DNA of 64,000 nucleotides, taken from assembly GCF_000233955.1 (NCBI RefSeq), contig NZ_JH376599.1:126277-190276 (forward strand), written 5' to 3'. Below, one piece after another: positions 1 through 64,000 of this stretch. This stretch comes from Paraprevotella clara YIT 11840 (GTDB taxonomy: Bacteria; Bacteroidota; Bacteroidia; Bacteroidales; Bacteroidaceae). Under the pieces are notes generated by a model that worked only from the letters and a program-made list of their open reading frames with translations, had not been told where the DNA came from and searched no databases. The number at the start of each line of letters is the position of its first letter. The stretch's first letter is position 1. The position numbers and the translations under genes are program-made.

Positions 1-15
1 CGCTTTTTTTGTGTG

Positions 16-83
16 AATGAAACAAAATAAAAGGAATATGATACATGGGCGAAAATGACTTTTCATTTTATCCCGTAATTTAG
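16..83 (+). promoter_or_regulatory. Candidate HTCS operator and -7 box, import operon
   Basis: Direct repeat AATGAAAC (16-23), 13-bp A-rich spacer, TATGATAC (37-44), so the halves are 21 bp apart. A -7-like box TAATTTAG lies at 76-83, exactly 31 bp after the second half-site. No TTTG -33 element is seen, as expected for an activator-dependent promoter. The same arrangement recurs at 16340, 27958, 30492 and 50366. Binding by the HTCS at 23818 is inference. Confidence 0.72.
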
Positions 84-147
84 CACCCGATAATGAGAGT
101 GACGATTTATTATATAGAAACTAATAACATTAATAAAATAATCTAAT

Positions 148-2706
148 ATGAGTTCAAGGAAAAACAGAAGAAGATTCGCTCCGTTTTGGACTGGTTTGGC
201 ATGCTGTGCCTTGGGTTGTTTCTACTCCTGTAATGATGGCTACGATTTGATGGATGAAGATCCGGCGTGGCTGGGTAGTAGTATTTACGACTATTTGAAG
301 TCGAATGGGAATTACACCAATGTGGTGAGGATGATTGATGACTTGGGGTATACCGAAGTCCTTGCCCGTACGGGAAGTAAGACCTTATTTGTAGCAGATG
401 ATGATGCTTACGCGCGTTTCTATAATAATAGGAAATGGGGTGTAGGAAGTTATGAAGACTTGTCCGTGGCACAGAAGAAGCAGTTGCTTTATGGTTCGAT
501 GATCAACAACGCCTGCCAGGTTGCTTACTTGTCAAGTTCTACCGGGCCGACAGAAGGTGACTGTATGCGCCGCTTGACTTCAGCATCGGCATACGATACA
601 GTGCCTATTTTGAAACCTGAAGATATGCCGGATACAAAGTATTGGACATATTACAAAAATTCAGGTAAGGCTATCCCGTGTTTGGAAGATATGACCACAG
701 CGCCTATGATTCATTTCATTGAGGCTTATTTGCAGAACCGTCGTATATCCAATGATGATTGTAATTTCCTATTTAATTATGCAACGGAACGTAAGCCGGG
801 TGATGCCAATGTTAATGGAGTGATGATGGTAGAACAAAACATTCGTTGTTCGAATGGTTTTGTACATAAGATGGGGGATGTGATGACCCCGCTTCCTAAT
901 TTGGCTAATGTCATTGCAGGAATGCCACGTGCACAACAGTATTCAAAGATGTTGGATCGTTTTTCAGCACCTTATTATGATGAATCGTTGACACGAGAGT
1001 ATAATCGTTTGTATGGTACTAGTTATGATTCCGTTTTTCAGAAACGTTATTTTTCTGAACGTTCACAAAAAGGACAGCCTTTGAATCTCACGCAGAAAGA
1101 AGAACCGGTAGAAGCGATGCTAAAATTCGACCCGGGATGGAATGAATATTATTCAGAGTTAAATGCCAGTGTCTCTACGGATGTACTTTTGCAACAAGAT
1201 ATGGCTGTTATGCTTGTGCCGACTGATGCCGCACTTACAGAATATTGGGAGAATGGTGCCGGAAAAGTATTGAAAGATAGGTATGGGGCTTGGGAGAATG
1301 TTCCGGATAAAGTGCTTTCGAAGTTATTGAACGTAAACATGCTTAATTCTTTTTCAAATTCTGTTCCCAGTAAATTCAGCACAGTATTGAATGATGCGAA
1401 TGACGAACTGAAGATTAAAAAGGAAGATGTGGATAGCGTATTCTTCGCTTGTAACGGAGCTGTTTACTTGACGAATAAGGTATTTAGTCCAGTAGCCTAT
1501 ATATCCGTTTCGTTTCCGGCTTTGGTTAACGAAACGATGAATATTATCAATTGGGCTATTGAACAATATGATTACGATGTATATCTAAATTCGCAAAATT
1601 CTACTTATAGCTTCTTCATTCCGACGAATCAAGGACTGTTGACTTATGTTGACCCATGTTCTTTTGGTAAGAATCAGACTCAGATTTATGAGTTCCACTA
1701 TGACGAGAAGGCTCAGACGGAAGCAGAGAAAGTACGGGCTTTTATTTTTAACTATGATGTGGAGTCTGGGACAAGGCTTGATTCGATAGGTGAAGCTTCA
1801 ACGACTCAGATACGTGACCGTTTGACGGATATTTTGGAAACACATATTGTGGTCGGTGATGTGGAAAGTGGGGAAAAGTATTATAGGACAAAAGACGGAG
1901 GTACGATTCTTGTCGAGAATGCCGGGCAGTCTAATATGACAATTGCCGGAGGATGGCAGTTGGAACATGGTAAAAACTTGCCTGTTGCACAAATCTATCA
2001 GGAAGAAAATGGTAAGGCGTATATATTGGAGGGATCGCTTATACAGACAGCCCAGAAATCTGTTCCCGATTTACTGAAAGAACATGATGAGTTTTCGAAA
2101 TTTTACGAATTGTTGGAAGGCTCCTCTATCATGTCAAATATTATTTCGACAGGAAGCGGTACTGATGCACCATCTTATGCTTGTCCAAGTCCGAGCATTA
2201 CATTATTTAATACATTCCATTATACGGTGTATGTGCCGACTAACGAGTCTATACAAGCTTTACACGATGAAGGTAAGTTGCCGACTTGGGATGAGGTGGA
2301 AGCAGAACAGGATGAGGATGAAAAAGAGAAGAAGACAGAGCAGATTGAAAAATTTCTCAAATATCACATTCAGGATAATTCGTTATATATCGGGCAGGGG
2401 AAAATTGCCGAGGCTGAATATGAGACTTCCGCTTATGAACTCAATGGGACTGATAACACTATCTCATACTGTCGTTTGACAGTGGAGGGTGATGACAGTC
2501 ATCTGACAGTAAAGGATGCGGCAGGAAACAAGCGTAATGTGTTGAAAAATGGTGGCCTTTACAACCTGATGGCACGTGAATACCAATACAATACTGCAGA
2601 TGTGGCTTCAGCTTCGGAGATTTATACGACATCTTACGCTGTGGTACATCAAATTGATGGGCCATTAATGTGGGAAAAAGACGACGAAGCAGAGAATATG
2701 GAATAA
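148..2706 (+). CDS. FAS1 (fasciclin)-repeat lipoprotein, four repeats
   Basis: An 852-residue predicted outer-surface lipoprotein and first gene of the import operon. The N-terminus has a basic stretch, a hydrophobic segment and a lipobox ending at Cys28, followed by Asn-Asp. Four FAS1-like units can be picked out by the H1-type strand they share: LFVADDDA near residue 80, VMLVPTDAAL near 355, SFFIPTNQGL near 490 and TVYVPTNESI near 695. FAS1 domains are adhesion or glycan-binding folds; in Bacteroidales such lipoproteins often accompany SusCD pairs, probably as surface glycan-binding proteins. It ends 29 bp before susC-like gene 2736. A Glu/Lys-rich linker lies near residues 715-735. The precise ligand cannot be read from sequence. 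Confidence 0.82.
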   Translation: MSSRKNRRRFAPFWTGLACCALGCFYSCNDGYDLMDEDPAWLGSSIYDYLKSNGNYTNVVRMIDDLGYTEVLARTGSKTLFVADDDAYARFYNNRKWGVGSYEDLSVAQKKQLLYGSMINNACQVAYLSSSTGPTEGDCMRRLTSASAYDTVPILKPEDMPDTKYWTYYKNSGKAIPCLEDMTTAPMIHFIEAYLQNRRISNDDCNFLFNYATERKPGDANVNGVMMVEQNIRCSNGFVHKMGDVMTPLPNLANVIAGMPRAQQYSKMLDRFSAPYYDESLTREYNRLYGTSYDSVFQKRYFSERSQKGQPLNLTQKEEPVEAMLKFDPGWNEYYSELNASVSTDVLLQQDMAVMLVPTDAALTEYWENGAGKVLKDRYGAWENVPDKVLSKLLNVNMLNSFSNSVPSKFSTVLNDANDELKIKKEDVDSVFFACNGAVYLTNKVFSPVAYISVSFPALVNETMNIINWAIEQYDYDVYLNSQNSTYSFFIPTNQGLLTYVDPCSFGKNQTQIYEFHYDEKAQTEAEKVRAFIFNYDVESGTRLDSIGEASTTQIRDRLTDILETHIVVGDVESGEKYYRTKDGGTILVENAGQSNMTIAGGWQLEHGKNLPVAQIYQEENGKAYILEGSLIQTAQKSVPDLLKEHDEFSKFYELLEGSSIMSNIISTGSGTDAPSYACPSPSITLFNTFHYTVYVPTNESIQALHDEGKLPTWDEVEAEQDEDEKEKKTEQIEKFLKYHIQDNSLYIGQGKIAEAEYETSAYELNGTDNTISYCRLTVEGDDSHLTVKDAAGNKRNVLKNGGLYNLMAREYQYNTADVASASEIYTTSYAVVHQIDGPLMWEKDDEAENME

Positions 2707-2735
2707 AATGTCAAACCAAGTAATATTATAAATGA

Positions 2736-5700
2736 ATGAAAACCCTATATCGACATATTATGTTAGGTGCGTTTGTCGCTTTGCCCTTGATGGGTTTTGC
2801 GCAAGCACCCGGGACGATGATTAGTGGTACTGTCTCTGACGATATTGAACCGTTGATGATGGTGAATGTTGTCGAAGTAGACGAGGCTAATCGTATCGTG
2901 GCTCACGGTGTAACGGACATCAATGGAAACTTTTCTTTCCGTATTGTGGATCCAAAACATCGTCTGAAGATTTCGTACGTAGGTTATGCCACACAACTTA
3001 TCCCTATTAAAGGGACACGTTATAATATAAAGTTGAAGAGCAACTTGCAATTAAAGGAGGTGGTCGTGAAACAGAAGCGCGTAATGCAATCCAGTGGCTT
3101 GGCCATACCGGAACGTGAAGTTTCGGTGGCTCATCAAACTATTGATGCTAAAGAGTTTGAAGGATTGAGCCTGACGAGCATCGATGAAGCTTTGCAAGGT
3201 CGTGTGGCAGGTTTGGATATCGTGTTTAACTCCGGTGACTTAGGAGCCGGTACAACCATGCGTTTGCGTGGGGTCAGTTCTATCAACGGTAATACCCAAC
3301 CGTTGGTAGTAGTAGACGGTAATGTGTTTGAAAGCGATTACTTGTCTGGTTTTGATTTTGCTTCGGCTACAGAGGAACAGTATTCCGAGCTATTGAATGT
3401 CAATCCGGACGATATCGCCAGTATTACGGTATTGAAAGATGCCGCGGGGACAGCCATTTATGGTTCGCAGGGAGCAAATGGTGTAATTGAAATTAAGACA
3501 AAGCGTGGGGTAAGGGGGAAGACGAGAGTGACTTATTCCTATGCGGCTACGATGACTTATCAACCCAAAGGCATGCGTATGTTGAATGGTGACCAGTACA
3601 CTATGTTGATGAAAGAAGCATATTATAATCCTGCATTAAGTGATGCGTCGTCCAACATACCGGAATTCAATTACGATCCGTCTTTTGCGGAATATGAGAA
3701 TTATAATAATAATACGGACTGGGTGGATGCTGTGACCCAAGTGGGTTGGTTGCAGAAGCATTATGTGACACTCTCTGGAGGTGGTGAGAAAGCTGCATTT
3801 CGTATCTCTGCCGGTTACGATCACCAGACGGGTACGGTTATAGCTCAGGAACTCGATCGTTTCACTACGCGTGTGGCTTTGGATTATTTTGTGAGTGACC
3901 GCATTAAGATTGTAACGAACTTTAATATGACGTATCAAGATAATCAGAAGAACTATGATGACCTGTTGAATATTGCTTACCGTAAAATGCCGAATATGTC
4001 TATTTATGAGCAAGATGCTTATGGTAATAACACTTCGAATTACTATCACATGTTGCCAACGGCATCTTCCACATTCCGCCAGGATAAAGACCAATACAGT
4101 TTGGTGAATCCGGTAGCTTTAGCATACGAGGCCACTAATGATGAGACATTGTATAAAATGCAGCCCGAGTTTCAATTGCATTATAATCTCTTGGGCTTGG
4201 ATGAGACCAAGACGCAATTGAAGTATGAAGGCAAAGTGCTGTTCAATATTGAGAATAGGTATACGGACAAGTTCTATCCCTCCAGTTTGGTAACAGCCGG
4301 GTGGACGGATAAGAATAACAACAAAGCTTCATCGGAAGCATATAAGGGGCGGGCTATCACGACGACACATCGCTTGACATTTATTCCGCACATCATGAAT
4401 ACCGACCATTCTTTCATGGCGATGGCACAGTTCCAACTAACGGACGGTGACTCCAAGAAGCAGTTAAATTCTGTGTATAACCTTCCGACGGGAAGTATTC
4501 AGTCTCCTACGGCTGACGGCTTGATATCAGAAATGTCTACGTCTGCCGGTCAATGGAGGAGTGTTTACATGACGTTTTCAGCCCATTATGCATTTAAGAG
4601 TCGTTATATTGCAGACTTCTCTATTCGTCGGGATGGTACGACCAAGTTTGGCGATAATAAGCGTTGGGGGAATTTCCCGGCTTTGTCTTTCCGTTGGAAT
4701 GTGGTGGATGAACCATGGATGAGAGGTACGCAAAAATGGTTGTCTATGCTCTCGCTTCGTCCGGGATGGGGGCGTGTGGGCAGCCAGCCTACGGATGAAT
4801 ATCTTTTTTTCTCGAAGTATACAGGCACGGATTCCTATAATGGAGCCAACTCCATTTATCCGAGCAATATCCGGTTGAGCAATTTGCAGTGGGAGGAGAA
4901 AGAAACATGGAATGTAGGTTTTGATCTTGGGTTGTTCAATAATATGATTACGGCAGATTTTAATATCTATACCCAAATGACATCTAAACTTTTGATGCGT
5001 GATGTGAAGCTTCCGTCATCATCCGGATTTTCATCGCTTTCTTGGACTAATGTAGGAAAAATGCGTAATAACGGTTGGGAATTCAATGTCAATGGGACGG
5101 ATGTGGTCAAGGTCGGTAAATTCAGATTAGGTTTCAACGTGACGTTTGCCAATAACAAAAACGAAATCGTGGAGATGGATCCTACGGCTTTGTCCAGCCT
5201 GAATAAAGACTTCGATAATAAAAATGGTTCTTATCTGACCCGAATCCAGCTCAATAATCCATTTGGAGCTATATACGGTTTCCGTTATAAGGGCGTATAT
5301 CAGTATTCTGATTATTCGGATGTGGAAGTTCCAGGTGTGAGTGGCCCGAACGCTCCGGTAGCTCGGGATGAGAATGGTAATGTGATTCGTGATAAGGCCG
5401 GTTTTACCATTCCAATGGTATTCGGTTATGACAAGACGACGAATACAGAACTGTATGAATTCCAAGGTGGAGATGCCATTTACGAGGATATTAATCATGA
5501 TGGTAATATCAATGAGTTGGATATAGTTTATCTGGGTTCCTCTTTGCCTAAGATTACCGGTGGATGGGGACTGAAGTTTTCTTATGGCCGTTGGTCGCTC
5601 AATGCACAGTTTAACTTCCGCGTGGGGAACAAAGTGATTAACGAAGCCAGAATGAATGCGGAGTCTATGTATAATAACAATAATCAGGCTGCTTCTGTCA

Positions 5701-6035
5701 ATTGGCGTTGGCGTACGGAAGGGCAGCTTGCGGAGATACCCCGTGCCTTGTATAACAAGGGATTTAATTATTTGGGAAGCGATCGTTTCGTGGAGGATGC
5801 TTCCTTCATGCGTCTGAATTATCTCTCTTTGGGCTATTCTCTCAACCCCAAGCTGTTGAGACGGATTGGGGTGACCTCGTTGAGCATCAATTTGAATGCC
5901 AGCAATCTATTTTGTCTGACAAATTACTCTGGAGCAGATCCAGAGGTCTCATATGGAGGGATGAATGTGGCCACAGATGGAGCCAAGACTCCGCGTTCGC
6001 GGCAGTTTACGGCACGTGTGCAGATAGGTTTCTAA
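2736..6035 (+). CDS. SusC/RagA-family TonB-linked outer membrane transporter (pair 1)
   Basis: A 1099-residue TonB-dependent transporter predicted to import oligosaccharides across the outer membrane. The signal peptide (about residues 1-22) is followed by a carboxypeptidase-regulatory-like beta-sandwich (about 28-105) with the ISGTVSD and ISYVGYATQ motifs, then a plug domain with VVVDGNVF and the conserved LKDAAGTAIYGSQGANGVI segment near 233-250, and a long 22-strand barrel region ending in an aromatic terminus (VQIGF). Length is normal for SusC. The start is the ATG at 2736. The SusD partner starts 19 bp downstream, forming the usual SusCD complex. Substrate is inferred from the enzyme genes in the same locus. 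Confidence 0.95.
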   Translation: MKTLYRHIMLGAFVALPLMGFAQAPGTMISGTVSDDIEPLMMVNVVEVDEANRIVAHGVTDINGNFSFRIVDPKHRLKISYVGYATQLIPIKGTRYNIKLKSNLQLKEVVVKQKRVMQSSGLAIPEREVSVAHQTIDAKEFEGLSLTSIDEALQGRVAGLDIVFNSGDLGAGTTMRLRGVSSINGNTQPLVVVDGNVFESDYLSGFDFASATEEQYSELLNVNPDDIASITVLKDAAGTAIYGSQGANGVIEIKTKRGVRGKTRVTYSYAATMTYQPKGMRMLNGDQYTMLMKEAYYNPALSDASSNIPEFNYDPSFAEYENYNNNTDWVDAVTQVGWLQKHYVTLSGGGEKAAFRISAGYDHQTGTVIAQELDRFTTRVALDYFVSDRIKIVTNFNMTYQDNQKNYDDLLNIAYRKMPNMSIYEQDAYGNNTSNYYHMLPTASSTFRQDKDQYSLVNPVALAYEATNDETLYKMQPEFQLHYNLLGLDETKTQLKYEGKVLFNIENRYTDKFYPSSLVTAGWTDKNNNKASSEAYKGRAITTTHRLTFIPHIMNTDHSFMAMAQFQLTDGDSKKQLNSVYNLPTGSIQSPTADGLISEMSTSAGQWRSVYMTFSAHYAFKSRYIADFSIRRDGTTKFGDNKRWGNFPALSFRWNVVDEPWMRGTQKWLSMLSLRPGWGRVGSQPTDEYLFFSKYTGTDSYNGANSIYPSNIRLSNLQWEEKETWNVGFDLGLFNNMITADFNIYTQMTSKLLMRDVKLPSSSGFSSLSWTNVGKMRNNGWEFNVNGTDVVKVGKFRLGFNVTFANNKNEIVEMDPTALSSLNKDFDNKNGSYLTRIQLNNPFGAIYGFRYKGVYQYSDYSDVEVPGVSGPNAPVARDENGNVIRDKAGFTIPMVFGYDKTTNTELYEFQGGDAIYEDINHDGNINELDIVYLGSSLPKITGGWGLKFSYGRWSLNAQFNFRVGNKVINEARMNAESMYNNNNQAASVNWRWRTEGQLAEIPRALYNKGFNYLGSDRFVEDASFMRLNYLSLGYSLNPKLLRRIGVTSLSINLNASNLFCLTNYSGADPEVSYGGMNVATDGAKTPRSRQFTARVQIGF

Positions 6036-6054
6036 TATTTAAAATGTTTACGTT

Positions 6055-7770
6055 ATGAAATTCTATATAAACAAACAAGTGACAAGGTTGTTCTCTGTAG
6101 CTTTATTCGCTTCTTCGCTGACAGCCTGCGATGATTTTTTGAATATTATTCCACTCAATGACGTGGTGCTGGAGAACTATTGGACAGAAGAGGCCGATGT
6201 GGCTAGTGTGGTGAATTCTTGTTATGCGCAGTTGGAGTCGGGCGATTGTTTGAAGCGGATGCTGGTATGGGGTGAGATGCGCTCCGATAATTTGACTACT
6301 GGGGCAGGTGCTCCACAAGACATTATCCGGATTGCGGAAGAAAATTTGTTGGAAACGAATGGTTATGCGAAGTGGGAATCCTTCTACCAGTGTATCAACC
6401 GCTGTAATACGGTGATTCATTATGCGCCTCAGGTGCAAGCAAAGGATCCTAACTATACGGAGGCTGAATTGAAAGCGAATATTGCAGAAGCTACAGCTAT
6501 ACGCAGTTTATGTTATTTCTATTTGATTCGCACATTCCGTAACGTTCCTTACGTGACGGAACCGTCCATTGACGATACGCAGAACTATCAGGTTCCAGCT
6601 TCCGGTTTCGATGAGGTATTGGCTCATATCATTGCAGACTTGGAGGCCGTGAAGAACGATGCGATACGGACTTATGGTGAATATAGTGATGACAACATGA
6701 ACCGTATCACTCGTTATGCCATATATGCAATGTTGGCAGACATGTATTTGTGGCAGGGGGATTACCAGCGTTGCATAGACTATTGTGATTTGATTATTGA
6801 TTACAAGAAAGAGCAGTATGATGATATGCTTCAGGAATCTTCTTCTTTTATTGAAAATGTCGAACTCTACGGTGAATTTCCTTTGATTTCGGAGGCTCCT
6901 TATGGCTCGTCTTATGCAGGCACGGCATTTACGGAGATATTTGGGGAAGGAAATTCCTTTGAGAGTATCTTTGAATTAAATTTTGTGGATTCGGAAACTC
7001 GCGAGAATCTTTTGACGAAAGAATTTTATGGAGCATATAATAGTACGAATGTGGGGCAACTTGCTGCATGCCCGTATCTGAATGCCCAAGTGGCAGATGG
7101 CTCAAACCCCTATTTCAAGCGTACAGATTGCCGGGTATATGAAAACATGTCAGGGGAGTCTACTGTGAGCATCCGCAAGTATGTCACAGCAGGTGTTGAG
7201 TTCAGGACAAATACGACTACGGGGTCAGCTCCAACGGTAACGGAATATACTCGTTCAAACAATGTGGGCAATTGGATTATATATAGGCTTACGGATGTGA
7301 TGTTGATGAAAGCTGAAGCGGAGGTTCAACTTGCCGGAAATGTGGGAGATGGTTCATCGTTGACATCGGAGCAGGAGGCTCGTTACCGGACTGCTTTCTC
7401 CTGTGTGTCAGCCGTATGGAAACGAGCCAATAATAAGCGTGTGGCAACTACTGATACGTTGGTTTTTGAAGATTATGGCACATCACGCTTGAGCATGGAG
7501 AATCTTGTGTTGGACGAACGTCAGCGCGAATTGATGTTTGAAGGTAAGCGTTGGTTTGACCTGGTACGTCTTTGCCGGCGTGAGGGCTCCAACACCCGCA
7601 TGTTGGATAAGGTAATGCAGAAGTTCAGTGAGAACACGGCTGCGCTCCGTATCCGTCTCTCGACTCCCGATGCTCTTTATTTTCCCTATCATGAAGATGA
7701 GTTGAAGGCCAATTCTTATCTGGTACAGAATCCGGCCTATGAGAATGAAAATATAACCACAACTGAATAA
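6055..7770 (+). CDS. SusD/RagB-family glycan-binding lipoprotein (pair 1)
   Basis: A 571-residue surface lipoprotein that should cap the SusC transporter encoded just upstream. Lipobox SSLTAC puts the lipidated residue at Cys25, followed by DDFL, a common SusD start. The helical TPR-like region includes the EATAIRSLCYFYLIRTFRNVPYV segment (near 145-165) and the C-terminal ERQRELMFEGKRWFDLVRL motif (near 485-505), both hallmarks of RagB/SusD. Length is typical. It lies between a SusC gene and a FAS1 lipoprotein gene (5-bp gap) and is clearly co-transcribed with both. Confidence 0.95.
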   Translation: MKFYINKQVTRLFSVALFASSLTACDDFLNIIPLNDVVLENYWTEEADVASVVNSCYAQLESGDCLKRMLVWGEMRSDNLTTGAGAPQDIIRIAEENLLETNGYAKWESFYQCINRCNTVIHYAPQVQAKDPNYTEAELKANIAEATAIRSLCYFYLIRTFRNVPYVTEPSIDDTQNYQVPASGFDEVLAHIIADLEAVKNDAIRTYGEYSDDNMNRITRYAIYAMLADMYLWQGDYQRCIDYCDLIIDYKKEQYDDMLQESSSFIENVELYGEFPLISEAPYGSSYAGTAFTEIFGEGNSFESIFELNFVDSETRENLLTKEFYGAYNSTNVGQLAACPYLNAQVADGSNPYFKRTDCRVYENMSGESTVSIRKYVTAGVEFRTNTTTGSAPTVTEYTRSNNVGNWIIYRLTDVMLMKAEAEVQLAGNVGDGSSLTSEQEARYRTAFSCVSAVWKRANNKRVATTDTLVFEDYGTSRLSMENLVLDERQRELMFEGKRWFDLVRLCRREGSNTRMLDKVMQKFSENTAALRIRLSTPDALYFPYHEDELKANSYLVQNPAYENENITTTE

Positions 7771-7775
7771 GAGAT

Positions 7776-9704
7776 ATGAAAAGAATAGATAAAATATTGA
7801 TGCGGTTCGTGTTGGCACTTTTGGTCATACCTGCTTTCACAGTGTCTTGTTCAGACGAACCTTTGGCAGAGAATTATTATACGTTTACAGGAGAGATGGT
7901 AACCGACTACCTTCAGAACCGTTCTGGAGAGTTCAGCGACTTCATTACCATTCTTCAGCGTTCTGGTATGTATGGTATGATGGCAGCGTACGGGAGCTAT
8001 ACTTGTTTGGCTCCTAATAATAAAGCTGTGGAGCAATATCTTCATGAATTGGGGATTCAAAGTGTAGATCAGCTTACAAAGGAACAATGCGATACTTTGT
8101 CATGGAACCATATTATTGATCAGGCCTATTTCACTACGGACTTGATAGATGGGAATATACCCACGGCTAACATGAATGACCGTTATTTGACGTTTTCTTG
8201 TGACTCTGATGCATTGAACAACAATAATGTGATTTATTACATCAATAAGAGTGCGCGGTTGATTGTACGGGACGATTCTGTGGAAAATGGTGTGGTGCAC
8301 ACGCTTGACCGTGTGATTGTACCTCAGTCGTTCCTGTTGCCGGATTTATTAGCGGAAGATTCTACTATTTCCATTTTCAATGAAGCACTCAGGTTGACGG
8401 GGTTATGCGATTCGTTGAGACAGTATATCGATCCTACTTACTCTTGTGGGGAAGATTCGGTTAATCAGGATATGGTCATTTCTACGGGAGGGTCATCATA
8501 CACTATGCGCTATGTGGGTACGCGGATGAAACGTTACACAGCTTTTGTGGAGACAGATGAAGTCTATGCGGCCAATGGCATTTATGATTTGGACGGACTG
8601 AAAGCACATGCCAAGCAAGTGTATGACCAGATGTATCCAAAGGATGCCGGATTGTATGATGACGATTGGACCAATCGTAAAAACCCCTTAAACCGCTTCA
8701 TTTCTTATCATTTATTGCCATATTACGGGGCTTATAATGATTGGACTGTTTCGGGGGACATTAAAAACACATGTGCCAAGACGGATTTGATTGATTGTAC
8801 AGATTGGTACACCACAATGTTACAGGGTACTATCATGAAGATGAGTACACCGTCCGAAGGTCTTTTCATCAACCGTAAAGGAGTGGGGGTACGTTATACG
8901 GTTCGGGGTACGAAGGTGCTTTCTCCGTCAGAAATTGGTGACGTGGACCAGCAGGCCTTGAATGGTATCTACCATTACATCGACCAGATATTGGATTATA
9001 ACCAGGAGACTCGTGATGTCGTTTTCAACGACCGTATTCGTGTCATGGCAGCTACACTTTCTCCGGAATTCATGAATTGTGGGGCACGCGGAAATACAGA
9101 ACGTGCCACGGGATTTAAAGTCGTTGAAGGATGGGACTTTCATGGTAAGACCCCGACCATGACTTTACGTAAGCGTGATGTATGGATGGTAACATATGCG
9201 GATTGTATCGACATGGTGGGACAATTTGACGTGACATTCAAGTTGCTTCCCGTACCTAAAGAAGGAACTTACGAGGTGCGTTTCGGCTATGGCTGGGGAG
9301 ATATGCGTGGAAAGGTACAGGTTTATTTCGGTACGGACCCGGATGGTTTGTTGCCCATGGGGCTGCCTATCGACTTTACGCTTTGGCCTACCGATCCGTT
9401 AATTGGTTGGGTTGCTGATACTCCAGGGGACGAGGAAGGAAACCGTGCCATCGACAAAGCCATGCACAACCGTGGCTATATGAAAGATATGGATTCTTGG
9501 GCGCAAGGCGGGACAAATATCCTGAGAGACCAACCGATGAAATTGCGCAAGATTTTGACTACGGAGAATATGAGTCCGGAAAAGGATTATTATGTACGAA
9601 TCAAATTGGTAGTGGATAACCCACAGGCCGAGTTACCTATCAATTATTTCGAGATTGTGCCGAAGAGCATCTATGCAGGGGTGGAAGCCGAGGACACCCA
9701 TTAA
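7776..9704 (+). CDS. FAS1-domain lipoprotein with C-terminal beta-sandwich
   Basis: A 642-residue predicted surface lipoprotein with the lipobox ending at Cys25 (TVSC then SD). The N-terminal half is FAS1-like: VTDYLQNRSGEFSDFITILQ near residue 41 and SYTCLAPNNKAVEQYL near 73-88, with HTLDRVIVP near 170 matching the C-terminal strand of a FAS1 domain. A second, weaker FAS1-like unit probably spans about 185-410. The last 200 residues look like an all-beta, carbohydrate-binding-like domain (KLLPVPKEGTYEVRFGYGW). It starts 5 bp after the SusD stop, so it is translationally linked. Role as a surface glycan-binding protein is inferred from position. Confidence 0.8.
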   Translation: MKRIDKILMRFVLALLVIPAFTVSCSDEPLAENYYTFTGEMVTDYLQNRSGEFSDFITILQRSGMYGMMAAYGSYTCLAPNNKAVEQYLHELGIQSVDQLTKEQCDTLSWNHIIDQAYFTTDLIDGNIPTANMNDRYLTFSCDSDALNNNNVIYYINKSARLIVRDDSVENGVVHTLDRVIVPQSFLLPDLLAEDSTISIFNEALRLTGLCDSLRQYIDPTYSCGEDSVNQDMVISTGGSSYTMRYVGTRMKRYTAFVETDEVYAANGIYDLDGLKAHAKQVYDQMYPKDAGLYDDDWTNRKNPLNRFISYHLLPYYGAYNDWTVSGDIKNTCAKTDLIDCTDWYTTMLQGTIMKMSTPSEGLFINRKGVGVRYTVRGTKVLSPSEIGDVDQQALNGIYHYIDQILDYNQETRDVVFNDRIRVMAATLSPEFMNCGARGNTERATGFKVVEGWDFHGKTPTMTLRKRDVWMVTYADCIDMVGQFDVTFKLLPVPKEGTYEVRFGYGWGDMRGKVQVYFGTDPDGLLPMGLPIDFTLWPTDPLIGWVADTPGDEEGNRAIDKAMHNRGYMKDMDSWAQGGTNILRDQPMKLRKILTTENMSPEKDYYVRIKLVVDNPQAELPINYFEIVPKSIYAGVEAEDTH

Positions 9705-9741
9705 TGTGAGGTGATATAGGGTAAATATAAAAAATAGGTAT

Positions 9742-11352
9742 ATGAAAACAGATAATAAAATAAAGATGTTTGCGGTAGCTGCAACAGTCTTAGCAACCGC
9801 GGCTTGTACCGATACGTGGGACGAGCATTATGGTAATGAAGGCCGCCCTGTGTCCGACAAGTCCCTTCTTCAGGTGATGGAGGAGCAAAGGGATTTGGGC
9901 GACTTCCTCAAGGTACTGCGTGCCACGCATGTGTTTAACAATAATAAACCGACAAACGTGACGTACGCTGATTTGTTGGCTAGCGATCAGACTTTTACTG
10001 TATGGGCTCCCAAAGATGGGCAATTCAATGTGGATTCTTTGTTGGAGGAATGTCTGACCGTGTCGGGTGACTCTATGTGCGGACAGCATTTTGTGCAGAA
10101 TCACATTGCACATTTCATCACCAATAGTACGGATATGAAATCGGTTCTTATGCTCAATAATAAGTATCTTGATGCCAGTCCCGGTTTTTTCCAAGGTGTG
10201 ACGTATGAGTCTGGACGGGCTAATGAAGCGGCAAAGAACGGAATTTTGCATGTGCTTTCTGGTGAATTGCCTTATTTATATAATGTGTATGAGGCTTTGA
10301 CTACTTTGTCGGAGTATTCCGGAATCGGTTCTTTTTTCAAAAGGTATGAAAAATTGGAATTGGATGAGAATTCCAGTATTCAGAGCGGCATTGTGGATGG
10401 AAACATTGTCTATTCCGATTCTGTGATGGTTACTACTAACATATTGTTTAGCAGGTTTGACCGCATAAACGAGGAAGACAGTAGCTTTATCATGTTGGTT
10501 CCTGAAACTCGGGTGTGGGATAAGGCTTATGACGAGGCACAGTCCTATTTTAATTACGGCAGCGTAAATCAGGCAGACTCTTTACAGCGTTTGTATGCCC
10601 ATCAGGCACTTATTCGAGATTTGGTGTACAACCGGAATATAGGTTGTTCCCACATGGCAGATTCTGTGTATTCTATTGCCTATAACAAGTATGACGAGGA
10701 ACGACGCCATGTGTATTACAAACCGTTGGCTGCCGGTGGAATTTTTTCTTCCGATTTCGTGCGAGATACGATGGCTTGTAGTAATGGAGCTATTTATAAT
10801 TTGTACGAATGGCCGTTCAACCCCGAGGATATATATTTTTATCCTGTGAAGACCGAAGCTGAGTATGAGAGTATGATGACAGATTACGAAGATTGTACCT
10901 ATGCATCACGCAGCTCGGTTGCCGACAGTATTTCCGATGGCTATTTGGTGATTTCTCCTCGTACGAATTCATCCAATTGGACTATGGAGTTCCAAGTTCC
11001 CAATGTGTTGTCCGGTACGTATGATGTTTGTGCGGTAGTGTTGCCTCGTACGGTGTATAATGCCAGCGACCGTAATTTCCGTCCATGTAAGTTCACTGCT
11101 TCTATCAGTTACGAGACGGAAGACGGGGTGGAACAGACCTATGATTTCGAAGACGAGGTGCAAAACGACCCTTATCGGGTAGACACGGTGAAAATTGGTA
11201 CGTTCACTGTTCCGGTATGCAGTTATGGCCAACCTGATGCTAAAGTCCACTTGACACTGGAATGCAGTATCAGTCGTTCGGAGTCTGGGCGGTATAACCG
11301 CGAGATGTATCTTGATTGTTTATATTTCAAACCCAATAGAGAAGAAAAATAG
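9742..11352 (+). CDS. FAS1-domain lipoprotein, third in the operon
   Basis: A 536-residue lipoprotein with the lipobox ending at Cys22 (TAAC then TDTW). A FAS1 unit begins with SLLQVMEEQRDLGDFLKVLR near residue 40 and includes TFTVWAPKDGQF near 84-95 and GILHVLSG near 166. A second unit follows (YNVYEALTTLSEYSGIGSFF, then SSFIMLVPETRVW). The C-terminal part (from about 390) is a predicted beta-sandwich resembling the end of the 7776 protein. It precedes the second SusC gene by only 4 bp, so the two are almost certainly co-translated. Function as a glycan-binding accessory protein is inferred from context. Confidence 0.8.
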   Translation: MKTDNKIKMFAVAATVLATAACTDTWDEHYGNEGRPVSDKSLLQVMEEQRDLGDFLKVLRATHVFNNNKPTNVTYADLLASDQTFTVWAPKDGQFNVDSLLEECLTVSGDSMCGQHFVQNHIAHFITNSTDMKSVLMLNNKYLDASPGFFQGVTYESGRANEAAKNGILHVLSGELPYLYNVYEALTTLSEYSGIGSFFKRYEKLELDENSSIQSGIVDGNIVYSDSVMVTTNILFSRFDRINEEDSSFIMLVPETRVWDKAYDEAQSYFNYGSVNQADSLQRLYAHQALIRDLVYNRNIGCSHMADSVYSIAYNKYDEERRHVYYKPLAAGGIFSSDFVRDTMACSNGAIYNLYEWPFNPEDIYFYPVKTEAEYESMMTDYEDCTYASRSSVADSISDGYLVISPRTNSSNWTMEFQVPNVLSGTYDVCAVVLPRTVYNASDRNFRPCKFTASISYETEDGVEQTYDFEDEVQNDPYRVDTVKIGTFTVPVCSYGQPDAKVHLTLECSISRSESGRYNREMYLDCLYFKPNREEK

Positions 11353-11356
11353 TGCC

Positions 11357-14300
11357 ATGAAACATATTTTATCAACATTTTGCCTGATGGCCGCTGTGGC
11401 AGCTCCGGTGGCGGCTCAAGAGGCGGAGCAGGATTCCGCCCAGGCTACGGTACGGGATTCCGCAAAGATGGTAAAGTCCATGTTGTCGGAGGTTCCGATG
11501 CGCGAAATTAAAGGACGTGTCTATGATAATGCTACTAAGCAACCGACTGCGGGTATCAGTGTCTCGGCATTCAATGACGCACGCTATGCGGCTATGACTG
11601 ACGAGAAAGGGGATTACGTGATCCAAGTCCCGGTATATGTAACTTCCCTTTGGATGCGGGGTGATGGCTATAATGCCCTTCAAGTTCCAGTCGGTAGGGG
11701 AGAAGACTCGGTGGATGCTTATATTTTCAGCGATACTTTCAATCCGGTCTATACGGCTTCGGGGTCTGCTACGAGTGAAAAAACAGTGGCTGTGGATTAT
11801 AATACGAATGAAGTTAGCATTGACGGGCAGATTCAAAACAAGTTGGGTGCTGATATACATACCGTTACGCGCAGTGGTGTGCCGGGGATGGGTGTGGCCA
11901 TGTTCATGAACGGCTTGAACTCGCTCAATACCAACGCACAGCCACTGGTTGTTATTGACGGAGTCGTTACCGATATGAGGCTTTCGGCTCCTTCTGTTCA
12001 TGACGGCTTTTTCAACAACCTCCTTGCGAATATTATGGTGGAGGATATTGAGAAAATCAGTGTTTTGAAGAACGGGACAGCTATTTATGGTGCGAAGGGA
12101 GCGAATGGGGTGATTCTTATCGAAACCAAACGTAACAAGAGCATGGCTACGAAAATAGATGTTTCTATCGGTGGAAGCTTTGAATTATTGCCAAAATCTA
12201 TGGATATGATGGACGGGGAACAATACCGCATCTATGCTTCCGAACTGATAGGGACGACAGGTACTACCAATAACAGTTTCAAGTTTTTGCAGACGAATCC
12301 GAATTATTACTACTATGATGTGTATCATAATAATACGGATTGGCAGAAACATGTGTATGAGGAAGCCTTCACTCAAAACTATAGTATCAACGTGCAGGGT
12401 GGAGATGACGTGGCCAACTATAATCTATCCGTGGGGTATGCTGCATCTGATGCAACGCTGAAGAACAATTCTTTTTCGCGTTTCAATCTGCGCTTGAATT
12501 CTGATATCGTATTGGCAAAGAACCTCACGGTGCGTTTCGATGCAGCTTATAGCGATGTGACGCGCGATATGCGTGACGATGGGGCGCCGGCCACATTGGA
12601 TGATGGTGTAATTTCTTCACCGGGATTCCTGAGCCTGATCAAGTCTCCTTTTCTCAGCCCGTATGCGTTTGACACAAACGGGAATATTTCTTCTTATTTG
12701 GCCGATGCTGATGATTACCTTTCCGATGTGTTGACGACCAAGCCTTATTTGAATTCGTTGGCCAACCCTTTGTTTATTTTGGAAAACGGAGATGGTGACA
12801 ATAAAAATTATTTCGGTAACCGTCTCATTACATTAGCTGTGACTCCGAAGTGGAATATTAACCGTTATTGGAGCATTTCAGAGCATTTTGCATTCCAATT
12901 GGTGAATACGGATGAAAATGCCTACTTACCGATGAACGGTGTTCCGGATTTTGATGTAGAAGGTGTAGGTGAAGCTTTGCAGAATCGTGCTTCAGCTTTG
13001 GCAGCACGCGAAACGGTTATCATGAGCGACTCTTATTTCGATTATGCTCGCCGTTTCAAGGCGCATTGGCTCGGTTTGCGAGGAGGTTTGCGTTATCAGC
13101 GTACGAGTTACCAGTTGAATTCTCAGGTGGGTTACAATAGCGGAAACGATAAGACGCCTAACATGTCAAATAATTTACTCTACAAATCCACGGACGGTAC
13201 GGAGGAAGAAGTGGTGGACATGACTTACTATCTTTCGGCCGATTACAATTGGCGTGAACGTTACTATGTTTCCGCTGCACTGAGTATGGCTGGTAGCTCC
13301 AAGTTTGGTGTCGATGCTGCCGACGGACTGAAGATCGGCAACTACGCTTGGGGGTTCTTTCCTTCGGTACAGGCAGCGTGGGTACTGACTAATGAGTCGT
13401 GGATGCCCCGTACTCGTGCTCTGAATTATTTGCGGCTGAATGTAGGGTTCGATCTTGTGGGTAACGACGATCTAGAAAGCCAGGCTTCGCGTACGTATTT
13501 TGTGGGGCAGAAGATGTGGAATACATCGACGGGGTTGTCTATGGCAAACATTGGTAATACGCAATTACAATGGGAGACTACGGCACGTTGGACGGCCGGT
13601 TTGGATTTGTCTGCTTTGGACAATCGCCTGGGTGTTAGTTTCAATTATTTTCATGGGATAACTTCCAATTTGCTCAGCTTGAGTGCATTGTCTTATATCA
13701 GTGGCTTGAAGGCCAATTGGAAGAACAGTGGCGAGATGAAAAACCAAGGTTTTGACGTAAGTCTGTCTGCCAGAGTTATTGATTTGAAAGACTGGAAGTG
13801 GAGTTTGGGAGCTAGTGCAGGACATTATAAGAACGAGTTGACTTCTCTGCCGAATGGTTCTTTTATTACGGAACTTTACGGGGGTAAAGTGCTTTCGCAA
13901 GTAGGTACGGCTGCCGGAGTGTTTTATGGCTACAAGACAGACGGGGTATTTGCTACAACGGAAGAGGCCGATGCTGCAGCTTTATATCAGGTAGATGAGA
14001 CAGGGGCAAAGACTTATTTCCGTGCAGGGGACATGAGATTCGTTGATGAGGATGGCAACCATATAATTAATGAAAAAGACATGCAGGTTATCGGTGATCC
14101 CAATCCCGACCTTTATGGTAATATTTTCACTAACGTACGTTGGAAGAACCTTTCATTAGACGTTGTCTTTAACTATTCTTTAGGTAACGACGTGTATAAT
14201 TATCAACGCCGTCTGTTAGAGAGCGGATCACGTTTCCACAACCAGACTACCGCTATGTTGTCCCGTTGGACACATGAAGGTCAGGAAACAGACATTCCCC

Positions 14301-14593
14301 GTATCTATTATTTAGACGCACCGGGTAATAGCCGCTTCTCCGACCGTTGGATTGAGGATGGTTCTTACCTTCGTCTGAAGAATGTCACGTTGAGCTATTA
14401 CTTTCCCATCCATACAACTTATTTGCAGGGTATTACGATATGGGGAGCTGCCAATAATCTGCTTACGTTCACGAAGTATTTGGGAGCAGATCCGGAGTTC
14501 AGTGCAGACAACAGCGTGTTGTCCAGAGGTATCGATCGCGGTTTGTTGGCCCAAGGGCGTAATTTCTCATTGGGCGTAAAGATTAACTTGTAA
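11357..14593 (+). CDS. SusC/RagA-family TonB-linked transporter (pair 2)
   Basis: Second SusC-like transporter of the operon, 1078 residues from the ATG at 11357. An upstream in-frame ATG at 11312 lies inside the preceding gene and would put 15 residues before the signal peptide (MKHILSTFCLMAAVAAPVAAQ), so 11357 is preferred. The CarboxypepD_reg-like domain (near 48-105) is followed by the plug with PLVVIDGVV and SVLKNGTAIYGAKGANGVILIETK. It is divergent from the first SusC, lacking a clear TonB-box and the second D of the LKDA motif (LKNG instead). The cognate SusD starts 19 bp downstream. Confidence 0.94.
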   Translation: MKHILSTFCLMAAVAAPVAAQEAEQDSAQATVRDSAKMVKSMLSEVPMREIKGRVYDNATKQPTAGISVSAFNDARYAAMTDEKGDYVIQVPVYVTSLWMRGDGYNALQVPVGRGEDSVDAYIFSDTFNPVYTASGSATSEKTVAVDYNTNEVSIDGQIQNKLGADIHTVTRSGVPGMGVAMFMNGLNSLNTNAQPLVVIDGVVTDMRLSAPSVHDGFFNNLLANIMVEDIEKISVLKNGTAIYGAKGANGVILIETKRNKSMATKIDVSIGGSFELLPKSMDMMDGEQYRIYASELIGTTGTTNNSFKFLQTNPNYYYYDVYHNNTDWQKHVYEEAFTQNYSINVQGGDDVANYNLSVGYAASDATLKNNSFSRFNLRLNSDIVLAKNLTVRFDAAYSDVTRDMRDDGAPATLDDGVISSPGFLSLIKSPFLSPYAFDTNGNISSYLADADDYLSDVLTTKPYLNSLANPLFILENGDGDNKNYFGNRLITLAVTPKWNINRYWSISEHFAFQLVNTDENAYLPMNGVPDFDVEGVGEALQNRASALAARETVIMSDSYFDYARRFKAHWLGLRGGLRYQRTSYQLNSQVGYNSGNDKTPNMSNNLLYKSTDGTEEEVVDMTYYLSADYNWRERYYVSAALSMAGSSKFGVDAADGLKIGNYAWGFFPSVQAAWVLTNESWMPRTRALNYLRLNVGFDLVGNDDLESQASRTYFVGQKMWNTSTGLSMANIGNTQLQWETTARWTAGLDLSALDNRLGVSFNYFHGITSNLLSLSALSYISGLKANWKNSGEMKNQGFDVSLSARVIDLKDWKWSLGASAGHYKNELTSLPNGSFITELYGGKVLSQVGTAAGVFYGYKTDGVFATTEEADAAALYQVDETGAKTYFRAGDMRFVDEDGNHIINEKDMQVIGDPNPDLYGNIFTNVRWKNLSLDVVFNYSLGNDVYNYQRRLLESGSRFHNQTTAMLSRWTHEGQETDIPRIYYLDAPGNSRFSDRWIEDGSYLRLKNVTLSYYFPIHTTYLQGITIWGAANNLLTFTKYLGADPEFSADNSVLSRGIDRGLLAQGRNFSLGVKINL

Positions 14594-14612
14594 CATTCAA
14601 TTAAAACGAATC

Positions 14613-16304
14613 ATGAAAAAGAACAAGATATTTTCTATGGCATTGGTATTGGCTTTTGGGGCTGGTGCAGCCTTTACCTCCTGTGTGGATACGGATTCAA
14701 GTTTGGTGGACTTCAATCCCCAACTGAATTCACCCAACGATACGGTATATTCTCTTTTGGGAATTATGAACAAGATGCAGGTGATAGCCGATCGCACAAT
14801 TATTCTCGGTGAAATAAGAGGAGAACTTTCATCCGCGACTGAAGCAGCCACGACCGACCTGAAAGAACTGGCTGACTTCACGGCAACTACAGACAACCGC
14901 TACAATGCGCCGGAAGATTATTATGCCATCATTCAGAACTGTAATTATTATATTGCCCATGCCGATACGATGCTTTCTTTGCGTGGGGAGAAAGTGTTTA
15001 TTCGGGAGTATGCTGCAGTGAAAGCTTTCCGTGCATGGACTTATTTGCAGTTGGCCATTTATTATGGTAAGGTACCTTTCTTTACGGAACCGTTGATGAC
15101 GGAAGTGGAAGCGGATCCTTCACGTTATCCGTTTTATGATGTGAAGCAGGTTTGTGAATACTTCATTCCGGATTTGGAACCTTACGTGGAAACTGATTTT
15201 CCCTTAGCCGGAAACGACCGCTATTTCATTCCCGTGCGTGTCTTGTTGGGCGACCTTTGCCTATGGGCTGGGCGTTACCGAGAGGCTGCACAATACTATC
15301 ATGACTATCTGACGCATCCCGACAAACCTTTGGCTCCGGCTGGAAACATGGAAGCCTATTGGGGGAATTACGAATTCAAGAGCCATTCGTCGAGTTATTC
15401 AAGTACTACCGATTTGGCTGGGATACGGATGGAAACCAGTGAATATGATGGAGTGGTAAGCCGATTGGGAGATGTCCTTAATTCTACGGAGGACAACCGT
15501 TATTATTTTGAGATGACTTCTTCACAGTCGTTGTTGGAACTGTCGCAGGCGCAGCGTTACGTGATGGTGTATACGGATCCGACTACAAATTTACGTGATA
15601 CGATATCTCCGGGAGAGAACACGATTTATAATGACAGTCGGGAAAGGGGGGATTTGCGTTTGTGTTCAAATGTCAGGATGACGTACACGGCAAGTCGCGA
15701 TGATTATTCGGAAGATTTTCAGACGGTAGTCCGTTTTCCTGTGACATCCAACTCGTCTTTCTTGTCGGAAATCCCTCTTTACCGGCTTTCGTCCATCTAT
15801 CTTCGTATGGCCGAGGCTTACAACCGTGCGGGGCTGCCCGAATCGGCTTTTGCTATTTTGAAGTATGGCTTGAGTGACGGGACTGTGTCCAAGTATGTCA
15901 GTGCCGATGAACAAAAGCGCGCAGGTAATTTGTTGACGTGGAGTCCTTACAATTTCATTACACAGGATATGTCGTCCACTTCTACGACAACAGTAAATAC
16001 GGAGGGAATTCATTCTTATGGCTGTGGTGAATCTTATGCCGATACGCTTTATGTCATTCCTGAAGGATTGGCCACTCATGAAGACTCCATACTCTTTGTA
16101 GAGGATAAGATTTGCGATGAGATGGCTTTGGAGCAGAGTTTTTTGGGGCAGCGGTTTGGTGACTTGCAGCGTATAGCACTCCGGCGTGATGACACGGACT
16201 TTTTGGCACGGAAGATAGCCGGACGCGCTGGGAAAGATAGTTTCAATACAGAACTTTATGGTCGCCTTTCAGATCGGAGTAATTGGTATTTGCCTTTGGA
16301 GTGA
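14613..16304 (+). CDS. SusD/RagB-family lipoprotein (pair 2)
   Basis: A 563-residue SusD-like lipoprotein, lipidated at Cys24 (FTSC then VDTD). The body has the RagB-type helix VKAFRAWTYLQLAIYYGKVPFFTEPL near residues 130-155. The C-terminal region carries KICDEMALEQSFLGQRFGDLQRIALRR, a divergent form of the ERxxELxxEGxRWxDLxR motif of SusD proteins. It closes the import operon. A hairpin and a new promoter region lie downstream before the next gene. Confidence 0.9.
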   Translation: MKKNKIFSMALVLAFGAGAAFTSCVDTDSSLVDFNPQLNSPNDTVYSLLGIMNKMQVIADRTIILGEIRGELSSATEAATTDLKELADFTATTDNRYNAPEDYYAIIQNCNYYIAHADTMLSLRGEKVFIREYAAVKAFRAWTYLQLAIYYGKVPFFTEPLMTEVEADPSRYPFYDVKQVCEYFIPDLEPYVETDFPLAGNDRYFIPVRVLLGDLCLWAGRYREAAQYYHDYLTHPDKPLAPAGNMEAYWGNYEFKSHSSSYSSTTDLAGIRMETSEYDGVVSRLGDVLNSTEDNRYYFEMTSSQSLLELSQAQRYVMVYTDPTTNLRDTISPGENTIYNDSRERGDLRLCSNVRMTYTASRDDYSEDFQTVVRFPVTSNSSFLSEIPLYRLSSIYLRMAEAYNRAGLPESAFAILKYGLSDGTVSKYVSADEQKRAGNLLTWSPYNFITQDMSSTSTTTVNTEGIHSYGCGESYADTLYVIPEGLATHEDSILFVEDKICDEMALEQSFLGQRFGDLQRIALRRDDTDFLARKIAGRAGKDSFNTELYGRLSDRSNWYLPLE

Positions 16305-16339
16305 TGCTATAATGTGTTGTAAATCAATGCTGATTGAAA

Positions 16340-16407
16340 GATGTTACAAATACGAAAGTATATGATACAAAATATTTTGGAAAAGATTCCGGCAAAGGCT
16401 AATTTAG
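16340..16407 (+). promoter_or_regulatory. Candidate HTCS operator and -7 box, 16486 gene
   Basis: Direct repeat GATGTTAC (16340-16347), 13-bp spacer, TATGATAC (16361-16368). A -7-like box TAATTTAG sits at 16400-16407, again exactly 31 bp downstream, and is identical in sequence to the box before the import operon. The box lies in the loop of the hairpin at 16385-16418. It gives the 16486 gene its own promoter. Confidence 0.72.
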
Positions 16408-16418
16408 CTGCCGGAATC
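16385..16418 (+). other. Intergenic hairpin around the -7 box
   Basis: A perfect 10-bp stem GATTCCGGCA/TGCCGGAATC encloses a 14-base loop that itself contains the small palindrome GCTAATTTAGC. No T-run follows, so it is not a standard intrinsic terminator. It could stabilise the 3' end of the SusD message or bind a regulator over the promoter. Confidence 0.55.
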
Positions 16419-16485
16419 TCAAATCCAACAAGAATAGAAGAGAAAGAGATATAGTAATTTTAGTATTAATCTTAAATTGAAGTTT

Positions 16486-19400
16486 ATGAGGAAGAAAAAC
16501 TTTTTGATGTTGCTCGGCCTTGCAGGACTTGGCTTGACAGTCCAGGCTCAGGTTATTGCAACGTTGGGTTTTGAGGATGGTGACCAATTCTACCATCACA
16601 AAGACTCTGCACAATTTGCAGACTTCTACGGTGACCATATCAATCTCCAGCCGGGGGATGTGTGGAATGAGAAATGCGAAGAGGCTTATTCTGGTACGTA
16701 TGCCTTGGAGGCTAACAATTCCAATACGGTACAGGGGTCGCAATGGTTCCGTGGTTTGAAGTTGCGCTATTTGCCCATTGAGGAGGGCAAATCCTATCGT
16801 GTGTCGTTTTGGGTGAAGGCCAACAAAACCTTTACGATGGCCGACGGGGGCGATCCTATCAATACGGCCATCAAATCCAGCCTTTCTATCGGACGTGAAA
16901 ATCTTGAGGCACCATTGATGTCGCAGAGTGGCACGCAGTACTATTATGATTGGAAAGACGGTATCATGACGGGAGATTGGCGCCGTTTGTCGTTCGTGGC
17001 TTACAATTCCGGAAAGGCCGTGCAGGACAAGTTCTTCGACCAGTTCGACGATAACATCAAAGACATCATCGTGAATGATCCGAATGACCCGTCGAAGAAC
17101 GACACGATTTGGTGGAAGGGCGATGATACGTCATTCCCTAATACGTATTTCCTGACCATCAACATGTACAATCCTGGTCGTTATCTTCTGGATGATATTA
17201 AGATTGAAGAAGCCACGATGGCAGGCTGTACGTATAATTATGATGCTATCAGGGTGGATTTCGGCTATCCCACGAATGCTGCCCAGTTGGCTTCCGCCAG
17301 CACTGACCCTATCGGTGTGCACTTGTTGCCCAATTCGTATGTGAAAGTGATGAATGGTGATCAGGAGATGGAAGTGGCCAGCGTTGAGTTGAAGCAGGAC
17401 GGCTACATGTATATCTTCATGGCGAATGAAATAGACGAGGATGAAAGTGCCGATATGAAGGTCAGCTTCACGCCAGATGCGGAATGCCCGCTCATTTACA
17501 CCACCGACCAACGTCCGAGCATGGACGTAGAGAGCGAGATGAAAGTGCTCCCGTTCACGAGTGAAGCCATTTACTATGATGAGACTATCGAAGAAATGTC
17601 TTATTTGATGGATGGTCCGAATTTCTTGTCTTCCGTACCTGAAGACCATAGCTTCGAGTTGGATCCGGCCACGTTCAATGAGGTGCAGGTGAACTACGAT
17701 CGTGCCGTTTCTACGGAAATTGCATCCGTTTTATTGATGCAGAATGGTGTGCAAGTAGCTGATTTGTATAGCTCCACTGTGGTGTCTGAGGACGACCCGA
17801 ATACTTTGGTCGTATCGGTAGGGACATTGGAGAATGGCGAATACCAGTTGGTAGTGTCTAATGTGACTAATGCAGTGAGTGGTTTTGAGGCTTTACAGTC
17901 ACAAACCATAAATTTCTCCGTAGGACCGGATTTGAACCCAGGTACGAGTGAAGTGATTTATTCTGCCGCGAAAGACTTTGCCACGTATGCCAACGGTACT
18001 TTCCCGAAAGGGTGGTTGTCGAATGATAATGGAACCATCCACCAGTATGGTGTGACGGAAACCGGTGAGGTCTGGAATTATAACTGGGGTGGTAACATCG
18101 GTGGTGGAGGATGCCGTTTGCAGGGTCCTTATACCGGTGATTTTAATGGTATGGGACTTTATTGGCGTGCTACTGGCGGTACGGTAGGTACGGCTACTTA
18201 TGGCGAACAAGTGAAAGACTATGTGATGCCCGACGGGACTTTGGATCCGGAAATGGATCCGGGTGTGGCTCTCCATTTGACGCCGCGTAAATATCAGGTC
18301 TCGTTCCGTATGGCGGCATGGAAAGGTTTTGCCGATGGTACGTTCCCGAAATATGACTTCTCTCTCGAAAAGATTGATTTGAACAATCCGGATGCAGAAG
18401 GTGAGGTGGTAGCCCGGTTCAACGGTGTGGAAGCCAAGCCGAGCGTGGAGGGTGCTCAAAATGTTCCAGTGACGGGGACAGCCCTTTCCACTACGGAGTT
18501 CACGGTGGCAGAGGAGGGTTATTACATGTTGAAGTTCTCTTGCCTGAGTGAGGGTGGTTTCCACGAATTCCTTTTGGGTGCTGTAGAATTGATTTCCAAA
18601 CCTTCCGATGCGGCCTATTATAAGGCTCAGTTGGCTGCGGCCATAGACAGTGCGACGGTGGTGGCTACGGGTGTGGAGAACGAAATCTATAATGGTACGA
18701 CCAAGGCCGCCTTGGCTGAGGCTTTGGAGGCCGCCAAGAACGGTACGTTCAACAGCCCGTCTGCCATAGAGGAAATAAATGCGAAGTTGTATGACTTGTG
18801 TGGTAAGATGTTGGCACGCCAAGCTAATGTGGATTCGTATGATGTAGACATGCAGACTTTGCGCGACAACATGGCCAAGATAGACCCGGCTTCCAAATAT
18901 GTGATGGCTGATGAATATATTGAGGGTGAAAACCTGTTGAAAGAATATGACGGCGTGTCTTCCTTGGATCTGGAAGATGAAGCTTTGTCCGAGGCTATAG
19001 AGAAATTGGAAGACATAGCTGCCAAGGTGGGCAACATCCAGTCTTGTGTGGATGCCTTGACCTACCGTCTTACGAAGTTTGCTACTATGGCAGAAAAGTT
19101 GGGTGCCGAGCCGGCAAGCCTGATTACGGACGCGCAGAATGCTTTGGACGACGATGATGATTTGGCAGCCAGCTTGGCTTACCATAGCAGGCAGACCCTT
19201 TATAAGATATTGGGAGAAACAGGTAAGATTACAGACGAGATGAAGGATACGCTGTACAGCGAGACGGAAACGGATGAGACTACGGCCACGGGCTATAAGG
19301 TTTTGGCTTCCGGTGTCGACCTGACAGGTTTCGTGAAGAACCCGAACTTCTATTCTTACATTAGTGTAGCTAATGACAGTGTGAATAGTGAGAACACGCC

Positions 19401-20124
19401 AGGTTGGAATGTTTTAGAAGGTAAGCCGATTGTGACCGTGGACGGGTCTTGGGGTGCTAATGAAAACAAGGCTGTAGCCGATAATCGTTTGCATGGTTAC
19501 CAAATGGAGTACAAGATTTGCCAGACCCTGACCGATTTGCCGGTAGGTATATATGATGTGTTGTTCGACACTCGCACGTACAAAAATAGTGCTTGTTATT
19601 TCGATGCCGTGAATGATGAGACTGGTGTTCCTGATAAGTATATCTGGGCGGTGACTTCGGATGCGCCCAATGATACAATCCGTGTGTTATTTGAGGGTTG
19701 TGATATTAAGTATGAAACAGGTTGGGGAGGTGCTCCAACACTCATTCCTAATGTTACAGTAAAGGAAGGTACAGTGCTGACCATCGGTATTGCTGAGAAG
19801 TATGTTTCCGGAAAGAATTTCTGCCTCAAGGATGAGAGCGGTCAATGGTATGATGCCGGTCCGGAAGCAGGCGACCAAGGTAATTGGCAAACCCAGACCA
19901 TGGCAGATGACGCACGTCTCTTCTTCAAGGCTCCGTTGGAAGGCTATGACTATGCCAAGGCGTATGCAGATAACATTGACGACGTGAAAGTGGCGGAGGC
20001 CGTGTCTTACGAGTATTACACCGTAGACGGTATGAAGCTCGAACGTCCGATGAAGGGTGTGAACTTAGTGAAGATCCACCGTGCAGACGGAACGACTGAC
20101 GTGAAGAAAGTGATCGTGAAATGA
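16486..20124 (+). CDS. Large modular secreted/surface protein, probable glycan binding
   Basis: A 1212-residue exported protein. The true start is probably the ATG at 16486, since the earlier in-frame TTG (16477) adds three residues before a clean signal peptide (MRKKNFLMLLGLAGLGLTVQAQ). Residues about 25-240 resemble a CBM4/9-type jelly roll (GFEDGD, SGTYALEANN, YRVSFWVKAN). Several further beta-rich modules follow. An alpha-helical FIVAR-like stretch occupies roughly 705-910 (repeated ALxxALEAA-type heptads). A last beta-sandwich precedes a C-terminal tail, KGVNLVKIHRADG with KKVIVK at the end, shared with the 28068 gene. No catalytic motif is recognised. It has its own operator-promoter and a strong terminator after it, so it is a monocistronic member of the regulon. 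A surface glycan-binding role is inference. Confidence 0.75.
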   Translation: MRKKNFLMLLGLAGLGLTVQAQVIATLGFEDGDQFYHHKDSAQFADFYGDHINLQPGDVWNEKCEEAYSGTYALEANNSNTVQGSQWFRGLKLRYLPIEEGKSYRVSFWVKANKTFTMADGGDPINTAIKSSLSIGRENLEAPLMSQSGTQYYYDWKDGIMTGDWRRLSFVAYNSGKAVQDKFFDQFDDNIKDIIVNDPNDPSKNDTIWWKGDDTSFPNTYFLTINMYNPGRYLLDDIKIEEATMAGCTYNYDAIRVDFGYPTNAAQLASASTDPIGVHLLPNSYVKVMNGDQEMEVASVELKQDGYMYIFMANEIDEDESADMKVSFTPDAECPLIYTTDQRPSMDVESEMKVLPFTSEAIYYDETIEEMSYLMDGPNFLSSVPEDHSFELDPATFNEVQVNYDRAVSTEIASVLLMQNGVQVADLYSSTVVSEDDPNTLVVSVGTLENGEYQLVVSNVTNAVSGFEALQSQTINFSVGPDLNPGTSEVIYSAAKDFATYANGTFPKGWLSNDNGTIHQYGVTETGEVWNYNWGGNIGGGGCRLQGPYTGDFNGMGLYWRATGGTVGTATYGEQVKDYVMPDGTLDPEMDPGVALHLTPRKYQVSFRMAAWKGFADGTFPKYDFSLEKIDLNNPDAEGEVVARFNGVEAKPSVEGAQNVPVTGTALSTTEFTVAEEGYYMLKFSCLSEGGFHEFLLGAVELISKPSDAAYYKAQLAAAIDSATVVATGVENEIYNGTTKAALAEALEAAKNGTFNSPSAIEEINAKLYDLCGKMLARQANVDSYDVDMQTLRDNMAKIDPASKYVMADEYIEGENLLKEYDGVSSLDLEDEALSEAIEKLEDIAAKVGNIQSCVDALTYRLTKFATMAEKLGAEPASLITDAQNALDDDDDLAASLAYHSRQTLYKILGETGKITDEMKDTLYSETETDETTATGYKVLASGVDLTGFVKNPNFYSYISVANDSVNSENTPGWNVLEGKPIVTVDGSWGANENKAVADNRLHGYQMEYKICQTLTDLPVGIYDVLFDTRTYKNSACYFDAVNDETGVPDKYIWAVTSDAPNDTIRVLFEGCDIKYETGWGGAPTLIPNVTVKEGTVLTIGIAEKYVSGKNFCLKDESGQWYDAGPEAGDQGNWQTQTMADDARLFFKAPLEGYDYAKAYADNIDDVKVAEAVSYEYYTVDGMKLERPMKGVNLVKIHRADGTTDVKKVIVK

Positions 20125-20167
20125 TAGGTATTAGATAAGCTTTATATTTAATTTTCACTCAGACAAG

Positions 20168-20202
20168 AGGGAGGCGGCCGGTATGAGGAAGCCTCCCTTT
20201 TT
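20168..20202 (+). terminator. Intrinsic terminator after 16486 gene
   Basis: Perfect 8-bp stem AGGGAGGC/GCCTCCCT (20168-20175 and 20191-20198) with a 15-base loop followed by a T-rich run. Confidence 0.85.
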
Positions 20203-20237
20203 CTTTGGGTTGGGGAATAATTGATAAGACAGGAATT

Positions 20238-22196
20238 ATGAAAAGTTTGAATCTGATGAAACCGGTCCTTTTATGCTTCTCGGCCTTCATGCTGCATGCG
20301 TTGGAGGGGCAGGGCAAAGGGTATTACGTTTCTGCCGCTGCTGGGGATGGCGGTGATGGGACGCACGTCCGGCCGTTTAAGGACATACAAGCGGCGGCTA
20401 CCCTCGCCGAGGCCGGTGATACCGTGTATGTGACCGGCGGTTTGTATGTGGTAGAAGGCCTGAAACCCGGGCATTCCGGTAGCGAAGGCCGTTTTGTCGT
20501 ATTTCGCCCTCTGCCGGGAACGGGCGAGGTGGTAGTGCGGCATCCCGACGTGTTGCCAGGGGATTATAGTGCGGTGTTCGACCTTTCCGGATTGAAGTAC
20601 GTTTGGCTCGGTGGCTTCACGTTCCGGGATTTCAAGTATGCCAAGTGTGCCGTATCGATGAACGGGAGCGAGGGATGTGTAGTGTCCCGTTGCCGATTTG
20701 AACGGTTGGGGCATCCGGAGGTGGCCTCATGGAATGCCAATTCTGTGATTTGGATGGGGAACGCCCGTGGAAATTCGGTGGTGGACAATGTGTTTGAAGA
20801 CATCATCGGGGACGGGGTATCCATTAACGGACAGCAATGTAACGGCAATCTGGTGGCTCGGAACTCTTTTGCGCGTTTCAGTGGCAAGAAACGCTCGTGG
20901 GGCGGAGAGAGCCTTTTCACACGGTGCATCGACGTGCAGGATATGTCGGACGGGAACAATGCTGTTGCCTTCAATTATTTTACGGAGGTGCCTACCTGCA
21001 TTTGGCTCGATCGCGACGGAAGCCGCAACATCTTGCTCCGGAACAGGGCGCATGCCTGCCGGGATTTTATATTCAATGAGTCGCGGTGTGCGGAAAACAT
21101 GGTGTCGGAAAATATAGGAGCCAATCTGGAAGGGATTGCTTATCAGACCGCACGTTACGAAACGGGGTGGACGGCCGATGCACAATGGACGAATAATGTG
21201 GCATTCCGTTGCAAGACGGGTTTCTTCATTCATAAGTCCCGGCGCGACTGGTTGCGCAACAACATCGTGTATGATTGTTCGGGGTATAACGTCGAGCTTT
21301 CCGATTCCGCATACGATTCCGGTCCTCATGTGTTTCTCGACAATTTGGTATATACACCAGGAAAGACGAAATCGTTGAAATTATGCGGTGGGGAAATGTC
21401 GTTACGTGCGTTCCAGACACGTCTCGGTGGAGAAGGCAATCTGGAAACGTCCCCCGGATTTGTCTCGATGACCTACGGACAGGAGGATTTCACGCTGAGA
21501 GAGGGTAGCCGGGCTAAAGGATACGGTTATGGCGGAGTGGATTTGGGGGCATATCCGGTGTATGGGGCGGTTCCGACGGGGCCGGAAGAGATGGATGACC
21601 CTTTCGCAGTACAAGCCGGTTTTGACGCGTATGCTTCATGCCTCGAAAGGGGAGCAGAGATGTCTTTCACAGTGCGGCTTTCACATGCTTATCGGGAAGA
21701 ACTACGTTTGGCTTTGCAGCCTGTGGCCGGAGAAGCGCGGGCCGGAGAAGACTTCATCCTTTCGACAGACGAAATGGTTTTTCTTCCCGGCGAGACTGCA
21801 AAGAGTTTTACGGTAGAGGGGGTAGGTTCCTCGCCGTATGATGAGTTGCTGGCTTTACGCCTTGTGCCCCATTCGGATGAAGTGGGTGTGTGTGGCGGTC
21901 TGACGGTGGTACGGATAAAGAAAAACATGGATTCGGAACCGGAATCCGTAGAAGGAAATGTACAGTATGATGAGGCTTGCCGGATTTTCTTCGAACGTGG
22001 AAGCGGAAAACTGAAGGTGGAATGGCCAGACGAGAAGTTTACAGTGGGTATTTACCGTCATGATGGCCGTTTGGTTCATAGCGATGGTCCGGCCGATGGG
22101 AGCTATGTTTGGGATATGAACCATATGCCCCGGGGACTTTACATCGTGAATGTAAAGAGCCGGAAAAGAACGTCAACGAAGACTGTTTGTAAGTAA
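20238..22196 (+). CDS. Parallel beta-helix protein with Calx-beta domain
   Basis: Exported protein of 652 residues from the ATG at 20238, preceded by AGGA. An in-frame TTG at 20205 lies in the terminator tract and is rejected. After the signal peptide the sequence reads YYVSAAAGDGGDGT then PFKDIQAAATLAEAGDTVYV, the typical opening of right-handed parallel beta-helix (DUF1565/polysaccharide lyase-like) proteins. Repeated helix coils run to about residue 440. A Calx-beta module follows (AVQAGFDAYASCLERGAEMSFTV onward, about 465-560), then a sorting-tail-like end (GIYRHDGRLV to RGLYIVNVKS). It may be a lyase, epimerase or binding protein; no catalytic residues can be assigned. It is the last gene before the accessory island. 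Confidence 0.72.
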   Translation: MKSLNLMKPVLLCFSAFMLHALEGQGKGYYVSAAAGDGGDGTHVRPFKDIQAAATLAEAGDTVYVTGGLYVVEGLKPGHSGSEGRFVVFRPLPGTGEVVVRHPDVLPGDYSAVFDLSGLKYVWLGGFTFRDFKYAKCAVSMNGSEGCVVSRCRFERLGHPEVASWNANSVIWMGNARGNSVVDNVFEDIIGDGVSINGQQCNGNLVARNSFARFSGKKRSWGGESLFTRCIDVQDMSDGNNAVAFNYFTEVPTCIWLDRDGSRNILLRNRAHACRDFIFNESRCAENMVSENIGANLEGIAYQTARYETGWTADAQWTNNVAFRCKTGFFIHKSRRDWLRNNIVYDCSGYNVELSDSAYDSGPHVFLDNLVYTPGKTKSLKLCGGEMSLRAFQTRLGGEGNLETSPGFVSMTYGQEDFTLREGSRAKGYGYGGVDLGAYPVYGAVPTGPEEMDDPFAVQAGFDAYASCLERGAEMSFTVRLSHAYREELRLALQPVAGEARAGEDFILSTDEMVFLPGETAKSFTVEGVGSSPYDELLALRLVPHSDEVGVCGGLTVVRIKKNMDSEPESVEGNVQYDEACRIFFERGSGKLKVEWPDEKFTVGIYRHDGRLVHSDGPADGSYVWDMNHMPRGLYIVNVKSRKRTSTKTVCK

Positions 22197-22213
22197 CGTG
22201 AGTTCGATATAAG

Positions 22214-22275
22214 AAAAAAACGGGACACGCAAGCGGAAAACGGCCTTCCGACGGGCTTTTATTCGCTTGCTTGTC
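22214..22275 (-). terminator. Terminator of the higBA pair
   Basis: Read on the minus strand, GACAAGCAAGCG pairs with CGCTTGCGTGTC (one mismatch) and is followed by CCG and seven T. The stem overlaps the last two bases of the higA stop codon. Confidence 0.65.
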
Positions 22276-22609
22276 AAAGCATCGCCGCAACCTTGCGGAT
22301 GTTTTCCAAGATTGCGGACAGCTTGCCATCGTGCCGGGCTGTCTGCATGTCGTAGTCGGATTGCATCCCCCGCCAAAATTCGGCATTTATACCCGTTGCC
22401 GCCTCAATTTTCAAGGCATATTCGGTGGTTATGGGGCGTTTGCCGTTTACAACCTCGTTAAACACGGAATATGAAACGCCTATCGTTTGGGCGAATTTCC
22501 GCTGTGAAAGCCCCCGTGCCTCTAACTCGTCTTTCAGTATTTCGCCCGGATGTATGGGCGTGGAAGGTTGCAACTCGTGCGGCGCATAGATTCTCTTTGC
22601 TGTTTCCAT
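22274..22609 (-). CDS. higA: HigA-type antitoxin, XRE-family HTH
   Basis: A 111-residue antitoxin of the HigA/VapI family. The motif HPGEILKDELEARGLSQRKFA (residues 20-40) opens an XRE helix-turn-helix, followed by VSYSVFNEVVNGKRPITTEYALKIEAATG. The C-terminal ISAEFW-like segment (INAEFWRGMQSDYDM) is characteristic of HigA. It should neutralise the HigB toxin encoded immediately upstream (5-bp gap) and repress the shared promoter. Toxin-first order is the usual higBA arrangement. The pair is unrelated to glycan use and marks an accessory insertion in the PUL. Confidence 0.9.
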   Translation of the reverse strand: METAKRIYAPHELQPSTPIHPGEILKDELEARGLSQRKFAQTIGVSYSVFNEVVNGKRPITTEYALKIEAATGINAEFWRGMQSDYDMQTARHDGKLSAILENIRKVAAML

Positions 22610-22614
22610 ATCGA

Positions 22615-22932
22615 TTACTTGTAATGGTTGCTAATATCCAACAATCGGCACACGGTTATTATTTGTTCGTTCACTACGTCCCTAACGGTAAATTCAAGTA
22701 GGTATTGTCGGTTTATCCGTACCGATGAAATGCCTTTTTTGTCTCCTTTCAACACTTCGTAATTAAGCGAATTGAGGCGGTACAGCATTTCAACATTGAT
22801 GGCACGTTTAAGAGACGCGACCGCCTTTTGATATCCTTTTATAACTTCGGGCTGATAGCGGTGCTTTTTGTCGCTTGTGCGTCCTTGCTCGAACAATTCA
22901 CGCAGGTAGTCTTTATCGAATTCTATAAACAT
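22615..22932 (-). CDS. higB: HigB/RelE-type toxin
   Basis: A 105-residue RelE/ParE-superfamily toxin, presumably a ribosome-dependent mRNA endonuclease. It shows LYRLNSLNYEVLKGDKKGISSVRINRQYLLEF, the usual core, with basic residues in RINRQYLLEF. The start is set at the ATG at 22932: a longer reading from a TTG at 22956 would begin inside the -7 box of the promoter at 22954-22985 and is therefore ruled out. The antitoxin follows directly. Confidence 0.85.
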   Translation of the reverse strand: MFIEFDKDYLRELFEQGRTSDKKHRYQPEVIKGYQKAVASLKRAINVEMLYRLNSLNYEVLKGDKKGISSVRINRQYLLEFTVRDVVNEQIITVCRLLDISNHYK

Positions 22933-22953
22933 AGTGCCTGGCCTGTTTGAGGG

Positions 22954-22985
22954 CAAAGATACCTATTTTGTTTGATATTCGCAAA
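22954..22985 (-). promoter_or_regulatory. higBA promoter (TTTG-N20-TATCTTTG)
   Basis: On the minus strand TTTG (plus positions 22982-22985) is followed after 20 bases by TATCTTTG (22954-22961), a full match to the Bacteroidetes sigma-ABfr consensus. The start point would be close to 22948, leaving about 16 bases to the ATG at 22932. Confidence 0.8.
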
Positions 22986-23038
22986 TTGTCGAACAAATTT
23001 ATAATTTGTGTACTTGTCGGGAATCCGTCATCTCCCAC

Positions 23039-23373
23039 ACCTCCCCAGGAGTTTTGCAAAAAGACCTTTCATCTTTCAGGTTATGGGGTAACCGGTTGTA
23101 ATATACTGTATTACGGACTGAAAGATGCTTCAGATATCTTTCAGTTTTCTTTCAGGGCAGAAAACGATGAGAAGTTCTCAGCCAAACGTTTTTTCAATCT
23201 CAGCCGAATGATTTTTCGTTTTCAGCCAAACGATTTTTCATTCTTAGCCGAACGAAATGAGGCGTGGCTGAAGGATGCCTGAAGCATCTTTCAGTTTATA
23301 ATGCCAATGTAATGAGGAGATTATGGTGTAACCTGAAAGATGAAAGGTCTTTTTGCAAAAATCCTGGGGAGGT
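23039..23373. repeat. 335-bp palindromic intergenic element
   Basis: Terminal arms 23039-23083 and 23329-23373 are a 45-base inverted repeat with a single mismatch (CCTCCCCAGGA at one end, TCCTGGGGAGG at the other). Inside it a second perfect 17-base inverted repeat, ACTGAAAGATGCTTCAG, occurs at 23117-23133 and 23279-23295. CTTTCAG/CTGAAAG motifs recur throughout. The core is a tandem 22-bp repeat. The apparent short reading frames in the two arms encode the same peptide because of the symmetry and are not genes. It is either a MITE-like element or a decayed mobile element; no transposase is present. Confidence 0.75.
23179..23254 (+). repeat. 22-bp tandem repeat, 3.5 copies
   Basis: Copies start at 23179, 23201, 23223 and 23245 (partial). 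The unit is CAGCCRAAYGATTTTTCNTTCT. Related sequence, partly inverted, occurs at 44771-44836. There are no unique spacers, so it is not a CRISPR array. Confidence 0.8.
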
Positions 23374-23531
23374 ATAGGGAGACAGATTTCCTGTTTCCGG
23401 AAAGGCTCTTCATGCGTTTGGAAAATCATGTATCGCAGAGTAAAATGCGGTTGTTGTCGGAGGAGATGTTTTGCAAGGGATACGAACGGTGCGAAAAAAG
23501 GTTTGGACGTTGAGTGTCAGTGGAGATAGAA

Positions 23532-23731
23532 GTTTATCTCTTAAGAAGAGAGCAACCATTACACAAAGTTATAGGAAAAAAACTGATTTTAACTCCATTC
23601 CAAAAGATTTTTTTTCGCAGCATTTGAAAAAAAGAATTTTTTGTTATGAAATAACAATTCGTCTGGGGCTTCTTCAAACCTTATTATCAACTGTATATAT
23701 CATCGGGTTGCTCTCTTCTTAAGAGATAAAC
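23532..23731. repeat. 200-bp segment bounded by 26-bp perfect inverted repeats
   Basis: The arms at 23532-23557 and 23706-23731 are perfect inverted copies beginning GTTTATCTCTTAAGAAGAGA. Each arm is itself a dyad, GTTnnTCTCTT-AAG-AAGAGAnnAAC, as expected of a recombinase or transposase target. The 148-bp interior is AT-rich and contains a minus-strand -7 box TAACTTTG (23564-23571) that faces away from the HTCS gene in this orientation. No gene is inside. It is either an invertible promoter segment or a MITE. No clear target-site duplication is visible. Confidence 0.7.
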
Positions 23732-23817
23732 CGATGGCAGAGCGTTTTCAAGGCCGGAACACAATGCAGAAAGTACAAATGAAGAATACTGTTTAATTAA
23801 AGCTTATATCTAAATCT

Positions 23818-26800
23818 ATGAACTGGAAAAAAAATCTCTTAAGCTTTCTTTTGGGACTGTTGGGAGTCTTTATGAAAGCACAAACCCCAGTCTCTTTTAC
23901 TTCAGATCAGGGACTGTCGAATACCTGTATCCGTTCCATCATGGAAGACAGCCGGAAAAATGTGTGGATTTCTACGCAAAGCGGCTTAAACCGTTATGAC
24001 GGTGTGAAGATGAACGTTTATCGGCATAAAAAAGGTGAAGCCGGGACTTTGGGGCATGACATGGTAAGTTGTGCGTTGGAAGTAGAACCCGGTTCTGTGC
24101 TTATCGGAATGGAGTCCGGCGTGCAGATGTACTCTTATGATACGGACCGGTTTACCGATGTTCCTATTATCGTAGTCGGGGGCGACACCATCCATGCCCA
24201 TGTAATTTCGATGACCAAACTGAGCGGAGATTCTATTTATGTCTGTACGGCCGGATACGGACTTTATCGCCTGTGTGAGGATGAGGATGGAAAGAAGTTC
24301 CTGAAAGAAATGAGAGATTTTCCGCCGGCTAAGGTCACTCTTTTGCAAATATTTGAAGACCGTGAAAAGAGAGTCTGGTTTGTAGATGCGGACGGAGGGA
24401 TACATTGTTCGAAGGGTGGAAAACTCCGTCGGGTGGCAAGCTATCCCGGGGCTATCGAACTTTGTCAGAGTTCGTCCGGACATCTTTATCTGGCCACGGC
24501 TCATGACGGGTTATTGTGTTATTCCGAAACAGAAAATCGTTTTTATGATGTTTTTCCGGAAAGCCGCCGTTACGTGATGGCTTCCATAAATCCCGGATTG
24601 GAAGGACAGATATTGATATCTACCGACGGTGACGGGCTGAAAATCTATGATGAAGCCACCGGACTTATTACGCAGAGCAATATCCGTACGTATGAATATA
24701 ACCTGGCTACGTCTAACGTGAAGGATGCCATTGTGGACAGCGATGGCAATACATGGGTCGGAGTCTACTGGAAAGGCGTATTGGTGATGCCCGACATGGC
24801 GACCAGTTTTGAATACGTGGGGCGTCGCTCGGTTCAGAAGAACACGATCGGTACGAATTGTGTGACGTCTATCACCGGCGACGGACATGGAAACCTTTGG
24901 TTGGCGGCCGACCACTGCGGGGTGTATCATCTGGCTCATGATGGCAGCAGCAGTGTCCATTTCAAACCGGGTGTGGTGAAGACGATGCCTTCCACGGTGA
25001 TGAGCATGTTGGAGGATTCGGAAGGGACGTTATGGCTGGGTTCTTCGTGGTCGGGTGTGGCGAAGATGGACAAACATACTGGAGAGTGCGTCAACCTCGG
25101 CGCGTGGGTGAAGGACGGAAATAAAATACCGAATGCTTACACGATGGTGGAAGACGGTTATAAGAATATATGGATAGGGACGATGGGTAGCGGGCTGTTC
25201 CGCTACAGTCTGCTTACGGGAGAGTTGACACAATATAAGATGTTGGTCGATAATACGGTGGTCTACCCTTATCAGATTCTGAGAAACCTTTATGTGAGGA
25301 CGCTGTTGGTACATGGTGATTTCCTTTATGTGGGTACGGCCGACGGGTTGGAGGTGTTCACTTTGTCTAAGGGAGGAGACATCCGTTTACGGGGGCGGTT
25401 TATGCTTAAAAGCAGTGTGCGCGACATGAAAGTGGATGCCGACGGAGTGCTTTGGGCTGCCACGACATTAGGACTTGTGCGTTTCGACATAGCGAACGAA
25501 AGCGTGAAGACTTATACCGTGGAAGACGGGTTGCCTATTAATTCCACATGTAGCGTAGAAATCGCTTCCGACGGGAAAATATGGGTGAGCACGGACGATG
25601 GCCTGACCTGTTTTAATTCGGAGAAAGGAACCTTTGACAATTACCACATCGAAGACGGACTGCAAGGAAATGAGTTCAGCGTAAAGGCTTCTTATTCTCA
25701 AGACGGGATGCTGTATTTCGGTGGTATCAACGGACTGACTTTGTTCCGTCCGTCGGATGTGGGGAAGCAAGCGGGGATGGAGAAAGTGGAACTTCGTATG
25801 GTGGATTTTTATGTCAACGGTAAGCCGGTGCATGCAGGTGACCGTTCGGGACATTACACGATTATAGACCGTTGGCTTCCGCTGGTGGACGAGGTGAACC
25901 TTTCCCATCGTGACAAGTCGTTCAGCATAGAACTTTCCACGATGAGTTTCAGCAACCGGCGTGTGACGTATTACTACTGTATCAACAATGGCGATTGGAT
26001 TGCGTTGGAGTACGGGCAGAACCGTATATCCTTTATCAATATGGAAACGGGAACCTATCGCATACGTATGAAAGCCGAGGCATACGGGGAGTCGTCCGAA
26101 GTGAAGGAACTGACGGTGATGGTACATCCCGTATGGTATTTGTCCCCACTGGCCGTTATGGTCTATTTCGTGCTGCTTCTTTTTATCTTTTATGTGGTAC
26201 TTTTGCAAGTCAAGGAACATTTCAAGGCCAAACGGATTCTTGAAAAGCATCGTCAGGTGGAAGAACTGAATGAAGCGCGTATTCAGTTTTTTATGAACAT
26301 CAGTCATGAAATACGTACCCCGATGACGCTTATTCTCAGTCCGCTCATGAAGTTGATGAAGTCGGACAAAGACGAAACGCATCAACGCAGTTATTCGCTC
26401 ATATATCAGAATTCCCAGCGTATTCTCCGGTTGATCAACCAACTAATGGATGCGCGTAAGATAGAAAAGGGACAGTTCCGATTGAAGTATCATAAAGTAG
26501 AGATGGTAGGTTTCGTCAATAATCTCTATGAGTTGTTCGAAACCACGGCTCATAATCGCGGCATTACGTTCACCTTTGTACATGATATGGAACGAATGGA
26601 CGTTTGTGTAGATCCGCAAAACTTTGACAAGGTGGTGATGAACCTGCTTTCGAATGCGTTTAAGTTCACTCCCGACGGCGGTGTGGTCACCATCGAGTTG
26701 AAAGACGTGAGCGGTGACATACCCGGTGAACGGGATTTCAGGCTTTCGGTGACGGACAGTGGTGTGGGCATTCCCGACCAGGAGAAGAGCCGGGTGTTTG

Positions 26801-27906
26801 AACGTTTCTATTCAGGCAAATGGGGCGGAGATTATGTCGGTACCGGTATCGGATTGAATCTGACGAAATTGTTGGTAGAGCTGCATGAGGGGCGTATTTG
26901 GGCGGAAAACAATCCCGAAGGCCAGGGTACGCGTTTCATTGTGCAGATGCCTCAGGCGTTGGAGCTGCTGGAGGATATTTCGGATGACAAGATGCCCCAA
27001 GCTGTTTATTCCGCGCCCTTGGAGGCGGAGCATGTGGCAGAGACGGTAGCCGAATTGCCGGAAGAAAAGAAAGGAGGAAGTAAGCACGGACGTATATTGG
27101 TCGTGGAGGACGAGACAACGATACGGCGTTATCTGCATGGTGAGTTTGCCGGGGAATATCATGTCAGTGAATGCAGTAACGGGCAGGAAGCTTGGGATTA
27201 CCTTATCCAGAACGTGGAGAAAGTGGATTTGGTCGTGAGCGATGTCATGATGCCGGTCATGGACGGTATTACGCTTTGCCGCAAAATCAAGGGGAGTTTC
27301 AATACGAACCATATTCCTGTGATTCTGTTGACGGCTAAAAGCGAAGATGCCGACCGTCTGGAAGGATTGTCCACAGGAGCTGATGCCTATATGTCCAAGC
27401 CTTTTAATATCGATATTTTGCGGCAGACCGCAGAGAACTTATTGAAAAATAAACGAAGATTACAGGGCAAATACGGTGTAGCCCTACAGGAAGAGAAAAT
27501 GGATAAAATAGAATTGGTGTCTCCGAACGACCAGATGATGGAACGAGTGATGAAGGTGATTAACGAGAATATTTCCAGTCCGGATTTGAGTGTGGAGTTC
27601 ATTGCCGATAAAATAGGTATCAGCCGGGTTCATTTCCATCGCAGGCTGAAAGATGCCACAGGATTGACTCCACGCGATTTCGTACGGAATATCCGTCTTT
27701 CGCAGGCGGCTAAACTTTTGGCCGGGAAGAATTTCGATATTACCGATGTGGCTATCGCTACGGGCTTCAGGTCTGTATCTACATTTTCTACGTGCTTTAA
27801 AGGATACTTCGGCATGACGCCTACCGAATATGCCCGTAAGAATGCCAAGACAAAAACAGAGTCGGAAAGAGAAGAGGATGAGGACGTTACTGAGGGACTG
27901 CCATAA
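23818..27906 (+). CDS. Hybrid two-component system sensor-regulator (HTCS)
   Basis: A 1362-residue one-protein signalling system in the inner membrane. Order: signal peptide (1-22); periplasmic two-component regulator propeller repeats (about 25-690) with many VWIST, LWLGSS and IWIGTMGSGL blade motifs; Y_Y_Y domain (about 700-775); one transmembrane segment (near 777-802, LAVMVYFVLLLFIFYVVLL); HisKA with NISHEIRTP and phospho-acceptor His830; HATPase_c (N-box near 942, DSGVGIP near 981); receiver domain (ILVVEDE, phospho-acceptor Asp1142); AraC-type HTH at the C-terminus (about 1258-1345). Such regulators sense an oligosaccharide in the periplasm and activate their PUL. All key residues are present. 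The six direct-repeat sites in this window are candidate targets. The gene is monocistronic, with a terminator just after it. Confidence 0.96.
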   Translation: MNWKKNLLSFLLGLLGVFMKAQTPVSFTSDQGLSNTCIRSIMEDSRKNVWISTQSGLNRYDGVKMNVYRHKKGEAGTLGHDMVSCALEVEPGSVLIGMESGVQMYSYDTDRFTDVPIIVVGGDTIHAHVISMTKLSGDSIYVCTAGYGLYRLCEDEDGKKFLKEMRDFPPAKVTLLQIFEDREKRVWFVDADGGIHCSKGGKLRRVASYPGAIELCQSSSGHLYLATAHDGLLCYSETENRFYDVFPESRRYVMASINPGLEGQILISTDGDGLKIYDEATGLITQSNIRTYEYNLATSNVKDAIVDSDGNTWVGVYWKGVLVMPDMATSFEYVGRRSVQKNTIGTNCVTSITGDGHGNLWLAADHCGVYHLAHDGSSSVHFKPGVVKTMPSTVMSMLEDSEGTLWLGSSWSGVAKMDKHTGECVNLGAWVKDGNKIPNAYTMVEDGYKNIWIGTMGSGLFRYSLLTGELTQYKMLVDNTVVYPYQILRNLYVRTLLVHGDFLYVGTADGLEVFTLSKGGDIRLRGRFMLKSSVRDMKVDADGVLWAATTLGLVRFDIANESVKTYTVEDGLPINSTCSVEIASDGKIWVSTDDGLTCFNSEKGTFDNYHIEDGLQGNEFSVKASYSQDGMLYFGGINGLTLFRPSDVGKQAGMEKVELRMVDFYVNGKPVHAGDRSGHYTIIDRWLPLVDEVNLSHRDKSFSIELSTMSFSNRRVTYYYCINNGDWIALEYGQNRISFINMETGTYRIRMKAEAYGESSEVKELTVMVHPVWYLSPLAVMVYFVLLLFIFYVVLLQVKEHFKAKRILEKHRQVEELNEARIQFFMNISHEIRTPMTLILSPLMKLMKSDKDETHQRSYSLIYQNSQRILRLINQLMDARKIEKGQFRLKYHKVEMVGFVNNLYELFETTAHNRGITFTFVHDMERMDVCVDPQNFDKVVMNLLSNAFKFTPDGGVVTIELKDVSGDIPGERDFRLSVTDSGVGIPDQEKSRVFERFYSGKWGGDYVGTGIGLNLTKLLVELHEGRIWAENNPEGQGTRFIVQMPQALELLEDISDDKMPQAVYSAPLEAEHVAETVAELPEEKKGGSKHGRILVVEDETTIRRYLHGEFAGEYHVSECSNGQEAWDYLIQNVEKVDLVVSDVMMPVMDGITLCRKIKGSFNTNHIPVILLTAKSEDADRLEGLSTGADAYMSKPFNIDILRQTAENLLKNKRRLQGKYGVALQEEKMDKIELVSPNDQMMERVMKVINENISSPDLSVEFIADKIGISRVHFHRRLKDATGLTPRDFVRNIRLSQAAKLLAGKNFDITDVAIATGFRSVSTFSTCFKGYFGMTPTEYARKNAKTKTESEREEDEDVTEGLP

Positions 27907-27957
27907 ACTATGGTCTCTTACGTAACAAAAAACTATGTGAAATGTAATATTCGCACA

Positions 27958-28026
27958 TTTGTTACAAAATAGCAAAAATCCGTTACGCAGGAATAAACAG
28001 AAAAGGTTTATTCCTGCGTATTTTTG
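27958..28026 (+). promoter_or_regulatory. Candidate HTCS operator and -7 box, 28068 gene
   Basis: Direct repeat TTTGTTAC (27958-27965), 13-bp spacer AAAATAGCAAAAA, TCCGTTAC (27979-27986). The -7 box TATTTTTG at 28019-28026 is a full consensus match 32 bp further on. An inverted copy of the first half-site (GTAACAAA) is at 27922-27929. The second half-site and the -7 box are built into the stem and T-run of the HTCS terminator. Confidence 0.7.
27984..28025 (+). terminator. Intrinsic terminator of the HTCS gene
   Basis: Perfect 15-bp stem (27984-27998 with 28006-28020, arm TACGCAGGAATAAAC), 7-base loop, then five T. Confidence 0.9.
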
Positions 28027-28067
28027 TTCCAGTAAATTCTTTTTGTGAAACTAAAAAGTATGGAGAA

Positions 28068-30192
28068 ATGTTACGAAGATTTTTGTTATTCATGTTAGTA
28101 GTCTTAGGGCTGGGGAGCGCGGCAAGGGCTACGAGTAGGAAAACCGCTGATTTGAGTTTGGTCGAACCAAGCGGCGCAAACGCCCAGTGGGATTCGGAAA
28201 CACATGTTTTTACTTGGACTTTTAGCTATGACGGTCGTATCTCGTTTCCTGATTTGACAGGTGACCTTTCTGGCTATGCCTTGGTCGTATTGGAAACGGA
28301 AGACTTGACCGATGGCAATTCGGAAGATGATAGTAAGCCCGGTTTTCGTCTGGACTTGTTATTGGAGAATAATGAAACTTTAATTGGCTATAATTATAAG
28401 GCCGCTTGGGAAACCGATGGACGTTTGGTCGTTGACCTGTCGGCATATGATAAAGAGAAGTTGGCACAAGTGAAAGAATTTCGTTTGAATACCAATAGTA
28501 ATTCAGGTTCCGTGGTTGTCAAATCCGTATCTTTGGTGCCGCCTTTGTCATTGGACTTCGATGAGGACGGCAAGGCGTATATTCGCCCTCAGGATTTGGC
28601 AGACTTTGCCAATGGCCTTACAGTAGACGCGGAAACAGGCAAGATAACTAAGAGAGGAACTGATGCAGCCAATATAAAATTGCTTTTGGATGACGTGGAT
28701 TTATCGGATGTTGCAAGTTTTAAGGTTGAATGTATTGAAACGACCACAGGCCTATGGACTACGACAACTTTCCGAAGTAATGATTGGTCTCAAGGTTGGT
28801 GGGATTCGCGTGCAGGTGCCACAGTCGAAGATAAATATCGCAAGGAGCTTTGCCACGCCTCTGCCATTGAATTGGGCTTTGACGAAAGTAAAGAAGGGGA
28901 AGTAACCATCAGTAGCATTTGTCTGCAAAAAGGTATGTTGACAGTGTCTGGAAATGACGTGGTGCTGAAAGATGTGCCTTTCTATGACGCAGCAACGGGA
29001 AGTGTTGTTACCCCATTATGGAATGTGGGAAAAGAAACAGCAGAGGTTTATGGAAATTGTAATAATGTGCAGGCTTGTGGCTTTTATGCCGATTTGGACG
29101 GTTATAAGGAAATCCGCGTTTATCCGGGCGATGGCTGTTCCAATTTGCGTTTCTGGTTTATGTCTGCCAAGCATTTCTGTGGAGGGGAAGGATTACGCTG
29201 TGATTGACATCGCTGGCATCAAGGCTCAATGTGCAGGGAAGGCTTACTTGATGGGCGCGAAAGCTAATGCCGGTACCAATGTTACCATTTCGGACATAAC
29301 GGCTTTGAGCAATGCTGATTATACCATTGGTGGATTTGGCTTGTGGCCAACAGGAATGAAGGAAGAGATGTCGGCATCTGGTGCTTCGATTGTTGATGCT
29401 ACCGGATTGAACAATTTCACTCCTATTGCTTTGGAAGCCGCCAACCCGAACTGCCTCTTCCTCGTGTCCGATGCTTCCAAGCTCTCCAACGAGAAGAACG
29501 TGTTGGTCAAGGGAGAAGACGGCACTTATGCCTGTGCCAACTTGGCTTTGGAAAGCGGATACTCTTTCCGTACTCCATACAGCTTTACAGTAGAGGCTGC
29601 CAGTGTGAAGAAAACGGTAGGCCCCAACTTCGGCACATTCGTGTCTCCTTTTGAAGTGGCCGTGCCCGATGGCTGCAAGGCTTACAACCTGACGGGCGTG
29701 GATGAAAACAACGTAGTGAAAGGCGAGGAAACGGCAACGGTTGCCGCCAACAAGCCCGTATTGCTGGCCGGTGACGGCGAATGCACGTTTGAGGCAGAGG
29801 ACGTGACCGTGGAAGCTACCCCCGCATCGTTGGTGAACGGCATCCTGAACGGTGTGTACGAAGCTGGCACCACGGCCCCGGAGGGCAGCTACGTGCTCCA
29901 GACGCAGGATGACGTGACGGCTTTCTACAAGGTGGCCGAAGGCGGGAAGCAGAGGGTAACCCCCTTCACGGCCTACCTCGCCTTGCCTACCGCTGCCGCT
30001 GTGAACGCCAAGTCGCTGTCTGTCAGCTTCGACAACGCAGGCACTACCCGTGTGGACGATGCCGCTGCCGAAGGGCCGGCCACTGTGGAAGCCGTTTACG
30101 ACCTGCAAGGCCGCAAGTTGGGAACTCCGATAAAGGGCGTCAACCTGCTGAGACTGTCGGACGGAAGCGTGAAGAAAGTAATCGTAAAATAA
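28068..30192 (+). pseudogene. Secreted surface protein interrupted by a frameshift
   Basis: The reading frame from ATG 28068 (signal peptide LLFMLVVLGLGSAARA, then beta-rich sequence) stops at 29207, but homologous-looking sequence continues in the +1 frame from about 29180 to 30192, starting ISVEGKDYAVIDIAG. The shift lies between about 29155 and 29190; removing one base would restore a single protein of about 707 residues. The second part ends with a beta-sandwich and the tail AVYDLQGRKLGTPIKGVNLL and KKVIVK, like the 16486 protein. It could be a true inactivation, a sequencing error or, less likely, programmed frameshifting. It is under its own operator-promoter, which argues that an intact form belongs to the regulon. 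No enzyme motif is seen; a carbohydrate-binding role is a guess. Confidence 0.78.
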
Positions 30193-30218
30193 GTAATAAC
30201 CCATAAAAACAAAACAAG

Positions 30219-30380
30219 ATGAAAAAAACATATCAAGCCCCCGCAGTGGAGGTCATGGGATTGGATGGTGACAGGCATGTCATGATGGCGTCGAACTCGC
30301 TACCCGGAGTGAATGAAAGCCCAAGCGATACCGAATACGGTTCTCAGGCCAATGTGAGCATCTGGGACGATATATGGTGA
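30219..30380 (+). CDS. 53-residue small protein of unknown function
   Basis: ATG at 30219, TGA at 30378-30380, 26 bases after the preceding stop and directly followed by a strong terminator. It begins MKKTYQAPAVEVMGLDGDRH and ends VSIWDDIW. The opening MKKTYxxPxxEVxxL is a pattern common to short, uncharacterised Bacteroidales proteins encoded next to surface-protein genes. There is no signal peptide or membrane segment. The tail is acidic and aromatic. No function can be assigned. Confidence 0.7.
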   Translation: MKKTYQAPAVEVMGLDGDRHVMMASNSLPGVNESPSDTEYGSQANVSIWDDIW

Positions 30381-30433
30381 AAAAGAAGGAATAAGTCTTT
30401 TCATATAATGTTAGTTAGATTTAGAATGCGGAG

Positions 30434-30466
30434 TGCGCTGGGAAGTGATTCCCGGCGCATTTTTTT
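30434..30466 (+). terminator. Intrinsic terminator after the small gene
   Basis: An 11-bp stem TGCGCTGGGAA/TTCCCGGCGCA (one G-T wobble), GTGA loop, then seven T. Confidence 0.92.
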
Positions 30467-30491
30467 GCATAAATGGAAGAAATGAGAGGAT

Positions 30492-30559
30492 TTTGTTACT
30501 TTATCGCAAAAGTGTGATACATACAAAGAACTTAGAAACGGGCTTTTAGCGTAATTTTG
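30492..30559 (+). promoter_or_regulatory. Candidate HTCS operator and -7 box, GH115 operon
   Basis: Direct repeat TTTGTTAC (30492-30499), 13-bp spacer, TGTGATAC (30513-30520). The -7 box TAATTTTG at 30552-30559 matches the consensus fully and is 31 bp downstream. No -33 TTTG is present at the usual distance. Confidence 0.75.
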
Positions 30560-30582
30560 CAAAGAAACAAAAGGGTTAGGTT

Positions 30583-33528
30583 ATGAAAAGTAATATCGTG
30601 AAAATGTGTTTCAGTGCATTCTTCTTGATTGGGGGGATGATGTTTGCACGGGCTATGCAAGTGGATTATATTTCTTTTAAGCCGTCTGTAGGGGCTTTCA
30701 GTCTTTCGGCCGATGGCCGGGTTGCTACGATCTGTGTGGATACAGCGGATTATAAAGGAGTACGGCTTGCAGCCCGTAATTTGGGTACGGATATCGGAAG
30801 AGTGACCGGTACGGCGGCGGATGTCAGTATGTCTTCACCCTCGAAACGGGGAGTGGTGGTAGCCGGAACGATAGGCAGGAATAGGCAAATCGATGAATGG
30901 GTAAAGCAAGGGAAGCTTGACGTGTCGGCCATTGAAGGAAAATGGGAAAGTTATTTGATACAGACGGTAGACGGAAATCTCGTGATAGCGGGGAGCGACA
31001 AGCGTGGTACTATTTTCGGCATATACGACCTGTCGGAAAAAATCGGTGTGTCGCCGTGGCATTATTTTGCCGACGTACCGGCGCAACGGCATGCGGCATT
31101 GTATGTGAAACCGGGACGTTATGTGCAAGATTCTCCCAAAGTGAAATATCGTGGTATTTTCTTGAACGATGAATGGCCGAGCCTTGGGGGATGGGCTTCC
31201 AAAAAGTTCGGTGGGTTCAACAGCCGTTTTTATGCGCACGTGTTTGAACTGTTGCTCCGGTTGAAAGCCAACTATATGTGGCCGGCCATGTGGGCCAGTT
31301 CGTTTTATGAGGACGACCCGGCGAACGGGCAGTTGGCAGACGATATGGGTATCGTGATGGGTACTTCGCATCATGAACCGATGATGCGTCCGCATAAAGA
31401 TTATACCAAACGCCGGAAGGAGGTCGGTCCTTGGAATTATGCTACGAATAAGGAGGGTATAGATTCTTTCTTCGTCGAAGGGGCGGAACGAAGTCGTAAG
31501 TACGAGAGTATCGTGACCATCGGGATGCGTGGCGATGGAGATGTAGCCATGGGAGGCGGCACGGATGAGGAGAATATGGCTGTATTGTCGGATGTCATTA
31601 AAGGACAACGTGAAATACTCGGACGGGTACATGGAAAAGACCCGGCCGAAATACCGCAACTTTGGGCTGTGTTTACGGAGGTGCAACGGTATTATGACAA
31701 AGGTTTCAAGGTGCCTGATGACGTGATGCTGCTTTTCTGTGATAACAACTGGGGATATATCCGTAGGGTAGGACCTTGGCAGGAACAGCGGCGCAAGGGA
31801 GGTATGGGCATGTATTACCATATCGACATGAATGGTGGACCATGGAATGACCGGTGGATTAATACCACGACCATACCCAAATTGCGCGAACAGTTCAATT
31901 TGGCTTACCAATCGGGAATAGATGACTTGTGGGTTGTGAATGTAGGAGACCTGAAACCCAAGGAATTGCCTATTGATTTTATTATGCGTTATGCCTGGAA
32001 TCCTGATGCGATACAGGCCGATGAGACAGATGATTACCTGCGGCAGTGGGCGCAGCAAAATTTCGGGGAAGCACATGCGGAGGCAATTTCAGGGTTGGTG
32101 GCCCGTTATTCCAAATATAATCTGTGGCGGAAACCTGAAGTGCAGTCTACGAATATATTCAGTGTGGTAAACCATTGCGAGGCCGACCGTGTGACGGATT
32201 TGTGGCGTACGTTAGCCCACGAAGCCGACTCGGTGGGACAACTCATGCCTCAAGCATATAAGGATGCTTACTATCAGTTGGTGCTTTATCCGGTCAAAGC
32301 TTCGGCCGGAGTGGCAGAAATCTATTTGGCCGCAGCAAAAAACTGGCTTTATGCACGGCAGGGACGCGTGACGGCGAACGATTATGCGCGGCGAGTAGAG
32401 GAATTGTATACGGTTGATACAGCTATGACCGCCTATTATAATAAGGTGTTGGCCGGAGGTAAGTGGGAAAAGATGATGAGCGACATTCATTTGGGATATA
32501 CCAAATGGTCTATGCCTAAAAGAGATTCCGTTCCGCAGGTGGTGCGTGTGGAGCCTTTGTCAAAGCCTACGATGGGTGTGGCTGTGGAAGGTTGCGAAAC
32601 GGTATCGCCGGAAGGAGAATTGGAACTCCCCGTTTTTGATAATTTCGAGAATCGCAAGTATTACATCGACATCTTCAATCGGGGAACGGGGACATTCGAT
32701 TTTAAGGTCAAGACAGACGAACCTTGGATGGACGTGAGTCTCCGAAAAGGGAAGGTGGAGACGGAATCCCGTATTTGGGTCGGTATAGATTGGACGAAAC
32801 TGAAGGCTGGAGAGACGGAAGGTATACTTTATATTTGTAGGGAAAGGGAACGTGTGCCGATAAGGCTTCGTGTCGTGAAAGCTGACCTGCCTGTTCCAGT
32901 GGAAGGACATTGGTTCGGAAATGCTTGTGGAAATGAGTTTTCCGTTCCCGCATGGCAGTTCAATGCCTGCCACCCCGGACGATATGCAAAGTGGACTTTC
33001 CTGCCCGATTTAGGACGTGGAGAGGGATGTATGGGATTGTCTCCGGTCACGGCACCGTCGGCTACTTCTTTCGAAGACGCTCCGTGTCTGGAATATCAAG
33101 TGTATTTCCCGAAGACGGGGACACAGACCGTTTGTCTCGGTGTCCTTCCCACGCAGGATGTGATGCCCGAACGGGGGCTGCGATTGGCTTTTGGTTTGGA
33201 TGGGGGTATAGTCCGTACGTTGGATGCCCGTCAGGGGTTCGTAGACACATTCAGTGAATATACCCCGAAGAACTTGAAAAAATCCCCGAAACTCAAACCG
33301 CTTCCACCGCGTAATAAAACATTGAAACTGATCAATGGGGATGGTTTCTGCCGCAATGAAATCTTCGACAATTTGCGTTGGCTCACAGCGGAGTTTGAGG
33401 TGGAAAAGCCGGGATTACATACGTTCAAGGTATATATGGTCGATCCGGAAATCGTATTGGAACAGTTGGTGTTCAACCCGGATAATACACACCCGAGTTA
33501 TTTCGGTGCACCGTCGGTCAGACATTAG
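30583..33528 (+). CDS. GH115 alpha-glucuronidase
   Basis: A 981-residue exported enzyme of glycoside hydrolase family 115, which removes glucuronic or 4-O-methyl-glucuronic acid from internal xylose residues of glucuronoxylan. Signal peptide at residues 1-24. The N-terminal domain includes RGTIFGIYDLSEKIGVSPW; the TIM-barrel region carries YRGIFLNDEWPSLGGW, LLRLKANYMWPAMW, MGTSHHEPM and LFCDNNWGYIRR, all diagnostic of the family. A C-terminal beta domain completes the normal length (about 950-1000). First gene of a long enzyme operon, with its own operator and -7 box. It is a strong indicator that the target is a glucuronoxylan. Confidence 0.93.
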   Translation: MKSNIVKMCFSAFFLIGGMMFARAMQVDYISFKPSVGAFSLSADGRVATICVDTADYKGVRLAARNLGTDIGRVTGTAADVSMSSPSKRGVVVAGTIGRNRQIDEWVKQGKLDVSAIEGKWESYLIQTVDGNLVIAGSDKRGTIFGIYDLSEKIGVSPWHYFADVPAQRHAALYVKPGRYVQDSPKVKYRGIFLNDEWPSLGGWASKKFGGFNSRFYAHVFELLLRLKANYMWPAMWASSFYEDDPANGQLADDMGIVMGTSHHEPMMRPHKDYTKRRKEVGPWNYATNKEGIDSFFVEGAERSRKYESIVTIGMRGDGDVAMGGGTDEENMAVLSDVIKGQREILGRVHGKDPAEIPQLWAVFTEVQRYYDKGFKVPDDVMLLFCDNNWGYIRRVGPWQEQRRKGGMGMYYHIDMNGGPWNDRWINTTTIPKLREQFNLAYQSGIDDLWVVNVGDLKPKELPIDFIMRYAWNPDAIQADETDDYLRQWAQQNFGEAHAEAISGLVARYSKYNLWRKPEVQSTNIFSVVNHCEADRVTDLWRTLAHEADSVGQLMPQAYKDAYYQLVLYPVKASAGVAEIYLAAAKNWLYARQGRVTANDYARRVEELYTVDTAMTAYYNKVLAGGKWEKMMSDIHLGYTKWSMPKRDSVPQVVRVEPLSKPTMGVAVEGCETVSPEGELELPVFDNFENRKYYIDIFNRGTGTFDFKVKTDEPWMDVSLRKGKVETESRIWVGIDWTKLKAGETEGILYICRERERVPIRLRVVKADLPVPVEGHWFGNACGNEFSVPAWQFNACHPGRYAKWTFLPDLGRGEGCMGLSPVTAPSATSFEDAPCLEYQVYFPKTGTQTVCLGVLPTQDVMPERGLRLAFGLDGGIVRTLDARQGFVDTFSEYTPKNLKKSPKLKPLPPRNKTLKLINGDGFCRNEIFDNLRWLTAEFEVEKPGLHTFKVYMVDPEIVLEQLVFNPDNTHPSYFGAPSVRH

Positions 33529-33587
33529 TGTTTGAAAAGGTGGGAAACGTATATGTTATGTGGAAATCAAAAGTTATGAACTAATAA

Positions 33588-34763
<1,176 letters not shown>

Positions 34764-34828
34764 GGAGATGGAAGAAATTTATAGAAGAAGTTATAGAAGG
34801 TTGAATGAAAAAATAAGAAGATCACGAG

Positions 34829-35920
34829 ATGAATACAAGGAGATGTTTGATTTTAGGCGGAGCCCTAATGCTTTCGCTTTGGGGCTACGGGCAAAGGCAA
34901 TCTGCAAAAACTTTTGAGATGAAAGGCAATCCTGTCATTACAGATAAGTTTACGGCCGATCCGGCTCCATTGATCCATGACGGAACCCTATACCTTTACG
35001 TGGGACACGACGAGGCGCGTGATGGAGAAATGTTCAATATCACGGAATGGTTGTGCTATTCCACGAAAGACATGAAGACGTGGACCGACCATGGGACAGT
35101 GTTGAAGCCTACAGATTTCTCGTGGGCCGTGGGCGAGGCTTGGGCTTCGCAAGTAGTGGAGAAAGACGGTAAGTTCTATTATTATACCACAGCACAGGCC
35201 GGCGATCCTTATCCCGGTAAGGCAATAGGTGTGGCAGTGGGCGATACTCCGACCGGACCTTTTAAGGATGCCATCGGTAAGCCGTTGATTACGGATGCCA
35301 TGACACCGAATGGGAAAAGAGGTTGGTGGAATGACATTGACCCTACGGTTTTCATTGATGATGAGGGAACACCTTGGTTAAGTTGGGGAAACGGCACGTG
35401 TTTTTTAGTCAAACTTAAACCTAATATGACGGAGCTGGAGGGGGAGATACAGGTGCTTGATTTGCCTCATTACGTGGAAGGTCCTTGGTTGCATAAGCGG
35501 GGAGATTTATATTATCTGACTTATGCTTCGATGGGAAAGGGGCGTGAGATGATGCACTATGCCACGGCGGAATCTATCGGCGGGACATGGACTTACCGTG
35601 GTGCTTTGACAGGAATGGCGGAGAACAGTTTCACGATACATCCCGGAATCGTGGAGTTTAAAGGGCAATGGTATCTGTTCTACCATAATGCCTCGCTTGT
35701 GATCGGCAATCAGGCCGGAGCCACAGGTCGCAGGAGTGTTTGTGTGGACTATCTTTACTATATGCCGGATGGTTCCATGGCGTACGTGGAACAGACGGAG
35801 GACGGAGTGACGCAACCTCCCAAAACGGCTGACGAAGTATCTCTGATGGTCAATCCTTATCCGGAGGAACCGAAAGAGGTAAAGAAGTATGCAGTAAACG
35901 CCGACGGTGCGGTAAAGTAA
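34829..35920 (+). CDS. GH43 glycosidase (xylosidase/arabinofuranosidase type), single domain
   Basis: A 363-residue exported five-bladed beta-propeller enzyme. Catalytic signatures: general base Asp in FTADPAPLIHDGTLYLYVGHDE, pKa-modulating Asp in [13 protein letters not shown], and general acid Glu in VEGPWLHKRGDLYYLTYAS. The family covers beta-xylosidases and alpha-L-arabinofuranosidases; the subfamily near GH43_1/2 that it resembles is often xylosidase or arabinofuranosidase. Unlike its two downstream paralogues it has no CBM6. Start at the ATG at 34829 gives a signal peptide (MNTRRCLILGGALMLSLWGYG). Confidence 0.9.
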   Translation: MNTRRCLILGGALMLSLWGYGQRQSAKTFEMKGNPVITDKFTADPAPLIHDGTLYLYVGHDEARDGEMFNITEWLCYSTKDMKTWTDHGTVLKPTDFSWAVGEAWASQVVEKDGKFYYYTTAQAGDPYPGKAIGVAVGDTPTGPFKDAIGKPLITDAMTPNGKRGWWNDIDPTVFIDDEGTPWLSWGNGTCFLVKLKPNMTELEGEIQVLDLPHYVEGPWLHKRGDLYYLTYASMGKGREMMHYATAESIGGTWTYRGALTGMAENSFTIHPGIVEFKGQWYLFYHNASLVIGNQAGATGRRSVCVDYLYYMPDGSMAYVEQTEDGVTQPPKTADEVSLMVNPYPEEPKEVKKYAVNADGAVK

Positions 35921-35935
35921 TCTTTATACGATGAA

Positions 35936-37306
35936 ATGATGAAGAAAATGGAAGTTGGAAAAAAATTGTTGGCCTTGTCTTTGGGTTGGTTTTCTATGGC
36001 TTTGTCTGCACAAAATCCGATAGTGCAGACGCATTATACGGCCGACCCGGCACCGATGGTGTACCGGGACACCTTATATTTATATGTGGGGTGTGACGAA
36101 AAGGATGCTCCCCGGAATGCCTACCTGATGCGGGAGTATCGCTTGTACACGACTACGGATATGGTAAACTGGACCGACCACGGTGCGGTGCTCCGTACGA
36201 GTGCTTTCGATTGGTCGGCGGGAGATGCCAGTGCGGCACAGTGTATCGAGCGGAATGGCAAGTTCTATTGGTATATTTCTTCGCAGAACAAGTTCAAGCC
36301 CGGCTCGTCCATTGGCGTGGCCATTGGCGATACTCCCTATGGTCCTTTTAGAGATGCTTTGGGACGTGCGTTGGTGACGAACGACATGACGACATACGCC
36401 AAACACAGTTGGGATGACCTCGACCCGTCCGTGTTTGTGGATAAGGATGGACAAGCATGGTTATATTGGGGAAATGGCGTGTGTTACCGAGTCAAGTTGA
36501 AAGACGACATGGTGTCGTTGGATGGAGAAATCGAGGCCATCGACCGGAAGGACGCTTCGTCTTTTTCAGGAGGCTTTACGGAAGCACCATGGATTTATAA
36601 GAGGCAGGGGCATTATTATTTGGTTTACGCTTCAGGATTTCCCGAATCCATCCATTATTCCACGGCGAAGTCTGCCGGAGGAAAATGGACGGCACAAGGT
36701 GTGGTCATGCCGACGGAGAAAGGAAGCAACACTAACCATCCGGGCATCGTGGATTTCAAGGGGCATTCTTACTTTTTCTATCATAATGATGCTTTGCCCG
36801 GAGGGCACAGCTATTGCCGTTCGGTGTGTGTGGAAGAGTTTGTTTACGGTTCCGACGGGACGATTCCGGAATTGTACATGACGCGTGAGGGGGTGAAGCA
36901 GGGTGTGGGTACATTGAGCCCCTACCGCTGTACGGAAGCCGAGACTATTGCGTGGTCGGAAGGGGTGACTTCTGCTGTTTCGGCAAAGAGAGGGGTATAT
37001 ATCACCGGGATACATGACGGAGATTACATCAAGGTGCGCGACGTGGATTTCGGTGAAACCGGGCCAAAGAGGTTTGTGGCAGCCGCTTCAAGCCGTTATC
37101 ACGGTGGTGAGATGGAATTACGCATAGACGGACGCGATGGAGAAGTGATAGGTACGTTGCGCATTCCTTATACCGGAGAATGGGAGAATTGGGGAGAATT
37201 TGCTACGGATGTGAAAAGCGTAACGGGAGTACACGATTTGTATTTCGTGTGTAAAGGGAAAAAGCCCCATGAATTGTTTAATTTTGATTATTGGTGTTTT
37301 AAATGA
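35936..37306 (+). CDS. GH43 glycosidase with C-terminal CBM6
   Basis: A 456-residue exported enzyme. Propeller motifs: [19 protein letters not shown] (base), [19 protein letters not shown] (second Asp), [20 protein letters not shown] (acid). From about residue 320 a CBM6 module is recognisable ([49 protein letters not shown]). CBM6 modules bind xylan or arabinan chains. Gene overlaps the next one by four bases (ATGA), so translation is coupled. Clearly paralogous to the 34829 and 37303 genes. Confidence 0.9.
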
Positions 37307-38679
37307 AAAAGAAAGATATGAAAATAGGTAAGTTAAGACATTGTATCGGGGGATTGGTTGGGTTGCCGATGGTGTTGGCGGCACAGAACCCCATTGTGCA
37401 AACCATGTACACGGCCGACCCGGCTCCGATGGTATACGACGGCAAGTTGTTTTTGTACACCAGTCACGACGAAGACGCGTCAACGTGGTTTGTCATGAAC
37501 GAATGGAAACTGTATTCCACGACCGACATGGTGAACTGGACCGACCATGGGGCTGTGTTGTCCTATGAGACTTTCTCATGGGCAAAAGGAGATGCCTGGG
37601 CAATGCAATGCGTGGAACGTGACGGAAAGTTTTACGCTTACGTTCCCGTGACGATGAAGTCGGGTGGCGGTGCCATCGGTGTGGCCGTGGCGGACAGCCC
37701 TTATGGTCCGTTCCACGATCCGTTGGGCAAGCCGTTGGCTCAGAGCAAACGGGGAGACATCGACCCAACGGTCTTTATCGACGACGACGGGCAGGCTTAT
37801 CTGTATTGGGGGAATCCGTTCTGTTATTATGTGAAACTGAATGAAGACATGATTTCCTACAGTGGTGATATCGTCCGTGTCCCGATGACCGAGGAGGCAT
37901 TCGGCAAGCGTGAGGGCAATGTGGCCGAGCGTCCTACGTTGTATGAAGAAGGGCCATGGCTTTACAAACGCAAGGACTTGTATTATTTGCTGTGGGCCGG
38001 AGGACCCATATCGGAGCATCTCGGTTATTCCACGAGCAAAAGCCCGACAGGTCCGTGGAAGTACGGTGGTGTGTTGATGCCTACCGAGGGGCGGAGCTTT
38101 ACCAACCATCCCGGCATGGTGGACTATAAAGGGAATACTTACCTGTTCTATCACAACGGAGCTTTGCCCGGTGGCGGAGGTTTTACCCGTTCGGTATGTG
38201 TGGAACAGGCGGAATTCAATAAAGACGGTTCGATTGTTCCGCTGAAAATGACTGCCGGGATAGAGAAGGGTTTGGAGACGCTGAATCCTTTCCGCAAGAC
38301 GGAGGCGGAAACCATCGCTTTTTCCGAATGGATGAAAGCATCCCAGAACGAGGAAGTCGGTGTGTTTGTCAATGCCATGAAGGACGGGGCTTATATTAAG
38401 GTGAGGGACGTGGATTTCCGCGAAGAGGGTGCTTCCCATATCACGGCCCGTGTGGGCACGACGCACAACGGCGGTGTGACGATGGAAGTGCGTGCCGACA
38501 GTCGGGAAGGGCGGTTGTTGGCCACGTTGAAAGTGCCTATGACCGGAGGGGATAACCGTTGGGCATTGGTTTCTTCCGAAATAGAGCGAATTACCGGGGT
38601 ACATGATTTGTATTTCATTTGCAAAGGCAACCAACCCGGAAGGTTGATGTACTTCGATTATTGGATGTTTTCAAAATAA
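37303..38679 (+). CDS. GH43 glycosidase with C-terminal CBM6, paralogue
   Basis: A 458-residue exported enzyme with the same layout as the preceding gene: [23 protein letters not shown] (base), [20 protein letters not shown] (second Asp), [20 protein letters not shown] (acid) and CBM6 ([53 protein letters not shown]). The ATG at 37303 overlaps the previous stop; an alternative ATG at 37318 would give a more compact signal peptide ([21 protein letters not shown]). A tandem duplication within the operon is the likely origin. Confidence 0.9.
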
Positions 38680-38715
38680 TAGTTTTATACCTTAATATAT
38701 ATAGGAGGATGAACG

Positions 38716-40344
38716 ATGATACAAAATAAAATATGGAGATGGCCGTTGGCATGCGCCTTGGCATTTTCTGCTGCGGCTTGGAGCGAGGCGGTGTCTTTGG
38801 AAAGGAACCAAGCCGAAGTGCAGGCTGTAACGTTTAAGAATCCGGTGGTCTGGGCTGATGTGCCCGACCCCGATGTGATTCGTGTGGGTGATTATTTTTA
38901 TATGGTGAGCACGACCATGCACCTGATGCCTGGTGCGCCGGTGATGCGTTCCAGAGATTTGGTGAATTGGGAAACGGTAAGCTATCTTTTCGATGAACTG
39001 CATGAAACACCGAAGTACGATATGGAGGAAGGTACAGTGTATGGACGTGGGCAGTGGGCCACTTCCATCCGTTACCATGACGGTAAATTTTATGCTTTGT
39101 TTTCTCCCAATGACGTACCTTACCGTTCCTTTGTATATACAACGGACGACCCGGCTAAAGGGTGGACTTTGCACAGTCGCATGAAGCATTTCCATGATGC
39201 TTCATTGTTTTTCGACGATGACGGACGAGTGTATGTTTTTTATGGTACTGGGCAGCTCACGGAGTTGGAAGCAGACTTGTCCGGTGTGAAAGAAGGTGGG
39301 GTGGATATGACCTTGCAGGTTCGCGATGAGGAAGAGAAAGGTTTGCTGGAAGGTAGCCGCGTAATCAAACATGACGGGAAATATTATCTCCTGATGATTT
39401 CTTGGCCCAATGGTGGTAAACGCCGTCAATTATGTTATCGGGCTGATAAGATTACCGGACCATACGAAAAGAAGGTCATTCTGTGCGATAATTTTGCCGG
39501 TTTCCCCTATGTGGGACAGGGAACGATTGTGGACGATGCCAAGGGGAATTGGTATGGTGTGATTTTCCAAGACCGGGGCGGCGTAGGACGTGTGCTGACA
39601 TTGTCTCCCTGTCATTGGATAGACGGTTGGCCTATGTTGGGTGATGAAGACGGGCGGGTACCCGAAACGATGGAAGTTCCAGTGAAAGGAGGACCGGTCA
39701 TCCCCTTGGTCGTAGGCGATGAGTTCGACGGGGATAAGCTGAAGATGGAGTGGCAGTGGAACCACAACCCCGTGGATGAGGCTTGGACACTGAAAGAACA
39801 CAAAGGATTCCTACGTTTGAAAACCAATAAGGTCGTGTCTAATCTGTATGAGGCCCGTAATACGCTTACCCAAAGGATGGAAGGGCCGGAATGTAGTGGA
39901 AGTCTTGCATTGGAGGTCGGTGGAATGAAGGACGGCGACCGTGCCGGTTTGGCTGCATTCAACGGACACTCCGGTATTCTTACGGTAGAGAAAGAAGGGA
40001 AAGATTTGTTCTTGGTGATGAGTGAGGAAGTCGTTTCGTTGACGGATAAGGAGAAGAAAGTCACTGGGGTAGAACGTAAAGAATGCGCCCGAGTGAAGCT
40101 TCCCCGTACAAAGAAAGTGTATCTGCGTGTCGATGCGGATTTCCGTTTGAAACGGGATATAGCAGAGTTTTATTACAGCATGGACGGCAAGGATTGGACG
40201 AAGATCGGTTCGGATTTCAGAATGCTTTTCGATTACCGGAAGCTTTTTATGGGTACGAAGTTCGGGATATTCAATTATGCTACGAAGTCGGCTGGAGGTT
40301 ACGTGGATGTAGACTATTTCCGGTATGAAAAAGCCGAAAAGTGA
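38716..40344 (+). CDS. GH43 beta-xylosidase-like enzyme with C-terminal beta-sandwich
   Basis: A 542-residue exported enzyme, of the longer GH43 class (GH43_12-like). Propeller motifs: WADVPDPDVIRVGDYFYMVSTT (base Asp), FHDASLFFDDDGRVYVFYG (second Asp), and LLEGSRVIKHDGKYYLLMIS (acid Glu). From about residue 340 a concanavalin-like beta-sandwich (GH43 C2 / DUF1349 type) starts with GDEFDGDKLKMEWQWNHNP. This fold in related enzymes closes the active site of beta-xylosidases and some arabinofuranosidases. An unusually good Shine-Dalgarno, AGGAGG at 38703-38708, lies 7 bases before the ATG. It is distinct from the other three GH43 genes. Confidence 0.9.
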   Translation: MIQNKIWRWPLACALAFSAAAWSEAVSLERNQAEVQAVTFKNPVVWADVPDPDVIRVGDYFYMVSTTMHLMPGAPVMRSRDLVNWETVSYLFDELHETPKYDMEEGTVYGRGQWATSIRYHDGKFYALFSPNDVPYRSFVYTTDDPAKGWTLHSRMKHFHDASLFFDDDGRVYVFYGTGQLTELEADLSGVKEGGVDMTLQVRDEEEKGLLEGSRVIKHDGKYYLLMISWPNGGKRRQLCYRADKITGPYEKKVILCDNFAGFPYVGQGTIVDDAKGNWYGVIFQDRGGVGRVLTLSPCHWIDGWPMLGDEDGRVPETMEVPVKGGPVIPLVVGDEFDGDKLKMEWQWNHNPVDEAWTLKEHKGFLRLKTNKVVSNLYEARNTLTQRMEGPECSGSLALEVGGMKDGDRAGLAAFNGHSGILTVEKEGKDLFLVMSEEVVSLTDKEKKVTGVERKECARVKLPRTKKVYLRVDADFRLKRDIAEFYYSMDGKDWTKIGSDFRMLFDYRKLFMGTKFGIFNYATKSAGGYVDVDYFRYEKAEK

Positions 40345-40405
40345 AAATCGCGATTAAGCGAGCGCAGAGGAAAGCTTGCTTGCCTCTGCCGAGCGGGAGC
40401 GATTT
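40345..40405. repeat. Palindromic REP-like intergenic hairpin
   Basis: Nested stems: outer AAATCGC (40345-40351) with GCGATTT (40399-40405), inner GCAGAGG (40364-40370) with CCTCTGC (40383-40389), each flanked by CGAGCG. It begins one base after the GH43 stop codon. It looks like a dispersed Bacteroidales extragenic repeat and may stabilise or attenuate the message; there is no T-run. Confidence 0.6.
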
Positions 40406-40435
40406 ATGCAAAAAGTTAGTGAGATTGAAGAATAA

Positions 40436-41317
<882 letters not shown>

Positions 41318-41330
41318 AAATTGGAACTAT

Positions 41331-42164
41331 ATGCAAATGAACAAACTTTTAGGAACTTGCCTGCTCTGTGCTTGGGCATGGGGACAGCTGGCGAACGCGC
41401 AAGAGAGCATCAAGGTGGGCGACACGACCCGTAACATGATTACATACGCTCCCGAAGGGCTGCCTTACAATCCGCCTTTAGTCATTTCACTGCACGGACT
41501 GAACCAGGATGCCAACTATCAGAAAGGGCAGGCAAATTGGGAGGCCGTGGCTGATACGGCCAAGTTCGTGGTGGTCTATCCCAATGGAGTCAACAAGGCT
41601 TGGGACATATCCGGCGATACGGATATAAAGTTCTTGGAGACGATTATCGACACGATGTACAATCGTTATCATATCGACCGTAACCGGGTGTACCTGTCCG
41701 GCTTTTCCATGGGTGGTATGATGACATATCATGCTATGGCACGGATGAGTGATAAGATTGCGGCCTTCGGTCCGGTGAGCGGTATTCCCGTAGACTACCG
41801 TAATCCTTCCGGCGGACGTGCCGTACCCGTCATCCATACGCATGGTACAGCCGATAATGTGGTATATTATAATGGAGATGCCAATCATCCGGACGGAGGA
41901 TACGGAAGTATACCGGATTACGTGAAAAAGTGGGCGGCTTTTGACGGCTGTAACATGACTCCGGAGGTCATTAAGCCTTATCCCTCCGATAAGCCGAACT
42001 CTGTGGCCGATTATACCCGATATACCGGTGGAAAAGACGGTGTGGAGGTCGTGCTCATTTCGATAGAGGGCAAAGGACATTGGCATTCCAACGACCCGGC
42101 CAGTGTCATGACGACGGAGGAAATATGGAATTTCTGCAAGCGTTATTCGTTGGGGGAGAAGTAA
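41331..42164 (+). CDS. CE1/PHB-depolymerase-like esterase
   Basis: A 277-residue exported alpha/beta-hydrolase of the LpqC/esterase-PHB family. Signal peptide is followed by LPYNPPLVISLHGLNQDANYQ (oxyanion hole), nucleophile elbow LSGFSMGGMMTYHAMAR, acid-region HTHGTADNVVYYNG, and a His in EGKGHWHSNDP. Similar proteins are acetyl xylan or feruloyl esterases. With the 33597 and 40460 genes it makes three esterases in one operon, pointing to a heavily acylated substrate. Start is either ATG 41331 or ATG 41337. Confidence 0.82.
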   Translation: MQMNKLLGTCLLCAWAWGQLANAQESIKVGDTTRNMITYAPEGLPYNPPLVISLHGLNQDANYQKGQANWEAVADTAKFVVVYPNGVNKAWDISGDTDIKFLETIIDTMYNRYHIDRNRVYLSGFSMGGMMTYHAMARMSDKIAAFGPVSGIPVDYRNPSGGRAVPVIHTHGTADNVVYYNGDANHPDGGYGSIPDYVKKWAAFDGCNMTPEVIKPYPSDKPNSVADYTRYTGGKDGVEVVLISIEGKGHWHSNDPASVMTTEEIWNFCKRYSLGEK

Positions 42165-42243
42165 ATCTCGCGACGGTAACATTAGAAGATAAAAAGGGTT
42201 GGGAATTTTTTCTGTATTTTAGGGCTAAAAACACTTATTTATA

Positions 42244-42251
42244 TATCTTTG
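42244..42251 (+). promoter_or_regulatory. -7 box before the GH95 gene
   Basis: TATCTTTG, a full consensus match 34 bases upstream of the GH95 ATG. No operator-type direct repeat stands at the distance seen at the other promoters, so this one may be constitutive or internal. Confidence 0.55.
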
Positions 42252-42285
42252 CAAGAGGTTAGGAAATATTGAAAAATCAAGTACG

Positions 42286-44709
42286 ATGAAAAAGAATTTA
42301 TTAGGGGTGCTACTCCTCTTATGTAGTAGTGTGGCATGGGCCGGAGAACTGAAACTCTGGTACAGCAAGCCTGCTAAGGATTGGACGGAGGCTTTGCCCG
42401 TGGGTAATTCCAGATTGGGAGCTATGGTGTATGGCGGCACGGGACGCGAAGAATTGCAGTTGAACGAAGAGACGTTCTGGGCAGGTGGCCCTTACGACAA
42501 TAATAACACAAACGCGCTGTACGTCTTGCCGGTGGTGCGGAATCTGATATTTCAGGGAAAGACACGCGAAGCCCAACAATTGGTCGATGCCAATTTCTTG
42601 GCACACAAGGACGGTATGAGTTATCTGACGATGGGAAGTCTTTTCTTGGATTTCCCGGGACATGAGGAGGCTACGGAATTTTACCGTGATTTGAACATAG
42701 AGGATGCCACGGCTACCACCCGTTACAAAGTGGATGGAGTGACTTATACCCGCAGGGTGTTTGCCTCTTTCACGGACAGCGTGATTGTGGTGCGCCTACA
42801 GGCCGACAAAGCCGGAGCTTTGGCTTTCACGGTGAGCTACGATGCTCCTTTAAAGCATGAGGTCAGCGCCGAAGGAGACCTGCTTACCATCACTTGTGAG
42901 GGAAAAGACCAAGAAGGCGTAAAGGCTGCTTTGCGTGCCGAGTGCCGTGTGAAAGTGGTCAGCGACGGCCAGACGATCACCGAGGGAAAAAATTTGAAGG
43001 TGACTGGTGCCACGGAAGCCACGCTTTACTTGTCGGCTGCTACGAATTACGTGAACTATCACGATGTGAGCGGAGATGCGGCAGCCCGTGCCGACTGTTG
43101 TTTGCAGCGTGCCGTTCAGATACCTTATAAGAAAGCTTTGGAAAACCATGTGGCTTATTACCGGAAGTTGTTCGGGCGGGTGCAGTTGGACTTGGGTGTG
43201 ACGGCAGCTTCGTCGAAAGAGACGACGTTGCGTATCCGGGACTTCAGTCAAGGAAACGACCCGTCGTTGGCTACCCTTTTGTTCCAATATGGCCGTTATT
43301 TGTTGATTTCCTCTTCACAGCCCGGTGGACAACCTGCCAATCTGCAAGGCATCTGGAATCGCAGTACGAATGCCCCTTGGGACAGCAAATATACCATCAA
43401 TATCAATACCGAGATGAACTACTGGCTGGCCGAAGTGGCTAACTTGAGTGAGATGCACCAGCCTTTGTTCTCCATGTTGGAAGACTTGTCCGTGACAGGA
43501 GCGAAAACGGCGCGTGAAATGTATGGTTGCGGGGGCTGGGTGGCTCACCATAACACCGACCTTTGGCGTATCTGCGGCGTGGTGGATTTTGCGGCGGCTG
43601 GTATGTGGCCGAGCGGAGGTGCATGGTTGGCCCAGCATCTGTGGCAACACTACCTGTTCACTGCGGATAAAGATTTCCTGAAAACCTATTATCCGGTATT
43701 GAAGGGTACGGCTCGTTTCTTTTTGGATTTCCTCGTCGAACATCCTTCCTACAAGTGGTGGGTGGTGGCTCCTTCGGTGTCGCCCGAGCACGGTCCGGTA
43801 ACGGCAGGTTGCACCATGGATAATCAAATCGTGTTCGATGCCCTACGCAACACTTTGCTGGCTTCTGAGATTGTGGGCGATGATGCCGCCTTCCGCGATT
43901 CTCTGGCGCAGATGCTCGACAAGCTGCCCCCCATGCAAGTCGGGCGGCACGGCCAGTTGCAGGAATGGCTTCAGGATGTGGACGACCCGAAGGACGAGCA
44001 TCGCCACATTTCCCATCTTTATGGCCTTTATCCCAGTAATCAGGTTTCTCCGTTCTTGTACCCCGAACTATTTCGGGCAGCCCGTACCACATTGGAACAG
44101 CGTGGAGACAAGGCTACCGGGTGGAGCATTGGTTGGAAAATCAACTTCTGGGCACGCATGTTGGACGGTAATCATGCCTATCGTCTGATAAGCAACATGC
44201 TTCAGTTGCTGCCCAGTGATGCCGTAGCGAATGAATATCCCGAAGGGCGCACCTATCCCAATATGTTCGATGCCCATCCACCTTTCCAAATCGACGGAAA
44301 CTTCGGAGCGGCTGCCGGCATTGCCGAAATGCTGTTGCAAAGCCACGACGGGGCGGTGCATCTGTTACCGGCCTTGCCCGATGTGTGGAAAGAAGGCAGC
44401 GTGAAAGGTTTGCGGGCACGTGGAGGTTACGAAGTGGATATGGAGTGGACAGATGGCCGTCTGTCTGAGGCTACCGTACGTTCCACCGTGGGCGGCACGC
44501 TTCGCCTGCGTTCCTATGTGCCTTTGAAGGGTAAGGGTTTGCGGAAGGCATCAGGCGCATGTCCTAATGAAATGTTGTCACCGGCCGACATCAAAGAACC
44601 CTTGTTCTCTTCCGAGTTGAAAGACCGTCCGCAAGTGTCCGTGCCCGAAGTGTATGAATATGATGTGCAGACCCGGCCCGGAAAAACTTATAAATTCCGT
44701 GCTGGGTAA
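42286..44709 (+). CDS. GH95 alpha-L-fucosidase/alpha-L-galactosidase
   Basis: An 807-residue exported inverting glycosidase of family GH95. Signal peptide [19 protein letters not shown]. Motifs: [28 protein letters not shown] at the N-terminal beta domain; [29 protein letters not shown] (Asn residues that activate water); [16 protein letters not shown] (catalytic acid Glu in QEW); and [18 protein letters not shown]. Some Bacteroides GH95 enzymes in complex-xylan loci act as alpha-L-galactosidases, and given this neighbourhood that is a serious alternative to fucosidase. The discriminating residue cannot be judged here without alignment. Confidence 0.92.
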
Positions 44710-44770
44710 AGCATGGAATGGATGTTTGTTTGTAAAAGGTTTGTCTGTGCCGGATGAGTGTCCTGAAATT

Positions 44771-44836
44771 GATTTTTCATTCGCCTGAGATTGAAAAATC
44801 GTTCTCAGCCGAATGGAAAATCAATCTCAGGAGAAT
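44771..44836. repeat. Intergenic hairpin related to the 23179 tandem repeats
   Basis: Inverted repeat ATTCGCCTGAGATTGA (44779-44794) with TCAATCTCAGGAGAAT (44821-44836), one mismatch. It shares GATTTTTCATTC (44771-44782 and 23232-23243) and TCTCAGCCGAATG (44803-44815 and 23198-23210) with the palindromic element upstream of the HTCS gene. The rest of the 233-base gap between GH95 and GH2 shows nothing recognisable. Confidence 0.65.
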
Positions 44837-44942
44837 AAAATGCAGTTTGGCGCACTTTTTCAAGTGTTTGGTTATGAGGGCTTTTGTTTTTTATCTGGCG
44901 AAACCTTTATGTACTTTTATATTCATATAATAAAGTGTAAGG

Positions 44943-47534
44943 ATGAAAAAAGCAATATGGATAGGGTGGTGTTGGCTTTGTGGGGTCGTTTGGGGAGTGC
45001 AGGCCATGAATACGGATGGCCGGGAGGTGGTGAATCTGAACCGTGAATGGACATACCAACGGGGCGACCATCCGGGGGCGGAACGGACTGATTATGACGA
45101 TTCGGCATGGGAGCATATCGGATTGCCTCATTCGTTCAGCATACCTTATTTCCTATGGAAAGATTTCTATACCGGTTACGGTTGGTATCGTAGGACCGTG
45201 GTGTTGGATAAGGAAGATTTGGAACGGGAAATATTTTTGGAATTCGATGGCGTGTTCCAAGTGGCGGAAGTGTATATGAATGGTCACTTGGCTGGTACGC
45301 ACGAAGGGGGCTACACCGGTTTCAACGTACGCCTCACGCCCTACGTGAAAGAGGGAGAGAACAACATTGCCGTAAGGGTAAACAATCTGTGGCGGGGCGA
45401 CGTGGCTCCGCGCGGCGGCGAACATGTGTTCAGTGGAGGCATCTACCGCAACGTGCGTTTGGTGAAGAAGCCCTCCGTGCACATGGATTGGTATGGCACG
45501 TTTGTGACGACACCTACCTTGGCCGCGCATAAGGGACGTTCATCGTCGGTACGTGTACAGACCGATGTGCGAAATATGGCGGACGAGGGAGGAGCATACG
45601 AATTGAGAGTACAGGTATTGGATGAGAACCGGCGCATCGTGACCGAACATAAAGCTGTCCGGCGCGTGGAAGCACAAAGTTCGGTACAGTTCGACTTAGT
45701 GACCGATGAAATAGAGGGCGTGGCTTTGTGGCATCCGTCGCATCCTCACCTGTATTCGGTGGTGTGTAGCCTGTACAAAGGGCGTAAATTGGTGGATAGT
45801 GAAGAAGTGGCGTTCGGTTTCCGTTGGTTTGAGTGGACGGCCGACAAAGGTTTCTTTTTGAACGGGAAGCATTTCTTTTTCCGGGGTGCGAATGTACATC
45901 AGGATCATGCCGGATGGGGAGACGCTGTCACTGAGGAAGCTATGCGCCGCGACGTACGGATGATGAAGGAAGTCGGTTTTGACATGATTCGCGGTAGCCA
46001 TTATCCCCATGCTCCGGCTTTTTCGGACGCTTGTGACCGTGAGGGCATGCTCTTTTGGTCTGAAGTCTCGTTTTGGGGTACGGCCGGCCCGAAAGTGGAT
46101 GGCGGCTGGACGGCCAGTGCTTATCCCGTGAAGGAACAAGACATCGAGGGATTTGAGCGGAATGTGCTCAGGCAGTTGGAAGAGATGATACGCATTCACC
46201 GCAATCACCCTTCTGTGTTCGTATGGAGCATGTGTAACGAACCTTTCTTTACCGACGGGAAGACCATTCCGGGAGTTAAGTCGCTCTTGAAAAAGATGGT
46301 AGATACCGCTCATCGGCTTGACCCTACGCGCAAGGCCGCCGTGGGAGGGGCCCAACGGCCGTTGGGAAAAGACCGTATAGACGGGATTGGGGATGTGGCC
46401 GGATATAATGGTGATGGAGCGAACATCGCAGACTTCCAACAGCCCGGCATTCCCAGCGTGGTGACGGAGTACGGCAGTACGACCGCCGGGCGGCCCGGCA
46501 AATATATGGCCGGTTGGGGCGATTTGGGCCGGGACGAAGGTTGGAAAGGCCGTGAATGGAGAAGCGGACAGGCGATTTGGTGCGGGTTCGACCATGGTAG
46601 TCTTTTCGGAGAAAACATGGCGCGGATGGGTATCGTGGATTATTTTCGCCTTCCCAAGCGTGCGTGGTATTGGTATCGCAATGAATATGGACATGAGGTG
46701 CCTCCTGCGTGGCCGCAAGAAGGAGTACCCGCGCGTCTCCGTCTGGAAGCTTCGAAAACAACAGACATTTTGGCCGATGGTACGGACGATGTGCAATTAG
46801 TGGTTACGGTGTTGGACCGAGACGGGCGTGAGTTAAGTAATAGTCCGGATGTCACACTTTCCGTGCTTTCGGGGCCGGGAGAGTTCCCGACGGGGCGTTC
46901 CATCACTTTTTCTGCCGATAGCGACATACGGATTGCAGACGGTAAGGCAGCCATGGCCTTGCGGGCCTATTATGCCGGACATACGGTAGTGGAGGCATCC
47001 TCGTCCGGATTGGAATCCGGGCGTGTGCAACTGGAATTTACAGGTGCGCCGGAGTATGAAGAAGGCAAGTCCGTCCAGGTTCTTTCGCGCCCGTATGTAC
47101 GCTTTGCTACCCATCGTGTGAAGCCTGAACTACAGACTTACGGCCCGAATAGTCCTACTTTTGCCAGTACTTCGGCCGAAGGGTATTCTCCGGGTAGGGC
47201 TACCGATGGAAATAATTCCACTTATTGGAAACCGAAAGAAAGCGATGCGGCTCCCTATTTGACATTAGACGTAGAGCGTACGTTGGATTTGTATGGCGTG
47301 AGCGTCCTTTTTGCAGAGCATTATGTCGGGACGTTCAAAGTGGAGTTGTCGGCGGATCAAGTGAATTGGGAAATCATGCCGTCGGTCGGGGAATGGGAAG
47401 ATGCTTGGTGGAAATCGGCTTGGAAAAGACCGGTGAAGGCTCGTTTTATCCGTTTTTCTTTTCCAGACGGTCCGCAAAGAAAATGTCCGGCTTTAGCTGA
47501 AGTGGAAGTGCAAGGAATATTACCGACTTTTTGA
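44943..47534 (+). CDS. GH2 beta-galactosidase-type glycosidase with C-terminal discoidin-like CBM
   Basis: An 863-residue exported enzyme. Signal peptide MKKAIWIGWCWLCGVVWGVQA; jelly-roll sugar-binding domain with LPHSFSIPY and GYGWYRRTVVLDKEDL; immunoglobulin-like domain; TIM barrel with the GH2 acid/base Glu in HPSVFVWSMCNEPFF and nucleophile Glu in SVVTEYGSTT. After the barrel comes a Big-like domain (SKTTDILADGTDDVQLVVTV) and an F5/8 type C module (SPGRATDGNNSTYWKPKES, about 730-860). Probably removes beta-linked galactose from side chains; other GH2 activities remain possible. Catalytic residues are intact. Confidence 0.9.
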   Translation: MKKAIWIGWCWLCGVVWGVQAMNTDGREVVNLNREWTYQRGDHPGAERTDYDDSAWEHIGLPHSFSIPYFLWKDFYTGYGWYRRTVVLDKEDLEREIFLEFDGVFQVAEVYMNGHLAGTHEGGYTGFNVRLTPYVKEGENNIAVRVNNLWRGDVAPRGGEHVFSGGIYRNVRLVKKPSVHMDWYGTFVTTPTLAAHKGRSSSVRVQTDVRNMADEGGAYELRVQVLDENRRIVTEHKAVRRVEAQSSVQFDLVTDEIEGVALWHPSHPHLYSVVCSLYKGRKLVDSEEVAFGFRWFEWTADKGFFLNGKHFFFRGANVHQDHAGWGDAVTEEAMRRDVRMMKEVGFDMIRGSHYPHAPAFSDACDREGMLFWSEVSFWGTAGPKVDGGWTASAYPVKEQDIEGFERNVLRQLEEMIRIHRNHPSVFVWSMCNEPFFTDGKTIPGVKSLLKKMVDTAHRLDPTRKAAVGGAQRPLGKDRIDGIGDVAGYNGDGANIADFQQPGIPSVVTEYGSTTAGRPGKYMAGWGDLGRDEGWKGREWRSGQAIWCGFDHGSLFGENMARMGIVDYFRLPKRAWYWYRNEYGHEVPPAWPQEGVPARLRLEASKTTDILADGTDDVQLVVTVLDRDGRELSNSPDVTLSVLSGPGEFPTGRSITFSADSDIRIADGKAAMALRAYYAGHTVVEASSSGLESGRVQLEFTGAPEYEEGKSVQVLSRPYVRFATHRVKPELQTYGPNSPTFASTSAEGYSPGRATDGNNSTYWKPKESDAAPYLTLDVERTLDLYGVSVLFAEHYVGTFKVELSADQVNWEIMPSVGEWEDAWWKSAWKRPVKARFIRFSFPDGPQRKCPALAEVEVQGILPTF

Positions 47535-47624
47535 AATATTTCCGAAAAAGTCGTATATTCGTGCGTGAAAAGCTATATTCTTATAAATTAACGCTGTAAA
47601 ATCCAATATTAATAGGAAGTATAT

Positions 47625-49985
47625 ATGAATGTATTAAGATCATTATGTTCGGCATCGCTGTTGCTTGTATGGGTCTCGGCGAATGCCCGGATTCCGGTGA
47701 AAGTGGAGACTTTCCCGTTGAACGACGTTAGATTGACGCAAAGTCCGTTCAAACATGCGGAGGATTTGGACGTCCGTTATTTACTCGGGTTGGATCCCGA
47801 CCGTCTTTTGGCGCCTTATTTGAAAGGTGCAGGATTAGAACCGAAAGCTGATAATTATACCAACTGGGAAAATACGGGTCTGGACGGTCATATCGGGGGA
47901 CATTACGTTTCGGCGCTTTCCTATATGTATGCCGCCACCGGAGACGAAGAAATCAAACAGAGGTTGGACTACATGTTGTCCGAATTGAAACGTGCCCAAG
48001 ACGCTGCCGGTGACGGTTACTTGTGTGGCGCACCGAACGGACGTAAAATATGGGAAGCTGTGTCTAAAGGGGACATCCAAGCTTCCTCTTTCGGACTGAA
48101 TGGAGGATGGGTACCGTTGTACAATATCCATAAGACTTATGCCGGTTTGCGGGATGCTTACCTTTTGGCGGGAAGTAAGGAGGCGCGTGACATGTTGGTA
48201 AAGTTGACCGATTGGATGATGAATCTGACGAAAGACCTGAGCGACGAACAGATACAGGACATGTTGCGCAGCGAACACGGGGGATTGAACGAGGTGTTTG
48301 CCGATGTGGCCGACTTGACGGGAAAGGACAACTATTTGCAACTGGCTCGCCGTTTCTCGCACCGTGAGATTCTCGACCCGCTGTTGGAACATGAAGACCG
48401 ACTGACAGGCAAGCATGCCAATACCCAAATCCCGAAAGTCATCGGTTACAAGCGCATAGCGGACTTGCAAGGCGATGAGGGTTGGGACGATGCGGCACGT
48501 TTCTTTTGGGAGACGGTGGTGGAGCGGCGCAGCATCTCTATCGGCGGCAACAGTGTGCGTGAGCATTTCCATCCTTCGGAGGATTTCTCCAGTATGCTGA
48601 CGAGCGAGCAGGGGCCTGAGACCTGTAATACGTATAATATGCTGCGGCTGACCAAAATGTTGTACCAGACCAGTGCGGACGTACATTATATGGACTATTA
48701 CGAACGGGCGTTGTACAATCACATTTTGTCTACCATAGATCCGGTGCAGGGAGGTTTCGTATATTTTACGCCGATGCGTTCGGGGCATTATCGGGTATAT
48801 TCCCAACCGCAGACGAGTTTCTGGTGTTGTGTGGGCTCCGGAATGGAAAACCATGCCAAATACGGAGAGATGATTTACGGCCACAGCGAGGATGAACTGT
48901 ATGTCAACCTGTTTATTCCTTCGGTGTTGCAGTGGGGGAAGGTGCGCGTGGAGCAACTCACGGGTTTCCCTTATGAAGAGGCTACCACCCTTCACCTGTC
49001 GTGCGGTAAGGCGAAAGAGTTCACGGTGAAGTTCCGTGTGCCGGAGTGGACGGACGTTTCCCAGATGGAACTGACGGTGAACGGGACGGCTCAACCCGTG
49101 TCGGTATCCGGCGGTTATGTGACGGTAAGCCGCAAATGGGCCGATGGAGACGAAGTGCGGCTGACGTTGCCGATGTCTTTGCGTGTGGCCGCTCTGCCCG
49201 ATGGTTCGGATAACTATTCTTTTATGTACGGCCCAATAGTGTTGGCTTCGCGCATGGGGAAACAGGAGCAGGTAGGTCTGTTTGCTGATGATAGCCGTGG
49301 AGGACATGTGGCTTCCGGTCCGCAGTGGCCTTTGCAGGATATGCCGGTCATTGTAGGTGACAAAGACGACCTTTTATCCCATATCGAGAAGGTGGAAGGA
49401 AAGCCGTTGGAGTTCAAACTTCGTGGGGTGTATCCCGAACGTTATGAAGGAATGACGTTAGAGCCGTTCAATTGCCTGTATGAATGCCGTTACATGGTGT
49501 ATTGGCCGGTGATTTCTCCCGATAAGCTGAAAGCCCAGCAGGAGGCTTTGGCTCGTTCGGAACGGGAGAAGAACGAACTGGAGGCTGCTACTGCGGATAA
49601 GGTTATCTGTGGGGAACAGCAGCCGGAGAGCGATCATTTCATCAGGTCGGAGCAGTCACGTAACGGAAGCCACAACGACCGCCATTGGCGTGACGCTACC
49701 GGAAAGGGTTGGTTCTCGTACCGCATGAAAACGAATGGACGTGATGTGTCCCGTTTGCGTGTGGAGTACGAGGGGGGTATGGCTGATACGGACGCTTTGG
49801 TTATGGTAGAAGAACGTACGGTCGGTATGCTAAGTCCGGTGGATGGACGAGGGATGAAAACGGCGTATTTCGATTTGCCGGACGAGATGGACGGGAAGGA
49901 CGTTCTGACCGTCAAAATCACTCCTTCGGAGAAGAAAGCCACTCCTCGCGTGTATGAGGTAAGGCTGATGACGGCAAAGAAGTAG
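47625..49985 (+). CDS. GH127 beta-L-arabinofuranosidase-type enzyme (DUF1680)
   Basis: A 786-residue exported enzyme with an (alpha/alpha)6 barrel. Sequence EQGPETCNTYNM places Glu332 and Cys334, and SFWCCVGSGMENH places Cys401 and Cys402; these match the Zn-binding Glu/Cys set and cysteine nucleophile of the characterised Bifidobacterium GH127 enzyme. YTNWENTGLDGHIGGHYVSALSYMYAATGD near residue 75 is another family motif. The C-terminal extension (from about 640) is a beta-sandwich (DUF4986/DUF6805-like). It should remove beta-L-arabinofuranose, though some relatives act on other sugars. Last gene of this block, followed by a strong bidirectional terminator. Confidence 0.92.
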   Translation: MNVLRSLCSASLLLVWVSANARIPVKVETFPLNDVRLTQSPFKHAEDLDVRYLLGLDPDRLLAPYLKGAGLEPKADNYTNWENTGLDGHIGGHYVSALSYMYAATGDEEIKQRLDYMLSELKRAQDAAGDGYLCGAPNGRKIWEAVSKGDIQASSFGLNGGWVPLYNIHKTYAGLRDAYLLAGSKEARDMLVKLTDWMMNLTKDLSDEQIQDMLRSEHGGLNEVFADVADLTGKDNYLQLARRFSHREILDPLLEHEDRLTGKHANTQIPKVIGYKRIADLQGDEGWDDAARFFWETVVERRSISIGGNSVREHFHPSEDFSSMLTSEQGPETCNTYNMLRLTKMLYQTSADVHYMDYYERALYNHILSTIDPVQGGFVYFTPMRSGHYRVYSQPQTSFWCCVGSGMENHAKYGEMIYGHSEDELYVNLFIPSVLQWGKVRVEQLTGFPYEEATTLHLSCGKAKEFTVKFRVPEWTDVSQMELTVNGTAQPVSVSGGYVTVSRKWADGDEVRLTLPMSLRVAALPDGSDNYSFMYGPIVLASRMGKQEQVGLFADDSRGGHVASGPQWPLQDMPVIVGDKDDLLSHIEKVEGKPLEFKLRGVYPERYEGMTLEPFNCLYECRYMVYWPVISPDKLKAQQEALARSEREKNELEAATADKVICGEQQPESDHFIRSEQSRNGSHNDRHWRDATGKGWFSYRMKTNGRDVSRLRVEYEGGMADTDALVMVEERTVGMLSPVDGRGMKTAYFDLPDEMDGKDVLTVKITPSEKKATPRVYEVRLMTAKK

Positions 49986-50026
49986 ACGTGGCAGGACACG
50001 ACTTTTCAGCGGAAACGCGATAAATA

Positions 50027-50067
50027 AAAAACAGCAGACGGGTGTGACCGTCTGCTGTTTTTTTTGT
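50027..50067. terminator. Bidirectional terminator after GH127
   Basis: Stem of at least 11 bp, ACAGCAGACGG/CCGTCTGCTGT, extended by flanking A and T runs, with a 6-base loop. The T-run follows on the plus strand, and the A-run at 50025-50030 gives a T-run on the minus strand. Confidence 0.9.
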
Positions 50068-50274
50068 GAGCCGGGTAACATCCGGCTTGGGGTTTCCTGC
50101 AAAAACAATCCTTTTTCTCTTAAACAATCCTACCACCTAAGAACCAATCATTAACCTAATTTCCAATTATGAAACTCCTGAATATCCTGATACCTTCACA
50201 CAAGGCTACCTGAAAAACCAACATTAACCTAATCATTATATTATGAAACCTATTTCCACTTTTATGATTGTCTC
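50027..50274 (-). ncRNA. Candidate small RNA, minus strand
   Basis: On the minus strand a -7 box TAACTTTG (plus 50280-50287) is followed by about 248 bases with no gene and then by the bidirectional terminator at 50027-50067. Near the 3' end there is a second small hairpin AGCCGG/CCGGCT (about 50071-50089). No TTTG -33 box stands at the right distance. It could be a PUL-associated regulatory RNA or a remnant of a promoter. This is inference from signals alone. Confidence 0.35.
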
Positions 50275-50346
50275 TATGGCAAAGTTAGGATATTCTTTCT
50301 TTTTTCGTTTTTGAATATGTAGCGGATATTTTATATTATGAAACCT
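50142..50346. repeat. Direct repeats in the 50068-50365 gap
   Basis: TATATTATGAAACCT occurs perfectly at 50237-50251 and 50332-50346. A longer imperfect pair, AACCAATCATTAACCTAAT (from 50142) and AACCAACATTAACCTAAT (from 50216), each leads into ATTATGAAAC. They resemble duplicated operon-leader sequence. Nothing else is recognised in this gap apart from the small-RNA candidate. Confidence 0.5.
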
Positions 50347-50365
50347 TACGGCATTTTTTTTTGCA

Positions 50366-50433
50366 AATGAAACATGAGCAAACAAATGTGTTACACGACG
50401 TAAAATCGAGTAGGCATAGAAGGTGTATCTTTG
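50366..50433 (+). promoter_or_regulatory. Candidate HTCS operator and -7 box, GH98 operon
   Basis: Direct repeat AATGAAAC (50366-50373), 13-bp spacer, TGTGTTAC (50387-50394). The -7 box TATCTTTG (50426-50433) is a full consensus match exactly 31 bp downstream. The first half-site is identical to that of the import operon. Confidence 0.75.
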
Positions 50434-50485
50434 AATCATTAAAAACAGGCTACGATAAGCGATATGGTTTTAACATTATAGTGCA

Positions 50486-52471
50486 ATGGATATTTTAGTT
50501 GAAAAAAATGGCCGATATGAGCCGAAGCCTATTGTTTTAGACAGAAGAACAGAAGGACAGAAGAAAGTTACGACAACAAAATTTGTTCTTTTGCTCTTTT
50601 GTCTAAAAAAAGTGAGTCCGGTGCTTTTGTTCCTAGCCGGTTTGGTAGGAGGCGGCGAAGGATGGGCGGCGGTCAGGCTGCCTAAATTGGTGGGCGACCG
50701 GATGGTGCTTCAACGGGAAACCGAGTTGAAAATTTGGGGGTGGGCGGATCCTGGTGAGAAAGTCACGGTGCGTTTCCGAGATACACCTTATTATACAGAA
50801 GCCGACGGGACGGGGAAATGGTACGTCATGCTGCCTCCGCAACAGCCCGGAGGACCGTTTCTGATGGAAGTGAATGAGAAAGTGATACGCGACGTACTCG
50901 TGGGGGATGTCTATCTCTGCGGAGGGCAGTCGAACCAGGAGACACCTATCGAACGTCTGGTGGAGAAGTTTCCGGAGATACCGGTGTCGAATAATCACAT
51001 GATACGTCACTATAAAGTGCCTTCGCAAGATGTGACGGATGGCGTAAGGGAAGAAATTGCCGGGGATGCCGTGTGGCATTCGGCTACTGCATCCGAAGTC
51101 ATGAACTGGACTTCACTGGCTTATTTTTTCGCCACGGAAGTATGGAACCGCTACCATGTACCCGTGGGCATGTTGGTGGCAAGCAAGGGAGGTACGGATA
51201 TTGAGTCGTGGATCAGCCAGGAGCGTCTGAAAGATTTTCCGCGTCTCTTGGTGGACGAGGAGGCTGTGTGCAAAGTGAAGGAATCCCGTCAGGATAAAGG
51301 TTCCGGCAGATGGAATCAGAAAGATTTCGATGATTCGGATTGGGCTGAGACGGAAGTGCCGGGTACATGGGATGAGCGCGGTATCCGGACGAAAGGTTCC
51401 GTATGGTACCGCAAGACTTTCGATTTGCCTTCTTCCATGGTGGGGCGGCACGCGCGGATTTATATGGGACGTATGGCCGACGGTGATTCGGTGTTCGTGA
51501 ATGGGCATTTGGTGGGTACCACCTCATATTTCGGTCCTCCACGCAAATATGACATTCCGGCCGGTGTGTTGGTGCAGGGCAAGAATAACGTGACGCTGAA
51601 ACTTACAGCGATGAACGGCCATGGGGAAATCGTGCCGGACAAGCCCTACGTGATAAGGGGAGATGAGGATTCCGTGTCGCTCTGCGGTACTTGGAAGTAT
51701 AAAGTCGGCATCGACCGGACCGGTGTGGAAGAATACGTTGAACGGCTTCGGCAGCAAAAAATGGTGGGCTCAGGATTGTATAACGGTATGATTTATCCCA
51801 TCCGGGACTGGAAAGTGCGGGGAGCCATTTGGTACCAAGGCGAGAACAATGCCGGACGGGCGGGGGAATACGCGTCGTTGCTGAAATCCCTGATAGCGGA
51901 CTGGCGTGAATCGTGGCAGATGCCGGACATGCCTTTTCTCTTGGTGCAGTTGCCTAATTATATGAAGAAGCACGACCGTCCTACGGATAGTGGTTGGGCA
52001 CGTTTGCGGGAGGCGCAATTACAAGCGGCTTCGGAGGTTCCCTATACAGCTTTGGCCGTAACCTACGATGTGGGTGAATGGAACGACATTCATCCGTTGG
52101 ATAAGAAAAGTGTGGCGCAACGGTTGTTTCTCGGGGCGCGCAAATTGATTTACGGGGAGAAAGTGGTCTGTTCCGGCCCTATATATAAAGGTATGGAGGT
52201 GGATGGCGACCGTGTCGTAATCTCTTTTACTGAAGTGGGACGCGGGCTGGCAAGCCGTGGAGGCGACTTGAAACACTTTGCCGTGGCCGGCGAAGACCGG
52301 AAGTTCGTGTGGACGGATGCCGTGATTAAAGGAAACAAGGTCGTAGTGAGCAGTAAGGATGTGAAACACCCTGTAGCCGTGCGGTATGCGTGGAGTGACA
52401 ATCCTTCGGATGCCAATTTGTGCAATAAAGACGGGTTGTTGGCTGCTCCTTTCCGTACGGATAATTGGTAA
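50486..52471 (+). CDS. SASA-family carbohydrate O-acetylesterase with inserted GH2-like domain
   Basis: A 661-residue exported esterase resembling sialate O-acetylesterases (CE20-like). N-terminal beta domain LPKLVGDRMVLQRETELKIWGWADPGEKVTVRF; nucleophile block LCGGQSNQETPIERL; SKGGTDIESWIS; IWYQGENNAGRAGEYASLLKSLIADWR; and C-terminal DIHPLDKKSVAQRLFL (acid/base Asp-x-x-His). Between blocks (about 275-390) lies a galactose-binding jelly roll like that of GH2 enzymes (FDDSDWAETEVPGTWDERG, GSVWYRKTFDLP). The serine block reads GQSNQ rather than the usual GQSNM. The start is uncertain: ATG 50486 fits the promoter but puts about 30 residues before the hydrophobic segment; a GTG or TTG further in is possible. 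First gene of its operon. Confidence 0.82.
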   Translation: MDILVEKNGRYEPKPIVLDRRTEGQKKVTTTKFVLLLFCLKKVSPVLLFLAGLVGGGEGWAAVRLPKLVGDRMVLQRETELKIWGWADPGEKVTVRFRDTPYYTEADGTGKWYVMLPPQQPGGPFLMEVNEKVIRDVLVGDVYLCGGQSNQETPIERLVEKFPEIPVSNNHMIRHYKVPSQDVTDGVREEIAGDAVWHSATASEVMNWTSLAYFFATEVWNRYHVPVGMLVASKGGTDIESWISQERLKDFPRLLVDEEAVCKVKESRQDKGSGRWNQKDFDDSDWAETEVPGTWDERGIRTKGSVWYRKTFDLPSSMVGRHARIYMGRMADGDSVFVNGHLVGTTSYFGPPRKYDIPAGVLVQGKNNVTLKLTAMNGHGEIVPDKPYVIRGDEDSVSLCGTWKYKVGIDRTGVEEYVERLRQQKMVGSGLYNGMIYPIRDWKVRGAIWYQGENNAGRAGEYASLLKSLIADWRESWQMPDMPFLLVQLPNYMKKHDRPTDSGWARLREAQLQAASEVPYTALAVTYDVGEWNDIHPLDKKSVAQRLFLGARKLIYGEKVVCSGPIYKGMEVDGDRVVISFTEVGRGLASRGGDLKHFAVAGEDRKFVWTDAVIKGNKVVVSSKDVKHPVAVRYAWSDNPSDANLCNKDGLLAAPFRTDNW

Positions 52472-52498
52472 TGTAGAATCATTTAAATAGATTTGTAT

Positions 52499-55400
52499 AT
52501 GAGAAAAATGTTCTTGAAGTGCAAACGGGCATGGCTTTCGGCTATGGCGTTTGTGGTAATGTTCGTGGTAAGTATGGAGGTATTGGCCGATGTCCCATTA
52601 AGACGTCCCATATCGCCGGAGCGTCCTTTATGGATTGTGCATATCGATACTTGGAATACGCCGGATCCGGAGCGTATCATTGAGATGGTTCCCGAGGATA
52701 TTCGTCCGTATGTGGTGTTCAGTTTGTCGCTGTCGGCGACGGATGCTACATGTCATGACGGGTTTGCCGTATGTGATTCGTGGTTGAAGGCTTGTGCACA
52801 AAAGCGCGTGTGGTCTATGGTACAGTGTGCCAGTGGGGGACACAGCCGTTTTTCCGACCATGACCTTTCGGTGTATGAGGATTATTTCCGTAAATATCCC
52901 AATTTCATCGGTTGGAACTTTGCAGAACAGTTCTGGGGATTCGGAGAGGAGGGAACGCCATCCTTTTTGGAACGCCTTTCGTTGTTCGGTGACATTTTGA
53001 AGATATGCCACCGCTATGGCGGATATCTTGTGGTAAGCTTCACCCAGGCGTATTATTCGGCCGACATGATGCCTATAGCTTACATGAAGCGGAATCCCGA
53101 GGTAAACCGACTATTGACGGAGCATCCAGAACACTTCATCTGTTGTGAGAAGTACACGATGCAGAATGGTTTTTTCGACATCGAGAGTAATTGCCTCGGG
53201 GCATGGCTCGGCGGGTATGCCGGACAATACGGTATTCGTTTCGATGCTTGCGGATGGAGTACGGACGATGGTAACCCGGCTACTGAAGACGATCAGGAAC
53301 GCGAACCGTTCGTAAAAGCTTCCGGAGCGATGCCTATCATGGAACATGTCATGTTGACGGGACAAACCGTTATCGACGGTCCGGAAACCATTCCGGTAGA
53401 AGTGTCCCGTGAAATTTCCACTACGACAACAGCCGACGGCTATACCCGGCGTCGTTGGGGATGGTATCCTCATTTCGTTAACATTAACATTGACGAATTC
53501 CGTAAAATACTGGATGGAACGGTACGGATACTGACGCGTCGTGAGGTGATAGACCGGACGAAAATATGTATCCGGAACGATAAAAGCACCGGTACGTTCG
53601 ATGACTATCTCACCCCGGCCACGTTGTTCGACGGGCTTTACCGTCCGGAATGCGACCGAGACGGTGCTACTTATGGCAATTCGTGGTTGGAAAACAAATG
53701 GTGGCTGAAGAGTTCCGGCCGTTATCCCACTATTCCTCAGGTGTATGACCTTTTGGACGAGGAGGCGCAGCGGCTTCAGGTAGTAAACGTGTCGGAATAT
53801 GACCAACGTTGGCCTAAAGTGGAGGACAAGGTGAACGAACTGAACCGACTTTTCCCAGAGGAATATACCGGTGACATTTATGCGGCTCATGCGGAAAACA
53901 CGTGGATGACGTATAATCCTTATCAGTACCAGGATAAAACGGTGAATGGCGTACGTTCACGTCATATCTCCACTCAGAGAGCGAAAGGTAATATTCCTTT
54001 TTTATATAATACGGCGGAAAGCATTTCATTGGACTTCTCTCCATACGCTATGGCGGTAATGAAAGAGTTTACCGACAGCGTCATGCTTTATATGACTAAT
54101 TACCGGAATTCGAAGGTAAGCAATGAGGTCTTCATCGAGGATGATAATGCGACCGATACGATTCGTATTTACGGTGCTTCTACACAACCGGTAATTACGT
54201 GGAAGGACCGGGCCGACCATCGTGAAAGCGAGGTGAAGCAAGAGTGGAAAGACGGGGTGTTGACCCTCACAGTCAGTCACAATGGACCGGTGGAATTGGG
54301 CATTAAGTGTAGCGGGAATGCTACGGAACGTTTGACGGAGTGGACACCGGCTCGGATAGAAGTGCCCGAAGCTCCGTCCGTATATACCGGAACATTGCAA
54401 TATGAAGCCGAAAATTTCGACTACAAAGACATTGCTGCGTGTCGTGGAAATGCTTACTACAATGGTCACCGTGGCTATCAAGGACAGGGATTTGTAGAGT
54501 TTGGAACCAATAAGTCGGCGGCTATACGCGATACAGTGACGGTTCTGCGTAAAGGGACTTACACGATGACGGTACGTTATCAAGCTCCGACCTCTGGGGT
54601 AACAATGCAGTTGTTGGTTAACGGTCGCCGTTATCCGCTTACTTTCCGTAAGACGGGAGAAGTTTGGACGGAAGTGGCTAAAGATGTAGAACTGGAAGAA
54701 GGAGAAAATGCCGTTATTCTGAAATTTGCGACAACGGCTTCTCCCGTGTTCGTAGATTGTATCAAAATAGATCGTACCGACGCTCAGGTATATAACTTTG
54801 AAGATGATGAAGCTGCGACAACGGCTACCGATCCGGCGGCTACCATGTTGACAGTGAAAGATGGAGAAGCCGGTGTCGTTGCTATAGAAAGCGACGGAAC
54901 GAAAAATCATGCTTTGCATGCGTATACTGCCGGTCTGGCGGGAATGGGACAGGCTATATTAGATATGTTCCCTCGTGACGCTACGGATTACAGCGTGTCT
55001 TGGAAACAAATAGATGGAGATGCGGGCATATTGATGCGTGGCGGCTATTTGTTCAAGACGGACGGACTGAAGGTCAGCGTAAGTACGACTGAAACGAAAG
55101 AAGACGGTGGGTTAGCCATCGTGAATACTTTGGGCGAAGGTGACCGTGCGGAAGGGATGGATTGGCTTCGCGCTACTTTACAAGGAGATAAGTTGTACTT
55201 GGATGGTTCTACAGACGGCGTGGTTTGGGAAAATTTGTTGGTGTTGGAGGATGCTACCTTTACTGTCGGTGACACCCGTCTCTGCTGGGACGCAGTCATG
55301 ACTGTGGATGACATTACATTGTATCGAAGTGGTATGACAGTTTCGCAAACCGATTTGGAAGAAATCAGTCAGACGAACGGAGGTACGAACCGGGTAGTGG

Positions 55401-56536
55401 GAAGTTTCGACATCGGTGGAGATGACTTGTTGGACGACGTACAGGTAGAGTTGGAAGGAGAGGCTTTTGAAATTTCAGTGGATTCTCTTGACGGTTATAC
55501 TCAGACTTTGGCGATAGACCGTGCTACGTTGGAAGACGGAACGGTACGCATTTATGTGCGTCTCAAACCGGAAATGAAAATCGGGGACTATGAAGGTGTG
55601 GTTTCCGTGGCAACCCGATATCTGGATACACGCAAAGTGAATCTGAAAGGAACTGTGAATCCGGCTACTTATACCACTTACTATGATTTTGAAGAGGATG
55701 CGGTAACGAACGGTCCGACCAATCCTCCGGCTTCCGGTGTGACTCGCGGGACAGGCAATCTATGTACGGCAGGAGTTGCGGATTATACCGACGCCGATGT
55801 TCGTAAAAGTCAGATGTTGCGGATTTACGGCGCTCCGGGCATCAATTCGACCGGTGTATTGAACTTGGATAAATTTACGCGTAAAAGTACGGATTACAGT
55901 GTAACATGGCGCCAAGTAGTTACTTCGGCCGGAAGTTATAAGAATGGAGTTCTTATGCGTGGGGATACGTTGACGGTGGGAAGTAACTCTTCGGGTTATA
56001 CTCAGGGTATGATGGCCGGTTATTATTTGAATGTGTATAATGATGGGGCGACTACCCAATTCCGCATCTATAAATCCACGGCATCGCGTAGCCTCAATAT
56101 GTTCAACAGTTCCAGTGTAGCACTTTCCGCTTCGGTAGGTAAAAGCATTTGGTATCGTGCATCGGTGTCCGGTACAACCAAAGTGACGCTGAAAATAGAA
56201 TATTCCACCGACGGGGAAAACTGGAATGTCGGCACGGTGACAACCGATGAGGGTGGAGACTTCCGCCAAGGGGCGACCCAGTTCGTATGGGGATTGGCTG
56301 CTTCGACCAATAATTTCCTCATCGACGACATCGCTTTTGAGGGCATCACATACGACGAGGGAGTCGTTACGGGTATTATGTCGGCAGAAGAAAGCGCGGT
56401 TGGCGTGGATTACGAAGAGTATTATGACGTGGCCGGACGCAGAATCCGTCCGGGCGACGTGTCGAAAGGTGTCATCATCCGTCGCAGCCACTTGACAGAC
56501 GGCACGGTGAAAGTAGAGAAAATACTGAAAAAATAA
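52499..56536 (+). CDS. GH98 endo-glycanase (probable endo-xylanase) with CBM and beta modules
   Basis: A 1345-residue exported, multi-domain enzyme. Start at ATG 52499, not the in-frame TTG at 52493; signal peptide FVVMFVVSMEVLA. The GH98 catalytic domain begins with RRPISPERPLWIVHIDTWNTPDPERI and contains NFIGWNFAEQFWGF and LVVSFTQAYYS; it covers roughly residues 20-620. A CBM35/CBM6-like module follows (LQYEAENFDYKDIAACRGN, GTYTMTVRYQAPTSGVTMQLLVNG, about 625-755), then two LamG-like beta-sandwiches separated by an Ig-like unit, and a sorting-tail-like end (EYYDVAGRRI, then KVEKILKK). GH98 is known for blood-group endo-beta-galactosidases and for an endo-xylanase of Bacteroides ovatus acting on complex glucuronoarabinoxylan; the latter fits this locus. 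Confidence 0.87.
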   Translation: MRKMFLKCKRAWLSAMAFVVMFVVSMEVLADVPLRRPISPERPLWIVHIDTWNTPDPERIIEMVPEDIRPYVVFSLSLSATDATCHDGFAVCDSWLKACAQKRVWSMVQCASGGHSRFSDHDLSVYEDYFRKYPNFIGWNFAEQFWGFGEEGTPSFLERLSLFGDILKICHRYGGYLVVSFTQAYYSADMMPIAYMKRNPEVNRLLTEHPEHFICCEKYTMQNGFFDIESNCLGAWLGGYAGQYGIRFDACGWSTDDGNPATEDDQEREPFVKASGAMPIMEHVMLTGQTVIDGPETIPVEVSREISTTTTADGYTRRRWGWYPHFVNINIDEFRKILDGTVRILTRREVIDRTKICIRNDKSTGTFDDYLTPATLFDGLYRPECDRDGATYGNSWLENKWWLKSSGRYPTIPQVYDLLDEEAQRLQVVNVSEYDQRWPKVEDKVNELNRLFPEEYTGDIYAAHAENTWMTYNPYQYQDKTVNGVRSRHISTQRAKGNIPFLYNTAESISLDFSPYAMAVMKEFTDSVMLYMTNYRNSKVSNEVFIEDDNATDTIRIYGASTQPVITWKDRADHRESEVKQEWKDGVLTLTVSHNGPVELGIKCSGNATERLTEWTPARIEVPEAPSVYTGTLQYEAENFDYKDIAACRGNAYYNGHRGYQGQGFVEFGTNKSAAIRDTVTVLRKGTYTMTVRYQAPTSGVTMQLLVNGRRYPLTFRKTGEVWTEVAKDVELEEGENAVILKFATTASPVFVDCIKIDRTDAQVYNFEDDEAATTATDPAATMLTVKDGEAGVVAIESDGTKNHALHAYTAGLAGMGQAILDMFPRDATDYSVSWKQIDGDAGILMRGGYLFKTDGLKVSVSTTETKEDGGLAIVNTLGEGDRAEGMDWLRATLQGDKLYLDGSTDGVVWENLLVLEDATFTVGDTRLCWDAVMTVDDITLYRSGMTVSQTDLEEISQTNGGTNRVVGSFDIGGDDLLDDVQVELEGEAFEISVDSLDGYTQTLAIDRATLEDGTVRIYVRLKPEMKIGDYEGVVSVATRYLDTRKVNLKGTVNPATYTTYYDFEEDAVTNGPTNPPASGVTRGTGNLCTAGVADYTDADVRKSQMLRIYGAPGINSTGVLNLDKFTRKSTDYSVTWRQVVTSAGSYKNGVLMRGDTLTVGSNSSGYTQGMMAGYYLNVYNDGATTQFRIYKSTASRSLNMFNSSSVALSASVGKSIWYRASVSGTTKVTLKIEYSTDGENWNVGTVTTDEGGDFRQGATQFVWGLAASTNNFLIDDIAFEGITYDEGVVTGIMSAEESAVGVDYEEYYDVAGRRIRPGDVSKGVIIRRSHLTDGTVKVEKILKK

Positions 56537-56613
56537 ATCCAAAGGGAAAGGGAAGGGACGAGTTTGGATATCGTCCTGCTCTTTCCCTTAAACGAAAAAA
56601 CAAAATAGAAGAA

Positions 56614-58731
56614 ATGGAAAAAATGAAGATGATTTTTAAAAGTGGGGGAGTGGCTACCTGCCTGTTTGCAGCGGCTTTCTCTTCCGTCACGTGCGGATTG
56701 ACGGCGGCGGAGCAGCCGCAACAGGCGGAGTACGTGTTCCATGGTGCCGGAAACCCTTATCTTCCGCTGTGGGAACACTTGCCGGACGGTGAACCCCGTG
56801 TGTTTGAAGATCCGGACAACCCCGGAAAATACCGCGCTTACATCATCGGCTCCCACGATTTGCGGATGACGAGCTATTGCGGTGCGGATATCCGGATGTG
56901 GTCGGCACCCGTAGAAGATTTGTCGAGTTGGCGCGACGAAGGCCCCATCTTCACTTATCCCATCGAAGGGCAGTGGGACGTGATGTATGCGCCCGATTTG
57001 GTGGAAGTACGTCGCCGGGACGGGACGAAAGAATATTATTTGTATCCGCATAGCCGGGGAAGGAACCGTGAAGCAATGGTCGCCAAGGGAAGTCGTCCCG
57101 ACGGACCTTTTACGCCCGTGAATCTGAATGCCGATGGCACGAAGACCCTGCCGGGCAGCGTCTTGGGTTTCGATCCCTCGATTTATGTGGAGCAGATTAC
57201 CGACAAGAACGACCCTGACTACGATATTGGTTTCAGGGCGTACGGTTACTGGGGCTTCCAGCGTTCGTCTGCGGCTCAACTCGATCCTAATACGATGTAT
57301 TCCGTCCGTCCGGGCACGGAACTGATACCGTATTTCATGCCGGCCGGGACACCGCAGGGAGGCATTCGTGATCCGGAAGGCACTGAGTATCCGTGCCTCT
57401 TTGAAGGACAGGATCCCAAAGCGTTCAACTTCTTCGAGGCTTCTTCCATCCGCAAGGTAGGGAACAAGTATGTGACGATTTACAGCGGTTATTCAGGTCC
57501 GGATTATGGATTGGGAAACTCCAATTCCACTTTACGTTATGCCTACGGTGATACGCCGTTAGGGCCTTGGAAAAGCGGCGGAGTACTGGTCGATTCGCGT
57601 GCTCCGGTTTTGAATCAGGACGGTTCAGGCTTACAGACTTCCAACGCCGGACATAATACCCACGGGAGTATCGAACAAATCAACGGACAGTGGTACGTGT
57701 TCTATCACCGTCCGCCGCGCGGGTTCGGTTTTGCGCGTCAGGCCATGGTTGCCCCGATTCAGGTGGAATGGGATGAAAAGCCGGTAGCTAAAGGGGGCAA
57801 GCTCTCCATCCGGGCTTACGATCCCTATGCCAAGAACCACGTATGGACGGCCAAGGACAAAAAGGGCAACGAATACAAAGGGGCGGAAGTCACGTCGGAA
57901 GGTTTCCACATCTTCGGGCTTGACCCTTACCAATACTATTCCGCCGGTATCGCCTGCTACCTGTCGGACATACGGCTTCAGCAAGATGCTTGGGACATTT
58001 GGGACAACCATGCCCCGATTACCGGTGTGAAAAACGGGAATATCATCGGATATAAATATTTTGGTTTCGGAGGTTTGAAAAAGGACCAATTAGGTCTGAA
58101 AGCTTTCGAAGGTACGAAAAAAGGCAATCAGACCGCTTTCAATCTTTTCCTGACCCCGAAAACATCCAAGGCTTTCAAGGTGAACGTGTGGATGGACGGG
58201 CCTTGGGACAACGCTACGTGGAAAGGCAAGAAGATTGGAGAAATCCAAGTGCCTGCCGGTTCGGCACAAGCTGTCACACAGTTTACGGTGGATGTGTCGG
58301 CTCATGTGGACGGATTGAGCCGGAAGCATGCTATTTATTTGGTGGCCGAGGGCGGTGCCGGAGAGGAGCTTTTCGACCTGACCGGTTTGGGATTCAGTTC
58401 GGTCGGGAAGAAGATAGCCCGTCCCGTCGTGCCTTCCGTCAGCATATCGGTGGATGGGAAAGCTATTGAATTGCCGAAAACTCCGGTACGTTCTACCAAT
58501 GCCAACGGTATAACCGATTATAAGACGTATGAGGTCGTATATGTGCTTCCTTCCGAGATTTCTCACTTGCCCAAGGTGTCGGCATCTTCCGATAATAAAG
58601 ACGTGAAAGTAGAAGTCAAGCAAGCACGCCCGGATGCTGAGACTGCCGTGGTAACGTTCGACTATCAGGGGATGGTTAAGACCTATAACGTGGTGTTCTC
58701 CCGTTCTTTTGTGGTAATGGGGAATAAATAA
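56614..58731 (+). CDS. GH43-superfamily beta-propeller protein, 705 residues
   Basis: Exported protein whose first 430 residues form a GH43-like propeller: EPRVFEDPDNPGKYRAYIIGSHD (base region), SVLGFDPSIYVEQI (second Asp), and FNFFEASSIRKVGNKYVTIYSGYSG (acid Glu). SNAGHNTHGSIEQINGQWYVFYHRPPRG is also typical. From about residue 430 it carries a CBM6-like module (IACYLSDIRLQQDAW, TAFNLFLTPKTSKAFKVNVWMDGPW) and a terminal Ig-like domain (SVSISVDGKAIELPKTPVRS). It is more divergent than the other GH43 proteins; substrate cannot be predicted. Third gene of the GH98 operon, closed by a bidirectional terminator. Confidence 0.82.
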   Translation: MEKMKMIFKSGGVATCLFAAAFSSVTCGLTAAEQPQQAEYVFHGAGNPYLPLWEHLPDGEPRVFEDPDNPGKYRAYIIGSHDLRMTSYCGADIRMWSAPVEDLSSWRDEGPIFTYPIEGQWDVMYAPDLVEVRRRDGTKEYYLYPHSRGRNREAMVAKGSRPDGPFTPVNLNADGTKTLPGSVLGFDPSIYVEQITDKNDPDYDIGFRAYGYWGFQRSSAAQLDPNTMYSVRPGTELIPYFMPAGTPQGGIRDPEGTEYPCLFEGQDPKAFNFFEASSIRKVGNKYVTIYSGYSGPDYGLGNSNSTLRYAYGDTPLGPWKSGGVLVDSRAPVLNQDGSGLQTSNAGHNTHGSIEQINGQWYVFYHRPPRGFGFARQAMVAPIQVEWDEKPVAKGGKLSIRAYDPYAKNHVWTAKDKKGNEYKGAEVTSEGFHIFGLDPYQYYSAGIACYLSDIRLQQDAWDIWDNHAPITGVKNGNIIGYKYFGFGGLKKDQLGLKAFEGTKKGNQTAFNLFLTPKTSKAFKVNVWMDGPWDNATWKGKKIGEIQVPAGSAQAVTQFTVDVSAHVDGLSRKHAIYLVAEGGAGEELFDLTGLGFSSVGKKIARPVVPSVSISVDGKAIELPKTPVRSTNANGITDYKTYEVVYVLPSEISHLPKVSASSDNKDVKVEVKQARPDAETAVVTFDYQGMVKTYNVVFSRSFVVMGNK

Positions 58732-58771
58732 GCTGTTCGTTTCCGGATACCGTTTCCGGTTTCTTAAGTGC

Positions 58772-58810
58772 AAAAATAACGGGTGCGTTAGCGGCGCACC
58801 CGTTATTTTT
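58772..58810. terminator. Bidirectional terminator between convergent genes
   Basis: Perfect 16-bp stem AAAAATAACGGGTGCG (58772-58787) with CGCACCCGTTATTTTT (58795-58810) and a 7-base loop. It serves the plus-strand GH43-like gene and the minus-strand GH30-GH43 gene. Confidence 0.93.
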
Positions 58811-58828
58811 ATATTCGTATTTCTTTTT

Positions 58829-61729
58829 TTATTGCTCGGAGAACTTTTTGTCGGTTTTCACGCTTCCGTCGCTGTAATATGCCTTACGGATATACATGCC
58901 TGTGGCAGGCCGTTCTGTAAGGCGCATCCCGTTGGGGAGGTAATATTCGTAGCGCAGGGGAGTGCTGTCTTCCATTTCGGTATTCGTGATGGCATCGGGA
59001 CCTTTCCCGTCAAACTGCCACGTGTCAAATTTCACCTCGCCTCGTGTTTCCGTGAAAAGGAAATACACGTCATGTGAACCGGTAATCGATGTGGGACAGT
59101 CGATGGATACTTCTGCGGCTTCCGGTGTGGAGAAGTCGAGGGAGGCCACGGGTTCGGCTTCTATGTCGTCCAGGCAGATTTCCAACGTGCCTTCCCCTTG
59201 CAGGTTTGCCGTGAACTTTTCGATGCCGTCCGTACCGAATACTACGCCTTTTACCATGGTCCAACCTCCCGATTGCGGGATACAGATACGGGTATTGCCT
59301 GTTTCCCCGTAGCTTTCGGCATTCACTCCGGCTGCCGTGCACAAGTTTTCCGCTTGTTGGAGGACGAACGGGTCTACACGTTTGGCCGTGAGTTGCAATA
59401 CGCCGGTCGGAGAAGCCGTAACGGCATTGATGCGTTGCGAACGTTCCACTACGGTACATTTATTCATGGCTATGCTGCGATAACCCCCGTTGATGGCCAT
59501 TTGTTGTTCCAACCCTTGCGTGTGGTAAAGAAGGTAATAAGCATTACCGAATTTTTGAAGATGCGAATGATTGTTGCCGTACGGGTATCCGAACGTGCCG
59601 GGGTTGGCTAAATATTCGCCTTTATATGTCCAACTGTCGGGGTCGAGCGGCGTATCACTGACCATGTAACATATACTGCATGCCGAAGGAGCTTCAGAGA
59701 TACCGCCGTATGAAGGCCAGTTCGTACGTTCACGCCAACTGGTGCAATAGGAATAGACCAGTTTTCCGCCCATTACGTTCAGTTCGTTGGCTTCGAAATG
59801 ATAAGGCGCAGGAATCGGCATGATATCACTGTCGAGCGAAATCATATCCTTACCGAGGCGTACGATACGGGCATTGCCCGGCATGAGTTCTGTTCCTTCC
59901 GCGTTCGGGTTTCCGCCGCCGAAGGCCAACCACCCCGTACCGTCGTTGTCGATGACGACACCCGGGTCGAAAGGTGTACTGCAAAGGCCGAGTCCGGGTG
60001 TACTGCCGGAAATGAGGTTTTTGCCGAGCGGGTCGGTCCATGGCCCCAGAGGAGAAGTAGAGGTAATGACGCCTACGCCTCCTCCGCTATTGGAGAAATA
60101 TAGATAGAAATGGGTTTTCCCGTCGGCTTCTTCACGGGAGACGATAGAAGGGGCCCACGAAGCGTTCAGCCATTGTCCGCAGACGGCCGTCATATCTATG
60201 GTGCCGTGGTAAGTCCAGTTGACCAAATCCTCCGTAGACATCACGACCAAGGAACGGATCTTTCCGTAAGTGTTGGAGGTCAGGCCTCCTGTTGCGTTGA
60301 ATTCCTGCTGGTCGTTCGTTCCGTACACATAGAGGCGCCCTTCATATTCGACGGATGTCGGGTCGGCACAGAAACGGTACGGATTGAGCGGGTTCACTTC
60401 GGTTGTTTTTTTGTAGGCTTCCATGACGGTGGGTTCACTCGGTTCGGGTGTCTCTGCTTCCGTCCGGATAAATTGCAGGGTATAGAATGCGTTTCCGAGT
60501 AGGTCGATTTCCGGTGAGGCCGTTCCCGCATATTGCGTACTAACGTCTTGCACGAAGCGGTTGCGCGTGGCGTTCGTCAGGGCGGCGTGTACCTGCCGGC
60601 TTTCAAACGGGAGGTTTGCTTTCAACTTTACAGGTTCGGAAGAACGGTTGAGGACGAACAGACTGAGGGTGTCGCCGTTCTCACTGACGTATGCCGAACC
60701 GTTGACCGGAGTTTTTCCTTTGTCGGAGAATGAGGATTTGATGCGTGTCATTCCGGTTGCATATCGGGCATAATGCCCCAGCACGTAGGCGAAAGTACTT
60801 AATTCCGAAGCGTTGCCACCTCCTTTCCCGTCGCCGAACATGTGGTTTATCATATTGTAGTAAACGTAGGCACTGAAGCCGGCCCGCATGCAACTGTCTA
60901 TTTGTTCCTGGAACTCGCAGGCACTTTCCCACGTACCCACCTTGTCTTCATCGAATATATATTCAGTCATCCACATGGGGCGCTTCGTCAGGCTGCGCAC
61001 GTAGTCCACGTAGGTCATGTCGTTTACGCCGTAGATATGGTTGCCCCAAATGTCGATGCTGTTGCGCATGGCAGCCGATTTTACTAATTCCCGGTTGTAT
61101 TTATGGCTGTCCCATCCGAAGCATTCCGGTGCCATGACCTTGCATTCCGGTGATAGGTGTTGGCGTAAGGCTGTCACCATGCGAGTCATTTCGTCGACGG
61201 TGTAGAGGCAGCCTTCGTATCCTTCCGGGTCATAGTCACTTTCGTTTTGGACGGACAGAATGTCTATGGCCGCCCCTTGGTCTTCCATGAACTGGCGGTA
61301 ACGTTCCAACCATTTGGCGTATGATTCGATACTGTCTGTATTGATATGTCCGTGGTTGGAGGACTCGCCCCACGTTTGTTCGGCTCCCACTTTGAAGCGG
61401 TAGGGTGGTGTCCACGGGCTGGCGAAGACTGTGGCACCGTGTGCCTTGGCCCATTTGACAGCGTTCACGTAACTCTTCCAGTTACTTTCGTCGGGGTTGA
61501 TACGGATACGCATGATGTTATAGCCCATTCCGTCCGGTCCCCACAACAAGTCCACTTGTTCTTGGGTATAGACGTCAGCCCATTGTCCGTTCATTCCGCA
61601 GCCTCCGAATCCGTCTATCTTTTGGAACCTTGTTTCGGGGTCGAGGCTTACGCTGGCCGTGCGCTGTGCGCAGAGCGGTATGCATCCCGTGAGGGCCGTT
61701 GCATACAAGAGGGTAATCATTCTTTTCAT
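58829..61729 (-). CDS. GH30-GH43-CBM6 fusion, probable bifunctional xylan enzyme
   Basis: A 966-residue exported protein with two catalytic modules. Signal peptide about 1-21; the sequence LTGC at 13-16 leaves open a lipoprotein. GH30: FQKIDGFGGCGMNGQW at the N-terminus, acid/base Glu163 in LSVQNESDY, nucleophile Glu256 in MWMTEYIF, and a beta side domain to about 425. A Pro/Glu linker (ETPEPSEPT) joins it to GH43: base Asp456 in FCADPTSVEYEGRLYVYGT, DPGVVIDNDGTGWLAFGGG, and acid Glu in FEANELNVMGGKLVYSYC. CBM6 covers about 795-905 (LQQAENLCTAAG, GSHDVYFLFTE) and a sorting-tail-like end (YEYYLPNGMRL). All catalytic residues are present. It probably couples endo-xylanase with arabinofuranosidase or xylosidase action. 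Faces the plus-strand operon. Confidence 0.9.
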   Translation of the reverse strand: MKRMITLLYATALTGCIPLCAQRTASVSLDPETRFQKIDGFGGCGMNGQWADVYTQEQVDLLWGPDGMGYNIMRIRINPDESNWKSYVNAVKWAKAHGATVFASPWTPPYRFKVGAEQTWGESSNHGHINTDSIESYAKWLERYRQFMEDQGAAIDILSVQNESDYDPEGYEGCLYTVDEMTRMVTALRQHLSPECKVMAPECFGWDSHKYNRELVKSAAMRNSIDIWGNHIYGVNDMTYVDYVRSLTKRPMWMTEYIFDEDKVGTWESACEFQEQIDSCMRAGFSAYVYYNMINHMFGDGKGGGNASELSTFAYVLGHYARYATGMTRIKSSFSDKGKTPVNGSAYVSENGDTLSLFVLNRSSEPVKLKANLPFESRQVHAALTNATRNRFVQDVSTQYAGTASPEIDLLGNAFYTLQFIRTEAETPEPSEPTVMEAYKKTTEVNPLNPYRFCADPTSVEYEGRLYVYGTNDQQEFNATGGLTSNTYGKIRSLVVMSTEDLVNWTYHGTIDMTAVCGQWLNASWAPSIVSREEADGKTHFYLYFSNSGGGVGVITSTSPLGPWTDPLGKNLISGSTPGLGLCSTPFDPGVVIDNDGTGWLAFGGGNPNAEGTELMPGNARIVRLGKDMISLDSDIMPIPAPYHFEANELNVMGGKLVYSYCTSWRERTNWPSYGGISEAPSACSICYMVSDTPLDPDSWTYKGEYLANPGTFGYPYGNNHSHLQKFGNAYYLLYHTQGLEQQMAINGGYRSIAMNKCTVVERSQRINAVTASPTGVLQLTAKRVDPFVLQQAENLCTAAGVNAESYGETGNTRICIPQSGGWTMVKGVVFGTDGIEKFTANLQGEGTLEICLDDIEAEPVASLDFSTPEAAEVSIDCPTSITGSHDVYFLFTETRGEVKFDTWQFDGKGPDAITNTEMEDSTPLRYEYYLPNGMRLTERPATGMYIRKAYYSDGSVKTDKKFSEQ

Positions 61730-61793
61730 GTGTTTTTTGTTTTAAAGTTTGCAGGATAAAGCCCATGGCTCATCCTTTTTTCATGACGATAAG

Positions 61794-61801
61794 CAAAGTT
61801 A
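61794..61801 (-). promoter_or_regulatory. -7 box before the GH30-GH43 gene
   Basis: TAACTTTG on the minus strand, 64 bases from the ATG at 61729. No TTTG -33 box at the usual spacing. It lies 72 bp from the operator-like repeat at 61874-61902, farther than at the other promoters. Confidence 0.5.
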
Positions 61802-61873
61802 CAGATTTTCAGCCTGTCGCATTTTCGCTCCGTTAGCGAATACTTTCGCGCAAGTAGCATCCTTTTCTTTAGT

Positions 61874-61943
61874 GTAACATATATTTATGCGCATGTAACA
61901 TGGACCTTTAAAAAGCTTTTTCAGGGCAAATATTGGTAACATG
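61874..61943 (-). promoter_or_regulatory. Candidate HTCS operator in the divergent region
   Basis: On the minus strand CATGTTAC (61895-61902), 13-bp spacer, TATGTTAC (61874-61881), the same 21-bp period as the other sites. A third half-site, CATGTTAC at 61936-61943, lies 41 bp (about two periods) further upstream. Orientation points toward the GH30-GH43 gene; the box at the standard 31 bp distance (TATTCGCT, 61835-61842) is weak. Confidence 0.6.
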
Positions 61944-61971
61944 CGATAAAGCCCCTTGCTTGGGATTTTCC

Positions 61972-61979
61972 TAACTTTG
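61972..61979 (+). promoter_or_regulatory. -7 box before the GH2 gene at 62010
   Basis: TAACTTTG, a full consensus match 30 bases before the ATG at 62010. No -33 TTTG is present; the operator half-sites upstream (61936-61943) may help activate it. Confidence 0.6.
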
Positions 61980-62009
61980 CTGCGAGAATCATGAAAAACT
62001 TGAAAACGT

Positions 62010-64000
62010 ATGATGAAGAAGAACATGTGGAGCCGGTGGATACTGGCGTTAGCGGTGGTTTGGCCATTCATGGCCGCAGCTCGCGACCGCGTGAGGGAAA
62101 AAGAGAATTTTGATTTCGATTGGAAGTTCATCCTGAATGCCGACGACCGGGCAAATGCCGGCATGCAAGTGTCGGAAGCCGGATGGCAGGACGTACAATT
62201 GCCGCACGACTGGAGCATTTCGCAGAATTTCGATCCGAAGTTGAGCGGAAGCAACGGGCATTTGCCCGGTGGTATCGGTTGGTACCGGAAGACGTTCCGG
62301 GTGGACAAAAAGGACAAAGGAAGGCGTATCGCCGTGTTGTTCGACGGCATATACAGCCGCAGCGACGTGTATGTGAACGGGCAGCATTTGGGATTCCGCC
62401 CCTACGGTTTCTGTTATCAGGAGCACGATCTCACACCTCATTTAAATTATGGAGCCGAAAACGTGTTGGCTGTCCGGGTAAACAATCCGTTGGAACACGA
62501 CAGCGTGGCACGTTGGTACACCGGTGCGGGGATTTACCGCCATGCTTGGTTGGTGAAAACAGCCGAGGTGCATGTGGCCTCCTACGGGACTTACGTCACG
62601 ACTCCGGTGGTGACGGCGGAACGGGCGGAGGTTCGTGTCCGCACGTCGGTGGCGAACGAGTCGAAGCGTATCAAGACTTTGTCCGTCCGCCAACAGATTA
62701 CGGACGGAGAGGGGCGCACAGTCGTGCAATCCGGCAAGCAAGCCTTGCAAGTGGCTGCCGGGCAGACGGCTGACACAGAGCATACGCTCGAAATCCCCCG
62801 TCCGCAGTTGTGGGACACGGAACATCCTTATCTTTATACTTTGCATACCACGGTATATGATGGGCGCAAACTGGTCGATACTTACGAAACGGTATTCGGC
62901 GTGCGTACGTGCGAGTTCACTTCCGACCGCGGTTTTCTGCTCAACGGGAAGCCCTTGAAGTTGAAAGGTTTCTGTTTGCACCAAGACGATGCCTCTTTAG
63001 GTACGGCTCTGCCTTTGCGTTCCATGGAACGCAAATTGGAGATTTGTAAGGAGTACGGAGTGAATGCCATCCGGTGCAGCCACAACCAGCCGTCGCCGGA
63101 GTTTCTCGACCTTTGCGATCGCATGGGGTTTGTCGTTATCGACGAGGCGTTCGACAAGTGGAAGTCCGGCTATTATGCGCAGTATTTCGATGCGTGGTGG
63201 CAGGAGGACCTGAAGAACATGCTGGTGCGCGACCGCAACCATCCCTGTGTCGTATTATGGAGCATCGGCAATGAATTGCAGGAAGCGTGGGACGGGTCGG
63301 ATACGGGATGCCGACGGGCGGCTATGTTGCAGGACTTCGTGCACGAGTTCGAACCGTCGCGGCAGGTTTGCCTCGCGGCACAGAACCGCCATAACGAGAA
63401 GTTTTCCGGAGTGACCGACGTCGTGGGTTACAATTATCTGGAGGCACGTATGCTTTCCGACCATAAGAAATTTCCCGAGCGTCGCTTCTTGGTGACGGAG
63501 GAATTGCCTTATTACTGCGGGGCGGAAGGGAATATCCGTAGTTACGACACGAACAATCCGTGGAACATCATTGCCGAAAACGATTTTATCGCGGGCGGTT
63601 TTCTTTGGACCGGTACGGACTACATCGGTGAAGCCGGTTGGCCGAGCCACGGTTGGCCTGCGGGACTTTTCGACATTTGCATGGTGGAAAAGCCGCGCGC
63701 GGCTTTCCATCGGGCGATGTGGAACGACGAACCGATAGTGCGTATCGCCGTGCGCGACAATGCGCTCGACATCGACCACGGGCGCGACCTTTGGCAATGG
63801 CCGAACATGGCGGCGATATGGAATTTCCCCCGCGCTTACGAGGGTTTGGTCATCGAAGTAAACACCACGACTAACTGCGAGCGTGTGGCTCTGTTCCACA
63901 ACGGCAACGAGATGGGCGTACGCCGGACGGCGGATTACCCGAACCATACGATAACGTGGTGTCTGCCTTATCGGCGCGGGACGCTCGTGGCTAAGGGTAT
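62010..64000 (+). CDS. GH2-family glycosidase, C-terminus outside the window
   Basis: At least 663 codons are present and the frame runs off the window end. The start is the ATG at 62010 (MMKKNMWSRWILALAV signal peptide); an ATG at 61991 is in another frame. Sugar-binding jelly roll: VQLPHDWSISQNF, GGIGWYRKTFRVD, DVYVNGQHLGFRPYG. TIM barrel: GFCLHQDDASLG, AIRCSHNQPSPEFLDLCDRMGF, acid/base Glu in HPCVVLWSIGNELQEAW, nucleophile Glu in RFLVTEELPYYCG, and GGFLWTGTDYIGEAGWP. The downstream DUF4982-like domain appears to begin near the end. A beta-galactosidase is likely but other GH2 specificities (beta-glucuronidase, beta-xylosidase-like) cannot be excluded. Confidence 0.9.
   Translation, partial: MMKKNMWSRWILALAVVWPFMAAARDRVREKENFDFDWKFILNADDRANAGMQVSEAGWQDVQLPHDWSISQNFDPKLSGSNGHLPGGIGWYRKTFRVDKKDKGRRIAVLFDGIYSRSDVYVNGQHLGFRPYGFCYQEHDLTPHLNYGAENVLAVRVNNPLEHDSVARWYTGAGIYRHAWLVKTAEVHVASYGTYVTTPVVTAERAEVRVRTSVANESKRIKTLSVRQQITDGEGRTVVQSGKQALQVAAGQTADTEHTLEIPRPQLWDTEHPYLYTLHTTVYDGRKLVDTYETVFGVRTCEFTSDRGFLLNGKPLKLKGFCLHQDDASLGTALPLRSMERKLEICKEYGVNAIRCSHNQPSPEFLDLCDRMGFVVIDEAFDKWKSGYYAQYFDAWWQEDLKNMLVRDRNHPCVVLWSIGNELQEAWDGSDTGCRRAAMLQDFVHEFEPSRQVCLAAQNRHNEKFSGVTDVVGYNYLEARMLSDHKKFPERRFLVTEELPYYCGAEGNIRSYDTNNPWNIIAENDFIAGGFLWTGTDYIGEAGWPSHGWPAGLFDICMVEKPRAAFHRAMWNDEPIVRIAVRDNALDIDHGRDLWQWPNMAAIWNFPRAYEGLVIEVNTTTNCERVALFHNGNEMGVRRTADYPNHTITWCLPYRRGTLVAKG

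What the first reader, a model, noticed from the sequence alone, without database searches (positions are those of the whole stretch)
16..61943. A six-site regulon signature: 21-bp-period direct repeat at fixed distance from the -7 box
Six intergenic positions carry nnTGnTAC-N13-nnTGnTAC: 16-44, 16340-16368, 27958-27986, 30492-30520, 50366-50394 on the plus strand and 61902-61874 on the minus strand. In four cases the -7 box begins exactly 31 bp after the repeat and in one case 32 bp after it. Spacers are all A-rich with a central CG/GC step. AraC-type domains usually contact two direct half-sites about two helical turns apart, and the only AraC-type protein here is the HTCS at 23818. All five promoters also lack a -33 element. 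Together these define the probable operator and the full target list of this HTCS.
Basis: partly seen in the sequence, partly recalled or inferred. Interest (0 to 1): 0.88.

Follow-up and report, generated by a model that had tools for sequence, protein, structure and literature searches.

The report
Xylan-sensor operators, one driving an RNA
A gut bacterium's xylan sensor very probably recognises a repeated DNA sign placed at a fixed distance in front of its target genes, and one of those signs appears to switch on a conserved non-coding RNA instead of an enzyme gene.

Summary
Six repeats sit upstream of operons in a large xylan locus of a Paraprevotella-like genome. Three match TGnTAC-N15-TGnTAC exactly; three carry one mismatch. 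Spacing to the -7 box is 31 bp at sites 1, 2, 4, 5 and 32 bp at site 3; the 61902 repeat is followed by a second operator with its own box at 31 bp. The half-site is longer than stated (AATGWTACAW plus CGAAA). Site 2 keeps a -33 TTTG.

A model trained on other genomes gives 10 hits (E<=0.05) in 4.23 Mb, 8 of them in and beside this locus. Of 18 genus genomes, the 8 with the HTCS orthologue have 3-16 hits each, the 10 without 0-1. Of 41 fresh hits, 28 have a -7 box at 31-32 bp.

The target list is not full: a symporter-GH10-GH43-GH67 operon, a distant GH97 gene, the HTCS gene in some relatives, and a divergent minus-strand promoter (50347) also carry operators. That promoter drives no protein gene but a predicted ~250-nt RNA conserved in 7 genomes, with two invariant ATTAGGTTAATG blocks resembling the FopS/GibS seed. 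The operator is a new member of a known kind; I found no report of an HTCS-controlled RNA.

The parts
23818..27906 (+). HTCS regulator (Reg_prop propeller, Y_Y_Y, HisKA, HATPase_c, Response_reg, HTH_18/HTH_AraC), the probable reader of the operators
   Evidence: Pfam; orthologue presence tracks operator presence
16..57 (+). operator 1 (two 21-bp half-sites), before the fasciclin/SusC/SusD genes starting at 148
   Evidence: (E 8.5e-5); orthologue L049:6941
76..83 (+). -7 box TAATTTAG, 31 bp after the repeat
16340..16381 (+). operator 2, before gene 16477 (weak CBM_4_9 match); TTTG of a -33 element overlaps its end
   Evidence: (E 1.2e-4); counterparts L013:3269, L014:2340
16400..16407 (+). -7 box TAATTTAG
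27958..27999 (+). operator 3, after the HTCS gene and before 28068-30192; overlaps an inverted repeat that may be the HTCS terminator
   Evidence: (E 3.0e-4); counterpart L013:14140
28019..28026 (+). -7 box TATTTTTG, 32 bp after the repeat (could also be the T run of a terminator)
30492..30533 (+). operator 4, before GH115 (30583) and the enzyme genes that follow
   Evidence: (E 0.036); counterpart L013:16424
30552..30559 (+). -7 box TAATTTTG
50366..50407 (+). operator 5, before SASA esterase (50486) - GH98 (52493) - 56614
   Evidence: (E 8.2e-4); counterparts L050:13830, L053:16985
50426..50433 (+). -7 box TATCTTTG
   Evidence: (E 1.8e-4); R1 also lists the counterpart in G087, G022, G106 and G110; in G109 and G112 a weaker repeat is read by eye
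50280..50287 (-). -7 box TAACTTTG of the RNA promoter
50022..50274 (-). predicted non-coding RNA of about 250 nt; start inferred from the -7 box, end from the hairpin and T run
   Evidence: no Rfam match at gathering threshold
50206..50253 (-). RNA module 1; invariant ATTAGGTTAATG at 50222-50233
50130..50177 (-). RNA module 2; invariant GAAATTAGGTTAATGATTGGTT, seed at 50149-50160
50030..50059 (-). hairpin followed by a T run, likely terminator of the RNA
   Evidence: sequence
61861..61902 (-). operator 6 (upstream pair of half-sites) before the GH43-CBM6 gene 61729-58829
   Evidence: E 2.5e-5; counterpart L051:7867
61820..61861 (-). weaker promoter-proximal operator after operator 6; gives an array of four half-sites
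   Evidence: not listed by R1; counterpart L051:7826
61794..61801 (-). -7 box TAACTTTG of that promoter

Best explanation
The repeats are operators of the HTCS at 23818, probably a xylan sensor. Two AraC-type DNA-binding domains of a phosphorylated HTCS dimer would sit on one face of the DNA, two helical turns apart. Each would contact an A box (TGWTAC) and a B box (CGAAA) in successive major grooves of a half-site of about 17 bp. With 31-32 bp between repeat and -7 box, the B box of the promoter-proximal half-site lies where a -33 element would be, so the protein would hold RNA polymerase at promoters that mostly lack one (class II-type activation). The regulon comprises the operons of the window, a symporter-GH10-GH43-GH67 operon just before it, and a distant GH97 gene. 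One divergent operator (50347, minus) faces a conserved non-coding RNA. Shown by computation: motif, geometry, conservation, co-occurrence with the HTCS, conserved region without a shared ORF. Inferred: binding, activation, transcription and function of the RNA.
For: Model R1 was built from 16 sites of other genomes. In the own genome it gives 10 hits at E<=0.05, of which 8 lie in C23:120294-188177, 1.6% of the genome (chance 2e-13). Genus-wide, the 8 genomes with the orthologue (63-100% identity) have 10, 16, 10, 6, 11, 10, 16 and 3 hits; the 10 without have 1, 0, 0, 0, 1, 0, 0, 0, 0, 0 (2.3e-5 for a perfect split). Among genomes at least 90% complete it is 6 with (3-16 hits) against 5 without (0-1). 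Fresh hits of G106, G109, G110 and G112 (41 of 43; the two G112 training sites left out): 28 of 41 have a box with >=5 of 6 TAnnTTTG positions at 31 (23) or 32 bp (6; one site has both), against a mean of 0.21 per other distance. Another 21 hits picked, none used in training: 10 at 31 bp, 1 at 32. A weight matrix from the six sites gives 20.0-24.3 for each site left out in turn, but at most 13.3 in 120 kb around six other HTCS genes of the same genome. Targets recur across species, judged by N-terminal sequence: fasciclin gene, symporter, GH97, GH98, HTCS gene. The two boxes repeat with a 21-bp period in 23 fresh sites. DNA-binding domains are 68-82% identical to this one in four orthologues compared and 29-49% in six own-genome paralogues compared.
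Against: No binding or start-site data. Of the 41 fresh hits 13 have no box at 31-32 bp, among them all 4 of G112. The own-genome hit C21:380698 (E 1.4e-4) has none and lies beside a divergently oriented MFS gene. G069, with a 63% orthologue, has only 3 hits and no clear RNA orthologue. Four of the eight genomes with the HTCS supplied the training sites, and most window sites have counterparts among them. The first look of the tool scored only part of its candidates (150 of 1479), so hits may be missing. The 23 sites of the profile were picked because they have a box at 31 bp. In two of the ten genomes without the HTCS one hit occurs. The receiver motif that is usually S/CHIP reads NHIP here.
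Confidence: 0.88

Rival explanations
1. Another regulator reads the repeats: the OmpR-type two-component system just upstream (kinase at C23:118858), an HTCS paralogue, or the CRP-like master regulator Cur.
For: A response regulator with a Trans_reg_C domain and its kinase lie next to the C23:120294 site; OmpR-type proteins also bind direct repeats (recalled). The BT4338 (Cur) consensus wwwTATGTTnTAnAACATAwww (passages of PMC11501099) shares TATGTT.
Against: The kinase was found in 2 of 18 genomes, while 8 have 3 or more operator hits. The 40% HTCS paralogue is not listed for G022, G112 or G069, which have operators. Cur sites are inverted repeats of other spacing; the distribution of Cur in the genus was not tested.
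Confidence: 0.07
2. The repeats are chance or base-composition effects of A-rich intergenic DNA.
For: The bare TGnTAC pair occurs 12 times in the genome against 16 for the reversed control.
Against: Window excess, clustering of the full motif, co-occurrence with the HTCS and the sharp 31-bp peak in fresh sites.
Confidence: 0.01
3. The region downstream of the 50347 operator is not a regulatory RNA but encodes a tiny peptide, or is an untranslated leader or DNA element.
For: Module 1 contains ATGATTAGGTTAATG, which opens a 26-aa frame in the window and a similar 27-aa frame in P. xylaniphila. Some relatives of the element elsewhere in the genome lie upstream of genes.
Against: By reading the sequences the frame ends after 8, 11 and 17 codons in G022, G106 and G110. 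In the three loci where I looked the neighbour downstream runs the other way: GH127 in the window, an unnamed gene in G022, a gene resembling the SASA esterase in G106. The other five seed copies in the genome do not open that frame. No covariation supports a fold, which is neutral.
Confidence: 0.2

Closest known systems
HTCS direct-repeat motifs of Bacteroides thetaiotaomicron (Ravcheev et al. 2013, PMC3878776; passages read, part of the abstract among them)
   Same: Predicted direct repeat of two sites, average distance 21 bp, upstream of PUL operons, for 16 of 36 HTCSs; half-sites of 12-16 bp with spacers of 5-9 bp, close to the 17 + 4 seen here.
   Different: Different species, HTCS and sequence. 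The passages that I read give no fixed distance to the -7 box and no RNA target; here both appear.
PUL 43 HTCS of Bacteroides xylanisolvens (PMC4855328; passages read)
   Same: A xylan HTCS whose loss lowers expression of its own PUL and of a separate GH67/GH10/transporter cluster, as the motif predicts here for GH10/GH67 and a symporter.
   Different: No operator was given in the passages read; the organism and the PUL differ.
BT0366 HTCS and PUL prioritisation (PMC3404733; passages read)
   Same: An activated HTCS raises its own PUL and lowers distal PULs.
   Different: Repression there was attributed to direct association with the repressed loci; here an HTCS-driven RNA is a possible second route.
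FopS and GibS sRNAs of B. thetaiotaomicron (PMC11697453; PMC7366714; passages read)
   Same: Seed with TTTCAT...AGGTTAA, complementary to start-codon regions; FopS is multicopy; both are linked to carbohydrate use.
   Different: FopS are about 65-70 nt and driven by canonical promoters, GibS is 145 nt from a PM2 promoter; this RNA is predicted at about 250 nt, carries the seed-like module twice and sits behind an HTCS operator. Similarity is modest (16 of 2000 shuffles reach it, and four other places of the window score as high or higher).

Membership tests
Hybrid two-component system (HTCS) | Reg_prop/Y_Y_Y sensor, HisKA, HATPase_c, receiver and AraC-type HTH in one protein | tested here: met
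   (Y_Y_Y 24.4 bits, slightly below its cut-off of 26.6)
Hybrid two-component system (HTCS) | S/CHIP motif in the receiver domain (PMC11253607, passages) | tested here: inconclusive
   NHIP at residues 1164-1167; the paper gives S or C in 84% of HTCSs
HTCS operator (PMC3878776) | direct repeat with about 21 bp between half-sites | tested here: met
HTCS operator (PMC3878776) | upstream of PUL operons and conserved in genomes that have the HTCS | tested here: met
HTCS operator (PMC3878776) | bound by the cognate HTCS | not testable with these tools
   needs gel shift or footprint
FopS/GibS sRNA | R1/R1' seed sequence | tested here: inconclusive
   local score 28, reached by 16 of 2000 shuffles; of 4264 chunks of the window four others score 28-30, some at gene starts read on the opposite strand, so part of the likeness may come from being antisense to common start-codon regions
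FopS/GibS sRNA | length about 65-70 nt (FopS) or 145 nt (GibS) | tested here: not met
   predicted about 250 nt from box to terminator
FopS/GibS sRNA | pairs over start codons of susC or PUL mRNAs | tested here: inconclusive
   25 susC starts: mean z -0.68 and -0.22 for modules 1 and 2; 21 window genes: -0.59 and -0.43; no susC preference; the lowest z values (-3.63, -2.71) belong to GH115 of the same locus
FopS/GibS sRNA | bound by RbpB | not testable with these tools
   needs CLIP or EMSA

The most novel reading that the evidence does not exclude
The xylan HTCS directly activates a dedicated two-seed small RNA. While xylan is present this RNA would block translation of other mRNAs, competing PULs above all, by pairing over their start codons, so one sensor would both open its own locus and set limits post-transcriptionally.
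Probability: 0.3. Interest if true: 0.82.

Novelty: new variant of a known kind. Interest (0 to 1): 0.62.

Why it matters
The operator alone is a new member of a known kind (HTCS direct repeats). What goes further is (1) a near-fixed operator-to--7 distance seen in dozens of sites and several genomes, which would explain how promoters that mostly lack a -33 element can be switched on and gives a usable rule for finding HTCS regulons; and (2) an HTCS operator that faces a conserved non-coding RNA. How Bacteroidota rank glycans is not settled; HTCS-linked repression of other PULs has been reported (PMC3404733, passages), and an HTCS-driven RNA would make a concrete, testable route.

Tried and rejected
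Bare hexamer pair as a genome-wide signature: rejected, 12 matches against 16 for the reversed control. Chance: rejected. Neighbouring OmpR-type two-component system as reader: rejected by distribution of its kinase. Nearest HTCS paralogue as reader: rejected by distribution among the listed matches. Target prediction for the RNA: no clear result; susC starts are no better than window genes, and the lowest single z values (-3.63 and -2.71, gene 30583 of the same locus) are the best of 92 tests. Consensus fold of the RNA: 10 pairs, none with covariation, so no support for a structure. Exact seed complement as target finder: 7 places in the genome (0 for the reversed control), 2 in the RNA; at the other five no ORF above 60 aa starts within 100 bases on the complementary strand. 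Rfam: nothing at gathering threshold in the window or nine related loci; the weak matches are all below their cut-offs. Literature: no paper on an HTCS-driven sRNA or a fixed HTCS operator-to--7 distance was seen in the listings (no paper listed), which cover open-licence papers only. My note says that 11 of 21 hits have a box at exactly 31 bp; the output shows 10 at 31 and 1 at 32, and the report uses that.
Full report
WHAT THE WINDOW IS. The window is G000:C23:126277-190276, part of a 4.23-Mb genome in 165 contigs. The nearest named relative found is Paraprevotella xylaniphila YIT 11841 (HTCS 77% identical; genome G087, whose contig has the same length of 131,765, 81%). In the same way G112 is taken to be the genome of L014 (contig of 169,681). 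The genes are fasciclin-domain proteins, two SusC/SusD-type pairs (the second SusD match is below its cut-off), GH115, GH43, esterases, GH95, GH2, GH127, GH98 and GH43-CBM6: by content a large glucuronoarabinoxylan utilisation locus. The only AraC-type protein among the 30 ORFs scanned is the HTCS at 23818-27906.

THE OBSERVATION. All six repeats are at the stated coordinates. Three match exactly and three have one mismatch. The four 31-bp and one 32-bp spacings are correct. Site 6 differs: its 31-bp position holds TATTCGCT, but a second, weaker operator (61861-61820, minus; matrix score 14.9 against 30-32 for the six; not listed by R1) follows at once and has TAACTTTG at 31 bp. P. xylaniphila has both (L051:7867 and 7826). 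Site 2 retains TTTG 20 bp before its -7 box; the counterparts in L013 and L014 do too. Among 23 fresh sites 2 have TTG in that region; by reading they are L207 and L217, which stand before genes that resemble 16477.

THE MOTIF IS LONGER. Aligning the repeats and profiling 23 fresh sites from G106, G109 and G110 shows two boxes per half-site, AATGWTACAW and, about 10 bp on, C-G/A-AA(A), repeated after 21 bp. The A-rich 'spacer' with CG/GC is thus the second box of the first half-site. The matching box of the second half-site lies about where a -33 element would be. The 23 sites were chosen for having a box at 31 bp, so the -7 columns of that profile are not independent.

SPECIFICITY. The bare hexamer pair is not enriched in the genome (12 against 16 for the reversed control). 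A sequence-only model of 42 positions, R1, was built from 16 sites of other genomes: 8 from P. xylaniphila and 2 each from L014, L052, L053 and L056. It has no -7 columns. On the own genome it gives 26 hits at E<=10 and 10 at E<=0.05; the tool scored 150 of 1479 first-look candidates. Eight of those ten are in C23 between 120294 and 188177; the others are C21:380698 and C40:1627. The six sites score 20.0-24.3 when left out in turn of a weight matrix; 120 kb around six other HTCS genes of the same genome reach at most 13.3.

CO-OCCURRENCE. In 18 genomes of the genus (20 asked for, 18 searched), eight have the HTCS orthologue at 63-100% identity: G000, G087, G022, G112, G109, G106, G110, G069. 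They have 10, 16, 10, 6, 11, 10, 16 and 3 operator hits. The ten without it have 1, 0, 0, 0, 1, 0, 0, 0, 0, 0. Several of the ten are incomplete (70-87%); among genomes at least 90% complete it is 6 with (3-16 hits) against 5 without (1, 0, 0, 0, 0). G106, G109 and G110 gave no training sites. In a family-wide draw of 101 genomes 32 have at least one hit: G000 10, G087 16, G022 10, G069 3, and 1-5 in the other 28 (G047 5, G014 and G075 4). The kinase of the neighbouring OmpR-type system was found in 2 of 18 genomes.

GEOMETRY. Of 41 fresh hits in G106 (10), G109 (11), G110 (16) and G112 (4 of its 6), 23 have a box with at least 5 of 6 TAnnTTTG positions at exactly 31 bp and 6 at 32 bp (28 sites in all, none of them in G112); other distances average 0.21. 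Of 21 further hits that I picked, 10 have it at 31 and 1 at 32. Of 26 hits outside the genus that had become loci, 6 have it at 31 and 1 at 32 (four of the 26 are also in the set). Misses include the strong own-genome hit C21:380698.

C23:120294, about 6 kb before the window, precedes a sugar symporter (MFS_2), GH10, GH43 and GH67; by its N-terminal sequence the same symporter has an operator in G109 and G110. C40:1627 precedes a GH97 gene, with TACTTTTG at 31 bp; the like gene of P. xylaniphila (L146) has TAATTTTG at 31 bp. In G106 and G110 an operator precedes the HTCS gene itself; none scored 7 or more before 23818 in the window, where a HigB/HTH_3 pair lies. A weaker repeat lies 106 bp upstream of operator 1 (C23:126187, E 0.43), kept in P. 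xylaniphila.

THE DIVERGENT OPERATOR AND ITS RNA. The minus-strand operator 50347-50306 has TAACTTTG at 31 bp. No protein gene follows; the enzyme gene beyond it (47625-49985) runs the other way. The sequence has relatives in P. xylaniphila, G022, G106, G109, G110 and G112 (E 2.7e-40 to 6.8e-11; in G112 62 of 206 positions), that is in 7 of the 8 genomes with the HTCS, the own one counted. G069 (best E 0.028) and the ten genomes without the HTCS (best E 0.0032) have only weak matches or none. R1 lists the operator before it in 5 of the 7 (own, G087, G022, G106, G110). In G109 and G112, reading, a weaker GTTTC...GCGAC repeat is followed after 31 bp by TATCTTTG. The alignment of seven has the invariant blocks ATTAGGTTAATG and GAAATTAGGTTAATGATTGGTT. 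The two modules resemble each other (score 45) and the FopS R1' consensus given in PMC11697453 (score 28; 16 of 2000 shuffles reach it). Of 4264 chunks of the window, four others score 28-30, some of them gene starts read on the opposite strand, so the likeness may partly come from being antisense to common start-codon regions. The convergent neighbour differs between the three genomes looked at, which favours a separate transcript. Five further copies of the seed exist in the genome. Target prediction was inconclusive, with the lowest energies relative to shuffles at GH115 of the same locus, and no fold is supported.

MECHANISM AND LIKELIHOOD. Operators of this HTCS: about 0.88 (inferred from co-occurrence and layout). 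Class II-type activation: likely, from the position of the second B box over the -33 region (inferred). The RNA being transcribed under HTCS control: about 0.75. The RNA repressing other mRNAs, competing PULs above all: about 0.30, resting on its likeness to FopS/GibS.

COMPARISON WITH WHAT IS KNOWN. The 21-bp direct repeat is the published form of predicted HTCS motifs (PMC3878776, passages). A xylan HTCS reaching a separate GH10/GH67 cluster has a precedent (PMC4855328, passages). HTCS-linked repression of other PULs has been reported (PMC3404733, passages). I do not file the RNA as a FopS or GibS member: its predicted length does not fit, the seed match is modest and targets are unproven.

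Noticed in passing
window 28068-30192 (+): The gene after operator 3 appears split: homologues in G109 and G110 match it in two frames, while the P. xylaniphila copy matches in one frame. Frameshift or assembly error.
   Followed up: partly
window 22274-22956 (-): HTH_3 and HigB-like pair, a likely toxin-antitoxin module, between gene 20205 and the HTCS.
   Followed up: partly
window 61902-61820 (-): Four half-sites in tandem (periods about 21, 20, 21) before the GH43-CBM6 gene, kept in P. xylaniphila.
   Followed up: yes
G000:C28:9865 (L236, minus strand): TTGTTTTTCATTATTGAAATTAGGTTAATG followed by a hairpin and T run: a short element that looks closer to FopS than the PUL RNA does (not scored).
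   Followed up: no
G000:C21:452234, C21:445333, C15:172281: Further copies of the seed element, some before genes, sharing downstream TTTAAGG and GATTGTTTTC-like blocks in part; possibly a multicopy RNA family.
   Followed up: partly
window 16379-16415 (+): The -7 box of promoter 2 lies within an inverted repeat (AGATTCCGGCA ... TGCCGGAATCT), seen in the sequence; meaning unknown.
   Followed up: no
G000:C21:380698: Strong operator hit (E 1.4e-4) beside a divergent MFS transporter gene but without a -7 box at 31 bp.
   Followed up: partly
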